Shown here piece after piece: positions 1 through 64,000 of a stretch of DNA of 64,000 nt (the first letter of the stretch is position 1; every line of letters begins with the position of its first letter). The notes below the pieces were generated by a model that saw only the letters and a program-made list of their open reading frames with translations, did not search any database and was not told the DNA's origin. The translations under genes and the position numbers were made by a program. Location of the stretch: NCBI GenBank assembly GCA_963402885.1, contig OY727099.1, forward strand, positions 27,051,001 to 27,115,000, written 5' to 3'. Origin of the DNA: Antedon bifida. Lineage: Eukaryota; Echinodermata; Crinoidea; Comatulida; Antedonidae.

Positions 1-1572
1 TAAATTTACTAGAAAAGGCTGAAAAAACAAAAATCAAGCAAAAAAAAGATGTTTTTGCGCTACGTGCGCACGTGCGCGTAAAAATGTTGCGCACGCGTGG
101 GAATTTTTGAAATGCTCAAAATGACCTGAAACGCGTAGAAAGTTGATTAGAAATGAATTTTTCGCAATTTGAAATTTTAAACGCGCGTGCGCGCGTAACT
201 TTATGTCAAACATGCCATTTTTAATCCATAGAAAGTTTGCCCTTGATATGACTTAAATGTTCACCAAGTGTCATTACAAAATGACTTTTGCTTTTTAGTC
301 TATGTAAAATACGCAAAATTCATAAAATCGCGCGTAGCTTACGCTGCGCGACTCTAAAGTAAAAAAACGAGCAGTCCTGCACTTCTAAAGATAGAGGTAA
401 ATCTTCTGACAAAGTTATACGATGTAATGTTGATCAGAATTTGAGATACACGTGACACAAAATTTTGGGAAAGAAAGAAGAATAACATAGAAAAACGAGA
501 CCCATCTTTTAAATCCAATTATTAACACGGTGACGTCATCAAATTGGCATATAAAGATAACAATTTTAGAAGATAATTATCTAAATAATTACATTAAAAC
601 AAATTTGAAGAATTTTGGGCACGTAAAAGTGAGATGCGCTCTATTTAATGTGATGAGCAATAACGAAAGAGTAAAAAATCCTATATTTTACATTCGTGTG
701 GCCATACGATGACGTCATAACATCCGAGGGGTAAAGATTCTGGTTGAATTCATATCTACAACATATCTGCTTACATATTAAATTAAAAAAAATGGGGGTC
801 ATGTATGATCCTGAGGAGCTATAATAGATTAAAAATAGGCATAATTTTGACAATATTTTGTCACTTTTGCAACTAAAACGCGCGCAAATGGTCTAAATCA
901 ACCTGTTCGTATGACGTCATTTTAATTTGAAATGATGTCAATCTTTTTCAAAATGACTAGGAAAGACTGTAAAATTATAATTCAAGAGAAAAACACATGA
1001 TTTTCATGCTCCGTGCGCACCTTACGCGTAATTTTTTTCGCGCGCGTGGGAATTTTTGACATGCTCAAAATGTCATGATCAGCGTAGAAAGTTGATTAGA
1101 AATTAATTTTGCGCATTTTAAAATTTTAAATGCGCGTGCACGCGTAACTTCTTGTGAAACATGCCATTTTTAATCCATAGAAAGTTCGCCCTTGATATGA
1201 CTTAAATGTTCACCAAGTGTCAATACAAAATGACTTTTGGTTTATAATCTATGATCAATCATTGAAATTCATAAAATCGCGCGTAACTTACGCTGCGCGA
1301 CTCTAACGTCATTAAAAATATGGAGGTGCACAACTTCATGTAAATGTCCATATGTTGACCAAGTTATGAAATGTTATGTTTACAAGAATGACAGATATGC
1401 GTGACACAAAATTCTGGGAAAGAAAGAAGAATAACAAAGAAGATAAAAAAAGAAACGTGACAATAACAAGGGTTATCCGCAACTAAGTTGCGGATAACCA
1501 AAAAAAAAAAAAAAAAAAAAAAAAAGATCCTGACAATAACAAGGGGTTATCCGCCAAGTGCGGATAACCAAT
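1..1572. repeat. Composite repeat element A, left end outside the window
   Basis: Two diverged copies of an arm of about 490 bp (about 1-490 and 960-1450, offset near 950) flank a middle block (about 530-850). The arms share runs such as GAATTTTTGA at 101 and 1050, and GTGACACAAAATT near 449 and 1402. The middle block recurs twice in the element at 3785-5346. The right end carries two near-perfect hairpins with arms GGTTATCCGC and GCGGATAACC (about 1468-1499 and 1543-1570), each after ACAATAACAAG and separated by an A run of about 26. I see no transposase, so it reads as a non-autonomous element; the class is not certain. Confidence 0.6.
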
Positions 1573-1635
1573 TAATCATTACCAGTACTACTACCTAACA
1601 ACATTTTATTTATTTAGCCTTTAGGCCTATAGTAG

Positions 1636-1836
1636 CTAGAAGTTATATATTTTTAGTTTATTGATTACCATGCATGAATGGACTGAAGCAGAAAAAAACC
1701 ACACATGACATTGACAGCCAATAATAAGGCCTAGCATTATGATTCCAAAACCAACCTTATTAAGACGTTGATCTCTCAATAACTCTGATCCAAAACGTCT
1801 AAGCTCCAAACGTGGTCTGTCACTTTTGCCAGACAT
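1636..1836 (-). CDS. Weak candidate small membrane protein or first exon
   Basis: A 66-residue reading frame begins MSGKSDRPRLELRRF, is basic for its first 27 residues, then has a hydrophobic stretch (VGFGIIMLGLIIG) that could span a membrane. The frame also holds a possible donor after codon 27 (AAG then GTTGGT). I do not recognise the family. The N-terminal composition looks more like protein than chance, but no second exon is visible and the sequence beyond 1572 is repeat. It may be spurious. Confidence 0.2.
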   Translation of the reverse strand: MSGKSDRPRLELRRFGSELLRDQRLNKVGFGIIMLGLIIGCQCHVWFFSASVHSCMVINKLKIYNF

Positions 1837-2610
1837 TATGAATTTATTTTATTCGATCTTTGTGAGTAGTTTTCTAGGCCGAAGATGTTGAAAATATAAC
1901 CGGCGAAAAACTCAACACACACGGCGAGATCAGCTGATATGCAAGTGATTACCGCAGGTTATATTGCTCAATTCGGATATTTGTAATACCGTATTTCAAA
2001 CACTCCCCATTATCACCCGGCTCCGATACAATGCATAATTATTCATAAACAGACAACGATAAACGATTTATCTTATGTCAATAAATTTACCGGTCAAAAT
2101 GAACTTTAATGGTGGTTGTTGTGCACACAGAGAGGTTTTTATGCAGGTATCCAATGTTGACCTCTAAACGCATTGAAGCATAACTTTTGCGTAGCGCGCG
2201 CCTTTCTTCGTAAGTTTGAATTAATTACGATATAAATTGATATCTCGCAAAAATGTACATAAATTAAATGTTTTGAATGGTTAACAACCAACTATTATTA
2301 TCCATATACTGTGTACGATATGCCCGATATTTTGAAAATCTCCATACAGTGCTCCAGTCTCCAACCTCCAACAAGAAGTCAAAAGGCCCAAGGAGAAGGG
2401 TCTATTAATATTATGCCCTATAGATAATAAATAATGATTTGATTGAATGGTGTACTGATTATGACGTACTACTGCGAGATGATTATGATAATGAGAACGC
2501 AAAGGTCATGCTTCATTGATCACGATGATGATATTGATCGTAAAATGACAAAATACAAATATCTACAAAGGAGACAATGGCTTATTTACATCAATTATGT
2601 AATTTCTTAC

Positions 2611-2709
2611 CTTATTAACTCGTCCATCCAGCATTAGCCGTAACCCAGTGTATGCTTTCGTGATTTTATGATAAGCATTCGACGAGAATCTATACAGTCT
2701 CTTGGCCAT
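2611..2709 (-). CDS. Candidate first coding exon of an unidentified gene
   Basis: Thirty-three codons begin at an ATG in a strong start context (AAAATGG, A at -3 and G at +4) and end exactly at a consensus donor (AAG then GTAAGAAAT). The peptide starts MAKRLYRFSSNAYHKI and ends GRVNK; it is basic, with no hydrophobic segment. The exon is 99 nt, so the intron is phase 0. I found no continuation exon between it and position 1, so the rest would lie beyond the window. The family is not recognised. Confidence 0.35.
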
Positions 2710-3504
2710 TTTGGCGGTGACTAATATTACCTAATTACAATCTCCTTTGACAGCACTGAAAGTACATTAAATTATTATCACAGTCCTCCTTCTTTAGAAA
2801 TATTTTATTTTATTTAAGCATGTGTACCATTTACTGTGATCTTCCTTATTAATTCTGGTCCAACGTATACAGTATACAGTCGTAGTAATATTATGTCTAT
2901 CGATTATTTTATTCACCAGTAACAAAATGATATAAAAATAATTAATGAGCAATGACTTGAACCTATATAGCATGCGTGCCAAACATTCTTTTGGAGCAAC
3001 AGACCGTGTGCGTCTTTATTATGATGAGTGGCTGTCTGCTGTCAACGTTGTAGTTGATGCCAATACTAAAATATGAATAGGCCTAGGCGGCTATAGCAAA
3101 CTATATAATATAATTTTGATTTTTTTAAATATCTTTTAGGTTTTATAACCTAGAGGCCTAGAGCCTATAGGCCTACATTTCAATACCCACATTAATATGA
3201 CAAGACGTTAATAGGTCTAGCCTAGGTTTTAAGGCTAGCTTAGGTAGGCTAATAAAATATCAATTTATTTCATATTATCAAAAACAATAAAAAGGCAATA
3301 TTACTTACTGGTTTAACTAAGCTGTGTAGAATCAACAAGCTGATTTATATAGTTCATACAGAATTTAATAATTTTTCAAGCATCTTTGCATTTCGAAACA
3401 ATCTTGAAAAATGAGATTGTGTGTGTGTGGGCGGCGGCGCCTTTTTATTCTATTTGATGCGCGTGTGTACGCAAAAAAGTCAACGCGCGAGCGTTTAAGT
3501 ATGC

Positions 3505-3625
3505 TTTCCCACTAGGGCGCAATGCAAGTACCCGTTGCGTCCTGAGTGGGAACCAAGCTTAAAGCTTAATTTGACCAATTAAGCAACAGTTCGGATTGGT
3601 CAATTTACTTGCGTTCGCTTACATT
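3505..3625. mobile_element. MITE family 2, degraded copy
   Basis: Pieces of the CpG-rich MITE seen better at 7570-7722: TTCCCACTAGGGCGCAA near 3506, GAGTGGGAACCAAGCTT near 3544, then an inner part with GGATTGGTCAA and TTGCGTTCGCTTAC. The order is rearranged compared with full copies. Confidence 0.5.
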
Positions 3626-3784
3626 ACTGTATGTAGGCCTACTCTTATTAGTTTAAGGCTGAACATAGTGGAATCTATCTATAGGGTTTAAAATGATAGC
3701 GCCATCTAACATGCTCCATTGAGTACGAGTTCATAGGCAATACTAATTATAACTAGAATTTAATTCGTCACTTTGACGAATTAT

Positions 3785-5346
3785 AGGTGATCATTTTTAT
3801 CATTTTACTGAAATTAATTTTTTTTAAACATGCACGTACGTTAACATACGATCGGAAAATGTTGATGTATGTCATCCTATTATATGCTTATAGTGCTGAG
3901 TTGTGCCTATATGCCATATACAATATGTACAGTATATACAGTACTGTATATCTATATACAGTGTAGCATAGGTGAAATTACGGGACACACATGTTCTAAT
4001 TTTTTGGCATGACGTTATCAAACTAAACTTTAAGATGACAATTTCGAAAGATAATTAATTGAGCAAAAAAATATAAGATTTGGAAAAAAATTTGGCACGT
4101 AGAAGCGCTGTGCGCGCTCTTTGAATTGTGTATAACTTTGACGAAAAATATGAAAAAACTACTTTTTCACTTCAACTGGCCATATGTTAACGTCACAACA
4201 TCCGATAGGCTGAATTTTTATATGAATAAATATCTACATTTCATCAGCTTTCATAATAAATTATAATCATCAAGGTAACCTTCAATTCTGAAGAGCTGTA
4301 AGATATTCAAATTTACTGCGAAGGTGAAATTACACGGCCTACGTTATTCAAGTTTTTACGCGTGATGACGTCATTAAAATGAAGATAGTGTCAACTCATG
4401 ATAAAGATAATTAATTAAGCAAGCACATACTGAAAGTTGTGCGAAATTCGAGCACACATAACCAAGATGCGCTCTGTTGAATGTGATAATCTACACAAAA
4501 AGATAACAAATCCTAATTTTTAAATTCAAGTGGCCATTTGATGACGTCAAAACATTTTGTACGTAAAATGTGTACATGAATTCATATCTACAACTCAATG
4601 GCTTCCAGAATAAGTTAAAAAAATCGGGGGTCATCTTGCATTCTGAAGAATTATTTTCATTTTAAAAAAGACCTATTTTTCACCATTTTCAGAACTTTTG
4701 TAAAATAAATGTGCGCATTTTGTCATTTTTAACGTGCTCGTATAGCGTTATTTTAAGTCGGAACTGACTCAAATTTGGTGAATGTACTAAGGATGGTGAG
4801 TAGAATGAGATTTGTAAAAAAAATTCATATTTTTTACGCTTTTTAAGTATCGCGCGCGCAAAAACGCATTTTTGCGCAGTAATTTTTTGAAACATGCAAA
4901 TGGCCTAATTCATGCTCTAAATTGATCAAAACTTAATTTTGAGCTTTTTAAATTTTTAACGCGCGATATCACGCGCATGAACCTACGTGCGCGTGCGTTT
5001 TTATTTGCTAATATTTTTACCCTTGATCTGAAGTTTACGTGTAGTGAATTTCATTAATATGTGATAATGAATTATGGAGATATGATTGATAATGTGATTT
5101 CGCAAAATGGCGTATAAATGTCGTCACGGATGAGTGATCACGCTGGAAAGCTTATTAGGATTAAGTTGTATTATTTGAAAGATATTCTGAAATTTTTGTA
5201 ATCATTGACATTAAACTTTTTGAGATAATTCTTACACAAAATAGTGTACAGAAACAATAAAAAGAAAAAAAATAATAAAAAAAAAAATAATAATAAAGAT
5301 TTTATACAATAACAATAGGTGATCATTTTATTCTAAATGATCACCT
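3785..5346. mobile_element. Composite repeat element B with terminal inverted repeats
   Basis: The left end reads AGGTGATCATTT (from 3785) and the right end AAATGATCACCT (to 5346), an inverted pair flanked by TA on both sides. Just inside the right end is a second AGGTGATCATTT, forming a hairpin (about 5318-5346) preceded by ACAATAACAA, the same design as element A with different arm letters. Inside are two copies of the middle block of element A (about 4005-4330 and 4362-4690), then an arm-like block. It has no coding capacity, so it is a non-autonomous DNA element by inference; TA would be the target duplication. Confidence 0.6.
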
Positions 5347-5980
5347 AATAAGATTTAGCTCGTTTTGTTAGGAGAGCATTAATATAGCAATCTCACTATA
5401 TTCAACCATAACCATCAGATACGTAGCACGTAAGCGACAATTGCTAAAAAAACCCTATAAGCATATTCTTCTGTAAGATATATCTTAAGTACCGTACTTA
5501 TAACCCGTTTCACTGGTATCACCACTACATGTACATCAATACGACGGCTTACTATTTGATGTCAGTAAGTATATCACTAATTTCCACATTTTGTTTGGTT
5601 CTTCGGGTTAAACTTTAAGTATTGCTATTTAAGTATTGCTATTAATACATTCATTCATGTACATTTTTTTACTATGATAGAAACTCGTCTTACTCAAATA
5701 TATCATTATTTTTAATACAGTGCTATAGGCATATGTGGTTATTATAAATTCTTAATATGGCTATGACGTCACAGATAATCTCATATCGAGTAGGTGGGCG
5801 TGGATGATGCGTTACGGACGAGCTACTGCAGATGAGTAGAGCATCAAGTTAGATAGAAACCTATGCAATTAATTATATAGGTTTCGTTGAAATAATGCTC
5901 GCGGCATTCCAGTGTATTTATTCCTCAATTCAACTTTCTTAAAATAGTCTTCATTTAACAGGAATAACTTGAAATTGCTA

Positions 5981-6130
5981 CCGATGCTCCCGACGTTCCT
6001 GAAGGGGTTCCGACGCACCCCGATGGGTCTCTGACGCTCCCCGATGGGTTTCCGACGCTCCCCGATGTGTATCCCCAAAGAGTCTCTCGAAACTCCCCCG
6101 AATCTCACCGATGCTCCCCAAAGGGTCACC
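5981..6130. repeat. Minisatellite, about 21 bp unit
   Basis: Diverged repeats built on GACGCTCCCCGATGGG followed by TTTC or TCTC. It is GC-rich compared with its surroundings. Reading frames open on both strands because of the repeat structure. Confidence 0.7.
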
Positions 6131-6637
6131 ATCGTTCTTAAATGGTATACAGGTGTCACTTCTTGGAGTGGTCTTTTATTTTCTCCTACGATACTAGAAG
6201 GTGGGGGACTGAGTATCGGAATTATTTGCATCAAAGAAGCAAGGGTACCTAACACGAAAAACAAACGAATCATTGTAAAGAAGAACAATAAAAGACAAAT
6301 GATATTTACGATACATTTGCATCATTACCATCAACAACACGACCGTCATCATACTGTACTAATTTATAGGCTACATATGCATTACAACAATTTTGTATAC
6401 GTCGCCTTGAATCATAATCATATCATTATCATAATCATGGAATAGTATAATTAGTAATTCAGTTCAATTTATGTGTATTAAATGAACAGCATCAGTCATA
6501 GGTCACAATCAGGCAGCTTAATTACATATCGACCAATTGCATTACTCATACTATCAATTAGACTCCGTACAATTCGTTGTTCATTAGTAATTACAGTTGG
6601 AAGTGTCAGATTTTAAATTCATACATTCATACATATA

Positions 6638-6787
6638 AAGCTTGTTCGCACTAGGATGAAACGCATAGACGTAAGCCACAACGCAAGCGAATTGACTAAT
6701 CACAAGCGACAGTTCGAATAATCCATATCTTTTGATTGGTCAGTTCGCTTGCGTTGCGCTTACATCTTTGCGGGAACCACGCTTTAT
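6638..6787. mobile_element. MITE family 2 copy
   Basis: Begins AAAGCTTGTTCGCACTAG and ends GGGAACCACGCTTTA, with inner inverted halves (GAATTGACTAATCAC against GATTGGTCAGTTC). TA flanks both ends. The body carries inverted CCAAT-type motifs and several CpGs. Confidence 0.7.
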
Positions 6788-7569
6788 GCGTACAGAAGTA
6801 GGCCTAGTAAAATGAGAGAGGTTACTTGCATAAAGGGTAAAATACAAAAACTCCATTTGTAAGTTATTCTGGTGCAATGAAGAAGACTAAAGTATGTGTT
6901 CTTTATGTGGGACCAATCAGTCAAGCAGAGACACCCATCAGTAGCCTATGCGTCCGAAATAATAGGCCTACTATTAAATTGTTCAATATATACTCATATC
7001 CAATAATTATAATCCCCTGATAAAATTCTAATAATACACTGATTAAACATAGATTAAACAGTATTAAGATAATGCACTGATGCAGTACTTATGATTACAA
7101 ACGGATTTGTAGCCGGATTTGTAAATTTCCTGCCCTTTTAGGCATCATCTTTTTTTTGAAAAAATGCCGGCTCATTCTCATAGTGTATCTTGGCAAATGC
7201 CATGATTACAGTACATGACATTGACACACAGAGAACCTAACCTTTAAAACAATTCCATGGTAAAGCTGAAACATTATAATTTAGGATGTATCTATAAAGA
7301 CAAGATGCAATAAAATACAGTTAGGGAGAATTACTGATGAATTGGTTGACGTTTGTAATGTCGTGTGAACGGAGAGTGGGCGACAGCTTCCGATTATATT
7401 CACCGATAACATACATCATTCAAACAACAGAGAGGGTGATGTGGGTTTTAATGTAGGCTGTAATGTTTTATTATGCCCTCTATTCTGTAACTTGTATTAA
7501 CTTGGTGACACTGTTTAAGGTGACAATTGTCTATGGTGACACTCTTGTTGACAGTGACACTCCTGTTTA

Positions 7570-7722
7570 TAGCGTGGTTTCCACTAGCAACGCAAGGACG
7601 TAACGCAACGTTTTGACCAATCACAAGCGATGAATTATTCGAACAGTGGCTTGTCATTGGTCAACTCGCTTACGTTGCGCGTACGTCCCTGTGTTGCGTC
7701 TCTAGTGGGAACCACGCTTTAT
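7570..7722. mobile_element. MITE family 2, best complete copy
   Basis: Terminal inverted repeats AGCGTGGTTTCCACTAG and CTAGTGGGAACCACGCT enclose GCAACGCAAGGACG and its inverted partner CGTACGTCCCTGTGTTGC, then TTGACCAATCAC and its partner TTGTCATTGGTCAA. The element can fold into one long hairpin and has no open frame of its own. Confidence 0.8.
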
Positions 7723-8059
7723 GGGTAAAAAAAGCTGTGATAAGGGTGTGGTCCAAGTGTCATCCCGACAGGGTTTGAACTGTATGTATAATTAACTTCA
7801 ACTAAAAGGCTTCAGTATATCGCCCTCAATATATTGTGAATATTAATCTTCCTTCTCCTACTGTACGTTATTATAGATTCATATTCATTCATAAAATCAA
7901 CGTCACAACACACACACTGGCGTACTACACACACAGCATATGCTATACACACTACGCTATATACAACTTCTTTTATTCTCTTTGATCTAGTGATACGTGT
8001 TTAAGAAACAGTTTAATATTTGAATAAATTTGACGAAAACGAAATAAATTACGATTAAA

Positions 8060-11000
8060 ATGGGATCGTCACGGGCCGCTTCAGTTGATTATGGAATTTT
8101 TGAACATTCACCGAGTACGGAGGACTTGCAAGATGCTCTTACGGCACATATACAGTGGGAAGGACTACTTTCGGAGATAGGGGGGACTGCTCTCTTGGCT
8201 GGGTAAGTAATTTCATACTTATACGTCATTATCAAAATCATCGTTTGGAAATTTGTCATTGTATGTATGTATGTATCCTATTTTTATGGATTTTTCAAGT
8301 CTTCCGAATAAAATGAAATTACACACATTTTAAAATAAATGTCTACATTATAGATTTAATTTCATCATTAAGATCATTCGTCATTGTCATCCTAATCTTC
8401 ATCATTATCAAATCAGATATTGTGTAAAATTTGCCAATCACTGTGTTTCTTGTCAATAACAGCTTAAGTATTGTTCAGACTGTATAAATTACAATAATTA
8501 AAACTCAGACTTAAGACAGACTTAAGTCGTTATTTTTAGATCACACTTTGCATACTGTTGTACATCATGTTCATTACACATTGAGATTGAATGACGTCAT
8601 CATTGAAAATCGATTCAATTTATGAGAAAATGATTGATGACGGATTTTGTATTTATCCTGAATAACAATTGCGTAGTTTTCAACAAAATATAATAAATAC
8701 TTCCGATAAATCTATCCATAATTATTAAGTAATTGGTTTAAAGTTTAACGATTACGTCACGAGCACGTAAATATAGAGAAATATACTATACGGCCAGAAT
8801 ATGAACATTATAACTGATAAACTGATAAAATACTTTTATTGCAACGTTAGGTTGAATTATACAAAAATATGTACTTATACTTAAATGAAAATATATCATA
8901 TCCATCAACAATAAAAATCAAATTACACAAAACATCGAAGAACAGACAAAACAGAAGTCAGGGGAAGATACGACTGTGCAGAGATATTTATGCCTACCAC
9001 TTGTGAAAGAGACCAAAGTTACAATTAAATTTTTTTGATCGTTCCGTTTTCACTTTTGGAATGCAAAATTCTTTAACTTGTCTTAAATTGTATCTAGATT
9101 TAGGCGCTTTTGGCAGAAGGTGATGTAGTCTATGGGAAGGGTTTTTAAGTTTCTGATAGTAATCCTTGCAGAGTCTAGTTCGACGTTCACATAGCACAGG
9201 CACTTTTAACATTATTTAAGTTGGGAAGTGGTGGGGTATGAATGGGCAGTTATTGAAACTTTCGACATTTTTCAGATTGAATTATTGTAAGGTGTTACTG
9301 ATATCACATATAATAGTTTGTTTTTGTTTGAATAAATATTTAAATTCAGTAGCATATATTTTTAAAATAGCGTTGGTTGCCTGATCAAGACATGCCCATC
9401 TCAATTATTTTTGGACTGAATTATGAATATAAACTGGACTATGGTGAAAGAATGATGACAAAATCCAATACTATAGTCGTACTGTTAACAGAATCAAATC
9501 AAATTAACTTAGATAAAAATAGAATATTTTACATATTCTAAAAATAGCAACGAAATTCCACAAAATCGTCTCCATTTTCGCGTCATTTCTTTAAATCAAA
9601 CACCTGCCTATTGTACGATTATCAATACGCAGCTAAATCAATCGCACGAGAATAATGCATGACATTTATCCACAGTTGTCGCATGACGTCATTCAACGTT
9701 TTATAATATTTTATCGTACATATGAAATGAAACAGAATGCATCAATTACAGTTTGTGAATGTCATTTTAACCATAAAATTAACATGTGAATGTCATTACT
9801 AATGTGACTGTCCACTACATTCTCTACATTCGCTAACACCATACTTCTTCTATAATATTGTTCATTATCATATTATAATTCATGTATGATGCCCCCAAAC
9901 TTTCGAGTAAAAATCAAAGCAAACTGCCTTAAAATACCGTGACATGTTTCGAGAATGCTTACTATACTATTTGATGATGAGAATAGTATTCTCGAAACAC
10001 GTGACGGTATTATAAGGCAGTTTGCCTGTTCATTAAATGCCTTACGATTTTGATTTTAACATAATATAATTATTTTGAAATTATCATACATTCTCAGATT
10101 ATGAAATCTTTTTAATAATATTTTTATAATATATCTACATTGTATGCACACGTCACATTTAAAGATGTATTGTTCACTTGAAAAAAATAATTCTTAGCAC
10201 AACTGTTGTTGAATATGCCATTTTAATGAAACATAATACTTTGACCAAAAATTGGATCGAAAAAAAATGTATTTACCTGAAAAACTGTAATTTAAAGCAA
10301 ACAAATGTCAAATCGGCTGCCAACCAGTGGGTTTTTGGTTGGATTTAACCATTTATTTTGTTCGGAAGTGATTAACTTTATTAAAACTACAAAATAACAT
10401 ATTCAAAGTCTGATTTAATTAATCTCCATTTTTCATGTTTTTGGGGGACAATACATCTTTAACGATAGTTCGCAGTGTAATCATGGTGAATATTGATGAG
10501 ATCAATCAGTGTGTTGGGAAGCAACTAATGAGATTCGATTGCCCTTCAGGTGAAAGCCATATAATGTAGGATAGAAAACGTACATGTATATATAATAGAA
10601 ATTAAACCATCGCCTGTGATTGGTCAACTTACTTGCGTTGTGTGTACGTCTTTAAGTTGCGCGTTCTAGTGGGCGTGATATAACCTTTATCAACTTTTCA
10701 ACGCACATAACATTTCTTTTAATTTCTAACTTCTGTTTTCGACCTGAAATCTGAGTTTATTATTCGACAATTCCAGATTATTATTACTAATTCATAAATG
10801 ATTTTATGAGATTATGACGATTGCCAGCACAAATAATCAGGATTGTTATGTTATTAAATTATAGGTCCAATGTGCTTATACTTTTTGTGGTGGATCGTAA
10901 ATAAAATTGATATTTTTTCTATTAAATGTTACTATATCAAGTTCGTTTAAACTATCATACAATTTAATTTTGAAAACCTATATTCTTACATAATATTATA

Positions 11001-14000
11001 TCTATGTTGTTACTGAAATAAGATCCAGACGATTTCAATAGAAGCTTTGGTAAAAATGTAACACCTCGTAACTGAACTGTTATATTCCGCATCTCATTAA
11101 TAAATAAGTCATGTAATCGTGTTGTTGTCCCCGGAGGAACATTTTGTATTACTTTTGCTGAGTTGTTTTGTGACGACATCAGACTATACGCGCACCGATT
11201 TGTTTATGATTATTTTACGTTTGTGATTAAACTGTTTACATGCAAGTCAGATCATGGATTAAATCTATTCTTTAATCCATGGTCAGATCGACTAAATGGG
11301 TACGGACGAGTGCGTATGACGTAAACAGGTACGCACGTACGCGTATAGGCTTAATGGCAATTTACACGTCACAGACGAGCTAGCGGTAACAAAAAATGGT
11401 AAGCGGTAACGGCAACAAACATATAGAATATATGTTATTTCTTATGACTATTTATACAAAAACGCGGCGCAGACGGGCGGTTAGGAGGACACCCACTCAG
11501 GATAGATATTTTCTGCTTACCGTTTATGTAAATTGGCCTTAAAAGGGTGAAAATGTCGAAACGAGGTTTTTTCATTATAAAATCCAGTCATACCAATTGT
11601 AATTACATCTTTATAGGTTTGCTTTTTTTGTGTCTATTAATTCTACTGAACTGGTTTGGTGACGCGTCATTTGTCGACCTTTGACATTTACAAAACCTCA
11701 CCTTAAAACAATAAATTTAGGATTTTAAAATTCATAATCAGTTGAAAGTGTAGCAATGAGATCCATCTACATTTACATACGTTAGGATTTTCATTTTAGC
11801 TTCAGTCATTTTCAAACTATATGATAATATGTAAGTCACGTGATTTATCGAAACCGTCACGGCATTGTGTGTGTGTTAACAAGATCGTCTCTAATAGAAG
11901 AGTGACGTCACATGAAGATTAGATGCGGCATTTAAAGATTTTCCAATGAAAAGTATATCCTGTATTGGAATCTTGCATATATTTATGTTTATACCTGTGT
12001 ACCTATCTGGTGCACTGCTGTTACTCAATTAGCCAGTCTCATAATACAGGTTATTACGTATTTGTAACGCGTACCATAGTCATGGCTGATGACGTATGTG
12101 ACGCGTATTTGCGTGACGTATGTAACACGCATATTTCATGCGCCGAGTGTAGTGTGTAAGGCGTATACGTGCCATCCATTTGTAATAATCGTTCATGAAA
12201 CAAATGTCGGTTCACGATAACTATCAATTTATACAGGAGTTCAAAATATTCATTGTATTGTAAAACACATTTTCCTTTACGTTTTGGAAACATACGGGTT
12301 TCTTATGTTTTATTAATAATGACTATTTATAATGGTATTCACGACTCACTTTCACACATTTGTTATTTTCCTGCTTCATGTTCTGTAGGTTCAGTCTAGC
12401 GTTCTATATATTGGTAATAAAAATAATTCAACTGGACGATTTCCATAGTTATTTTTATTGAAAGTTATTTGTCGCAAAACACTTGAAAAAACACGATTGA
12501 AGATTTCTAATTATAATATTGTTCAAAGTACTTCGTTGGGAATTCGTTGCTGCTTTATTGTGACGCCATTCTAGTTATTTGATCAACATCAAATAAACTT
12601 AATACATTTTACGTCAAGCGTAAATGCGGCGCCAAGTACGTAATTATATCAAGCGTAAATGCGGCGTCAAGTACGCGATTACTTCAAGCGTAAATATAAT
12701 GTCAAGAACGCAATCACGTCAAGCGTAAATGCGGTGTCAAGTACGCAATTACGTCAAGCGTAATAGTGGCGTCAAGCATGCAATTAAGTCTAGCTTACAT
12801 GCGGCGTAAATTCCGAAATTACTTCAAGCGTAAATACGGCGTCTAGCACGCAATTAAGTCGAGCGTACATGCGGCGTCAAGCATGCGATTACTGTCAAGT
12901 GTAAATACGGCGTCAATCATATAATTACGCCCAGTGCAAATGTGATATTGAGAATGCGCAGAATGTTCCATACACGTTTAGTGGGAAGTTATTACTCTTT
13001 ATGAAAAGAACATGTATTTGCTATAACTAATGAATAATACATTATCGACACACATTCTTTATGAATCACTGTAAATCAATATTTGCACGTGAATTATTGA
13101 AGAATACATTTTTACGGTTTGATCGTTCATTTCAATATGTCTGGAAATTGTTAATTTTTACGAGACAGAATCTGTCAAGTCTGATTGGGTATTTCTTGAT
13201 ATAGCAAAAAACAATTCTGTTTCTTATTAAACAAGGCAAACTATGCTATTCATTCAGCCGGCAGCTACAGCTCTTCTAAGAATGTTTCCGATCGTGGTTT
13301 GCAGAATATTAATTGTTCAGGACAAGGCCTATTAATTTACTTTATACTAGACAAAATATTGATTATTCAATGAATTTATTAACATTCATAACTCGGGTGA
13401 TGATTATATACAATAAGCATTAAATCAAATTTCAGGCAATAAGGCTTATAAGTACAGTACCGTATACTGTCCACTTTTACCTAATTTTGACTTCTTCTGA
13501 ATCCTAAAATAAAGCTGTAATACTTTAATTACATGTGTTTTTTCTCGTATTCTAAAAGATTCAAAGTTGCATAGAAAATGGACAGAACTTTTGTATATAT
13601 AATCTCATGAAAACATAATCCACATGTATTTTAAGAGGCACTATATGTCAACAAATAATTATTAGTCCTCTCTCCATGACGGTTGTCACATAATGCTTTG
13701 TATTATTTTTTATTGTATTTATATGTTTTATATGGACAGTTTGTCTGAAATAAAGTTGAATTGAATTGAATTGAATATAGTAGACTTGTATCTTGTACGT
13801 GCATCTTGAATTTTTTAATGTAAAGTTTCCAAATGTTATCGGTTTTACAATTAACATACTGTTTATCATTTTGCGAAATTGTTAAAATCTAACCAGTATT
13901 CATACATGAGGTTATACCTATCATGATTATTCATACATGATCTAAAAGTATCGTGTAAGGCGAATATTATTCAAAATGTTAGTTAAACACGTATTATTTA

Positions 14001-17000
14001 TGATGAATCGTCTTCATTTGGCTACTAATTTCTTGTCGTGCTTTAGAACTAATAAATCGTTTCGACAGCTGGCTTCAGAATAACTATCTGACATTATCGA
14101 TCAGTTTCTGCAGCTAAACCTATTCACCCGTGTATGATTATTTCAAAGACATCTTTCTATGTTGTTATTGAGTAGATTGTCAGTTTGTTTAAGGAATGCG
14201 TTGTATTTGTATATTACGCGTCATAGTGTCACTCGGGGCGCGTTATCTAACGCATGTTGACGCAGTGTTTGATCTCTATACACAATCTCCAAAGGCAAAA
14301 GAAAAACACACAATTTAATTTGTTGACAACATCTTATCAAACTGTAATTAAGACTGTTACATGATTAATTCAATTGGATCAATTTTATTTCAACGACGTT
14401 GTTTTTTATTGCGGAAGCCAAATTAATTAACAATAAAATAAGTAATGCCTCCTACGCAAAACTACCTGTTTTCGACAAGAGAAGACGATACTTGTTGGAC
14501 ATTGTTTTGGTGTAGGTTGACAGAAATGAATATCAAATATATTTATCTTCATGAATTTGAATTATAACTTTCCCCACATATACACCTACATAGGCTACTT
14601 TCAATAAAAAGCAATTTTGCCAAAACTATACAAAATGACAGTAATCTGTGGAAAACTAATAATATTGGGTAATATTATGACATGACAGATGTATATGCCC
14701 AAAACTAATTTGGATTTAGGTGTGGGCTAAATATTAAGTCTTTGAAGACAGATTCAATACAACTAATATGTTATGACATAACCCTCATCCTGTACATTTT
14801 GTGCCGCGTCAGCACACTGCCTAACATGTTAAATTCAATTCACATTTAGCAACATCATGTATGTTACAACTACGGTCATGGTGGCTTTATTTTTATGAAT
14901 TACATTACCATTTTAGTTCATCATTTCTTGTAAATGTTATAATCTCTTATATTTTTACAGTTGCATATTTTTCAACAGAGTTTCCTTATAAGGATGATAA
15001 CGTTTTAAATGAAATGAAAAATAAAATAAAATTAATCAATAATATGCACAAAAATCACGTAAAGAGTATTTATTTATTATAACATTTTAGAATGATCTTG
15101 ACGATGATGATTCTCTTTATTCTAGGCAAGATGAATTGTACATCCTTTGGCAGAAATTAAGAAATGATGAACCAGAGTTGTTGGAAACATTTCAAAACTT
15201 TCTACGTAAATCAGTCAGAGAAATAAAAAATCTGAACGACAAATGTGATGACGTCGTCAAAAGGTGTGTACAACTGTCTCAACTAATTTACAGAATAGAA
15301 TATTTTTATAATAATCTTTTATTATTTGTAGATTAAATTTAATGGCGTATAAAAGTCAGACTATCGAGTTTGTAAGGTATAAAAATAAGGATTCTATCTA
15401 ATTTAATGACAAAATAAAACATAGAAAAGCAGAATCAACAACTGACGTCAGAGACATGCGTCACATATCAAAGAAAGTCTTATTTTCTTTATAAACACAC
15501 ATTATTGAAATCTACGGCATCGTGTGTCAATGTTAGCTTCACATAAACAGTAATTAGGATTTTCAAAAGCCGAGTCTTCTAAATGAATTAGAAGCATATT
15601 AATGTCAATTCCGGTTCGTTTATACACAAACAGAAAATACATTTAGATCATTTCCAAATAGAATACAACAAATTGCCCAAAAGTGATAAATTATAACAAA
15701 TATTATTGATAGCAGATGAGGCTACGATGGCCTGTCATTATCATCCGTATTCTCACGCGGCCGTGACGTCATAATATTAATATTATGTGCGTATTCATCA
15801 TTCAACATTGTCACAAATAAGATATTGAAATTGAATAATATTGAAACAAAATATGCATAATATAATATTTATACGTCGTTCGTAATACCATGTGCGTTAC
15901 GCCCTTTTGACGTAATGTGTATGTGCGTTACGCCCTTTTGACGTAATGTGTATGCGCGTTACGCCCTTTTGACGTAATGTGTATGCGCGTTACGCCCTTT
16001 TTACGTGATATTTATGTGCGTTATGCCATTTTGACGTAATATGTATGCGCGTTACGCTTTTTGACGTAACATTATGCGCGTGTTCATGCGCTGTTATTAT
16101 ATACGTTTAATGTTGTATATTCGACAATGCACCGAATACGGGTGGTTGTAAATTGTCAATAAATAGTTCAATCGAAATAAATTAATAATAAGAATATTAT
16201 TCAGATATAAAATAATACAGAATGGATAAAGATTCCCGAATACCAAAACCCAATTGTAAATATATTTTAATTTATTATTATTTCTGATTTGAGATGTTAC
16301 TAACGCTTTGTGCTCATTGCAGTAAGAACGGCGTGCATACCGATGAGATGCGTAAACTGTACGAAGAAATGGATCATTTACTGATGACAGAACGAGAGTT
16401 ACTACGACGCAAATACGAAGAAGAGATGCAAGTAGAATTGGACAGACAACTTGAGATGCGAGAGCAGGAAATGCAGGAACTAATTACGCGCAAGAAAGAG
16501 GTAAATATAAATAGTGACGTCACATTTCCGCAACGTCATTTCTTAAGTTGCGTCGCTAGTGGGAACCACGCTGTAAGGCTTGGTTACATTATATAAAACA
16601 CTTCTTTAATATTGTGAATTGTCCTAACCAATCTAATTTTGTCTAATTAATTTGTGTTTCTTCATTTCATTCTTCATTTGGTTTGTTTTTACGGTTTTCT
16701 AATTCTTCCCACAAAGCTTTACGGTTTGACTATTTCTCATTTTTCTATTTTCTATTTGTTTAACACGTCATGAATTACATAAATCAAGGTATAATATAGT
16801 TTTGTATTATTAAAACAGCTTGAAGTTTCTCTGCGAGAGCTGAATAAAAAGGAAAAAGAAGTTACCCAACAAAATAATCAACTTGAGCAGATGGTATTTG
16901 AACTTAGCCGGCACGAGAGTAATATTGTCACACAAAACGAGTTCCTCATCAAAGTAAGAAGAATATAAATGTGCTTTATACTATGTAATGCTATGCAATA

Positions 17001-20000
17001 AATGTGTGTGCTAAACAACATATTATGTTGATTTTTAAAAATGTATTATGTTATATAAGAAAAAGTAGTCATTTATTATGCGATCTACAATTAAAATGAA
17101 AGACAGTAGGCATATTAGTAACCAAGATGGTATCAGTTATTAACACGGCCGCCGGTTGTACAGCACTAATTTAACACCAAATTATTATTATTATATTTTT
17201 ATGTATATTTTTTGTGTAGGAAAATAGTGCACTCAAAACGAGGCTGGACCAATCATTGGCTGGGCTAAACGAAACACAACAACTGTGCCTTCAATTACAA
17301 GATGAAACGGAACGGGAACGAGAATACTTCCAAAGGTAAGCCTACAATAACTTGTCTACCTTTGCGTCAATACGTCGTTACGTTCTAGTGGTGGTTCCCA
17401 CTAGAACGTAACGCAAGGACGTAAACGCAACGCAAGCGTTTTAACCAATGACAAGCGAAGTTATAGACAGTTAGCAATCACAAGCGAATAAGCCATCGCT
17501 TGTGATTGGTCAATTCACTTGCGTTGCGTTACGTCCTTGCGTTGCGTCGCTAGTGGGAACCACGCTTAAGCCTACAATAACTTATTGTACATCTTTGCGT
17601 CAATACCTCGTTGCGTTGCGTTACGTTGCGTCGCTAGTGGGAACCAAGCTTAAGCGTACATCTCAGAAAAACAGTGACAGATGAGAGCTGGTATATGGGA
17701 GACCAAATGAAATGTCACAGAGGAGTTAACGATTTAAACATGGAGAAACAGAACAGTAATATTAGCATTTACAAAGCACCTTTCCAAACAATTTCAAACA
17801 AAGATATCATTCCAATGTATTAACAACTGAAGACAAACACAGAACGTTATCCTAATAAAAACACTTTAACAAATCCTGTCAGATGCACAACTAGATCATT
17901 GACTCCACAATGATGAACATAATAACACATGCTTATATTTAGAATGATAATTGTACTAAGTACCAATCCTTGTATTAAGCCTCACCATGCTGATACTGAT
18001 GTAGATACTGACGGACACACCATCACAACACTCAACTCAATCAATCACTCCAAAACTGCCACACTGTGACGTAACTAACGGTATTAATCTCTGCACTTAA
18101 ACAGCAATAATACATCATATTTATGAACTATCTATATCAGTACAAGGAAAATGACAAATTGCTGACAAAATGACAATGCTGTGGTATCAGTGGCTGGATC
18201 TCAATGGAGATACAACTAAATAAGCAAAACATATACGTACCTACTCTGCTAATATAATATCCCATAATGCCTTTCATTAGCAACTTTATTTCATGACATG
18301 GTTATAGATATTATTTTAGTGATTGGAAGTCTATTCTATTTGACATGGTCGATATGTTTTTTTTTTTTATTAATTTAAGGGAATATGAAGAAGTTGTAAT
18401 AGAACACGAAAACAAACTCAGAGACAGACAACATTTGGAGTTACAACTTGAAAAACTAAGGTAAATGATGTTTGCGAAATTTTTGAAAAATCGCTTTAAT
18501 ACAAACACGTTTTATTATTTATAATGTTAATATCCACGTTTAAACTGTTTCAATGTGTTTCCAAATGTTAAAATAAATCTTTTAATGCGTCATTAAACAC
18601 AATTGCATCACCCAAAAAACGCGTCGCATGAATATGTCCCACAAATCTTAAAACGTGTCATAACGCATTTGTCATTACACCCATGATTTAATTTTTATTA
18701 TAAAAATATTGAATTACCAAACGTAATTTTATACTGCTTTAATGCGTTAGTTTTGCTTTCGTTTAATTTCAGAGAAAAATATGAAAGTTTGGTTGAAGAC
18801 AATTATCATAAAAGGTCGGAACCTAAAAAAGTTGGAGTTATGCAAATGAGCCGAGTCAGCAGTTTTAGTGACTGTGAGTGTGATCAACAGTTACAGGTTA
18901 GTTCAGTACTAAGTTCATACTTATTGTCTAATCAAACTGGTATATTAACAGTTACATGTTAGTTCAGTACTAAGTTCATACTTATTGTCTAATCAAACTG
19001 GTATATCAACAGTTACAGGTTAGTTCAGTACTAAGTTCATACTTATTGACTAAATCAAACTGGTATATCAACAGTTACATGTTAGTTCCTAATCAAACTG
19101 GTATATTAGATCTTGCTGAAACAAAACTTTTTCAAGACATTATACAGAAAAGAGTTTGGTTTGGTTCATAATACGAAATGCAACATTGCGAGATAGTATA
19201 ATCATATTTGGTGAATAGGTATAGAGTTTAAGATTCTTACTCGTTGAGTATCTTCTTAACTTTTAATCAAATATCTTATTTCATATTTCTGTTTTTTATC
19301 TGAAATATTCTTGATTTTGTTCATTTTGAAATATTTGATAAATATTCATGGAATTGAATACCCCTGAAGCGATATCATCCAAAATGATTCCAATCTTCTA
19401 TGTCTTAGTGAAGGTCGCTAAATGTCGTGCACGATGTGGATATAATATTTCAGAATGATAAATATTTAATGTATTACTGTATATATGAATTTTCGACGGT
19501 TAAAGGCGTGATATACCAATTGAATAGCGCAAGTTATGCGTACTGCACGGGTGAACGTTGAGTTGCTATATCGATAGAAACGCGAGTGCGCCCAGACGTA
19601 GATGCGTCACAAATGTCTACAACGCGTTTAATTAATTTATAATTAAATTATTAATGAACAGTCTAGACGCATTTCATGTGTTGTAATACTTTTCACATTG
19701 GAAATGTGTTATGAAAGAACTCGCAAAAAAAATATATAATTTATGAATTATTTCTTGTATTACGGCAACTTTATGGTCGGAAAATATAGCTTAAAGTTAT
19801 ATATTATAATATGCAATATTGCTTAAGCTCTGTCTACACTATCACACTTTATGTGAAAACAAAATTTGATGTGCCCATAAATGGACAGGATGATGTCATA
19901 TCACTACCATATTTGGGCACATCATACAATTTTTGTCAAACTAATTTGATAGTGTAGACAGAGCTTTAGTCAGACTGTCGCTTTAATTCGAAATTGTAGG

Positions 20001-23000
20001 CCTAAACTAAAATCTTCTATTTTTTTCCCTCAAAGTTTCTACAATTGAGGACACCAGATCGATGTTTTAAGATTGTGACGTGTGGAGATTCTGGTGTGGG
20101 CAAGTCTAGTTTTCTTCAGCGATTCTGTCACAACACGTTTACACCTAATACTCAAGTTACCATTGGTAAGAATGTTTACTTAAACTTTGAATTGAATAAT
20201 GACCGGTCAGTATAAGATAATTAAATCATTTACCAGAACATCCTATGATCAAAAAGCACAACCTCTGCATTGTGGGAAGGCTTAGATCAGATTCTGTTGA
20301 TTGGTAGAATGCTGAAATAGAAACAAATATATACAAATTATGATACCGCTACTTCACATTTTCTCTAAATGTTAACGTTTCCGTCAATTAATTCAACAAA
20401 AATATGGTATGGCACGAGGAATAGGACGATTATAAATATAGTATAAATATTCAAACCATGTTAACATACTTCCACAATCCAACATACATCAGCGTTGGTG
20501 CAAATTGATATTTTATGATATTGTAGGTTGGTTTTGTGGAAGTTGCTTATATCGTTAATTTCCTGGTGAAATTGTTTCTATTTTTGTTTTTTTGTATGAT
20601 TTTTATATGGATGTATTATCCGAAATAAAGGAAATGAATAAATTATTGAATAAATACAACTTGATATATTTGTTTACTTTGCACTTGTTTTTTACTTCGT
20701 ATTTCTTCCAGAAATTGGGTATCACATGAAGTCGTTAGTGTTGGACAATACGGTGGTTTCGTTGCAGATATGGGATACGGCTGGACAAGAAAGGTATGGG
20801 TCGTCTGATTGTTGTTTTTAGTGCTTCTTTTTATCGCGATGGACTAATGAAATAGGCCTATAGGATAACAACAGTATATACTTTTAAATAAAACAATATA
20901 AATAAACACCCGAACATTAATCGCTTCAAATGTGTCGATGTTTCATTGTCTCTAGTTCGAGTGGGTGTTCGATTAATTAATGTAAAGTGTTTGGCTGTCA
21001 ATGTAATGGTTTAAATGGAACAATAAGCAATATACCCGATAGTTCCATACCATTGTAAAACACTCATGCGGAGGCAACACTAATTTGGATAGAACACCTT
21101 TTGTCGTGTTTCATTATCTACTTACATAGATGTTGAATATTAGTTACAGCCTTAAGATATATAGTATATCCAGCACAAAGTGATATCGATCGAATTTCAC
21201 TTACATACAATTACGTCAAGTTTGTATTTAGGTGTAAAATGAGCGACGTGTTTTGTCATTCTTAGTAATCTGTGTAAAATAAGCATATTGATTAGTGCGA
21301 CCTATTTGCATTAGTAATTCCATTTGCAGAAATTGACCTAGGCCTATTTCCATTGTTTATTAAAGAAACGTTTTAACACCTGACAATATGATATCAAATA
21401 AGGTACAACCTTTTAAAGGTAAACTTGTACAGTAGAAAAATAAGATTGTTTTCAACGTATTTCTAGAAGCTAAAATCATTATCCATACAGCCTATACATC
21501 TAAATCGGTTTCGTAGTTTTAAGCCTGTTTTCCATTTGGTGAATTTATCCGCGTGAATCAAGCGCCTTGGCTAATGCGCATGTATATTTTTGATCTACTT
21601 TTTGTAACGTGAAAATTGCGGAGCCAATCAGAACTAAGTATTCGTTACGAATAATTACTACTCGCATTTTGATTGAACGACGATAACACGCAGAAATAAA
21701 CATACTTTACGCATTCTTACAAACCAACCTGCTGCGTAAAAAAAAGTAGCTGTGTAATAGTTATTATTAACGATTGATTATTAGTTTAGTTTAGACATGA
21801 AGTATAATTAAACATTGATTTATTTAATGTTCAATGATTTCCTTGGGTAGAAATGTTTTCTCTTAAGGGAAGAAGAAAGTACGAGTAATTTTAAGTTCAA
21901 ACGCCCGAGTCTATTTTGAAATAGCAGAATGGAATTAAGCTTGTTATCGCTTTCACATTAAGAGTGATTGATTTAAATAAAGTTTCACGATATTACGTGA
22001 GCTAAATTGAAAACTTGGCAAAACACGTACAAGCAATAGATAAATAGCATAATACGCAGTTCATTCAATTTCAGCAAATTCAGAATTAATGCTCAGATTT
22101 GGTTAAACTTTTCTGAATTCTATGTTTAACAGTACATAGGTTCATCATTTGTACGCGCGCGTGCAAAAACCGTACCATCATTATCATCGCACGCGTCATA
22201 TCGACTTCTGTACATTCACTAGTTATTTTTATGTTGTAGGTTTCGTAGTATACCACACGCCTACTTCCGCAAAGCAGATGGCGTGCTGCTTCTGTACGAC
22301 ATAGCTTGTATCAAGTCATTCATGAACGTGAAGGGATGGATTGCGCACATACGGGTAAGCTACGTCTGCAACTAACACTTTGTTTGCACTTGGACGCAAC
22401 ACAATGACGTCAGCGCGCGCCAATCACGACACGATGGATCATCTGAACTGTCACTTGTGATTGGTCAACCCACTTGAGTTGTGCCTATGTCGAAGTGGGA
22501 ACCATTGTGGTACTAGGACGCAGAGACGATGGGAACATACTGTGCAATTCTTTGCCAGCCAGCCATAAACGTGAACTTGTTTTAGAATTTAATAGCTGTA
22601 AATAAATCAAGACTAATATGATTATGTTGACTATACCACCTGTATGTAATTTATGATAGTATGAGCGTACGTAAACTGTTATCCGCTCTGCTGCTATAAA
22701 TAGTTTATACATCTTTTTATCTACATTGATTTCTTCCTCAACGTTCACTATTTATTTTGGTTAAACTTTGTTTAATGAGGTGACTCAAAACAGCCGAGGC
22801 TGACATGCATGAGGCCCTCAGCACAATGTTACCGAGAACTGCGACGTATATATTATTATTTGTAATATTATCTACTCTTCTTCATCGTTTTCACAGGAGG
22901 TTGACGAGAACGCGACGTTGTATATATTATTATTTGTTATATTATCTATTCTTCTTCATCGTTTTCACAGGAGGTTGACGAGAACGCCATACTCATGATA

Positions 23001-24527
23001 GTTGGTAATAAAGACGATTTAGCATCCAACTTTCGCGACGTGGAAACTGAAGTTGCTATGAAAATGGCAGAGGTAAGAATCTCACTTCTGTTAGGTTACT
23101 TGGGCGTGCCCACACGAATTTACTCCACATGTAGTAACTGTCCATATTCTATAGGAAACAGATCTTTATTTGAAGAAATATATAAATCATCATTATCGAT
23201 AAAAACGGAATTCAGACGCGGCTATCCTTTATGCAAATTGCACATACACATTATCGGCATCGACACAGCAATGTGATGATGGATTATGTTCCGTCGATTG
23301 TGCTAGGACTTCGGGGAAGCATGTCAGCCTGAATACATTATGCTGTTCCGTCGATTGTGCTAGGACTTCGGGGAAGCTGCATGTCAGCTTGAATACATTA
23401 TGTACTTATCGTATTTGACTTAACATTAAAGCATTAAAAGCTTTTATTTTAATATTTTTCCGAGTTTCTTTCTATTCACCAACATTCAAAATAAGGTCAC
23501 AGTTCACATCCATGCAGTCGTTAAAAAACATTTCCTCTCAATTTGAAACTTTACTGTAAAAAACATACAAAGTAGAAATATTTCACTTCGGTAATTTTTG
23601 AAAAAAACAGCTTTGAGAGAGCTCGACTGGATCTTAATTAAGATATACTATATTTTATAATTATTTTGTGAATATTCGATATTCAGTTGATTTCACCACG
23701 AATGCCAATATAACAGGAATATTTACCCGTGGGCATAAAAAAACGGTTTAATTTATAAGCGTGGGATTACATTGCATTATTATTCATGTGCCAAGACATC
23801 TCCTTTCTCACATCCCAATCACAAACTGGAATTAAGCTATAATACAGTTTTTTCTGATAACATTTGGTGACATTCTAGGATTTCATTCAAACCGAATAAC
23901 ATTTTTATTATTTTATAACCATTATATAAATACATTTTTTTGTGATATTGCTATCACATTTTTATGAAAATGAATCAACGGTTTTTATTTTCACTATTTA
24001 GTCAAATGTGTCTCCTCAATATATTAATTGTATATTATTACTTATGTAGGAAAATGATGGCTTGTTTATTGAGGCGAGTGCTAAAACAGGCAACAATATA
24101 TTTGAGGCGTTTGGTAAACTAGCAAGGTAAATCAAACATTTATAACTCTTTATTATTAGTATTTATTCAATAAGAATGGTTATGATAAACATGATTATGA
24201 TTTTAATAATTACAATGATTGAAGACAGTAATTATAATGATGGGTGTAAAAATGATAATGATTAACATGATACGATGAACTTTATACATGAACATACTCA
24301 GTTCACGCAGACGAATTAAATAATGCATTAATGACGTAAAGAACCGTCTGGAAATGACGTCACTAATGTCTAAAATGTTATAGCTTTTAAGCATGGCTTG
24401 ATACATAATACATTTCAGAGAGATTCAACGACGAGAAGATGATAATGTGAGTCGTGTATACACGTCAGTTGTGGACCTGAATCAAGAACTACCGTACATT
24501 AAGAAGTCAAGATGTTGCAAGAACTGA
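8060..24527 (+). CDS. RASEF-like: RASEF/Rab45-like coiled-coil Rab GTPase, 13 coding exons, 509 aa
   Basis: Exons: 8060-8202, 15126-15263, 16323-16500, 16819-16953, 17220-17335, 18380-18460, 18773-18896, 20036-20165, 20712-20793, 22240-22354, 22971-23072, 24050-24126, 24419-24527. Together they give 1530 nt in one frame with GT-AG borders and matching phases. The start is set by an in-frame stop at 8045. Residues about 50-95 ([16 protein letters not shown]) resemble the segment following the EF-hands in RASEF/CRACR2A proteins. About 105-300 is charged coiled coil ([15 protein letters not shown]). About 311-480 is a Rab domain: GDSGVGKSS at 322, WDTAGQE at 369, NKDD at 427, SAK at 458. It ends CCKN, a double-cysteine prenylation signal. 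Family role: membrane traffic, GTP switch plus self-association through the coiled coil. No EF-hands were found, and human RASEF, about 740 aa, has them. The effector loop is atypical (TIEIGY, not TIGVDF). Confidence 0.92.
8994..9212 (-). mobile_element. Fragment of a retrotransposon reverse-transcriptase C-terminus
   Basis: A 72-codon frame in intron 1 of the RASEF-like gene, antisense to it. The peptide has the tail pattern of many invertebrate non-LTR polyproteins: [18 protein letters not shown], then F-x-IP-x-x-KTERSKK, ending near a Trp. No polymerase motif is present upstream, so it is a 5'-truncated remnant. The assignment rests on a remembered family pattern, not on a search. Confidence 0.4.
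9919..10025. repeat. Hairpin repeat, MITE-like
   Basis: Left arm GCAAACTGCCTTAAAATACC then TTTCGAGAATG; right arm CATTCTCGAAA-like sequence (GTATTCTCGAAAC) then GGTATTATAAGGCAGTTTGC. About 45 bp arms with an AT-rich loop. A related fragment with CGAAACATGTCG and GAGGCAGTTTTAAC lies near 30917-30965. Confidence 0.65.
10606..10680. mobile_element. MITE family 2, right half only
   Basis: Carries CCTGTGATTGGTCAACTTAC, TTGCGTTGTG and GTTCTAGTGGG, which match the right half of the complete copy at 7570-7722. The left half is absent. Confidence 0.55.
12613..12950. repeat. Minisatellite, 35-36 bp unit, about nine copies
   Basis: Each unit is built on CAAGCGTAAATGCGGCGTC followed by AAGTACGCAATTACGT. 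It is CpG-rich: most units have four to six CpGs. Divergence rises toward the right end. Confidence 0.85.
13683..13776 (+). mobile_element. Retroelement 3' tail
   Basis: Ends TTGTCTGAAATAAAG followed by repeats of TTGAA, a common 3' end of invertebrate non-LTR elements. The preceding sequence (TTTATATGGACAG) resembles the tail at 20590-20650. Only the tail is present. Confidence 0.4.
15886..16090. repeat. Minisatellite, 31 bp unit, about six copies
   Basis: The unit contains GCGTTACGCCCTTTTGACGT then AATGTGTATG. The first four starts (15901, 15932, 15963, 15994) are exactly 31 apart; later units are diverged. It lies in intron 2 of the RASEF-like gene, about 230 bp before exon 3. Confidence 0.85.
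16528..16575. mobile_element. MITE family 2, right-end fragment
   Basis: TTGCGTCGCTAGTGGGAACC and ACGC are the right terminus of the family. It starts only 27 bp after the donor of RASEF exon 3 (16501). Confidence 0.6.
17337..17652. mobile_element. MITE family 2 copy flanked by a duplicated intron segment
   Basis: A full MITE spans about 17389-17571 (from GGTTCCCACTAG to CTAGTGGGAACCACGC). A second right end lies at about 17605-17652. The intron sequence TAAGCCTACAATAACTT, which begins within the exon 5 donor at 17337, recurs at 17566 after the MITE, followed both times by TTTGCGTCAATAC. A local duplication therefore involved the donor-proximal intron and the MITE end. Confidence 0.7.
18885..19109 (+). 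repeat. 61 bp tandem repeat that includes the RASEF exon 7 donor
   Basis: Repeat starts are at 18897, 18958, 19019 and 19081 (a partial unit). Each junction reads AACAGTTACA then G or T, then GTTAGTTC. The first is the real exon 7 end (CAACAGTTACAG) and its donor GTTAGT. Later copies reproduce the last 12 exonic bases and the donor; the copy at 19019 keeps the exact CAG/GTTAGT junction. Confidence 0.85.
19825..19966. mobile_element. MITE family 1 (Harbinger-like), copy 1
   Basis: Inverted ends AGCTCTGTCTACACTATCA and TGATAGTGTAGACAGAGCT (left has one change) with TTA on both sides. The body carries ATGTGCCCATA and TTTGGGCACAT. A three-base TTA/TAA target is the mark of PIF/Harbinger elements. 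It is the only copy left of 32 kb and lies 70 bp before RASEF exon 8. Confidence 0.8.
20036..24527 (+). CDS. RASEF-like: RASEF-like: exons 8-13 encoding the GTPase domain
   Basis: Exon 8 holds the P-loop and ends in switch I. Exon 9 starts with the odd TIEIGYHMK stretch and ends at WDTAGQER. Exon 10 ([21 protein letters not shown]) is the switch II to beta-4 region, diagnostic of RASEF/Rab. Exon 11 carries NKDD and has a duplicated acceptor. Exon 12 carries EASAKTG, and exon 13 the tail ending RCCKN and the stop at 24525. All catalytic and base-binding motifs are intact, so nucleotide binding is expected. Confidence 0.92.
20590..20650 (+). mobile_element. Retroelement 3' tail
   Basis: TTTTTATATGGATG then CCGAAATAAAGGAAATGAAT matches the tail design at 13683-13776. 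It lies in RASEF intron 8. Confidence 0.35.
22373..22508. mobile_element. MITE family 2, diverged copy
   Basis: Begins near TTTGCACTTGGACGCAAC and ends GTGGGAACCATTGTGG, with CCAATCACGAC and GTGATTGGTCAACC as inner inverted CCAAT motifs. It begins about 18 bp after the donor of RASEF exon 10 (22355). Confidence 0.6.
22840..22986 (+). repeat. 74 bp tandem duplication containing the RASEF exon 11 acceptor
   Basis: Two copies, 74 bp apart, share TTCTTCATCGTTTTCACAG then GAGGTTGACGAGAACGC. Both offer an intact polypyrimidine tract and CAG acceptor (exon starts 22897 or 22971). Only the second keeps the frame. Using the first adds 74 nt and meets a TGA shortly after CCATACTCA in the second copy. 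Confidence 0.9.
23288..23401. repeat. 57 bp tandem duplication in RASEF intron 11
   Basis: GTTCCGTCGATTGTGCTAGG recurs at 23288 and 23345, followed both times by ACTTCGGGGAAGC and GAATACATTATG. It is about 215 bp after the exon 11 donor, so it does not touch a splice site. Confidence 0.8.
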
Positions 24528-24776
24528 TCACCTTACGGTTAGCCTACGCAAATGTTACGTATATCAATTACAACCAATTGGTGTGGAACGTGTATATTAC
24601 AACATTGAGCGAGATTGGCAATTCACGCGTCATGCATATTCAATGAGGTAGATGACTCTAATAATGAATAATTCATGAGTTATTCATCGCCTGCCTACGA
24701 AAATAATATACACCAACGGGCATTACGTCATTATCACCCTCTCACACTTTGGCATCGACATCTCCAATCATCACCA

Positions 24777-24782
24777 AATAAA
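24777..24782 (+). other. Candidate poly(A) signal of the RASEF-like gene
   Basis: AATAAA lies 250 bp after the stop codon at 24527 and is followed by a T/G-rich stretch (TGTTGACGTTTTCC near 24805). It is the first such hexamer seen downstream of the stop. Confidence 0.5.
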
Positions 24783-25408
24783 ATTACATCATAACAAATA
24801 CTAAATGTTGACGTTTTCCATGTTTTAAATTCTAACGGTTCGTGTTTTTTCGGAAATTATATTTGCTTGGGTTCTGTGAACGCACAGTGTACTGAACTGA
24901 GCTTTTGGGCGATGACAGCACAACAGCCAATCATAATGCGATTTTTGGTCTTAAAAAGCAATCAAAATAAAATGACGACACACGCTCTCGATATTGAGAC
25001 CGAGCGTTATTTTTAGTCAAAAAACGTAAGGTGTTTTGTGTTTGTAACCTATTGGTCAAGATGGTCAAGTCAAGTCAAGTCAAACTGAAAAGGTACATTT
25101 TTGTGATAAATCATATTGTACTAAATTGTTTTAAAAAGCCATTTTGACATACGTAATTAAACTGGCGCATACATTTTAGGAAGATTCCGGAGCAGAATGT
25201 CACAAATAAAATTTGGTGTCAGTGTTTCCCACAAATAAAACGGTGCAAATGCGTCGACATTGGTTGTGTCAACGATTAAAATGACGTCATCTTACCAGTC
25301 GACTGAGGTCCATTCAGGACTACTTGTTTTTATAGTAGAAACATTAGTTTATAAGAACAAAAACAAATATTTAGAAAACTTAATAGAAATACCTTGAAAA
25401 CCATGAAA

Positions 25409-25513
25409 ACGAGTAAACTAAGTAGTCTAAATGTGATCTATTACAGATGTTCGCTTTTAAACGAGTAAACTAAGTAGTCTAAATGTGATCTATTACAGAT
25501 GTTCGCTTTTAAA
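25409..25513. repeat. 52 bp tandem duplication
   Basis: GAGTAAACTAAGTAGTCTAA begins at 25411 and again at 25463, and both units run to GATGTTCGCTTTTAAAC with no visible difference, so the duplication is recent. Confidence 0.85.
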
Positions 25514-25906
25514 CTGATTATTAATTATTCCCATTCATTATGAGCTTTTACTATTTATTGGAAGGCAATAAATTTGTGATGAAGAACTTTAACTTAAAGC
25601 ATTACAATATGCAGATGAGCATAGTTTATTGGTATACGTAACCATAACAATGTAAATGATTTCTAATTAAGATTGGATTGTGCAATACAAGTATTTATTA
25701 AGAGTGTGTTTTAATGAATTGAGGAGACCAACTTTTTCCGGGTCAGTGGGTAGAAAGACCTTCTCTTTTATTCTTGTATAAATGAATAGAGTAAAATCAA
25801 GTTCAGCTGGGAAATAACTATGCTGATATTCTAGCATTGGTATTTAACACAATGAGTTGCCGTCAATAATACGGGGTTAAAGTACGCTATGTCCATTAGA
25901 TCTAGG

Positions 25907-25970
25907 CACTAGGTAGCAAGATCATATCGCTGTTAGACACTAGGTAGCAAGATCATATCGCTGTTAGACA
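25907..25970. repeat. 31 bp tandem duplication
   Basis: CACTAGGTAGCAAGATCATA begins at 25907 and 25938; the two units are identical through GCTGTTAGA. Confidence 0.85.
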
Positions 25971-25976
25971 CACCGT

Positions 25977-26139
25977 AAAGCTTGGTTCCCACTAGGACGC
26001 AACGCAAGGACGTAGACGCAACGCAAACTAGTTGACCAATGACAAGCGGCAGTCGAATAAATCTATCGCTTGTGATTGGTCAAATTCCTTACATTGCGTT
26101 ACGTTGTTGTGTTGCGTCTCTAGTGGGAACCAAGCATTA
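25977..26139. mobile_element. MITE family 2 copy
   Basis: Ends AAGCTTGGTTCCCACTAG and CTAGTGGGAACCAAGC, inner inverted blocks GACGCAACGCAAGGACG and GCGTTACGTTGTTGTG, and the TTGACCAATGACAAGC and GTGATTGGTCAA pair. Confidence 0.8.
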
Positions 26140-27461
26140 GAGTGTCCAGTGTTGGACAGGTAGAATATGACAGCTAGGAAGTACGGGGGAAGAATAACAA
26201 TATTCCGAGATAAAGGTTTAACTTCCATCGACTTTAGTTAAGGTAAACGTATTTCAAATGAATACAGCCTGCCAGATATTCGGCAACGCTAAAATAACGT
26301 ATACAAAAAAACAACAATGTTTACCTAGCTTCAGGAGATTGCATTCATCTCGATCAAACTGGTCATCTATCACGTCATTGGAGTACTTAGTGCTACGTTG
26401 AAACGGGCATTCCTTTCAACGAAAACAAATGATGATGGTGGTTATGGGTTGGTACCGTCCCTCGTGACGGAGGGTTCGCGGACTAGTCCATTATTAGGAG
26501 AGGTGTCAATCAATGTTTAAAAAATCTGTATCTTAGTTCTTCCGGTAGCATATCGCCTACACATACATTATATTGTCGGATTATCAGGTTTAAGCGAGGA
26601 AGGAAAGGTAAACTAAATGTAGAAAATTACTCTAAGCATATTTAATACTGATATTACGAAATATATGGTTTGGTTTATCGATTAGTCGGTACTTTTGCAG
26701 AACAAAGTATGTTAAAAACAACATTATACTGCCCCCTACCATGTTTATGTATCGTTGTTGTTCGATTAATGTGTTTCAACAAATAACATTCTAATCTCCA
26801 TTCCTCATGGCATGATATAAACTGTATAATTTATTCATCATTTTCTAGCCTATATACTATATTTAATGAAACAAAAGATTCAAAATGTACTAGAGTATAA
26901 TATAAAATAGAATGCATGTTTGTATGTAATATTTATGTGTTGTAACATTAAACGTCTACATTATCTATGTTATTCTGAGTTTATTTAAGTTTGTGCTTAT
27001 ATCAACAAAGCGATATCATTTGGAACAAAATTATAAATATCTAGTTATCGCTCGCAACCGAAATTGTGTGACGATATAGAGGGCGCTTCATCGATAATGC
27101 ATCTCATTGTGTCGTCATCGTAAACATGCGGCTTACAAACACAACAAAATACCACATACATGTGTCTGTCGCAACGAATGTTTATTATTTATACAAAAGA
27201 GTCAAGATAGGCGAGTCTTAAATATAAAGAAAGAAACTTTGTTCTCTGTAACCTACAGTATTGTCAAAAATACAACCAGAATTGTGTGACGATAAAGAGG
27301 GCGCTCTTTATCTACTATACCAATATGGCTCTTTACTATACCAGAGCCATTATGGCTGTGTATTATACATAATTTCACCTTCTATACTCCATTAAATATA
27401 TTCCAGAAGGCTCTTTTATTAATTCAAAGTCGTTAAAATCCACTCACAGCGGGCAAGAAAT

Positions 27462-27635
27462 ATGGACAGCCCTAGACCCAGTGACGTAGACAAACCTGTT
27501 GCTTCGTCTGTGGATTACGCGACAAGTGACTTGTCGTTTTCAGGACGAGAGACGGACGGAGACCTAACGCGTCGTGCATTCCTCTTCTTGTTGCTAAAGT
27601 ATATTGATTTTATATATTGTAACATTTGTTTATGA
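27462..27635 (+). CDS. Candidate short ORF or first exon, unidentified
   Basis: A 57-codon frame starts MDSPRPSDVDKPVASSVDY, continues GRETDGDLTRR and turns hydrophobic (AFLFLLLKYIDFIYC). An in-frame stop at 27420 precedes the ATG. A possible donor (AA then GTATAT) sits at 27600, which would make it a first exon ending at 27599. It points toward the 3' end of the DSL gene on the other strand. No follow-on exon was found. An alternative is chance opening next to a retroelement tail. Confidence 0.25.
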   Translation: MDSPRPSDVDKPVASSVDYATSDLSFSGRETDGDLTRRAFLFLLLKYIDFIYCNICL

Positions 27636-27785
27636 TCTTGCCCAAGGAACAACAAACCTGTGCTGATCCGGGGACTTCAGGGGAGTAAACAAATGTGAAC
27701 AGTCTAATTTGTAATAACATTATTAGGAGTATTTGTATGCTATGGTCCATATCACGTGTTAATATTATTTTGAAAGATAGACTGT

Positions 27786-28518
27786 TTATTCAACCTCATA
27801 TATATCATTGACTTCTACCCCTCCTATAGCCCCAATCAGACCCTCTTCGTCCCCGTCTTCCTCCTCGTCCGTAATTTTCTTCAATTTTTCCATGGTAACC
27901 ATGTAGCTAAGATCCGTAAATGTTTGTTCCTCGCCGTCGTCGATGACTTTGGCGGGTCCTTGTGATACGCGATCGGAATCCATGGATCGACGATGGAATG
28001 CCACGACTACAGGTTCGCTGGTACCGGTTACGAATGTTGCTCGGTCCGAGTCTTCCTCTTCGGTCGTTGTTCGCCGCTTTCGTCTGCAATTTTAATTTTA
28101 AGGAATGAGTAATCCTGCTAACAAACAAACAAACACACGCGATCGACTGCATATAGCCCCTTGGCGGAGGTAAGTCCACATAACACAAAGCATATATCAT
28201 TTATAACATGTTTTCTAAATTTGACAGGGCCGGGCTACGATTTACTGTGTGCACACTAACCAGTGGAAGGCAATTATAAAGGAGGGCAATGTTACCACTG
28301 ATCTAGTCCTTCCTTCTGTATAGAAGACTAATCAATCCCAGTAATAACGACATACATAAACCAAACTGGAACTTAACCATACCTGTCGTATACATTATAT
28401 ACACACAAGCGTAAAGTACAGAGCCTTACCTCTTGTAAATGTATCCAAGAACGCCTGCTACGGCACAGATCATGCCTACAAATAGTAGGGAAATCCACCA
28501 ACGACCACTCACTGAATT
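27786..28518 (-). CDS. DSL ligand exons 6-7: membrane anchor and intracellular tail
   Basis: Exon 6 (28518-28430) encodes NSVSGRWW then a hydrophobic helix (ISLLFVGMICAVAGVLGYIY). The basic stop-transfer KRRKRR spans the junction. Exon 7 (28083-27786) is rich in Glu and Asp (KKITDEEEDGDEEG) and Thr. Lysines near the membrane could serve ubiquitin-dependent endocytosis, which DSL ligands need; this is inference. The stop codon overlaps AATAAA (positions 27790-27785). Confidence 0.9.
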
Positions 28519-31500
28519 CTGGAAAAAATATAACATACGTAACATGTCTTATTACTACTGTATTATTGTTTTGTTTTTCATTGATAATTTAATACATATG
28601 TGACAATATGTATGTTCTTGATATATTAGTACGGTGGCTCATAATGTAACATAGAAGTGGAAATCTCGTGATATATTAGTACGGTGGCCCATATGTAACA
28701 CAGCAATACCACCGTACTTAATAATGCTTACAGAAGTTATAGAAATAAACAAGGAATCCTTGACTTACCTCATCATTCAATTGATCTCGTAGCCTAATTG
28801 CAGCGCCACCACACGTCTTCCCAGACCAGCCATTAATACAGGTACACGACCAGTGGTTATCAGTCTCAATACATTGTCCTCCGTTTTGACACGGAGCTGA
28901 CGCACAACTATGTAACTTAACATCACAATCTTTACCAGCCCAACCCGGTAGGCATGTACATTTATATGATGCACCTTCGTTGATAGCGTGACAGGATAAG
29001 CTGTTTACACACGGAGATTTAATACATGGATCCATTAATAGATTACATTGATGTCCACCCCAACCGTATGGACACACGCATGTGTAATGATTACGACCGT
29101 GGTCACATGTACCATTATTTAAACAAGGTTCACTAAGACATTCGTTAAAGTCATGGTCACAATTTGGCCCTTCCCATCCCTGTCCACAAATCTTTTGACC
29201 GGTGACCTTGTTACAAGTGTAGTGACCACGTTCATCTGACCTCGGTACGCAATGCTTTATACAATTTTTGCCATAGTAATTGGCTTTGCAACCAACTCGA
29301 TATTTGATTTCCATTCTGAAAGAAAACAAAATATCATTACCAAAATATTGTTTCATGCAAAAGTACATCTTTTCACATATGCCTATGTGATCAATTCCTT
29401 AAATCTCTAGCGCGCAATGCGCACGACGCAGATCTTGCACACAACACGTGTCCTTCAAGCGTGCGATTTCCCACTACCACCGGCAAAAATCTTTCATACT
29501 TACACAGATCTCGCACCCTGTATCCTTCTAGCGTGCCAAACATTATCCAATGAGAACTTAATATTTTCATAATATTTATCCACTAAATCATGTCCAGATG
29601 TTGAATCTACGTCATAGACGACTCCTTTAAGTCGCATTCCTCCCTGTATCACGTGACAAATAAACAAATAACAAAATAATGAATTGAAAAAATCGATATA
29701 AACTTTACACGTATGATGGTAATATCAGGGTTAGCTTTGCGTCAGGGTGTTGGTCGGATGTTTTGCCCTACTCTGCATAAGCAAGCTCTCAATGCACTGC
29801 ACATTATTACCCCAGTCATTTTTTGGATCAAACACGTATGGAAACATACTCCCATAATGCAGCTAGTAATCAGCGCAAAGTTGTGTCTTGATCTAACCGG
29901 GTTCCCATTTATACACCTGGGTGGAGAGAGGCAAATGTAAGTAAAGCGTCTTGTCTAAGGATGCGGCGAGAGTTGGATATTCGAACTCAGGATCAGTAAT
30001 CCAACGTCCAGCACACTGCGCCACACACCCTCACATAGACCTGATGGGTACATTTCGCCGTGTCAGAGTATAAAACAAAAACTCGTTAAAATATTTAGAG
30101 GTATTATCATTGATTTGAATAATAAAATTATTAATTGGCATGTCATACCTGCCATGACGTCAGCGTAAACGACATCGGGTTACTGATCCTGTACGGAAGA
30201 ATAGGTGGAAAGTAGAAGTGATCGTTTCCATCGTAAATCTGAGCTGTGTCGATTTGACCAATAGAACATTTATTTAAATCCTTTGACCTATAAAAAAAAT
30301 TGAAAGAAAAAAATTAATTAAAATAATTAAAGAAATAAAAGTTTGATTAATATCGGTGTTGTTTACCGAATGGTACCCAACCTTTCGGTTTGAGTGGCAG
30401 CTGCGTCATTAGAGGTGCAGCGATGGTATCGATACTATTTCATTTTCGCATCTCCTCCTCTCCGACGACCTCATTATATGCCCCCTTGACGTGTCATAAT
30501 TGTCAATACTGATCTAGGATGTAACCAATTAGATGCGTCATCATCGTCATGGTTGCCTGACTGAACTTAGAGTACGCGATGATTCAAATGATTAAATCAA
30601 CATCCCGGTAAAATAACAAAAAATAAAAGTTAAATATTCATCGTTATACCGATATTATTATTATATTAATTTATAAGAATTCGCCGAATTTTTAAAAATC
30701 TTTTAAGATTTATGTGTTTAAAAACACATAACCCTGATAATAATGTCCAGTAAAGTAACTTGGTAATTGTGATGATAATGATGAACTTGCTTACGTAATG
30801 ATAATGACGTATGCCTACGTACGTTCCCATCTAAGTAGACTGCATTATGAACCTGTTACTTGTGATAATGAAAATGACGTCATGCCTAAAGTACGTTCCC
30901 ATATTCCAATCCTAGGCTCGAAACATGTCGTATTAATATACTTATATTGAGGCAGTTTTAACTTGATTTTTATTTTGATTTAAACATTATGAACCGTTAC
31001 TTGTGATAATGATAATGACGTCATGCCTATTTACGCTACAATTATGTCCATCCAAGTCTACATTACGAACGCCGTGTTACGTGTGATAATGACGTCATGC
31101 CTATTTACGCTACAATTATGTCCATCCAAGTAGGCTACATTACGAACGTCGTATTACGTGTGATAATGATAATGACGTCATGCCTACTTACGATCCAATA
31201 TGTCCATCTAAGCAAATAACAAACTTGTTATCACAATCATTGGAACAAGAGAAACTCCTAATATGGTCGCAACAACTACCATCGTAATCTTTGCTTTCTG
31301 GATTTGAATAATGGTGTAATTTGAATTGAAGTTCAATCTCACTTGATACGTCATCAAACACCTGTATGTAAATTAAACGTGAAATTACAATATTTCGATA
31401 TTAATTACGTCATCAAATGATGCTTTTCCCCTAGTGATTCAATTTAGGAAGTAGACGTCAAGTTCTTAATGTTAATATGGTTGTCGATAACATAATAATG

Positions 31501-32220
31501 TTAATGTTTTACAGTTAAATTAGGTACCTTTTAATTAAATAAAATATTTTATTTGAAATTTATAAATACATATTTGGCGTACTGCTAATGTTCGGTAATT
31601 TATTAAAATCCAAACGCTTCCTATGATTCATGAACGTGACGTCATTTCCGATCTTTTTATAGTTTCAAAATGTTGCTTATCGGAACAATGTCAACTAATG
31701 AAGGACATTAAACATGGGGATACATGAACATGTTGCTCTCACATCGTCACGGTCATGGGAAGCAATCAATCTATTTAATTATAATTGTGTTAATAATGAT
31801 AATTTTTGATTAATATGTACATTTTATATCAAATTACTATATTAGTAGTATATTTATTATGTTTATTTACATACGTATTGGGGCCTAATGTCCAATGGTG
31901 TACCGTGGATACCACCGGTGGTAACGCAGTTACATTTGATTGGACAGTTGACAGTTTGCGCGTCACTGCGCGCGTTCACGTCACTTGTTGGATTAATTTA
32001 CTTACGAGCCGGGTTAAACATACGTCCCTTATCTTACTAAAGCTAAAAATGTTTCAATCTTAAGTCTGCAATATCAAACACCAATTCGTTATCTATTACA
32101 GTAAGAAACTATTGATGACAAGACTTATGTATCTAAAAACATAAAACAACATTAAAAAGTACATACCTGAGAAAATAAACATACTAAGACGAAGATCTGA
32201 TTGATTGTTGGATAAAACAT
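27786..32220 (-). CDS. DSL-family Notch ligand with three EGF repeats, 7 coding exons, 478 aa
   Basis: Exons, 5' to 3': 32220-32167, 31361-31192, 30287-30149, 29643-29504, 29315-28769, 28518-28430, 28083-27786; 1437 nt in one frame with GT-AG borders. Residues 1-18 are a signal peptide (IFVLVCLF). About 20-167 is the N-terminal C2-like MNNL region (ELQFKLHHY, CC, then C-x5-C-x3-C-x6-C). 177-220 is the DSL domain with six cysteines and GHYTC. EGF repeats end at C258, C298 and C336. A membrane segment is at about 357-378, then KRRKRR, and an acidic tail of about 95 residues ending EVNDIYEVE. Family role: cell-surface ligand that activates Notch on the next cell. Typical Delta proteins carry about 8-9 EGF repeats and Jagged about 16, so this is an unusually short form. 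It has no clear Delta or Jagged PDZ tail and no cysteine-rich domain, so I do not assign a subfamily. Confidence 0.93.
28769..29315 (-). CDS. DSL ligand exon 5: DSL domain and all three EGF repeats in one exon
   Basis: This single 547-nt exon codes V168 to E350. The DSL cysteines are C177, C186, C190, C202, C211 and C220. EGF1 (CLNNGTC) and EGF2 (CVNSLSC) fit the O-fucose pattern C-x4-S/T-C; EGF3 (CQNGGQC) does not. After EGF3 only 14 residues remain before the exon that starts the membrane anchor, so there is no hidden room for more EGF repeats. Confidence 0.93.
29710..30033 (-). mobile_element. tRNA-derived SINE in the DSL ligand gene
   Basis: On the - strand, from 30033 down, the head has an A-box-like TGGCGCAGTGTGCTGG and a B-box GAGTTCGAATATCC. 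The body includes TGGGAACCCGGTTAG and an inverted-complement core (CACCTGGGTGGAGAGAGG on the + strand) of the type widespread in invertebrate SINEs. It sits in the intron between exons 3 and 4, in the same orientation as the gene. Confidence 0.7.
30775..31215. repeat. Irregular tandem array overlapping the DSL exon 2 donor
   Basis: TGACG(TC)ATGCC cores lie at 30805, 30875, 31016, 31090 and 31173, each followed by TACG or TTACG and ATGTCCATC or GTTCCCATC, then AAGTAG and CATTA(C/T)GAAC. About 90 bp of other sequence (30901-30990) interrupts it. The right-most unit covers the end of exon 2: on the - strand GACATATTGGATC then GTAAGTAGGCATGACGTCA. Confidence 0.8.
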
Positions 32221-32303
32221 CTTGTGGATAATGTGAAAGATAATGTGAAGACTTCCCGCGGCCTGACCCGAACTGTGTGTGCTTCCCGGCGGCGCCTCCC
32301 GCG

Positions 32304-32330
32304 TATAAATAATGGTACTTCTCTCTTACT
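32304..32330 (-). promoter_or_regulatory. Possible core promoter of the DSL ligand
   Basis: On the - strand TATTTATA (32311-32304) lies 84 bp before the ATG at 32220 and is followed by a short GC-rich run (GCGGGAGGCGCCGCCGGG). This GC-rich patch stands out in AT-rich sequence. No TSS evidence is possible here. Confidence 0.3.
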
Positions 32331-33582
32331 GATACCAGTACCCTCTGACGCATGCCCCGTGCAAACCAGAAAGGATATGTTGCCAAGATACAAGCGCGAT
32401 TATGTAGATTTTAACAAACTTTCATGGTCTGTTATATATGAACTCTTTCAAAATGAGTCACAAAGTTAGTCATTGAAAAAAAATAGTAGCACGTGGGTTG
32501 TGGGGAAGTGAGATTGAGGGAAGTGCAATTATCCACAGCGACAGGTGATCACTTTGGACGCTTTGGACATAATAGGCATAGCTACTTCTGTTTTCAAAAT
32601 GAAACGGATTATAGTGATAGATAATTATCACATTTTTATTACAGGTACACAAGTAATACAATAGTGAAAGTAATATAAGTTTCTGTTATGTCAAAACTAT
32701 TTATGCCATTTTGACATTTTTAATTACAAATAAAAAATGTTACATACAGAGATGCTGTAAGTTATAGCCATAAAATCAGCATGGCTTTGCAGGTCATTCC
32801 AATTTTTTAGTGGTAGAATAAGCTTTTTCAAAAAAGGACTATAAATCGTAGGTCCAGTGTACCAAATTGTTTTCAGTTTAAAAATCTAGTACATATTTGA
32901 ATAATGTCAGTGCCGTATCCAGCATGGGGCTGACGAGGCTTGTCTGAAATTTTCACTTTTCACCACCCACTCCATTTCCCCAGCACAGATCGTCATATTT
33001 TTATGATTATTATTTAAAGCATCCTTGCCTCGTCTGTCTTGAATGTATACTGGTTTACCCAACCCCTGTCATGCATTGATGAGAGGCCACCTGTTAATGA
33101 CTACACTTTTACAGTATAAATATTTGATTGTTCTTGTAAACAAATAGTAAACACTTGCACTTTCTAATGGACTAGAAACTAAACGGTGTAATATGGAATC
33201 AACTATTATTAAAGGTAATTATCATCATCTTCCTATACTGATTATAAATAATGTTGAATGTATATCATTGCTTGACTCTACCAAATTAATCTATTTCGCC
33301 AATCGACACGACTAATGTAGTAAATTGTCAGCATCAGGGTACTTGACCAGTGTCACTATTCAAACCTCACTTGCTCTGATCGGTTTTGACAGACAATCAA
33401 TTATCTTTGGAATAGCGCTATAAAAACAGAACAATTGATTGATTGCTTGTTGTTGGTTGGTTAATATCAAATTATTTTTAACCTTTTCCCGATTGGCCAA
33501 GATACTACCTGTACACCACCAACATCTAAGCACCGCAGAACATAAGCACGGCTGATTATTTCATCATTTTATAGTAAACTGA
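32331..33582. other. Spacer between the DSL ligand and INTS11
   Basis: A head-to-tail gap: the DSL ligand starts at 32220 and INTS11 ends at 33583, both on the - strand. It holds a degraded SINE (32796-32905). CpG falls off across this stretch. No other gene was seen. Confidence 0.55.
32796..32905 (+). mobile_element. Degraded copy of the SINE seen at 35545
   Basis: GTGGTAGAATAAGC, AAGGACTATAAATCGTAGG, GTCCAGTGTACC and CTAGTACAT follow the same order and spacing as the body of the SINE at 35545-35830. The tRNA head is missing. Confidence 0.55.
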
Positions 33583-36500
33583 TCATGATGCAGTTGATGG
33601 TTGTGATTGAGGGCGTGTGTTTGCTCCTTGTTCCAATGCCGTGTAGAGGGCGCTACCAAGTTCTTCATCTTCGTATGACCATGACACCAGTAAGTCCGTT
33701 CCCTCATCTGTCGGTTCCCCAGCAGACTGAGAAAAAAAGCAACTTTCTTCATTTATAATAAAAAAAAAACATATGATGTAGGAAAAGAAAAGTTAATATA
33801 CAACAATGAGGCTGGAGCAAACTGAATACAAACACCTTCATGTTATTTCACCAAAAGACAAGCTATTACATCACATTAACATTGAACTGCATAACAAGAG
33901 CTATTACAAGAATAGTGTTGTCTTACCTTGATTAATACAGATCCAATCATAATTGAACCATCTGCCATTAACAGCACATTCTCACCAGCAAATTTTCTGA
34001 AATAAGAACCAAAAGTATGAATAGGTATTATACAGTATGGACAGTATGCATAGATATACAAAGGGGAATCTTTGCAATGTGATATTATGCATACATCTGT
34101 TGATATTGGAACAGAACATTAAATCTTACTATTTAGTATCTAACCTATCATTCACCTTTTAATTCTTTTGTGTAGTGTTTCCATGCTCATTGGTGGAATT
34201 GTGATGTTAGATGAAAACCTTATTTCATGTTCCTCAATGCCTAGCTGTTGCATCACTACATCTGCATCTTCAAGAACAAGTTTCTATAAAAAACAAAATC
34301 ATTTGAATATTTTATAAAACATGTATATGATGTGGTAAGAAATATATTAGGTCACTTTTCTATTTCTGTTTAAAAGATAGACAGAACATTTTTTGAAGGC
34401 TCAAAATCTTCCATAATTCTTTTAAAAAAACTGTACTGTTAAAACTTGACATCATGGGTTAGTTCAAGGTGTCTGGTTATAGTTAGTTAAAAGACATAAC
34501 TTACGTCATTCTGCATCATCAGTATACCATGCATTGTCTTTACTTTCTTGCTGTCCAATGGTTGTGACTGATAACCTAGAAAAATAATCGCATCACTTGT
34601 CACTTATATAACAAAGTATCATGTCTTTCTCCATTATTACCTTTAACATACCTCTGCACTCAGTGATTTTGGACTCTATTCGTATAATCTTAAGTAGAAC
34701 ACCATCAGACCTCCTAAATAGTTCATTCAACTTACCACTTACAGTTGCACTCCTTTTTAACAAGCCTAATGAAATGTCAGCTTAGTAGAACACCATCAGA
34801 CCTCCTAAATGGTTCATTCAACTTACCACTTACAGTTGCACTCCTTTTTAACAATCCTAATGAAATGTCAGCTTTAATGTTACACTTGGTTGGTATCAAT
34901 GCAGTCTCTCCGTTAGCTGGCATAAAACATCCTATACCTGTTAAACAACATACAACAAATTTAATTTCTCTCGTTTATTTCTCAGAAGATAAACCTATTT
35001 ATTAAATAATAAACAAATTGTCTCAATATAAGATTGTACAGTTAAATACTACCACTGATTTATTGTGTCTTGGGTTCAAATTTTGTATGAATCACAGTTT
35101 TTCACACAATATAATTTTCAAAGCTAAATCTCTGACTACACTATCAAACTAGTTTGACAAAAAAAGTGTGATGTGCCCAAATATGTAGTGATATGCCCAA
35201 ATATGGTAGTGATATGCTTAAATTTGGTAGTAATATGGCATCATCATTTCCATATATGGACACATCAAACCTTTTTGTCACATAAAGTTTGATAGTGTAG
35301 ACAAAGCTTTAGTATGTGTCCTACAACTTGCTTACTAAATTGTTGTTGTATCTTCTGTTTTAAAAACTGCATTTTCTTGGCTTCACCATGAACAAGTAAG
35401 ACATGCTTAGGTTCACATTGCTGTATTAGTTGCATGATACCCTTGGCATCAGCATGGGCACTGAATGACATATACTGAACTGATAACTTCACCTCCAACT
35501 AATGAAAAAAGAAACAGGACATCAAGTTTACATCTTATAGTCAAGAGTGAGTGGCCGAGCGGTTAAGACAGTGGAACCGTAATACCAAGCCATAACATCA
35601 ACAAGGGTTCAAAGCTCACTCGCTCCATGGTTCTGGTGGTAGAACAAGTCTTCTCGGATAAGGACTATAAACCATATGTCCAGTGTACACATCTAGCTCA
35701 TGTGCACTTTAAAGAACCTAGTACATCTTTCGAGACGAGTAGGGGTTACCCCAGTGTACTAGTACATCACAGCCACTGATCATAACTGGGCCCTCTGGGA
35801 TACCAATCGAAGACCCAGTATAAATAAATATCAAATTGTTGCTACTTCGAACAGAAATTATCTTATGATTATACAGAAACTCACAATCTGACGGTTCTCC
35901 AATTCAATCTTTTTCTGTCCATTTAAAATCTTATGTCCCACAGTACCAGCAACACAGTAGCCTGGCATTATCACCATGTTCTTCTCCTCTGGTGCCCACT
36001 GTTTGAAGATGGTTAATGAGAGACCAGAATGCAACATTCCTGGGGTCGCAAATACAACCATAGGGCCTGGGTTGGAGATGTATGACCTATCAAATGGCTG
36101 TAACACAAACATTAAAATTAGTGCTTAGGTTTCTATATCAATTTTTATTGGCATTTCTATAATATATTAGCTTACCATTATAAGATAGATTTAAACAAAG
36201 GCAATATAGTATTTGACTGTCCTTTATAATAAGACAAAATTATAGCAAAGATATTCCTATTTGATATTACCTTGATATGCTTGAATTCAAACATGTTTCT
36301 TTGTACAAAAGTTTTCTTAATTTTCTGGTTTGTCCATGTGATAAATAACTTGTAGTAATGATTGGCCTATATATAACAATAATAATACAAGACAATTAAA
36401 CCATGAACATTAAAATGATCTTCCCTTAAACATTACTCCTCTACGATTACAACCTCAAATTTACACACTGGTTGTATCAAGTTACCAACTAAGTAGTTAA

Positions 36501-39500
36501 TTTTATCATTCAGATCATTTACCTTTTCTGTTAATCCTGTTGAAAAATATACAGGAACTTTAAGGTTCATTCTTTCCCTGAAAAAACAATATATGAAAAC
36601 CATAAAGGTTTGAAAACAAAACATATAATTGCTGGCTGGGACATCTTATTGAAATCAATGCTGGAGTCCCCCGGGTCTAGCATGTGTGATGTATGTGTTT
36701 GTATTGTAAAATCCAGGAATAAATTGAATTGAATGAGAATAGACATTAAGTTAAGGGTACCAATAATTGGCTGATGAAGGTGTGTGTAATGAACTCACCA
36801 GAATGTCTCAATGAGGATACACAGCTCCTGAGCTCTCCCTAGTGCAAATACAGGAATCAGAACTTTACCACCTTTGTCAATACAGTCATGAACCTTCTTT
36901 AAGAAATCCCTTTCCCTACATCTACAACAGAATAATATATTATAGTTAATAAAGTCAACTCTCCTAATACCGGAATCCTTTGGGTTGGCCTAATATGTAT
37001 GGTTTTCCGGAAAGTCTGGTATTCTGAATGTGTGTTTAATGGAAAAAAGAATTTGGGACATTTTGGATCTCAACAAAATTTGAATCTGGTATTGGGAGAG
37101 TTGACTGTATAGCACTGTACACAAACTAAAAAGCATATATGGAGTAAAGAATATAAAGATTATAAAAACTTTATTACTTTACCTTTTTGAATCTCGAATC
37201 GTTGTTGCATAAGTTGATTCTGTTATTAAAAGGTCTGGTCTACATTTGTCTATCCATGCAGCTCTTAAAAACAAAATATTTTTTATTTATTTAAAAATGC
37301 CAATTAAGCGAGTCCAAGAGAAATCCTTGACATAAATAAGTTACATGATGAAATTGAATACACTCACCCTAAATGTCTGTCTGGTGTCATGTTGTAGTCC
37401 CCCTGAGGAAATCAAATAATAAAAAATAACTGATTGTTGTTGAGCAGTTACTAATAATAACAATACACACAAAGTATAAGCTTTAAAGAAAATTACTGTG
37501 AGAAAACATGTAAGTTGTGGGTATCAGTGGCAGGATCAAAATGTGAAACAGCCAGAAAGAAATACGCGTGTTCAGAAAATACTAATCTTCTGTAAGAAGT
37601 ATATATTAAAAGTATGTATACTGGTACTGGTTCAGGTAACCATCTACATACAGACATCAAAACCATTGTCAACTGTGAATCTCAATAGAAAATTTATAAA
37701 ACATGGATCTCTTCAACAATTCCGTTTCCATCCATGTAAATGGAATAGAAAATCTAGTTCACAAGCTATAGAAGGTTAACACATTGTACTCACTGTATAG
37801 ACAAATGAATTATCACCCACTTTGACTTGAATCATAGCAGCTCCTAACACATGCCCAGCGTAATAAGCTTTAATCTCCAACTCATCGTCAACCTGCCACA
37901 TATTTTGTAGAATATTATCAATTATATAGTTTGTTATATTGTTTTAAATGTAATAGCAGAATATTCTAAAGTGTGTCAATTTTAATGTATTCTTATTATT
38001 TATTTTATCTAATGTAATCTCTGTAGATGACTTTACTAAAGCTCTGTCTACACTATCAAACTCTATGTGCCCAAATATGGTAGTGCCCAAATATGGTAGT
38101 GATATGACATCATCATGTCCATATATGGGCATATCACATGTTGTTGTCACATAAAGTTTGATAGTGTAGACAGAGGTTAATAGAAAGATGCAATAAAAGG
38201 TTAGGTATGTGAGTTAGTACACGGGCCTAGCTCTATTATAAAAAGTACACAGGGCTACATTTTCCAATAAAAATAAATTTTGTAAAGTTACCTTGATTGT
38301 CTGATGTAAATTTACAGTGATAACCTTTTTCATACAATCTTTAATCATCTAAAATAAGACAAAAATAAATTCTACTTGAAATTTGCATACTATACCAAGA
38401 ACAATTGAAACATGCAAAATGTGGGTTTTTACATTTTAAAAGTTTTTTATTTTTTGATAAAACAAAATAAACTATTCTTACCCCTGATGTGAAAAAGTTA
38501 GTCTCTCCTTTTTTTTCAACAGAGATCTTCCTATAGTCCTCCTTAAAATAGATATTATTAATAAGTTATTAAAAATTAGCAACTTGCATGGCCGACCATC
38601 TAGGTGTCGTATATGTCATATTTTCAAAATCACCTCAACCCCCTCAGTGGGGCTCAGTTGGTGTGGACTATCTACAGTTTGAAATAGGGGGCCCAGACCA
38701 GACACCAAGTACACTTGCCACAGGAGGCTACAATCCACTTTTTACAATACATCATGATGGGCTCAGTGATTTCCCCAGTTGAATTGAAATCTGTATAAAT
38801 TGTATTGTAATTGCACTTACCAATAAAATAGGACAAATAGCTTTAGTGGGTGATGTCATGTAGATAGGACCATCATAGCCAACCATCTCACTCATGTACG
38901 GCAGAGATCCACAATGATCAAGATGAAAGTGACTACAACAATTAACAAAATGTTTCAATATATTTTATAACAAAACTGACTAATGTAAAGCTCTGTCTAC
39001 ACTATCAAACTAGTTTGACAAAACTGTGATGTACCCAAATATGGTGATGATAAGCACAAATATGGTAGTGATATGACATCACCATGTCCATATATGGTCA
39101 CATCACATTTTTTGTCACATAAAGTTTGATAGTGTAGACAGAGCTTAACTCTTGGCTTAAGTTGTATTGACTTACAAGAGGTATATTTTGGGGTTCTTGG
39201 AATCTGTTTCAGACCACCAGTCCCTCTATCCCAACATGGATTCCCTCCTACTGTACTTATTCCACATATTTTAATAATTGGTTAATAAAAAGAGTTACCT
39301 TATAATAACACAGTCCAAATGATCGGTTAATTTCCCAGATTTTGTGATGTATGTAAAATCAGGGAAGCGTCTCTGTATCAAAAACAAAACTCAACAATAA
39401 TATACAGAAATTTGATAGAAACCTGTGTTCACTATACAAAAAAATTACAGCTACTGATTGTATATTATATAGGCCTACAGTTGTACATGAATCCAAATAT

Positions 39501-40385
39501 TGGTTTCTGTTATTGCTTTTTTTTCTTCATTATCATAATAAAAATATTTTAAACATGAATAAAAAAAATAATAATTTATGATATTACACCTTCGGAAAAC
39601 TTACGTCATCATTGTACCCCATATGCATCCCACAATCCAACATTACATTTTTTCCTCCAATCGTTACAAGGATACAGCTTCTACCAACATCTATTAAAAT
39701 TAATTTATATTTAAATGTAGCTCGGTCATCAAAGGAAAAAGAAGAAAAGGACAGACAATTTTTTTTTTCATGATTTGCATATATTGCTGAAGACACAAAA
39801 GAGGAAATGGGTAGTTGCGAAATTGTTTTCCTACTTTATAAATAATACAGTATTGCTTAAGTTACAGTAATTTAATTTGTTATAAATCTAGTATAAAATG
39901 TGTAATGGTTAATATTTATAAACATAGAATTGTAACAAATAGGGCCTAACATACCTTGGCCTGCACCTGAAAATAAAAAAAGAAAAATCATAAAATTTAA
40001 ATTATTTTAACTAATCATGATCAATATCAATTATCATCAAGTTAAAAACGAGCACAAAATAATGTACATGTAATTAATACTCAATAATCCTTTGTGTCAT
40101 CCATACAGATGATTCGGTTTGGACAGGGAGATGTACATCTCCCTGGTTTGGACCAATCGAAACTAGCCTCCTATATGATATATCGGCTAGTCTACTTGGG
40201 GGCGGAACGACTACTCATTGATCAGATGTTCTAAATTCCTCACTATTTTACTGGGTGGTTATTCAATGTGTCTAATGAAAAGGCCTACGTCTAGGCCTAG
40301 CTACAAGTAACTACAAGAATTAAGCTTTATTTCCCATATAAAATCAGCTTAACTTACCTAGTGGAATTACTCGAATGTCAGACAT
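33583..40385 (-). CDS. INTS11: Integrator complex subunit 11 (endonuclease), 20 coding exons, 605 aa
   Basis: Exons, 5' to 3': 40385-40358, 39966-39955, 39690-39605, 39372-39299, 38932-38821, 38541-38482, 38348-38292, 37892-37794, 37402-37368, 37263-37183, 36921-36799, 36577-36523, 36366-36271, 36097-35885, 35498-35336, 34937-34827, 34575-34505, 34283-34156, 33996-33927, 33726-33583; 1818 nt in one frame. It is the metallo-beta-lactamase/beta-CASP nuclease of the Integrator complex, which cleaves snRNA and paused nascent transcripts in the nucleus. Zinc residues fall as in human INTS11: H68, H70, D72, H73 (SHFHLDHC), H157, D178, E203 (TEST), H392 (SFSAHAD), H414 (LVHGEAKK). The C-terminal part ([11 protein letters not shown]), which pairs with INTS9, is present. 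Human length is 600. It looks fully functional. Exon 2 is only 12 nt. Confidence 0.97.
34693..34874 (-). repeat. 91 bp tandem duplication containing the INTS11 exon 16 donor
   Basis: AGTAGAACACCATCAGACC begins at 34693 and 34784. The second unit covers the last 48 bases of exon 16 and 43 of intron. The first unit, downstream in transcription, repeats the exon end (decoy exon sequence 34783-34736) with its donor. Both donors have two overlapping GTAAGT motifs, 7 nt apart; phase with exon 17 requires the second (exon end 34827). Confidence 0.9.
35124..35311. mobile_element. MITE family 1, copy 2 (INTS11 intron 15)
   Basis: Right end intact (TTTGATAGTGTAGACAAAGCT), left end degraded (CTGACTACACTATCAAAC). 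The inner unit ATATGGTAGTGATATG is repeated three times, so this copy is long. It lies about 25 bp from the exon 15 donor. Confidence 0.75.
35545..35830 (+). mobile_element. tRNA-derived SINE in INTS11 intron 14
   Basis: The head (35545-35622) keeps an acceptor-stem pair GAGTGAG and CTCACTC, an A box TGGCCGAGCGG and a B box GGTTCAAAGC, as in a Leu/Ser-type tRNA. The unrelated body follows (GTGGTAGAACAAGTC, AAGGACTATAAACC, GTCCAGTGTACAC, CTAGTACATC). It is antisense to INTS11. It is not a real tRNA gene: the middle of the head does not fold into an anticodon arm that I can see. Confidence 0.75.
36640..36735 (+). mobile_element. Retroelement 3' tail in INTS11 intron 11
   Basis: TGCTGGAGTCCCCCGGGTC then TTTGTATTGTAAAATCC and AATAAATTGAATTGAAT, a non-LTR type tail. 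It has no coding part. Confidence 0.35.
38039..38178. mobile_element. MITE family 1, copy 3 (INTS11 intron 7)
   Basis: Ends AGCTCTGTCTACACTATCAA and TTTGATAGTGTAGACAGAG, with ATATGGTAGTG twice and ATGTCCATATATGGGCAT inside. Confidence 0.85.
38988..39146. mobile_element. MITE family 1, copy 4 (INTS11 intron 4)
   Basis: Ends AGCTCTGTCTACACTATCAA and TTGATAGTGTAGACAGAGCT flanked by TAA on each side, the Harbinger-type target. It lies about 55 bp before the exon 5 acceptor. Confidence 0.88.
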
Positions 40386-43308
40386 AATGTTATATATATA
40401 TTAACTATTTAATTGCAGTTTAACTTTAAAAAAATCATTAAGTTTCAGAAACCGTCCACATTGTTTTTCATTTTGCGAGTGGTCGTGGTCGAGTGAACGG
40501 GAACCATTTTTGATCACGACCTCTATAGAAAAAAAAATGTATCTGTTATTCGCACGACAGCCGTGTAAATTAATCTAAAACCGTTGTTCGCACGACTGCC
40601 GTGTAAACCAATCATAATAACTATTCGCACGGAGAATATTAAGTCGCCAACCAAAAGAATTTGATAAACTTGTTAAAACATACACATGATGACATCACAA
40701 TGATGTATAACTCAGAAATAAAGAAACAAAATACAAGAATTCCTGCCAGTTATTTTATTAGCAAGGTTTAAAATGTCTTCTGAAAGAAATGTCATTGCAA
40801 GAACTAAGGTCGTTATTAAGATACCAAATACCCAAGTATGGATAGAGTAGCAACATTAAAAGCATCTACGGTTACAATGTCAATACATTTAATACATCAA
40901 TGACACTGAATCACATTATGTTTACTATGAAATTAGAAAATGTTAACTTAAAGAATGTAGTTATTCTTAATTACAATTATTGATGGTTTTTGATTATTTA
41001 TGGAATGCACTTAATATCTACAATCTTTTATTTAATTTGGTATGTCATTATTCAATGGGCAGAACAACATTTCTACATCATTAAAAACAGCATTATTGTT
41101 GGTATATTAAAATAACAGCATATTAACATTAATGTTCCATGTCATTTAAATAACATATCAAACAATGCAACATTATTATTGGTATATTGTCAACTTTTCT
41201 GCAACATTAATGTTGGTATAACATTAATGATCTTAGTCTATGTAATTCAAAAAACATACAACTGAGTGAATATTAAATGTGTTGCCAGATTCAATAAGGA
41301 ACATTATCATTACTAAAATATATGAGGGCATCATATACACATGCTAGGTAAATGCATGGTATTATTCTACAAGGGATGTCTTAATTAAAATAATCTTTGT
41401 TTTACTTCATTATTGCGTTTTAAAAGGATAAAACTAAATAAGCCACAAATTTCATGGTAAAAACAATTTTTCTAACAATAAAAAAAAAGCAACTGTACAA
41501 ATTAATCAAAAATAAATTGAACTACCATGCAACAAAACTTGATAATTATGTTTTAAAAAAACATCATAATTCTAAAAATAACATTAACAGCAAAAGTAGA
41601 CACGTTAAAAATATCAATAAAATCTTCATATTATTTACAAAGTGAATCACAAATGAAAAATTTAAAAAAACTAAATGAAGATACAGCTTGCATACTCAGA
41701 ATAAAATCATAAAATGTACAAAAAAATAGAAAAAGTAAATATGTGTATGTGGTAGATTATGTGTTAAATTACATTATAACATTTGGAACATGAATGTACC
41801 TAATAATTATCTCACAATTAATGTCTTCAAACCACTAATGAATACAATTTCATTCAAACTAATTGACTACTTCTTAATCAATGTATAAATATTTAGAATA
41901 ATTTACTTGTTCTCGTTGGAATACACATATTTGATCAGTTTTATGTCAACATTATTTTTATTTGTTTTGATTCTCCACCAGTTAGTTATCTGCCTGCCAC
42001 AGGTGATGACACATTCACCTGGAATACTTTTAGGACCACCTGGAATATGTTAACATCCACCTGGAATATACTTTACATCCACCTGGAATACAAATGAGGA
42101 TGTATGGCTGATACATGTCTGAAAATGATTTACATGTAATGCACATCTTTTTGAATATCTCAATATCCACTTGGAATAAAGATACACCTGGAATATTTAA
42201 ATATCATTTTTGGGAAATAGATAGAATTGGAGTGATCATATTAATGGGGGAAATGTCCTGGTAGTTTGGAAAGCATGATGACATTACAGTGTCATTTAGT
42301 TATCACCTGTACATTGTACAGTAACAAACACTGTATTCATTTGTTCACAATAAAACCTTCGTAGATACTTTACATTAACTCCTCTTGAACCAGGATGAAT
42401 TACAGTAGAGTCATTTGTACGTAAGCTATTGAATGTTAACTTTATAATGTCATCTTTATAAATGGATATGACTAATTGAGCTTATTAAACCAATGTTAAC
42501 TTTGTGTACGTGATCTTTACAAACAAAATGACTGAGTAAGTACAACAACTTGGAATGCCTTAATAGTTTCTATTTAAACTAAATTTGTTTTTGATACAAT
42601 AACAACTATAAAATGGTGATAACATTAAGTGATTGGTGCAGCTAAATGTGCTAGTAGGTATTGAATGTGCTTATCAAGTTATAACATTCAACATTCATAA
42701 CATTAACATCCATATTTTGTTCACTACATTACTTCATTCTTATACAGACCATATCTGATACAGACAAACATGAAATATACAGTCAAAATGTCAACCATTT
42801 TAAATCTTCAGACTGTCTCAAAATGTCTGCCGTATTCATCACTATTACCATGACAGCCCACCACCGTTCTTGTTTTTACCATTATGCTACATTTCCTTCA
42901 CATGTTTCTTTAGTGTACAAGCGCATTTATATAATTGTGTCCAGGGATTACCTTTAAATATATTTTGATGTTTTTATCTACAATTAAATTTAGCAAGACA
43001 ATTTCACTGTAAATTAAAGGCACATTAGGGAGGGAGTGAAATATATTGCTTAATAAAATCACCTGCTAATTAATATTATACGTTATACAAGCAAACATCA
43101 TTTATTTTACAAGTGGTAAAATCTATGTACTGTACATGGGTCAGAGACTACATCATTTATTATTAGTTTAAAATGTTTAACAAAGATTAAAATACATCTT
43201 GTCTGCTCAATATAAAACAAAATTATTCCAGTTAAAACTGGTTAACTACTCTATGTCACATGTCCATTCAGACAGTAACTTGTTTCTACGGACTGGCTTC
43301 CCAAGTTA

Positions 43309-43490
43309 AGAATATGGTTTAAACCGGTACATTCCAGTTTGTAAAGAATATGGTTTAAACAAGTTTATTCCAGTTTGTAAAGAATATGGTTTAAACCAGT
43401 TCAGTCCAGATTGTCAAGAATATGGTTTAAACCAGTTCATTCCAGGTTGTCAAGAATATGGCAGGTTTAAACCGGTTCATTTCAGGTTGA
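43309..43490. repeat. 36 bp tandem repeat, five copies
   Basis: AGAATATGGTTTAAACC begins at 43309, 43345, 43381, 43417 and 43453, exactly 36 apart, each followed by AGTT or GGTA and CATTCCAG. The last unit has a small insertion. Confidence 0.85.
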
Positions 43491-43819
43491 ATCAGTAGAA
43501 TCAAAGCATTAAAACTAATTATTTTCTCATGAGTTCTTAATCAGTAAATGTCTTTTAATTGCAATATTCTAATCTATTCGTCCACTTGTTCACATTCACA
43601 CATTCTAAATTGTTCTACGAGAATGACCAATGACCACTGAGAATGACCAATTTGTAGCAATCAACGATCCGACACATTTGTAATTGTTTGTGTAAATCAA
43701 TGCCATTGGGTAACAGCTACCATATTTCAACTAATCATGAATACAAATCATCAGCTATCTTCATTAATAATCTTCAAATCATAGTTTATTTAAGTCTTCT
43801 TCTGAAGATTAATTAGATT

Positions 43820-44040
43820 CACAATGCTTCATTATTCCTTCTTCTACATTCACAATGATTCATTATTCCTTCTTCTACATTCACAATGATTCGTTATTCC
43901 TTCTTCTACATTCACAATGATTCATTATTCCTTCTTTATATTCACAATGATTTGATTCCTTCTTTACATCCACAATGATTCATTATTCATATACATTCAC
44001 AATGATTCATTATTCCTATATACTATATACTCATAATGCC
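43820..44040. repeat. 31 bp tandem repeat, about seven copies
   Basis: CACAATGATTCATTATTCC then TTCTTCTACATT; starts at 43820, 43851 and 43882 are 31 apart and later units shorten. It is probably transcribed as part of the catenin 3' UTR. Confidence 0.8.
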
Positions 44041-44363
44041 TTGTTATTCCATCCATTCACAATTCTTTGCCATCATTGTATATAACTTCAACTATTCCTT
44101 AACTTCAACCTGCCGCTATGGCCTCCATTCATCATTTCTTCCATATTTCATCATTGATAATTTAATAAAATTACAATTTATAAATTAGCAATAATTTGAA
44201 GTTCCATCTTTATATAATCATAATATATTTTCCAGTAATCCATCAAATGATCCATGAAAAGATCCTGCAGTGTTTCCAAGCACATTCAAACAAAACCAGC
44301 TGCCCTAATACATCATTTTAAGAATCATTCATTGTATATTTTATGCGTTCCTATTTCCGGTTA

Positions 44364-47300
44364 TTAAACCCATGAATCAATGTTAGGGTCGTCGGCAGGT
44401 CCATTGAGCTGTATGCTAGTGACTGGCGTGCCATCTTCGTTCTCAGTTAAACTTTGTCGGTAGCTATTTTTCTTTTCTTTGTCAACCTTTGCATAAACTG
44501 GTTCACGGCTTGGTGATGTCGGTCCATCATTTTCCTACAAAAAAAAAAAAATCACATTTAGCAAATCACATTTTTTGTGCCATAGATATATGTATAATAT
44601 ATTTTATGTTAATTAATCACATATGACTTATATTATTATTTATTGTTTTATACTGTTTTTTCTTTATGTATTTCTGCATATTTGTATTGTAGGAGCCCTC
44701 ATGAGACAAGCTTTGCTTCTAGTGCGGGCCCCAGTTGTTGTTGTCATAATAATAACTGAATAAATGTGTATATGATGATATTTTGCATTCAGTAATTTTT
44801 TATTTGCCGCTAAGAAAAAAAAAAAAAAAATCCAATTTTAACAATCTAGTATGCAAAACAAGTGAATTAATAACATTTATAATTATAAAATATGCCGTGA
44901 AAATAAACTGTTTACATGATTTGAACTAAAGCATTTTAGCTATAAAGCTAGCACTCACCCTTGCCATGCCATACATTGGCACAGAGCCAGCTGGTGGTTT
45001 GAATGAGTTGTTATCTACACTTGAATAGTTAAAGTCTTGCATACCTATATGCTCATCTCCTGATGGGTACCGGTGGTGCTCTACAATTAGCAATTTAAAA
45101 CAAAAGTGCAATATTTAAAGCAGCGTATATTTAGATATCCTTCTAATTACTTTCTGTTCTTGAGTACAATAAGAGTGTGTTTTTTTTTTGCTTGCTTGGC
45201 AAATAATAACAAAACAAAATGTATTTATTGTGGCATACTAGTAGTGCATGCAATACATTAGTGTAACGTAATAATGTACTATTGTTACGTTTCTAATTCT
45301 TTTAGCATACAAATGTTTATAAAACTAAATATTGCATTGCTAGCTATATTATATATATATACAGTATAGTGATCAAAGTGCATGCAGCAGGGAGTACAAT
45401 TACAATTTTACAAAAAATACTTAGTGCTTCCATACTGTATATATAAATATACATGCGGAATAAAATGAATATTGGTTCATTTGTGTGTAGAGATATCATT
45501 ATACAGTAATACCAATGGGTAAAGTCACTAGTAACTCACGTTAAAAAGGTCTTAAATCAATTAAATGCAGTATGTAACAATATAAAGAATGCAAGCAAGT
45601 GTTGCATCAACCAAATTTAAATTGAATGAAATAATTCAGAGTGAATGATTCAGTTCTTATCTATATCAACATAGCAAATACATGATGGCATTAGGCAATG
45701 GTGTACAACAATGTACAGAGAATAGCGTAATTTGACAATGTGATGTGCCCATATATGGACATGATGATGTCATATCACTACCATATTTAAGTATATCACT
45801 ACCATATTTGAGTACATCACGTTTTTTTGACACATAAAGTTTGATAGTGTAGACAGAGCTTTAGTGTACTTTCACTACTAAGGGTGTTCCAAGTTCAACG
45901 ATTGAAAGCTGGTGGATACCAACTACATTTATTGTAGGAAATGAGGATTTAGCCTTCACAGCAAGAGCTACAGACTCACAACAGGAGTCACTGTGCTAGG
46001 ATGGCTTAAAGGCTCACAGTGGTTGTAAAACATATTCCAAACGGCTTACAAGATTTTAAATACTCAACGAAATGAATTTTAAATACTCATTGAAATGTAT
46101 GGTATTGTCGAGGGCCCCAATGATCAGCTTTGCTGGATGGGCTACCCTAACATGGTTCAATAACAAAAAGGGCATAACCAGTAAATACAAGCTGTACCAT
46201 TATAACACTAACACCATCAATGTACTATATATGCATATGTCGTAAACCATGTAACAAACAGGAGGTAAAATAGAGAGAATGTAAAATAATGAAACTGCAC
46301 TGATATGTTACCCTTTCTGTAGTTTTGTACTTCTTCAGCTGATGCATAAGCTGGGTCATACATCATCTCACTGGCTGCTATCAATACACATGAACACCCA
46401 CAGTGAAAACAGATACAATGAGAACAAAGAAAAGGTACAGATATGGATAGAGTGAGTACTTGAATGTGAAAGCCATACAGTATGTTACCAACATCCACTT
46501 AGTAATAATACAAGTTATCTATTAGTCTATCAAATACACAGTAGAACCCCTCCTGTGGGGACACTTTCCAGTGAAATGAACTAGGGGCAACATATGTTTT
46601 AAGCTCTGTCTACACATCAAACTTTATGTTACATGACGATGTCATATCACTACCATATTTGGGCACATCACATTTTTTTTGTCAAACTAGTTTGATAGTG
46701 TAGACAGAGCTTTACACTACGGCCAATGTGTTTTTTAAAACACTTATGTTAGGATCCTGAAAAATGTCCCCTTAATAGAAGTTCTATAGTATAATAGATC
46801 AATTGAATATATTATATAATAGATTAATTGGATATAATATAGATTATTAAAATACAGTTTTTCCCAAATGATAAACACTAATTGACATTATAATTTTGAT
46901 TTATTTTTAAATATTAAAATGGTCAATTATAAAATTTATTGTCAATGAGTTAATTAATAAGTTAATTCATTCATTTTATATGTATATAATTCAAATGGGA
47001 TGTGTTTGAAATTCATTAAAACTATTCACAACATTTACAATCAAATTTTAACAAATGTCAATGACTCATGCGCAACATGCTAACAATGAAAAAAAATAAA
47101 TAAAATATTATTCCACGACAAAAACTATTATATTTTATCAATCATTGCAAAGTATAGTGATTATAAACAAAGTTGAAAATAATAATATAACTGCAACCAA
47201 AAAATGACATTGTAGCAAATAGTGTGGTGAGTAACATTTAGAAAAAGCAATTTGTGGGTGAATTGTGCAAATGTACAACAATCAACGTTGCAGTTTTGGT

Positions 47301-50300
47301 TCAAATAATAATATAATATGTCATTATATTAATTCATATGAATTGTTAAGCTCTGTCTACACTATCAAATTTTATGTAACAAAAAAATGTGATGTGCCCA
47401 TATATGGACATGCTGATGTTATATCACCAACATATTTGGGTGCATTTTTTTGGGTCAAACTAGTTTGATAGTGTAGACAGAGCCTAAGAATAAAATTACT
47501 GAAACCACAGAATATAAACCATGGTGCACAAGACTGATTGAAACATGATAAAGTAGATCATTATTTGATCATTTGATAGAGTGCATACCTTTTGGTCTTT
47601 CTTTGTACTGGCCCGCTGACCCATCATCTTTGCCGCTGTATTGAGATGCAAGCGTGGAGTCACTGTAGTTAGGATTGCTTGTGGCTGAGTGAACATAAAC
47701 AGATTTGATTGATTGAAGATTGATTGATTTGGTAGAATACGTATCTTCACATTATTACTAAGCAGCTTTATAGCGGAGCAGTATAGATTGTTTCTTTGTT
47801 GAAATAATACATTTAAACAGAAGTAAATCAAGATAGCCTGGTACTGCCATAGAACATTCCAGAGATTCACTTTTTGCTCCAAAAGATGTCCTTAATAATT
47901 AATCGTTGTTTGTGTATCATTCATAGTTTAAACAGCAAGTCAGTGACTGCTGAATGTCTTAAAGAATATGACAGTTAATTCAGAAGAATGCATACTCCAA
48001 ACAAACTGTATGGTGTTAGTATACAGTTCCCAGACAGTAATTATAAGAAATAGATTGTAGGCCTGACATGTAACTAACCTGTAGGTGCTGCACCTATAGG
48101 AGCCGAAGCCTGCCTTGCTGCTTGGCTCTTAGGACTTGTTGCTGACCTCGGTAACGTTCCCGTCTTTAATCCCATTGGATTGAACACCGTCTCTTCCCAT
48201 CCATCCTTCTTGTACAGCGCCCTCAAGTCACGGAAGCCCCACATGGTAAACAGCACCTGGTTCGCAGCTTTCACTACGTTAGCTGGATATTGTTTGGATT
48301 TTGAAATCGTTACTAACCGCTCAATACCGTTTGCATCTCGTAATGACCTACAGACAAAAAAGATTTTTATTTTTAGAAAGATTGATTTGGCACTATAAAC
48401 AAACAAAGCATACATAATTATATCACTGTATATTCATTTAAAAATTTCACATCAAAACATGCTTAATTGCGTATGAATGACAAAAAATAATTGCATATAA
48501 AAATAATCGACACACAAGTACAAATAAAAAAGTCAAGAAAAAAATAAAACAATTTATTGAAAGATACCAAAGACCAGACATAATATTGTACTTAGACCAT
48601 GAAGTCCATGCTTAGACTTACTTAGCATTTTCCATATTCTTTGAGATGACTTCTAATAGTGCTGTGAGGATTGCTAGTGTACTCTCATCTGATAGCTTGG
48701 TATCGTTAACACCGCCACCTGGAAGCCTTGATACTAAGTCACGCATCGCATATTTACCTAAATCATAATATGGTAATATTTATAGATATAATGGTATTTT
48801 ATAGAAAGATTCAACATTACATACAAAGAATTTAAAACATAGCAACCAGTGGCTGAAATATGGTTTTTACAATGCATTTTAATTAATAGGAAAAATTTGA
48901 GAAACTTGGAACATTACAAACATTTGAGTTTTTGAAAGAATTGCAAAATTTAAAGTTCACTTTTGTGATAGTTAACTGCATAGCCTAGATAAAAATGAAT
49001 GCAAAAATAAAACTTAACAAGCAAAATATATTACACCAATGATTGCATTTCATACCTATGAGTTCTTTATTCCTTGGGTCTATGGATAAGTTCCTCAGAG
49101 CTAATGCAACAGCCTTGACAACTCGTTCTTTATCCATTCGTAGTAATTCAACAAGAACCGGAAGACCTTTTTCTTTGCGTACTGATGCACGGATGTAACC
49201 AGCCCACTACAAACAAAGTCAGTTAGAAGTTTAAAAACAAGCAAGAAAAGGAGGAAAAATGTGTTATTCTGTATTTAATTTAACATATAAAATATCTTTT
49301 CAACTACCTATATATATTCTTTGGCAGAATTGCATTGTCACCTCTAGCAGACTTTTAACTTAAAGCTCTGTCTACACTATCAAACTAGTTTGCCGAAATA
49401 TGGTAGTAATATGACCAAATATGGTAGTGCTATGACATTATCATGTCCATATATGGGCACATCACATTTGTTTGTCACAAAGTTTGATAGTGTAGACATT
49501 AGGCATAATATATAATTGTCTCACAAACCTTCCATTCTCCTGCTGAAATGTTCTGAAGTGTTCCAGCTGACGCCTCTAATGTGACTGGGTTTGAACAATT
49601 TGACAATATCAACAAGTATGGCTTGATAACCTCTGGTTGCCATAGTAATTCTGCACCTTTTGCTGGAGTTTTCCTTTCAGGAAACTCTAAGTATTGGTCA
49701 TGTGACTGTTTACTACAAAATAAGAAAAAAAAAAATTGATACATAACATATATAAAATAGATAAAATTAGTAGTAATAAGTAGTAAATAGTAATTTATTA
49801 GTATTACATATCAGTATAAACAACTAAGTATCAAAAGCAATTAGATTTTATAAAAATAAATACAATAAGTTTATAATTTACAATATTTATAAATAAACCA
49901 CCAAATATGGAACAGTAAGTCACCTGGTAAGTATCTAATATATTTAAACTTAAAGTCACTATAAAACATTTTATTGAAAATAAAACTCAACAACTAATTA
50001 TCTAATGTAGAGCATGTTAAACTTGATAACAAGATGAAATTTCAAACGCTATAAGCGGAAAGAAGCTGTTAAGCATGTATAACATATTCTAAGCACGTAC
50101 TTAACAATGTCTTAACAATCAATTATCTTAGTCTCAGACTCACCTTAATGTTCCAGATTTTGTAAGTGTTCCAGTTTTTCCTCCTTCTTTTCCATTTTTC
50201 TTTGTTGATGGGAAGCAACCAGCTTTCTTGGCTAAAAAAAATATGTGTGTTTAATCCCTCATTAAATATGTACAAAACAAGTTATCCATTTAAAGATTTC

Positions 50301-53300
50301 CAAGTTACTTCATAAATATATTATGCAGTTTCATTAAGCATCTGTTTAAGTGATTCTTACATTAATGTAATGTAATAGTACAGATTTCTAATGTTCATTC
50401 ATGCACTGATTCATGCATTTTAAGTGTAATGTAAAACTATTATCATTTACATAATATAGATCTAAATTGAGTCATACAATCTTAGAAGCAATAAGTCCTC
50501 TTTCTGTGGATGCACAGGTGAACTATTACTACTACAGTAGTTAGTTTAAGTACCGAAACTTATAACCAACCAAACTTTAAGCTCTGTCTACACTATCAAA
50601 CTAGTTTGACAAAAAAAGTGTGATGTGCCCAAATATGGTAGTGATTTTCCCAAATATATGGGCACATCACATTTGTTGTCAGTTTGATAGTGTAGACAGG
50701 GCTTTAGAGAAAACAAAATATAAACAGTGATCATAAGTTGTGGAAACATTGGGTTGAAAAGAAAGGTAGACAGAAACCTAATACAATAACAAACCATCCT
50801 GCCCTATGTTCTGCCCTATGGTCTGCCCTATGGTTTGTCCCATTATTGTGTTCCCCTAACTTGTGTGTACATACCATCCTTAGGAGCTGGTTTTTTAAGA
50901 GTGCCATCTTTCCTAAGTGTTTTATCTGGTATTGCGTCAGGATGGTTGGCCTCATAAGCAATCTTGAACGATAAATTCCTTAAAATACATGCGGCATTCT
51001 CAACAACCTAATAAAAACAAATAATTTGTCACTGATAAACGAAACAAAAATAATTGCCGTGAAAAAACATCAGACAAGCTGTGATTGAAGGTAAACATAA
51101 ATGCTGGGTATGTATACACATTCATGTCCATGACATATTTGATTATTTTACCATTGTGGGCAACAGAAAATCTGCTCACTATTTTTTTTTATCCGAATGG
51201 TAAAGTCAACACAAGCCTATTGGTTTATTCAAAATATACATGTAAAACAAAATAAGTCCGCAATCAAATATTTCCAGAAAAAAATGAATTCTGATAGTGA
51301 CATTTTAAAATGCTTCACATGTCATTACATTCTATGTATAATGATGTATTCTGTAAAGCGCTACATTGAAAATAAATTAAATGTGCTTTAAGTATATTCC
51401 TAAGTAACTGAAATCCATTATCACAAATTCTCAATGTGTGCGAGATCTTGAGAATAACTGTGTTTTGCACAGAGCTGTTATAGTAATACACATCATTTAG
51501 TTTTAGGTCAAGACACACAGTTTTCATATATTAATATACACATTATAATTTATCGCTAAGTTTATTTCTTTGGTTGTTAAATTTATATTATACTCTCTAT
51601 CTCTTTATATATATCTTTGTATACTGAATTTAATTTAACGCGCCTTCAGCACTCTTGGGTTGTATGTGTGCTATAAAAATTCATATTATTATTATTTAGG
51701 AATCTCAATTTATATGAAATTAGACATACAAATTGTACTGCATAAGACATTATTTAAAAAAAAATTGTTATCACCATTATCACATTAATTTAGCATAAAA
51801 AATTGATAGATTTAAAAGAATTCTCGCATTTTACAAAAACATACAAACAAAGCAACAACATTACATATCAATAATTAAATATCCAGAACATTTTACTCAA
51901 ATGCAATGAATGAATTATTGAATGTTGTCAAGTGGAATAGTATGTTTGTTTGATAAACGACATTTGGATTAATGTCTGAATTTGAAGCATCAATGTGTCG
52001 TCAACATTCATCAAAGTATTATAATAAGCTACTTCACATTTCTCTATGTAATGTGTTCAATTTCAATAATACCAAGCTTTCGTTCTGTGACTGTAGACGA
52101 AAGATGACCGTTAAATCGACCGAATACAGTGCCGGTAGTGAATGGAACAGTGTATACTGGGCTTATTTGCTTTTTGTATAAATTACCGTATCCTTCATCT
52201 AACATCCTGAATGACAGATGCCTTATAACTTGAAATCAAATCCATCCATCACGTACAATACAGAAATAATTAACTACATTTTTAAAAAAGAATGTTTGGT
52301 ACAGAAGGGTAGTAAAAGAAACAAGTCTTCTTTTCTATTAAAATTGTTTTATTTTTATATTTTATATGAATTAGACCAATAAAGGATGAATTTATTGAAT
52401 CTATAAATGAAATTTAAACTTCATATTTACCTTATTGTCCATTTCATTGCTTCTTGTTGCAACCAATAACACATAGTAGAATGAATCCACAAAACCTTCA
52501 CATTCTCTCATCTTCTTTCTTGTGTCTGTGTCTGCTGAGCTTACATTTCTAAAGCAATTTGAAAAATAAAAACATTTTACATTTTTATTTGAGCAAACCA
52601 TCATGAGTTATACTACTTGCAAATTGTTTCTGTATTTTTATATAATGCCAAATAAAAATCAATCAAAAATCAATAAATCTCCAATGGGTAATGATAGTTT
52701 TTACTAGATTTGCTCAGACTAAAGCTCTGTCTACACTATCAAACCGTGTGATATGCCCAAATACGGTAGTGATATGAAATCATCATGTATGAGAACATCA
52801 CATTTATTTTTCACATAAAGTTTGATAGTTAGACAGAGCTTAACAAACTGGATTGGCAGTAGTCGGGTATGGTGACTTCCAATGTACATTTTAACATAAT
52901 CCAAATAGCATATTATTATCCAAATAAGGTAACTTGCTCTTTGTAGATAAATGGAAAACTAAGTATCTACCTTAAGCATCCTGATGTATTTTTGAATATT
53001 GTATTCCACTGCTGGTCCATCATTCTGACGTCTCGCACATTGCCAGGCCATCCAGAGTGCGGTATTACAATGCGCTTTGTCAGCACCGTTAACCCATCAT
53101 CTACTATAGCTTTTTTCAATACCTAGTGGGGAATCATACAACAAATAGTTATAAAACATAAATAATTTTCTTTTTCTTCTCCTTTACCATCAGTTTGTGA
53201 TTTTATTACTTTAAAAAAATATTAAAACTTAAACTTAGGAATTCGTCATCAGTTTTGTTTTTCACCGATTGATATCTAAACAATTGAAACCTACTACTGA

Positions 53301-56300
53301 ACAACTAAGTTAGACTTACATCTGTTGAGGATAAGTTCCACAATGTGCCTGTAACCATTTCATAGATCTGTAGGAACAAATTACAAACATGTTGAATGAA
53401 CTTAAGAATATCACATTAAATATACTGGTGCTTTTCATTCATATCAAGAAAGTTTACTAATTTCAATAATATCAAAATAACAATACATATGATAGAATTA
53501 AGACATTTTAAAGACCATCCTGTAAAAGAAAACAAAAATTCTATGAGTCACTTCTATGAAACTTCTGTTAAAACAGGAATACTTCATTGCAAACAAGATG
53601 GAACCAATAATGTAAGTTTGTTATCTTGGTCAATATTGCTTGTTATATTGTAATGTAAAAGTGGTCATTAGTTGAAACCTACCTCTGGATCCTCAGTGTT
53701 TCTTAATTGGCGAATCAGTGATGGTATTCCGCCGGCGTTCTTGATGGCTATTTTGTTTTCTCGATTTGCTTTGCCGTAAGAGATGTTTCTGAGGGCACCG
53801 CATACACTTCTACTTATTTCTAGGTTGTCATGCGTAATGAGATTCACAAGGGCTGGTATTCCACCTAATCCTCTGTTAAATTAAACAAATTAACAATTTT
53901 TTACGTATGAAGTATGAAATGTGTAGCAAAAAGAACCTCCACAAAGCTCAGAGGCCCCCTATACATTTAATATCCTTACACACACAAAAGACAATGTTGT
54001 GGTATGGTTAAACAAGGTAAAGGGATATGTTGCCATCTTTGTTCTTCTCTGTTCATACCTTGTTTTTAAAGTATAATTGTTTATTTATTACTTTATCTTT
54101 CTGTGTTTTTGCTTTCTGTGATTTTTTATCCTCAATTTGCTTATATTTTACTGTTTATTTTGATTTTAATTGTCATTGAGAAAAGGGAAATAAATCTTAA
54201 ATTGAATTTGGTTGAACAATAAGGTTAACATAAATTTAATAACCTACAAATAAAATTTATTTTTATGTGAAAAGCATTTGACATTGGATTGATAAAGTTA
54301 CATGGTAAAATCAGTAGAATGAGTCTCCTGAGCCTCTTATCTATATCGTCTTACAGCACAGAATATTGTTAATATAATGTTTAAAGCACCTTGTTTTATT
54401 CTTTAACCCATCATCTCCATATGTCAGATGTTGTAGGTAGGCTGCAGCATTTGCTACGATAGCTTGATCGCGATGACCCAGATACTCTATGACCTCTTGT
54501 AAGTCTGGTGCCCGTAGTCCTGGTGAATAAAAATAAGAATTACTTAGATCTCATTTTATGTTGTCTAATTAGATAATATATTAGTTGAAATGAAAACAAC
54601 AATGGTATTAGGAACTAAGATTGTACTTTGATGCATTAAAGCATCTTTTGAGGATAATGGATCTGTTGTGAATCTATATTTTGCCATCATCATTAGCAAT
54701 GAAAGGAACATTGATTTTAATGAAATAAATGTTGGAAATATCGAATCCCATAAAACACTCTTTTAGTTTCAATAACATTGTGAATATCTACATGGTGATA
54801 ATGTTTTATGCCTTATATAACTGAGACAACCAACATTTATTAACACAAAAATAAGAAAATAATGATAAATAAACCAAATTAATATTGAATAATAAAAGAA
54901 CAAAAGTATAATAAAATAAAGCTATAAAGAAAAGCAAATCAAGCATTATGCATGGAATGATATAAAAACATACATGTCTAAAGCTCATTTACTTATGAGT
55001 TATTCCTCTAGGTTCTTGACATTAACATAATATTTTAAAATGTTTCACTAACACTCCACCAGACACAATATGTGTTCATTTCCATAGACTTAAAAAATGG
55101 TACACAACATGATCATAATGCATTGTGAATACTGAATGCATTGACAGCAGATTGAAAGAAATGAGAGTTCCATTACAAAGATTCCTGCACCAATTTCAAA
55201 ACCTTATAGATACCTTGTAAACAAATATTGTATAATTATAACAAGACAATATTCAAATGTCAACATTTAAGATTCGTAGAGGTTGAAAAAAAATTGCTTG
55301 CACCATTTATTCAAACCTTACCTCTCGTAAACAAATACATTTTTTCAAAATAAGCTGAAAAAAGACATCAATCACATGATTTAAACGACTTAAGTATTCA
55401 TTAGAATAAGATGAATCATAGAGAGTGGCTTAAAGACTTTGTGTCATCCAATCCATTAAAGACAACTCAATCTAATAATCTATCTTAACCCCACTGCCAT
55501 GGAGTTCGTTCATTGTACTTAAGCAACTATCTTAATTTTTAAAACTAGTTGGTAAAACATCCGTACTGTATCTATACTAAGTATGAATTGTTGCTGGCAT
55601 ATCTAGAGCAAGTGTTAACTTAAATGTCAACATTCAGATGCATTACTACAAGCTATGCTACAAACATGTTTCAAAACCATTTTCATGACAAAATGTTATA
55701 TTAGTGGATTGTGATCGAATCTGGCTTTAGCACGTAGGAGAATGGAAAGGCTTTCAATTCTAGTTACTTTCTAACAATATTTCAGTCACTTTTATTGCCA
55801 AGAAAAACCAGTAAAAATAGATTTAAGACAAACTTATAAAATGGTAATATTAATTAGCATGAAGCTCAACATAGTGGTGATACATTCAGACATGTTATCT
55901 CTCATTCAATGATGAAGGTTATGTGTTGGGATACGCCAACATTCATGGAATGTACTATTATCTGATAGGGGTGTTTAATAAAACTATATAATAATTTGAG
56001 TTGTAGCTCTCTTCTCGGAGAGAATAGGCTAATGTAGGTTTATCCAAGTAAGCTAGGCACGAAATAGACACATGTAATGTGTTTGGTAACACCACATATT
56101 ACAATTAGTCTAAAAAGTGAAAATGCTTTGATGAAAAAAAAACAACATGGTTTGTCGCCTTCCTTCTTCATTTTTAATCTTCTTGGACATCAATATAGTT
56201 GATTATTTTTAATTAATTATTTTATTAACTAGATTTGAAATAATTACTTACTTAATTACGTCAACACTTATCGTAATCTCTTCGTAAGTTCATCTTAATT

Positions 56301-59300
56301 TGAGGCCGGTTATTATAAATTTCAGTTTTTAATGACCTTAACACCTGCTAACTTACTGCAGTGAAAGAACTAATTTTTATCTTGTCAATAAATAAATGCA
56401 GTCACGGTTGATTTTTGATACCTTACAAGCTAAAAAATAGTGAAACCACAGAAATATTTGACTATTATAATTTACATTTAATCTATTGTCTAATAAATAC
56501 AAAAAAAATACATCTAAGTTAACACGGAATGGATAATAAGCACGATAAGTTTCAGAATTTCTGTGTATACAACATTCATAGCAAAAGGCAGTTATGTATA
56601 CCAAAGGGTTTATGTATAATTCATAATAAGTAATATTAATACATGGTGGTCAATATTGGATTAGCCACTGTTCAGAATATTCATAGCAAGAGCAGCTTAT
56701 TTGCTCTAGGCTTCCACGTACACGGTCATCAGCTAGTATCTATAATCTACTATGATGGTCAATTTAGATGGAGTTGTTTTCAATTTGTTTAATATCAATT
56801 TCATTTTTAATCTTTATTTTCATCTGCTTTACTACATTTCATCATTTTATTACAAGTTCATATGAATCATCAACAATTTCAGAATTCATTTAAAATGATG
56901 ACATGTAATTTCATGTCTGTTTTCTCTTCATGAAAGCAAGAGAATAAGCTAGAATAATATTAAAATGTGTTTGAATCGAACAGAACATGATATAGTAGCC
57001 CTATCACTTTTAAATATTAAATAGCAAATGTTTTCTAATTGCAAGGACACTTAATAGTAATATCTGTTTGCTGTCCATTTCACATTTTACAATTTGTGTG
57101 GAGATTCTCTTTGGAGTCGCTCTAAGTAAAGTATGACTACCATTTTTAGCTCTGGATAGTTACTAACTACTTCATTATTAATATTTGTATTTATTTAAGT
57201 TATTTGTTTATAAACTTGTATTCTATATGTATTGGCTATTAGGTATAATAAGTATTAAAATGATTATTTTATTGTGTACAAATTTATTGTATGATTAGTG
57301 TTAGCTCAGTTTCGATGTGTTCTTGCATGGCTGATTTACAGTTTGGGGCAGTTTGGAGAGGGAAAGGAGTCATCTTGTGCACTTTGCTGTACAACTGTAC
57401 TAACTAGTAATACTGTATTATTATAAGTACAAATACTGATTACTAAAGGCATGGAGTTGACTGCAAGTACTAGCAATGAATGTGTTATCACAGTGGACTG
57501 GATTGAACACATGCTACATTTACATTTTCTGTTATGAGCTTAGTATCTACTTATCACTGTACAAATATTATCACAAATTTAGCAAGTATAAGGGCGCCAA
57601 GCTCCATTGATAACTGAATAAGAACTGATACAATAAGCACAAATACCAATGCTTATTTTAGGTACTTGAATCAGGGCGCCAAGCTCCATTGATAACTTAG
57701 CCAGGACCGATACAATAAGCACAACTACCAATGCTTATTTTAAGTACCTGATTCAGTGTCTTTTAGTGATGCATTACTGGGGGTGTTCACAACTGTATGC
57801 TTGTTTTTTAATATCGCAACAGGAGCTACTTTCTTTGATAACACATGTGTAGGTGTGGTCTTTGATGAAATGGGATTGGCAGTTGATAATACATGTGTGG
57901 GCGTTGCCTTTGATGAAATGGGCGTGGCAGTTGCTAATACATGTGTAGATGTTGCCTTTGATGAAATGGGCGTGGCAGTTGCTACTTCTTTAATGCTTTC
58001 CATTCGCTTATTTTGACCTTTTCTCTTATTTGTTTTTGCTTATAAAAATAATAAACTTAATCAAATAATTCACAAAAAGAAAATATTAAACTGAACCTAT
58101 GATAATAAATCCAATCATAACTACAAATACAAAATATATTAATATTCAATACAATTAAAGGGACAATCCTATTAAGGGGACAACCATATTAAACTCATAT
58201 ATATATAAACTTTCTTGTGGAAGGAAAAAGAGGAAATATGTGGAAATCTTCCTGTCAAAGGAATGAGAAGAAACACACTATGTTTTAACACTACGACATG
58301 TGGACACCCCTAATAAGTGGACACTTTGTTGGGACCTGAAGTGGTTTTAGTGTATTATCAAAATGACTATGGATCTTTACCTTTTTCAGGGTGTAAGAAG
58401 GGTAGGTTGTCCTGGCTTTCTCTTGGGTCCATACTGGCAAGAGGTGCTGAATCCATTGTAGTTGGATCATACGTGTCTCCTAAAAAAGACAAACAATAAA
58501 CACACCATTACAAAACAAGAATTATCATTAATCCGTTGGAAATAGAGGACATGGTTGAATGAATATTAGCTAAATCAAATACGTAGATAAAATATTCTTG
58601 TAAGTTTATCACAGCAATAAAAATATGGATGATCTGTAAATGACCTTTGAAATAGTTTTTATGACTATTTTAGTCTTAAACACACATACTGTACATACAT
58701 GTTTTGCAATGCCACTAGCAATAATATTCTGTTATTTTGTAATCACTTTTAAGCAATTTTAAGATTAAAGTACAAACTCAGGTAAAAGCCCAATATCTTG
58801 AGTTCTAGAGATTTGCTTAATCAAGGAACAAATGTATGCTGTTATAAATTGGAATGTTTTAAGTAAAAATGACACTGGGACGAGGAGATTATTCCAAGGG
58901 TAGGAGATAACAGTGTAACACTGAAAACACTGTTTTCTTGTACAATAAATTGCTTACTAACTATTGTAGTATGACGACAAACAATGATGTCATTTACATT
59001 ATTGTTATTTACGTTATTATTCCTGAATCAAAGATTGTAACACAATTTATACCTACACAACACAATATGTCAATGTTTCAAAGAGTTTTAAGTACAAAAG
59101 ATACAGCTACTGCAGCTCACCACATACAGTATAATAATACTACTTTACAGCATAATGCTAACACTCCTATAAGGTCAGCTCAGTACTCAACTTTATGTAT
59201 TATTCCAAAGACAATAAAGAAATCATCAAAATTCCAACACAATTCAAAGTAACACAATTCATAAGAAAGTTTTAAGTATGAACAACTAAACTGGGTTAAT

Positions 59301-62300
59301 ATCCAATGTATTTGTTGTCTACTACGGCTGGTGAAAATATCCAATCCAGGTTTTACAAAAACAGCAAAGCAACGTTAGAATAGATAACAATGTTGAAACA
59401 GAATTGGTATGCAAACCAAACCCTGTCGTCAGTACTAAATGGCGTCACTCAACCATGGAACAAAGTGTAAAGTTCTGCAAACAAAGATGCTATCAATTCA
59501 TCTGTATTGTGGCACAATTAAAACAGTAATGGTACAGTTAAAAACAGCAGATAGTTATAATAGTAAGTAAACTTGATGGCCATACGGCTTACACTGTAGT
59601 ACTACAAATACTAAATCACGCCCTAAAACTACCCACTCCGGTAGTTCCTATTATTGAGCCAAAGCCTATTCTTGCATTCATGGAGACCTATTTGACTTCT
59701 TAGCAGGATTCCCATTGTCTGTTTATTTACATTAAAAGCAAACAACACAATAGCGTGTATGGACTTATAGAACAAATCAAAATATTACGTAGAAAGAAAA
59801 CACAATTAGTGGCAAAAAGGAAATAAGTAGGAAAATATTAGTTTCTAAAGTTTTATGATTTTAGTCAACATTTTCTTGAAGGGAATAAAAACATTACAAA
59901 ATAAGACAAACAAACAAGCATACAGAATTACCCTATAATAATAATTGCAAAACAAAATGACTTCCTAATGTGGTATTTTGTTTTTGATTTTAAACTAAAG
60001 TTAAATTGGACACATTATCAAAGTTCCAAGAACCACATTTCCTTCTGGTGTTTGTGGTAAAGAAAGTACAAGCAGCAATTACAGTCAAGCAGTTGAAGAT
60101 TAAAAGGGTTAAGCTAAACATTCTTAGACATGAATTAATTGTATGAGTTGTCTATACCATTACAGTACATGGCTAAAGCAGTTTATAAAGTGATATAATC
60201 CCTTCATACTGTACACTGTCATCCATGGATGTTATCCTTCACCTAGTCCACAACAGTATTGTTTTTGATTAATCAAACATCCAGTAAAAGTTGAAAAACA
60301 ATCAACATGGCAACAAATAAAAAGCTAACATATTAACACTACAATTTACCTTTCAATTTCTCCAAAGCTCTTTCAAATTTCTCTATGATGAAAAATTATA
60401 ATTTGTTACATTTAATATAATCATTGAATGTGAAGACACGGTGGATTACCATCAGTATAAGCGCCATTTAGTTGCAAATAATGTTACTTTGACCTTTGTC
60501 TGATAGACATACTGTTATCCTAGAAAAAATCCAGTACAAAACAGCAAACCAATTTACACCAGAAAAATCAGAAAACGCTATTTTTAGAAACAGCAGACAT
60601 AATCAGCAAATTCAGACTAAAGATAAACAAAACCAGCCAAACTACACAGAAGAAAAAGCACTTGTAAAAACCACAATATAACATACACACCTATCATGTA
60701 GTATGTACTGCACGAAGGCGACAAGAATATTTGTAAAAGATACCAACGACGATGACATCACAGCTTAATATTGACAGTGGCACCTGATCTTTTAACGACG
60801 GTCTTGTTCATTAACAAACACCCCCTATAGATAATTTAGTATGTTGTACTAGGAGACTGCTGTGACATGAACACTCACATTTCTGGCATTGACAGGGGGT
60901 GAGACCTGGACACCTAGGTCAATACAGTAAGCTGACATCACTATGTAAAACATAGTAAGCAAATAGATTATAGGAACCGTGTATTATTATAGGAACCGTG
61001 TATTATTATAGGAACCGTGTATTATTATAGGAACCGTGTATTATTATAGGAACCGTGTATAATTATAGGAACCGTGTATTATTATAGGAACCGTGTATTA
61101 TTATAGGAACCGTGTATTATTATAGGAACCGTGTATTATTCGCATAAAACGATAGAATTTTGAAGAAAAAACAATGCATGTTTCTTTGCCCATATAAGAA
61201 TGTTGTTTGCCTTGTTCAGTTATTGTGATGTATTTTATGTAAAGCGCCTTTGAGCATGTTTATTCATGAAAAGGGCGCTATAGAAATGTGGTATATTACC
61301 ATTATAGAACCCTTGATATATATACTAAAAAATCATCATTTTTGAAACATGCTTTGATTCAGCAGAATATACTCATAATCACAACAGCCTGTATAGTAGC
61401 ACAATAACATAGACATGATTAAAGGTTTCATCCCATTAAAACCATGAAACAGCAGCTATTTATCAATTGAATGGAACATTTTAGAAAACTTCCCTTTCAT
61501 TTCAGAATGTTCAGAAAATCTAGCTGTTCAGGTTGGCATTGAATGTACGGAAACACTGTATTATGTTTAAAAACAGCAAAATATTTATAATACTACATAC
61601 ACAAAGGTTAATATTAGGTAAGCAAGTTAAGGAAAGGTATTATTAGTTGATTAGAAAAATATGAATTAATATTTTTGAGCTATTTTCACATAATTTGTAC
61701 TCAAACAGCTTTGAATAAATTGAAAAGTTATTGCATTTTAACATCATAATAGAATACTCAAATTTTCACACATCTTAATTCAATAATTAGCATTGAAAAT
61801 GATTCTTTACAATTTATATAAATTTATCAAACACCAAACACACATCAAGCAAACATTGAACCTCACTCTGATATGGGTCTTCATCTGGTAACATATCCCA
61901 TATTTGGTCAACAGCATTGGAACGAGGAGAAGGGTATGGGCCATAGGTATCATGAACACCTTAACAAATAACATGTGGCATGCAGGGATAAACAAAATGA
62001 AAAATAAATAATGTAATCATAATTAAAACATACTGTACATTATTAAAAACAAAAATTATTAAAAAGTACAATATCAACAATGCATACAACTGAAAGTTAA
62101 ACTATATAACTATAACAAAATGTAATTAATAAAAGTTTTAGTTTTTGGTTTTTAAGTTGAATATAAAAATAACTTACGGTAATTTCCATTTCGTGGTAAA
62201 GTAGGTGAATCTCGGTATTGATCATCAAAATGCGGTGCATACGTTCCAGGAGGTGTTCCAACGTACCTCTCATTAAAACGCTCACTACCTTGCGGTGACG

Positions 62301-63153
62301 GTGCTCGGTACGCCTCTGGTCCTCTACCGTACTGTTCCTCTGGCATATATCCATCATCGCTGTACCTTGCTGGTGCTTGTCTGAACCGGTCACTACCAAC
62401 AGGCGATGGTGGTCCGTTGTATGGATAATCCGGATGTCTTAGCTGAGATCCGGACACATAATCCGGTGAATGGCGGCCGTAGCGGTCATCCACGTATCCA
62501 TCGGCTGGTGGTGGGTTGCGGTAGTCTGATTGTGGTTCATATTCCCGGTGTGGTTCGTAGTCTCCACGCGAGCTGTAGTCTTCTCTGTCGTATGGATGGT
62601 GATAATCGTCCATGTGTGGGTGATGTGCTGGTGAGGCTGAATAATCGTCTATGCTACGTGGTAAAGATCCTGTGGAACCATGATGTCCATCATATTGGCC
62701 GTGTCTCTGCAAGTTAAATATCAATATTTATGTATTCTCCAAAATAACTTATTTACATGTCATTCAAACAAACAATCTGATTATTTTGGAAGATGTTTTC
62801 CTAGAGCCAAAAAGACACCAGAAATCCAGGAGTCTTCCAGGGCAATCCTAGAAACTCCAAAGACGACTCCTAGCAACCCCAGAGCAGACAATTCTAGTAA
62901 CCCCAGAGCAGACAATCCTAGCAACCCCAGCGCAGACAATCCTAGCAACCCCAGAGCAGACAATCCTAGCAACCCCAGAGCAGACAATCCTGCAAGTTCC
63001 AGGTTAATTCTAAAGATTTGAGATGTCTGCCATTAATTTTCTAATTACAGTATCTATGTGAGAGATTCCAACATATAGTTACCTGCATTGATCCTATTTG
63101 TGCTTCAGGTACTCGCTCATAATCATCACTCCCATTCATTGCCATGTAGTTAT
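44364..63153 (-). CDS. CTNND-like: Delta-catenin / ARVCF-type armadillo protein, 21 coding exons, 5' end outside the window
   Basis: Exons, 5' to 3': 63153-63083, 62706-62178, 61959-61862, 60380-60350, 58479-58381, 58038-57748, 54519-54390, 53872-53683, 53367-53320, 53122-52971, 52548-52431, 51007-50875, 50231-50144, 49712-49529, 49206-49056, 48757-48622, 48347-48079, 47684-47589, 46377-46312, 45080-44959, 44534-44364; 3173 nt with consistent phases, starting on a split codon, so more exons lie beyond 64000. It binds the cadherin juxtamembrane tail at adherens junctions. The N-terminal 200 residues are rich in Tyr, Pro, Asp and His. A lineage-specific linker follows, then armadillo repeats from about residue 375 to 860 ([44 protein letters not shown]). 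The tail ends DSWV, the PDZ ligand of ARVCF and CTNND2. Vertebrate paralogues cannot be separated; one pro-orthologue is likely. Confidence 0.95.
44650..44775 (+). mobile_element. Retroelement 3' tail in the last catenin intron
   Basis: GAGCCCTCATGAGACAAGC then GCTTCTAGTGCGGGCCCC and AATAATAACTGAATAAATG, a common non-LTR tail style. No coding part. Confidence 0.4.
45729..45861. mobile_element. MITE family 1, copy 5 (left end lost)
   Basis: GTGATGTGCCCATATATGG, two ATCACTACCATATTT units and the right end TTTGATAGTGTAGACAGAGC. The left terminal repeat is missing. Confidence 0.75.
46601..46712. mobile_element. MITE family 1, copy 6 (short form)
   Basis: AGCTCTGTCTACACATCAAA at the left, TTGATAGTGTAGACAGAGCT at the right, TTA on both sides. 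The inner half is shortened to 112 bp. Confidence 0.85.
47348..47484. mobile_element. MITE family 1, copy 7
   Basis: Ends AGCTCTGTCTACACTATCAA and TTTGATAGTGTAGACAGAGC. It lies about 105 bp after the donor of the catenin exon ending at 47589. Confidence 0.85.
48079..54519 (-). CDS. CTNND-like: Delta-catenin: exons 7-17 encoding the armadillo domain
   Basis: Eleven exons code residues about 374-906. The first reads [15 protein letters not shown] and [15 protein letters not shown], the start of the family's first repeats. The loop between middle repeats (exons 12-13, about residues 610-660) is basic and low in complexity ([17 protein letters not shown]), as in vertebrate homologues, where it affects membrane and nuclear targeting. 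The last repeat region contains [16 protein letters not shown] and YKKDGWEE. No frame breaks were seen. Confidence 0.94.
49362..49500. mobile_element. MITE family 1, copy 8 (right tip lost)
   Basis: Left end AGCTCTGTCTACACTATCAA; the right end stops at GTTTGATAGTGTAGACATT. It lies 29 bp after the donor of the catenin exon ending at 49529. Confidence 0.8.
50579..50704. mobile_element. MITE family 1, copy 9
   Basis: Ends AGCTCTGTCTACACTATCAA and TTTGATAGTGTAGACAGGGC, TTA on both sides; ATGTGCCCAAATATGG and TATGGGCACATC inside. Confidence 0.85.
51570..51702 (+). mobile_element. SINE/LINE 3' tail in catenin intron 11
   Basis: ACGCGCCTTCAGCACTCTTG then GTGTGCTATAAAAATTCAT and an ATT microsatellite, the 'GCGC...GCTATAAAA' tail shared by many invertebrate CR1/L2-type elements. 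A shorter relative (TGTAAAGCGCTACATTG) is at 51350-51390. Confidence 0.5.
52721..52842. mobile_element. MITE family 1, copy 10
   Basis: Left AGCTCTGTCTACACTATCAA, right TTTGATAGTTAGACAGAGCT (one base lost), flanked by TAA on both sides. Confidence 0.83.
54060..54215 (+). mobile_element. Possible retroelement tail in catenin intron 7
   Basis: T-rich tract then GAGAAAAGGGAAATAAATC and TTAAATTGAATTTGG. It resembles the other AATAAA plus TTGAA tails but is more diverged. Confidence 0.25.
54520..57747 (-). other. Catenin intron 6 (3.2 kb)
   Basis: AT-rich, CpG-poor, and free of both MITE families. Apart from the 82 bp duplication at its 5' end (57591-57754) I saw no exon, RNA gene or strong repeat. 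Confidence 0.6.
57591..57754 (-). repeat. 82 bp tandem duplication containing the catenin exon 6 donor
   Basis: AGGGCGCCAAGCTCCATTG begins at 57591 and 57673. The second unit ends inside exon 6: on the - strand GAATCAG then GTACTTAAAATAAGC. The first unit repeats this as GATTCAA then GTACCTAAAATAAGC, a diverged decoy donor. Confidence 0.85.
57748..58038 (-). CDS. CTNND-like: Delta-catenin exon 6: repeated Ser/Thr-rich linker
   Basis: Codes about 97 residues before the armadillo domain. It opens with a basic run ([11 protein letters not shown]) that could act as a nuclear or lipid-binding signal. Three 16-residue units follow, of the type [16 protein letters not shown] (48 bp period, positions about 57985-57842), then [16 protein letters not shown]. 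Phase 1 at both ends makes it skippable without a frame change. The repeat is absent from the vertebrate proteins I recall. Confidence 0.85.
60967..61140. repeat. 19 bp minisatellite, nine copies
   Basis: AGGAACCGTGTATTATTAT begins at 60972 and every 19 bases to 61124. Eight junctions are nearly identical; one unit has TATAATTAT. Low divergence means recent expansion and likely length variation. Confidence 0.92.
61215..61310 (+). mobile_element. SINE/LINE 3' tail
   Basis: TGTAAAGCGCCTTTGAGCAT then AAAAGGGCGCTATAGAAATG and TGGTATATTACCATTAT, the same tail family as at 51570. It lies just after the 19 bp minisatellite. Confidence 0.55.
62178..62706 (-). CDS. CTNND-like: Delta-catenin exon 2: Tyr/Pro/Asp-rich N-terminal region
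   Basis: 176 codons of low-complexity sequence such as [18 protein letters not shown] and [16 protein letters not shown]. The many tyrosines in acidic context are likely kinase targets, as in the N-termini of p120-family proteins; this is inference. CpG is kept here while flanking introns are CpG-poor. Confidence 0.9.
62870..62995. repeat. 24 bp minisatellite in catenin intron 1
   Basis: CCTAGCAACCCCAGAGCAGA then CAAT, about five copies. It opens spurious frames on both strands (SALGLLGL on the - strand). Confidence 0.88.
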
Positions 63154-64000
63154 CTGAAATATACGTTATTACTCAGTAAATGCTTAATGTATCATTTTAT
63201 TTAATGCTATTAGGACAGTTTTAGGACAGTCCCTGCCTGCCTATGACAGCAGCAAAGTTTGTGTCCTGTTTTGTTTTTTTCTGTCTATTTTTAGTTTTTT
63301 ATTTCCTTTAACATTATTTAATGCTACTATTAAACAATCATCAAAAGTGCCAGAACTTAACATTATTTAATGCTACTATATTAACAATCATCAAAAGTGC
63401 CTGAACTTTCAATAATATTATCACTTTCATATCTATTATATTTTTTAAGTCATTATGATTATGAAACCAAAAAAATGTTATTTTTAGCAACATTATTTAT
63501 AGGATTATAAGAAATGGGAGATTTTAATTCCTTATTTAAACTTATAATAACTGTTATTAGATTGTTTACAATAATGTTTTATCATTACGTCAACACCACT
63601 ATCTCTTTCTCTCTTCTTTGAAAAATTATAAATTTACCATTAGGAAATCAGTACAAGAGTACTAAACATGATGAAAGCAGTTAAAATAAAAAAGAAACGT
63701 AATATAAATAAATAAACTGAGTCACACAGCTGTGGAACTTAATATTAAGTAAAACAATGGTTAGAGTTAAAGGGTATTCACCCTATGTAAGTCATTATGG
63801 GAAACATAAGTAATGTTCATCCAGACACACATTAAACATTTCTATACATTATGTTACTGGTGGCATTGCAATTAAAGAAACGACATTTAACAGGATTTGT
63901 GAGGTCATTACTTTTATTCTGAACTTGATTCACATGGATATGTGTAGAATATGAAACAAACTGATATAATTTTAAATGTTGTATTTTCTTGAATTTTACA
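63154..64000 (-). other. Start of the upstream catenin intron
   Basis: AT-rich intron sequence to the window edge, with a diverged direct repeat (CATTATTTAATGCTACTAT at about 63313 and 63361). No exon seen; the initiator ATG of the catenin must lie beyond 64000 or in an alternative first exon not visible here. Confidence 0.55.

What the first reader, a model, noticed from the sequence alone, without database searches (positions are those of the whole stretch)
18885..57754. Recurrent tandem duplications that straddle exon-intron junctions
Five short tandem repeats begin or end a few to some tens of bases inside a coding exon and so copy a real splice site: RASEF exon 7 donor (61 bp unit), RASEF exon 11 acceptor (74 bp), DSL exon 2 donor (about 70-85 bp), INTS11 exon 16 donor (91 bp) and catenin exon 6 donor (82 bp). 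A sixth (RASEF exon 5 donor) copies sequence starting inside the donor. There are 61 coding exons in the window, so this is about one in ten. Coincidence with random intron duplications seems unlikely because few other duplications of this size occur in the introns. A local mechanism acting at junctions, or selection keeping decoy splice sites, would be new to me. The junctions and units are seen directly; the mechanism is inference.
Basis: partly seen in the sequence, partly recalled or inferred. Interest (0 to 1): 0.82.

Follow-up and report, generated by a model that had tools for sequence, protein, structure and literature searches.

The report
Short tandem duplications crossing splice junctions
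Five short head-to-tail DNA duplications in this animal gene cluster really do copy a splice site, but the extra copies look like ordinary, decaying mutations, and whether they gather at exon edges more than chance allows cannot be settled from one window.

Summary
The five duplications are real and each copies a splice site of the gene model: RASEF exon 7 donor, RASEF exon 11 acceptor, DSL exon 2 donor, INTS11 donor, delta-catenin-like donor. The models (58 exons, 110 junctions) rest on reading frame and, for two genes, on solved-structure matches. The sixth is a weak, separate case flanking a transposon-like element.

Chance: counted as events of one unit length, 5 of 10 duplications with 45-100 bp units straddle a junction against 1.01 expected (P 0.0016); other counts give P up to 0.045. 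Counted by site, 5 of 110 junctions lie in locally duplicated DNA against 92 of 1500 random intron points: no excess. The test is post hoc, on one window.

Mechanism: ordinary short tandem duplication, tolerated because one splice site stays in place. Decoys show no sign of being kept: splice-motif copies differ at 8 of 86 positions, other intronic positions at 18 of 309. All eight decoys tested would shift the frame. A boundary-crossing duplication is already published in potato (PMC4974935). A junction hotspot is possible but unproven.

The parts
18883..19088 (+). RASEF exon 7 donor array, unit 61 bp (14 exonic + 47 intronic), 3.4 copies; real donor after 18896, copies after 18957, 19018, 19080
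22846..22987 (+). RASEF exon 11 acceptor array, unit 74 bp (68 bp match at 97%); real exon start 22971, decoy 22897; upstream flank 22825-22845 resembles the exon start
30984..31212 (-). DSL exon 2 donor array, units 74-83 bp, old (82% matches in relaxed TRF); real donor after 31192, copies after 31109 and 31035; similar fragments continue to about 30845
34693..34874 (-). INTS11 donor array (exon 14 of 18 found), unit 91 bp (48 exonic + 43 intronic), 2 copies differing at 2 sites; real donor after 34827, copy after 34736
57588..57756 (-). Delta-catenin-like exon 5 (of 20 found) donor array, unit 82 bp, 88% identical; real donor after 57748, weakened copy after 57666
17337..17617 (+).
8060..24527 (+). 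RASEF gene, 13 exons modelled (exon 1 tentative)
27786..32220 (-). DSL-domain Notch-ligand-like gene, 7 exons, open from ATG to stop
33583..39690 (-). INTS11 gene, 18 exons modelled, first exon not found
44364..63153 (-). Armadillo-repeat delta-catenin-like gene, 20 exons modelled, 5' end not found

Best explanation
These are independent, ordinary short tandem duplications of 61-91 bp, made by break repair with fill-in and end joining or by slippage between short matches. They happened to span a splice junction. They persist because such an event leaves one intact splice site next to intact coding sequence, so the other copy falls into the intron and is nearly neutral; duplications wholly inside exons are purged unless in frame. 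Afterwards the intronic copies drift. Shown: the copies, their positions, phase and divergence. Inferred: the repair route and neutrality. Any excess at junctions may be chance, or partly because one copy is held constant by coding constraint and stays detectable longer.
For: Copy identity runs from 98% (INTS11) to 88% (catenin) and lower in DSL, so the events have different ages. Exact matches at breakpoints are short or absent, in straddling arrays (catenin 3+2 bp; INTS11 0; RASEF11 0 in the TRF register) as in intergenic ones (25407 4 bp, 25903 3 bp); RASEF11 has a GAGAAC match between exon and upstream intron near the breakpoint. Copies of splice motifs differ at 8 of 86 positions, other intronic positions at 18 of 309. 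All eight decoys tested add a length not divisible by 3, and each shifted frame meets a premature stop. Of 18 arrays examined, the one wholly inside an exon has a 48-bp, in-frame unit. By site, 5 of 110 junctions versus 92 of 1500 intron points lie in duplicated DNA at score 50. PMC8355091 (passages) calls small tandem duplications the commonest insertions under 100 bp in the human genome and shows a break-repair origin in mouse cells.
Against: Counted as events of unit length, straddling duplications are about 3 to 5 times commoner than expected: 5 of 10 versus 1.01 (P 0.0016), genic only 5 of 8 versus 1.17 (P 0.0024); the most cautious variant is 4 of 11 versus 1.45 (P 0.045). With exon and intron shares of the units entered by hand, coding bases (156 of 7917, 2.0%) and junctions (5 of 110, 4.5%) lie in duplicated units more often than intron bases (379 of 37884, 1.0%). 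Longer detectability of constrained copies probably does not explain a fourfold excess.
Confidence: 0.78

Rival explanations
1. Exon-intron junctions are a mutational hotspot for 60-90 bp duplications, for example through paired nicks or breaks at R-loops, paused polymerase or nucleosome edges at exons.
For: Event-based excess of about 3-5 fold, P 0.0016 to 0.045 depending on counting.
Against: Post hoc, one window, five events; no excess by site; the breakpoints that could be measured look alike in straddling and intergenic arrays; the exonic share of the unit varies from 6 to 48 bp, with no fixed breakpoint relative to the junction.
Confidence: 0.12
2. Selection keeps the extra splice sites as decoys, for alternative or unproductive splicing.
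For: Three decoys score as high as the real site: INTS11 10.8 both, RASEF11 5.7 both, RASEF7 copy 3 9.0 both. All would give frameshifted messages, as unproductive splicing needs.
Against: The equal ones are in young arrays; DSL (8.0 to 5.9), catenin (4.8 to 2.1) and RASEF7 copies 2 and 4 (9.0 to 4.3) are weaker; motif copies diverge no less than neighbouring intron.
Confidence: 0.05
3. Assembly artefacts: false duplicates.
For: No reads were available; INTS11 and RASEF11 copies differ at only 2 sites each.
Against: Every copy compared differs from the real one, by 1 to 11 substitutions, some with gaps, and identities are graded across four genes.
Confidence: 0.05

Closest known systems
Boundary-crossing tandem duplication in the potato RdRp gene (PMC4974935; abstract, Introduction, Results and Discussion read)
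   Same: A short tandem duplication crosses an intron-exon boundary and copies the acceptor, as in RASEF exon 11.
   Different: In potato the copy became a new intron with RNA support; here the protein reads through the original junctions and no new intron is predicted.
[quoted passage not shown]
   Same: Tandem duplication in a gene supplies extra splice signals.
   Different: The model needs an exonic AGGT copied to give both ends of a new intron; here an existing junction is copied and only the intron lengthens.
Small tandem duplications from break repair (PMC8355091, passages seen)
   Same: Adjacent direct copies under 100 bp with little or no microhomology.
   Different: Those are induced breaks in cultured mouse and human cells; here the origin is inferred.

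Membership tests
Short tandem duplication (generic) | Adjacent direct copies of local DNA, unit under about 100 bp | tested here: met
Short tandem duplication (generic) | Breakpoints with short or no microhomology | tested here: inconclusive
   0 to 5 bp exact in catenin, INTS11, RASEF11 and two intergenic arrays; the RASEF7 row measures an internal copy border on one side, and DSL was not measured. GAGAAC near-breakpoint match in RASEF11
Short tandem duplication (generic) | Placement independent of splice junctions | tested here: inconclusive
   event-based P 0.0016-0.045, whole-array P 0.039-0.35, site-based no excess
Tandem-duplication intron gain (Rogers model) | Exon-internal AGGT copied, new intron between the copies | tested here: not met
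   Units contain an existing junction; the gene models join exons at the original junctions without a new intron
Boundary-crossing duplication as in potato RdRp | Duplicated unit crosses an intron-exon boundary | tested here: met
Boundary-crossing duplication as in potato RdRp | New intron spliced in RNA | not testable with these tools
   no RNA data
Conserved decoy or poison splice site | Splice motif conserved above surrounding intron | tested here: not met
   8/86 versus 18/309 differences between copies; pairs pooled and partly non-independent

The most novel reading that the evidence does not exclude
Exon-intron junctions in this lineage are a local hotspot for 60-90 bp tandem duplications, perhaps because nicks or breaks fall at the edges of exon-bound nucleosomes or at co-transcriptional R-loops, so introns grow by repeatedly copying their own splice sites.
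Probability: 0.12. Interest if true: 0.7.

Novelty: new member of a known kind. Interest (0 to 1): 0.27.

Why it matters
If junctions were a duplication hotspot it would link DNA breakage to gene structure and give a steady source of extra splice sites, from which alternative sites or new introns can arise, as in the potato case. If not, the window still gives clear examples at graded ages of how a gene tolerates a copied splice site and how the copy decays.

Tried and rejected
Whole-array shuffling was considered as the null and set aside as the main test: a duplication copies a junction only if the ancestral unit contained it, so unit length is the right size; both are reported. A second look for older junction copies, with 60-bp junction-centred windows against 400 bp of flank, gave only the five known cases at score 38 or more; at 34 the RASEF exon 5 donor and at 32 one catenin junction (44534) are added. 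In the unit-length tests DSL2 was given a unit of 78. The similarity at 17537 and three AT-rich low-identity arrays (46899, 51528, 56774) were left out of the main count and added in a variant, and DSL2 was dropped in another. In one search the pooled divergence counts include related copies (RASEF7 c2 and c4, DSL c2 and c3), so they are not independent; RASEF7 c4 was compared over 22 bases only; its microhomology row for RASEF7 compares two inner copies on the right side and is not used.

A relative of INTS11 was sought in viral contigs and none was found. Paper searches run: seven. Listings were capped: one search showed 15 of 50 papers, 15 of 114, 15 of 226, 12 of 21. One search (six phrases on duplicated splice sites) listed 3 papers, none opened. 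PMC2809761 and PMC11718197 were seen as passages only. Gao and Lynch 2009 is not held. Among the titles shown none was a genome-wide test of tandem duplications against splice junctions; that is no proof that none exists.

Full report
What is there. The window holds four animal genes: RASEF on the + strand, and on the - strand a DSL-domain Notch-ligand-like gene, INTS11 and an armadillo-repeat delta-catenin-like gene. I built the exon models by hand from the sequence and checked phases and splice sites by script. Pfam finds DSL and MNNL domains, a Ras domain and Arm repeats in the parts submitted. Solved-structure searches match Integrator subunit 11 across the duplicated exon end and the next exon (7e-21) and the RASEF Rab domain across the exon 11 start (4e-46). 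The models have 58 exons and 110 junctions. DSL, INTS11 and catenin read without internal stops. RASEF exon 1 does not join exon 2 in frame, so it is tentative; exons 2 to 13 agree by phase when the lengths are added by hand from exon 2.

The duplications. TRF lists the five arrays, a shift-match scan finds them too, and relaxed TRF extends the DSL array to 30984-31212, across the exon 2 end. In three shuffled windows the shift scan gave at most a score of 15 against a threshold of 22, and relaxed TRF gave no array of period 40-200. Splice-site scores from a matrix built on the window's own 54 donors and 56 acceptors are, real versus copies: RASEF7 9.0 versus 4.3, 9.0, 4.3; RASEF11 5.7 versus 5.7; DSL2 8.0 versus 5.9, 5.9; INTS11 10.8 versus 10.8; catenin 4.8 versus 2.1. 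The real sites were part of the training set. Other, non-copy donor-like sites also score in these introns, for example 10.6 at 34652 in INTS11.

Is it more than chance? The answer depends on the counting. As events of unit length, 5 of 10 duplications with 45-100 bp units straddle a junction against 1.01 expected over the window (P 0.0016), and 5 of 8 against 1.17 within genes (P 0.0024). With all units, 5 of 18 against 1.33 (P 0.0077) and 5 of 12 against 1.38 (P 0.0069). Dropping the old DSL array gives P 0.0076 (window) and 0.0097 (genic); adding four further weak arrays gives 0.0072 and 0.0148; both changes together give 0.026 and 0.045. If whole arrays are shuffled instead, P is 0.039 to 0.35. 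By site, 5 of 110 junction-centred 60-mers have a strong local copy against 92 of 1500 intron-centred ones at score 50; at score 30 it is 7 of 110 against 120 of 1500. The intron points include the intronic copies of the same straddling arrays and short-unit arrays, so this test leans against an excess, while the event test was posed after seeing the data. I conclude that an excess is suggested, not established.

How it most likely works. The arrays have different identities and so different ages, and the breakpoints that could be measured resemble those of intergenic duplications: 0 to 5 bp of exact match (RASEF7 and DSL not properly measured). In RASEF exon 11 the exon and the upstream intron share GAGAAC next to the breakpoint. 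This fits ordinary break repair or slippage. PMC8355091 (passages) describes small tandem duplications as the commonest insertions under 100 bp in the human genome and shows a fill-in and end-joining route in mouse cells. A duplication over a junction leaves a working site beside the exon and puts the spare copy in the intron, so it should be tolerated (inference); inside an exon it must keep frame, and the one such array among the 18 examined has a 48-bp unit.

Are the decoys kept? Between copies, splice motifs differ at 8 of 86 positions, other intronic positions at 18 of 309, other exonic positions at 9 of 133 (pairs partly related). That shows no conservation of decoys. All eight decoys tested add a length not divisible by three and the shifted frame meets a premature stop. 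Whether they are ever used needs RNA.

Comparison with what is known. A tandem duplication crossing an intron-exon boundary was published for a potato RdRp gene, where it made a new intron; [quoted passage not shown] The kind is therefore known. The classical AGGT intron-gain model is not met here. The open point is only frequency, which needs the genome; eight attempts to reach it did not complete.

Noticed in passing
window 57835-57984: The catenin-like exon that ends at a duplicated donor also holds a coding 48-bp (16 aa) repeat, about three copies, so two repeats lie within 100 bp of each other.
   Followed up: partly
window 19826-19967, 35160-35310, 38040-38170, 39000-39140, 49370-49500 and others: A family of short elements with ends like AGCTCTGTCTACACTATCAAAC sits in several introns; some hold a 15-21 bp internal repeat (TRF rows at 35168, 38067, 45772, 49396). 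Coordinates read by eye.
   Followed up: no
   Followed up: partly
window 22825-22845: Sequence just upstream of the RASEF exon 11 array resembles the exon 11 start (CGAGAAC and GCGAC), perhaps a remnant of a third, older copy or the matching site used to make the duplication.
   Followed up: partly
window 18883-19088: RASEF7 copies alternate CAG, CAT, CAG, CAT before the GT, suggesting the array grew once by a two-unit step.
   Followed up: no
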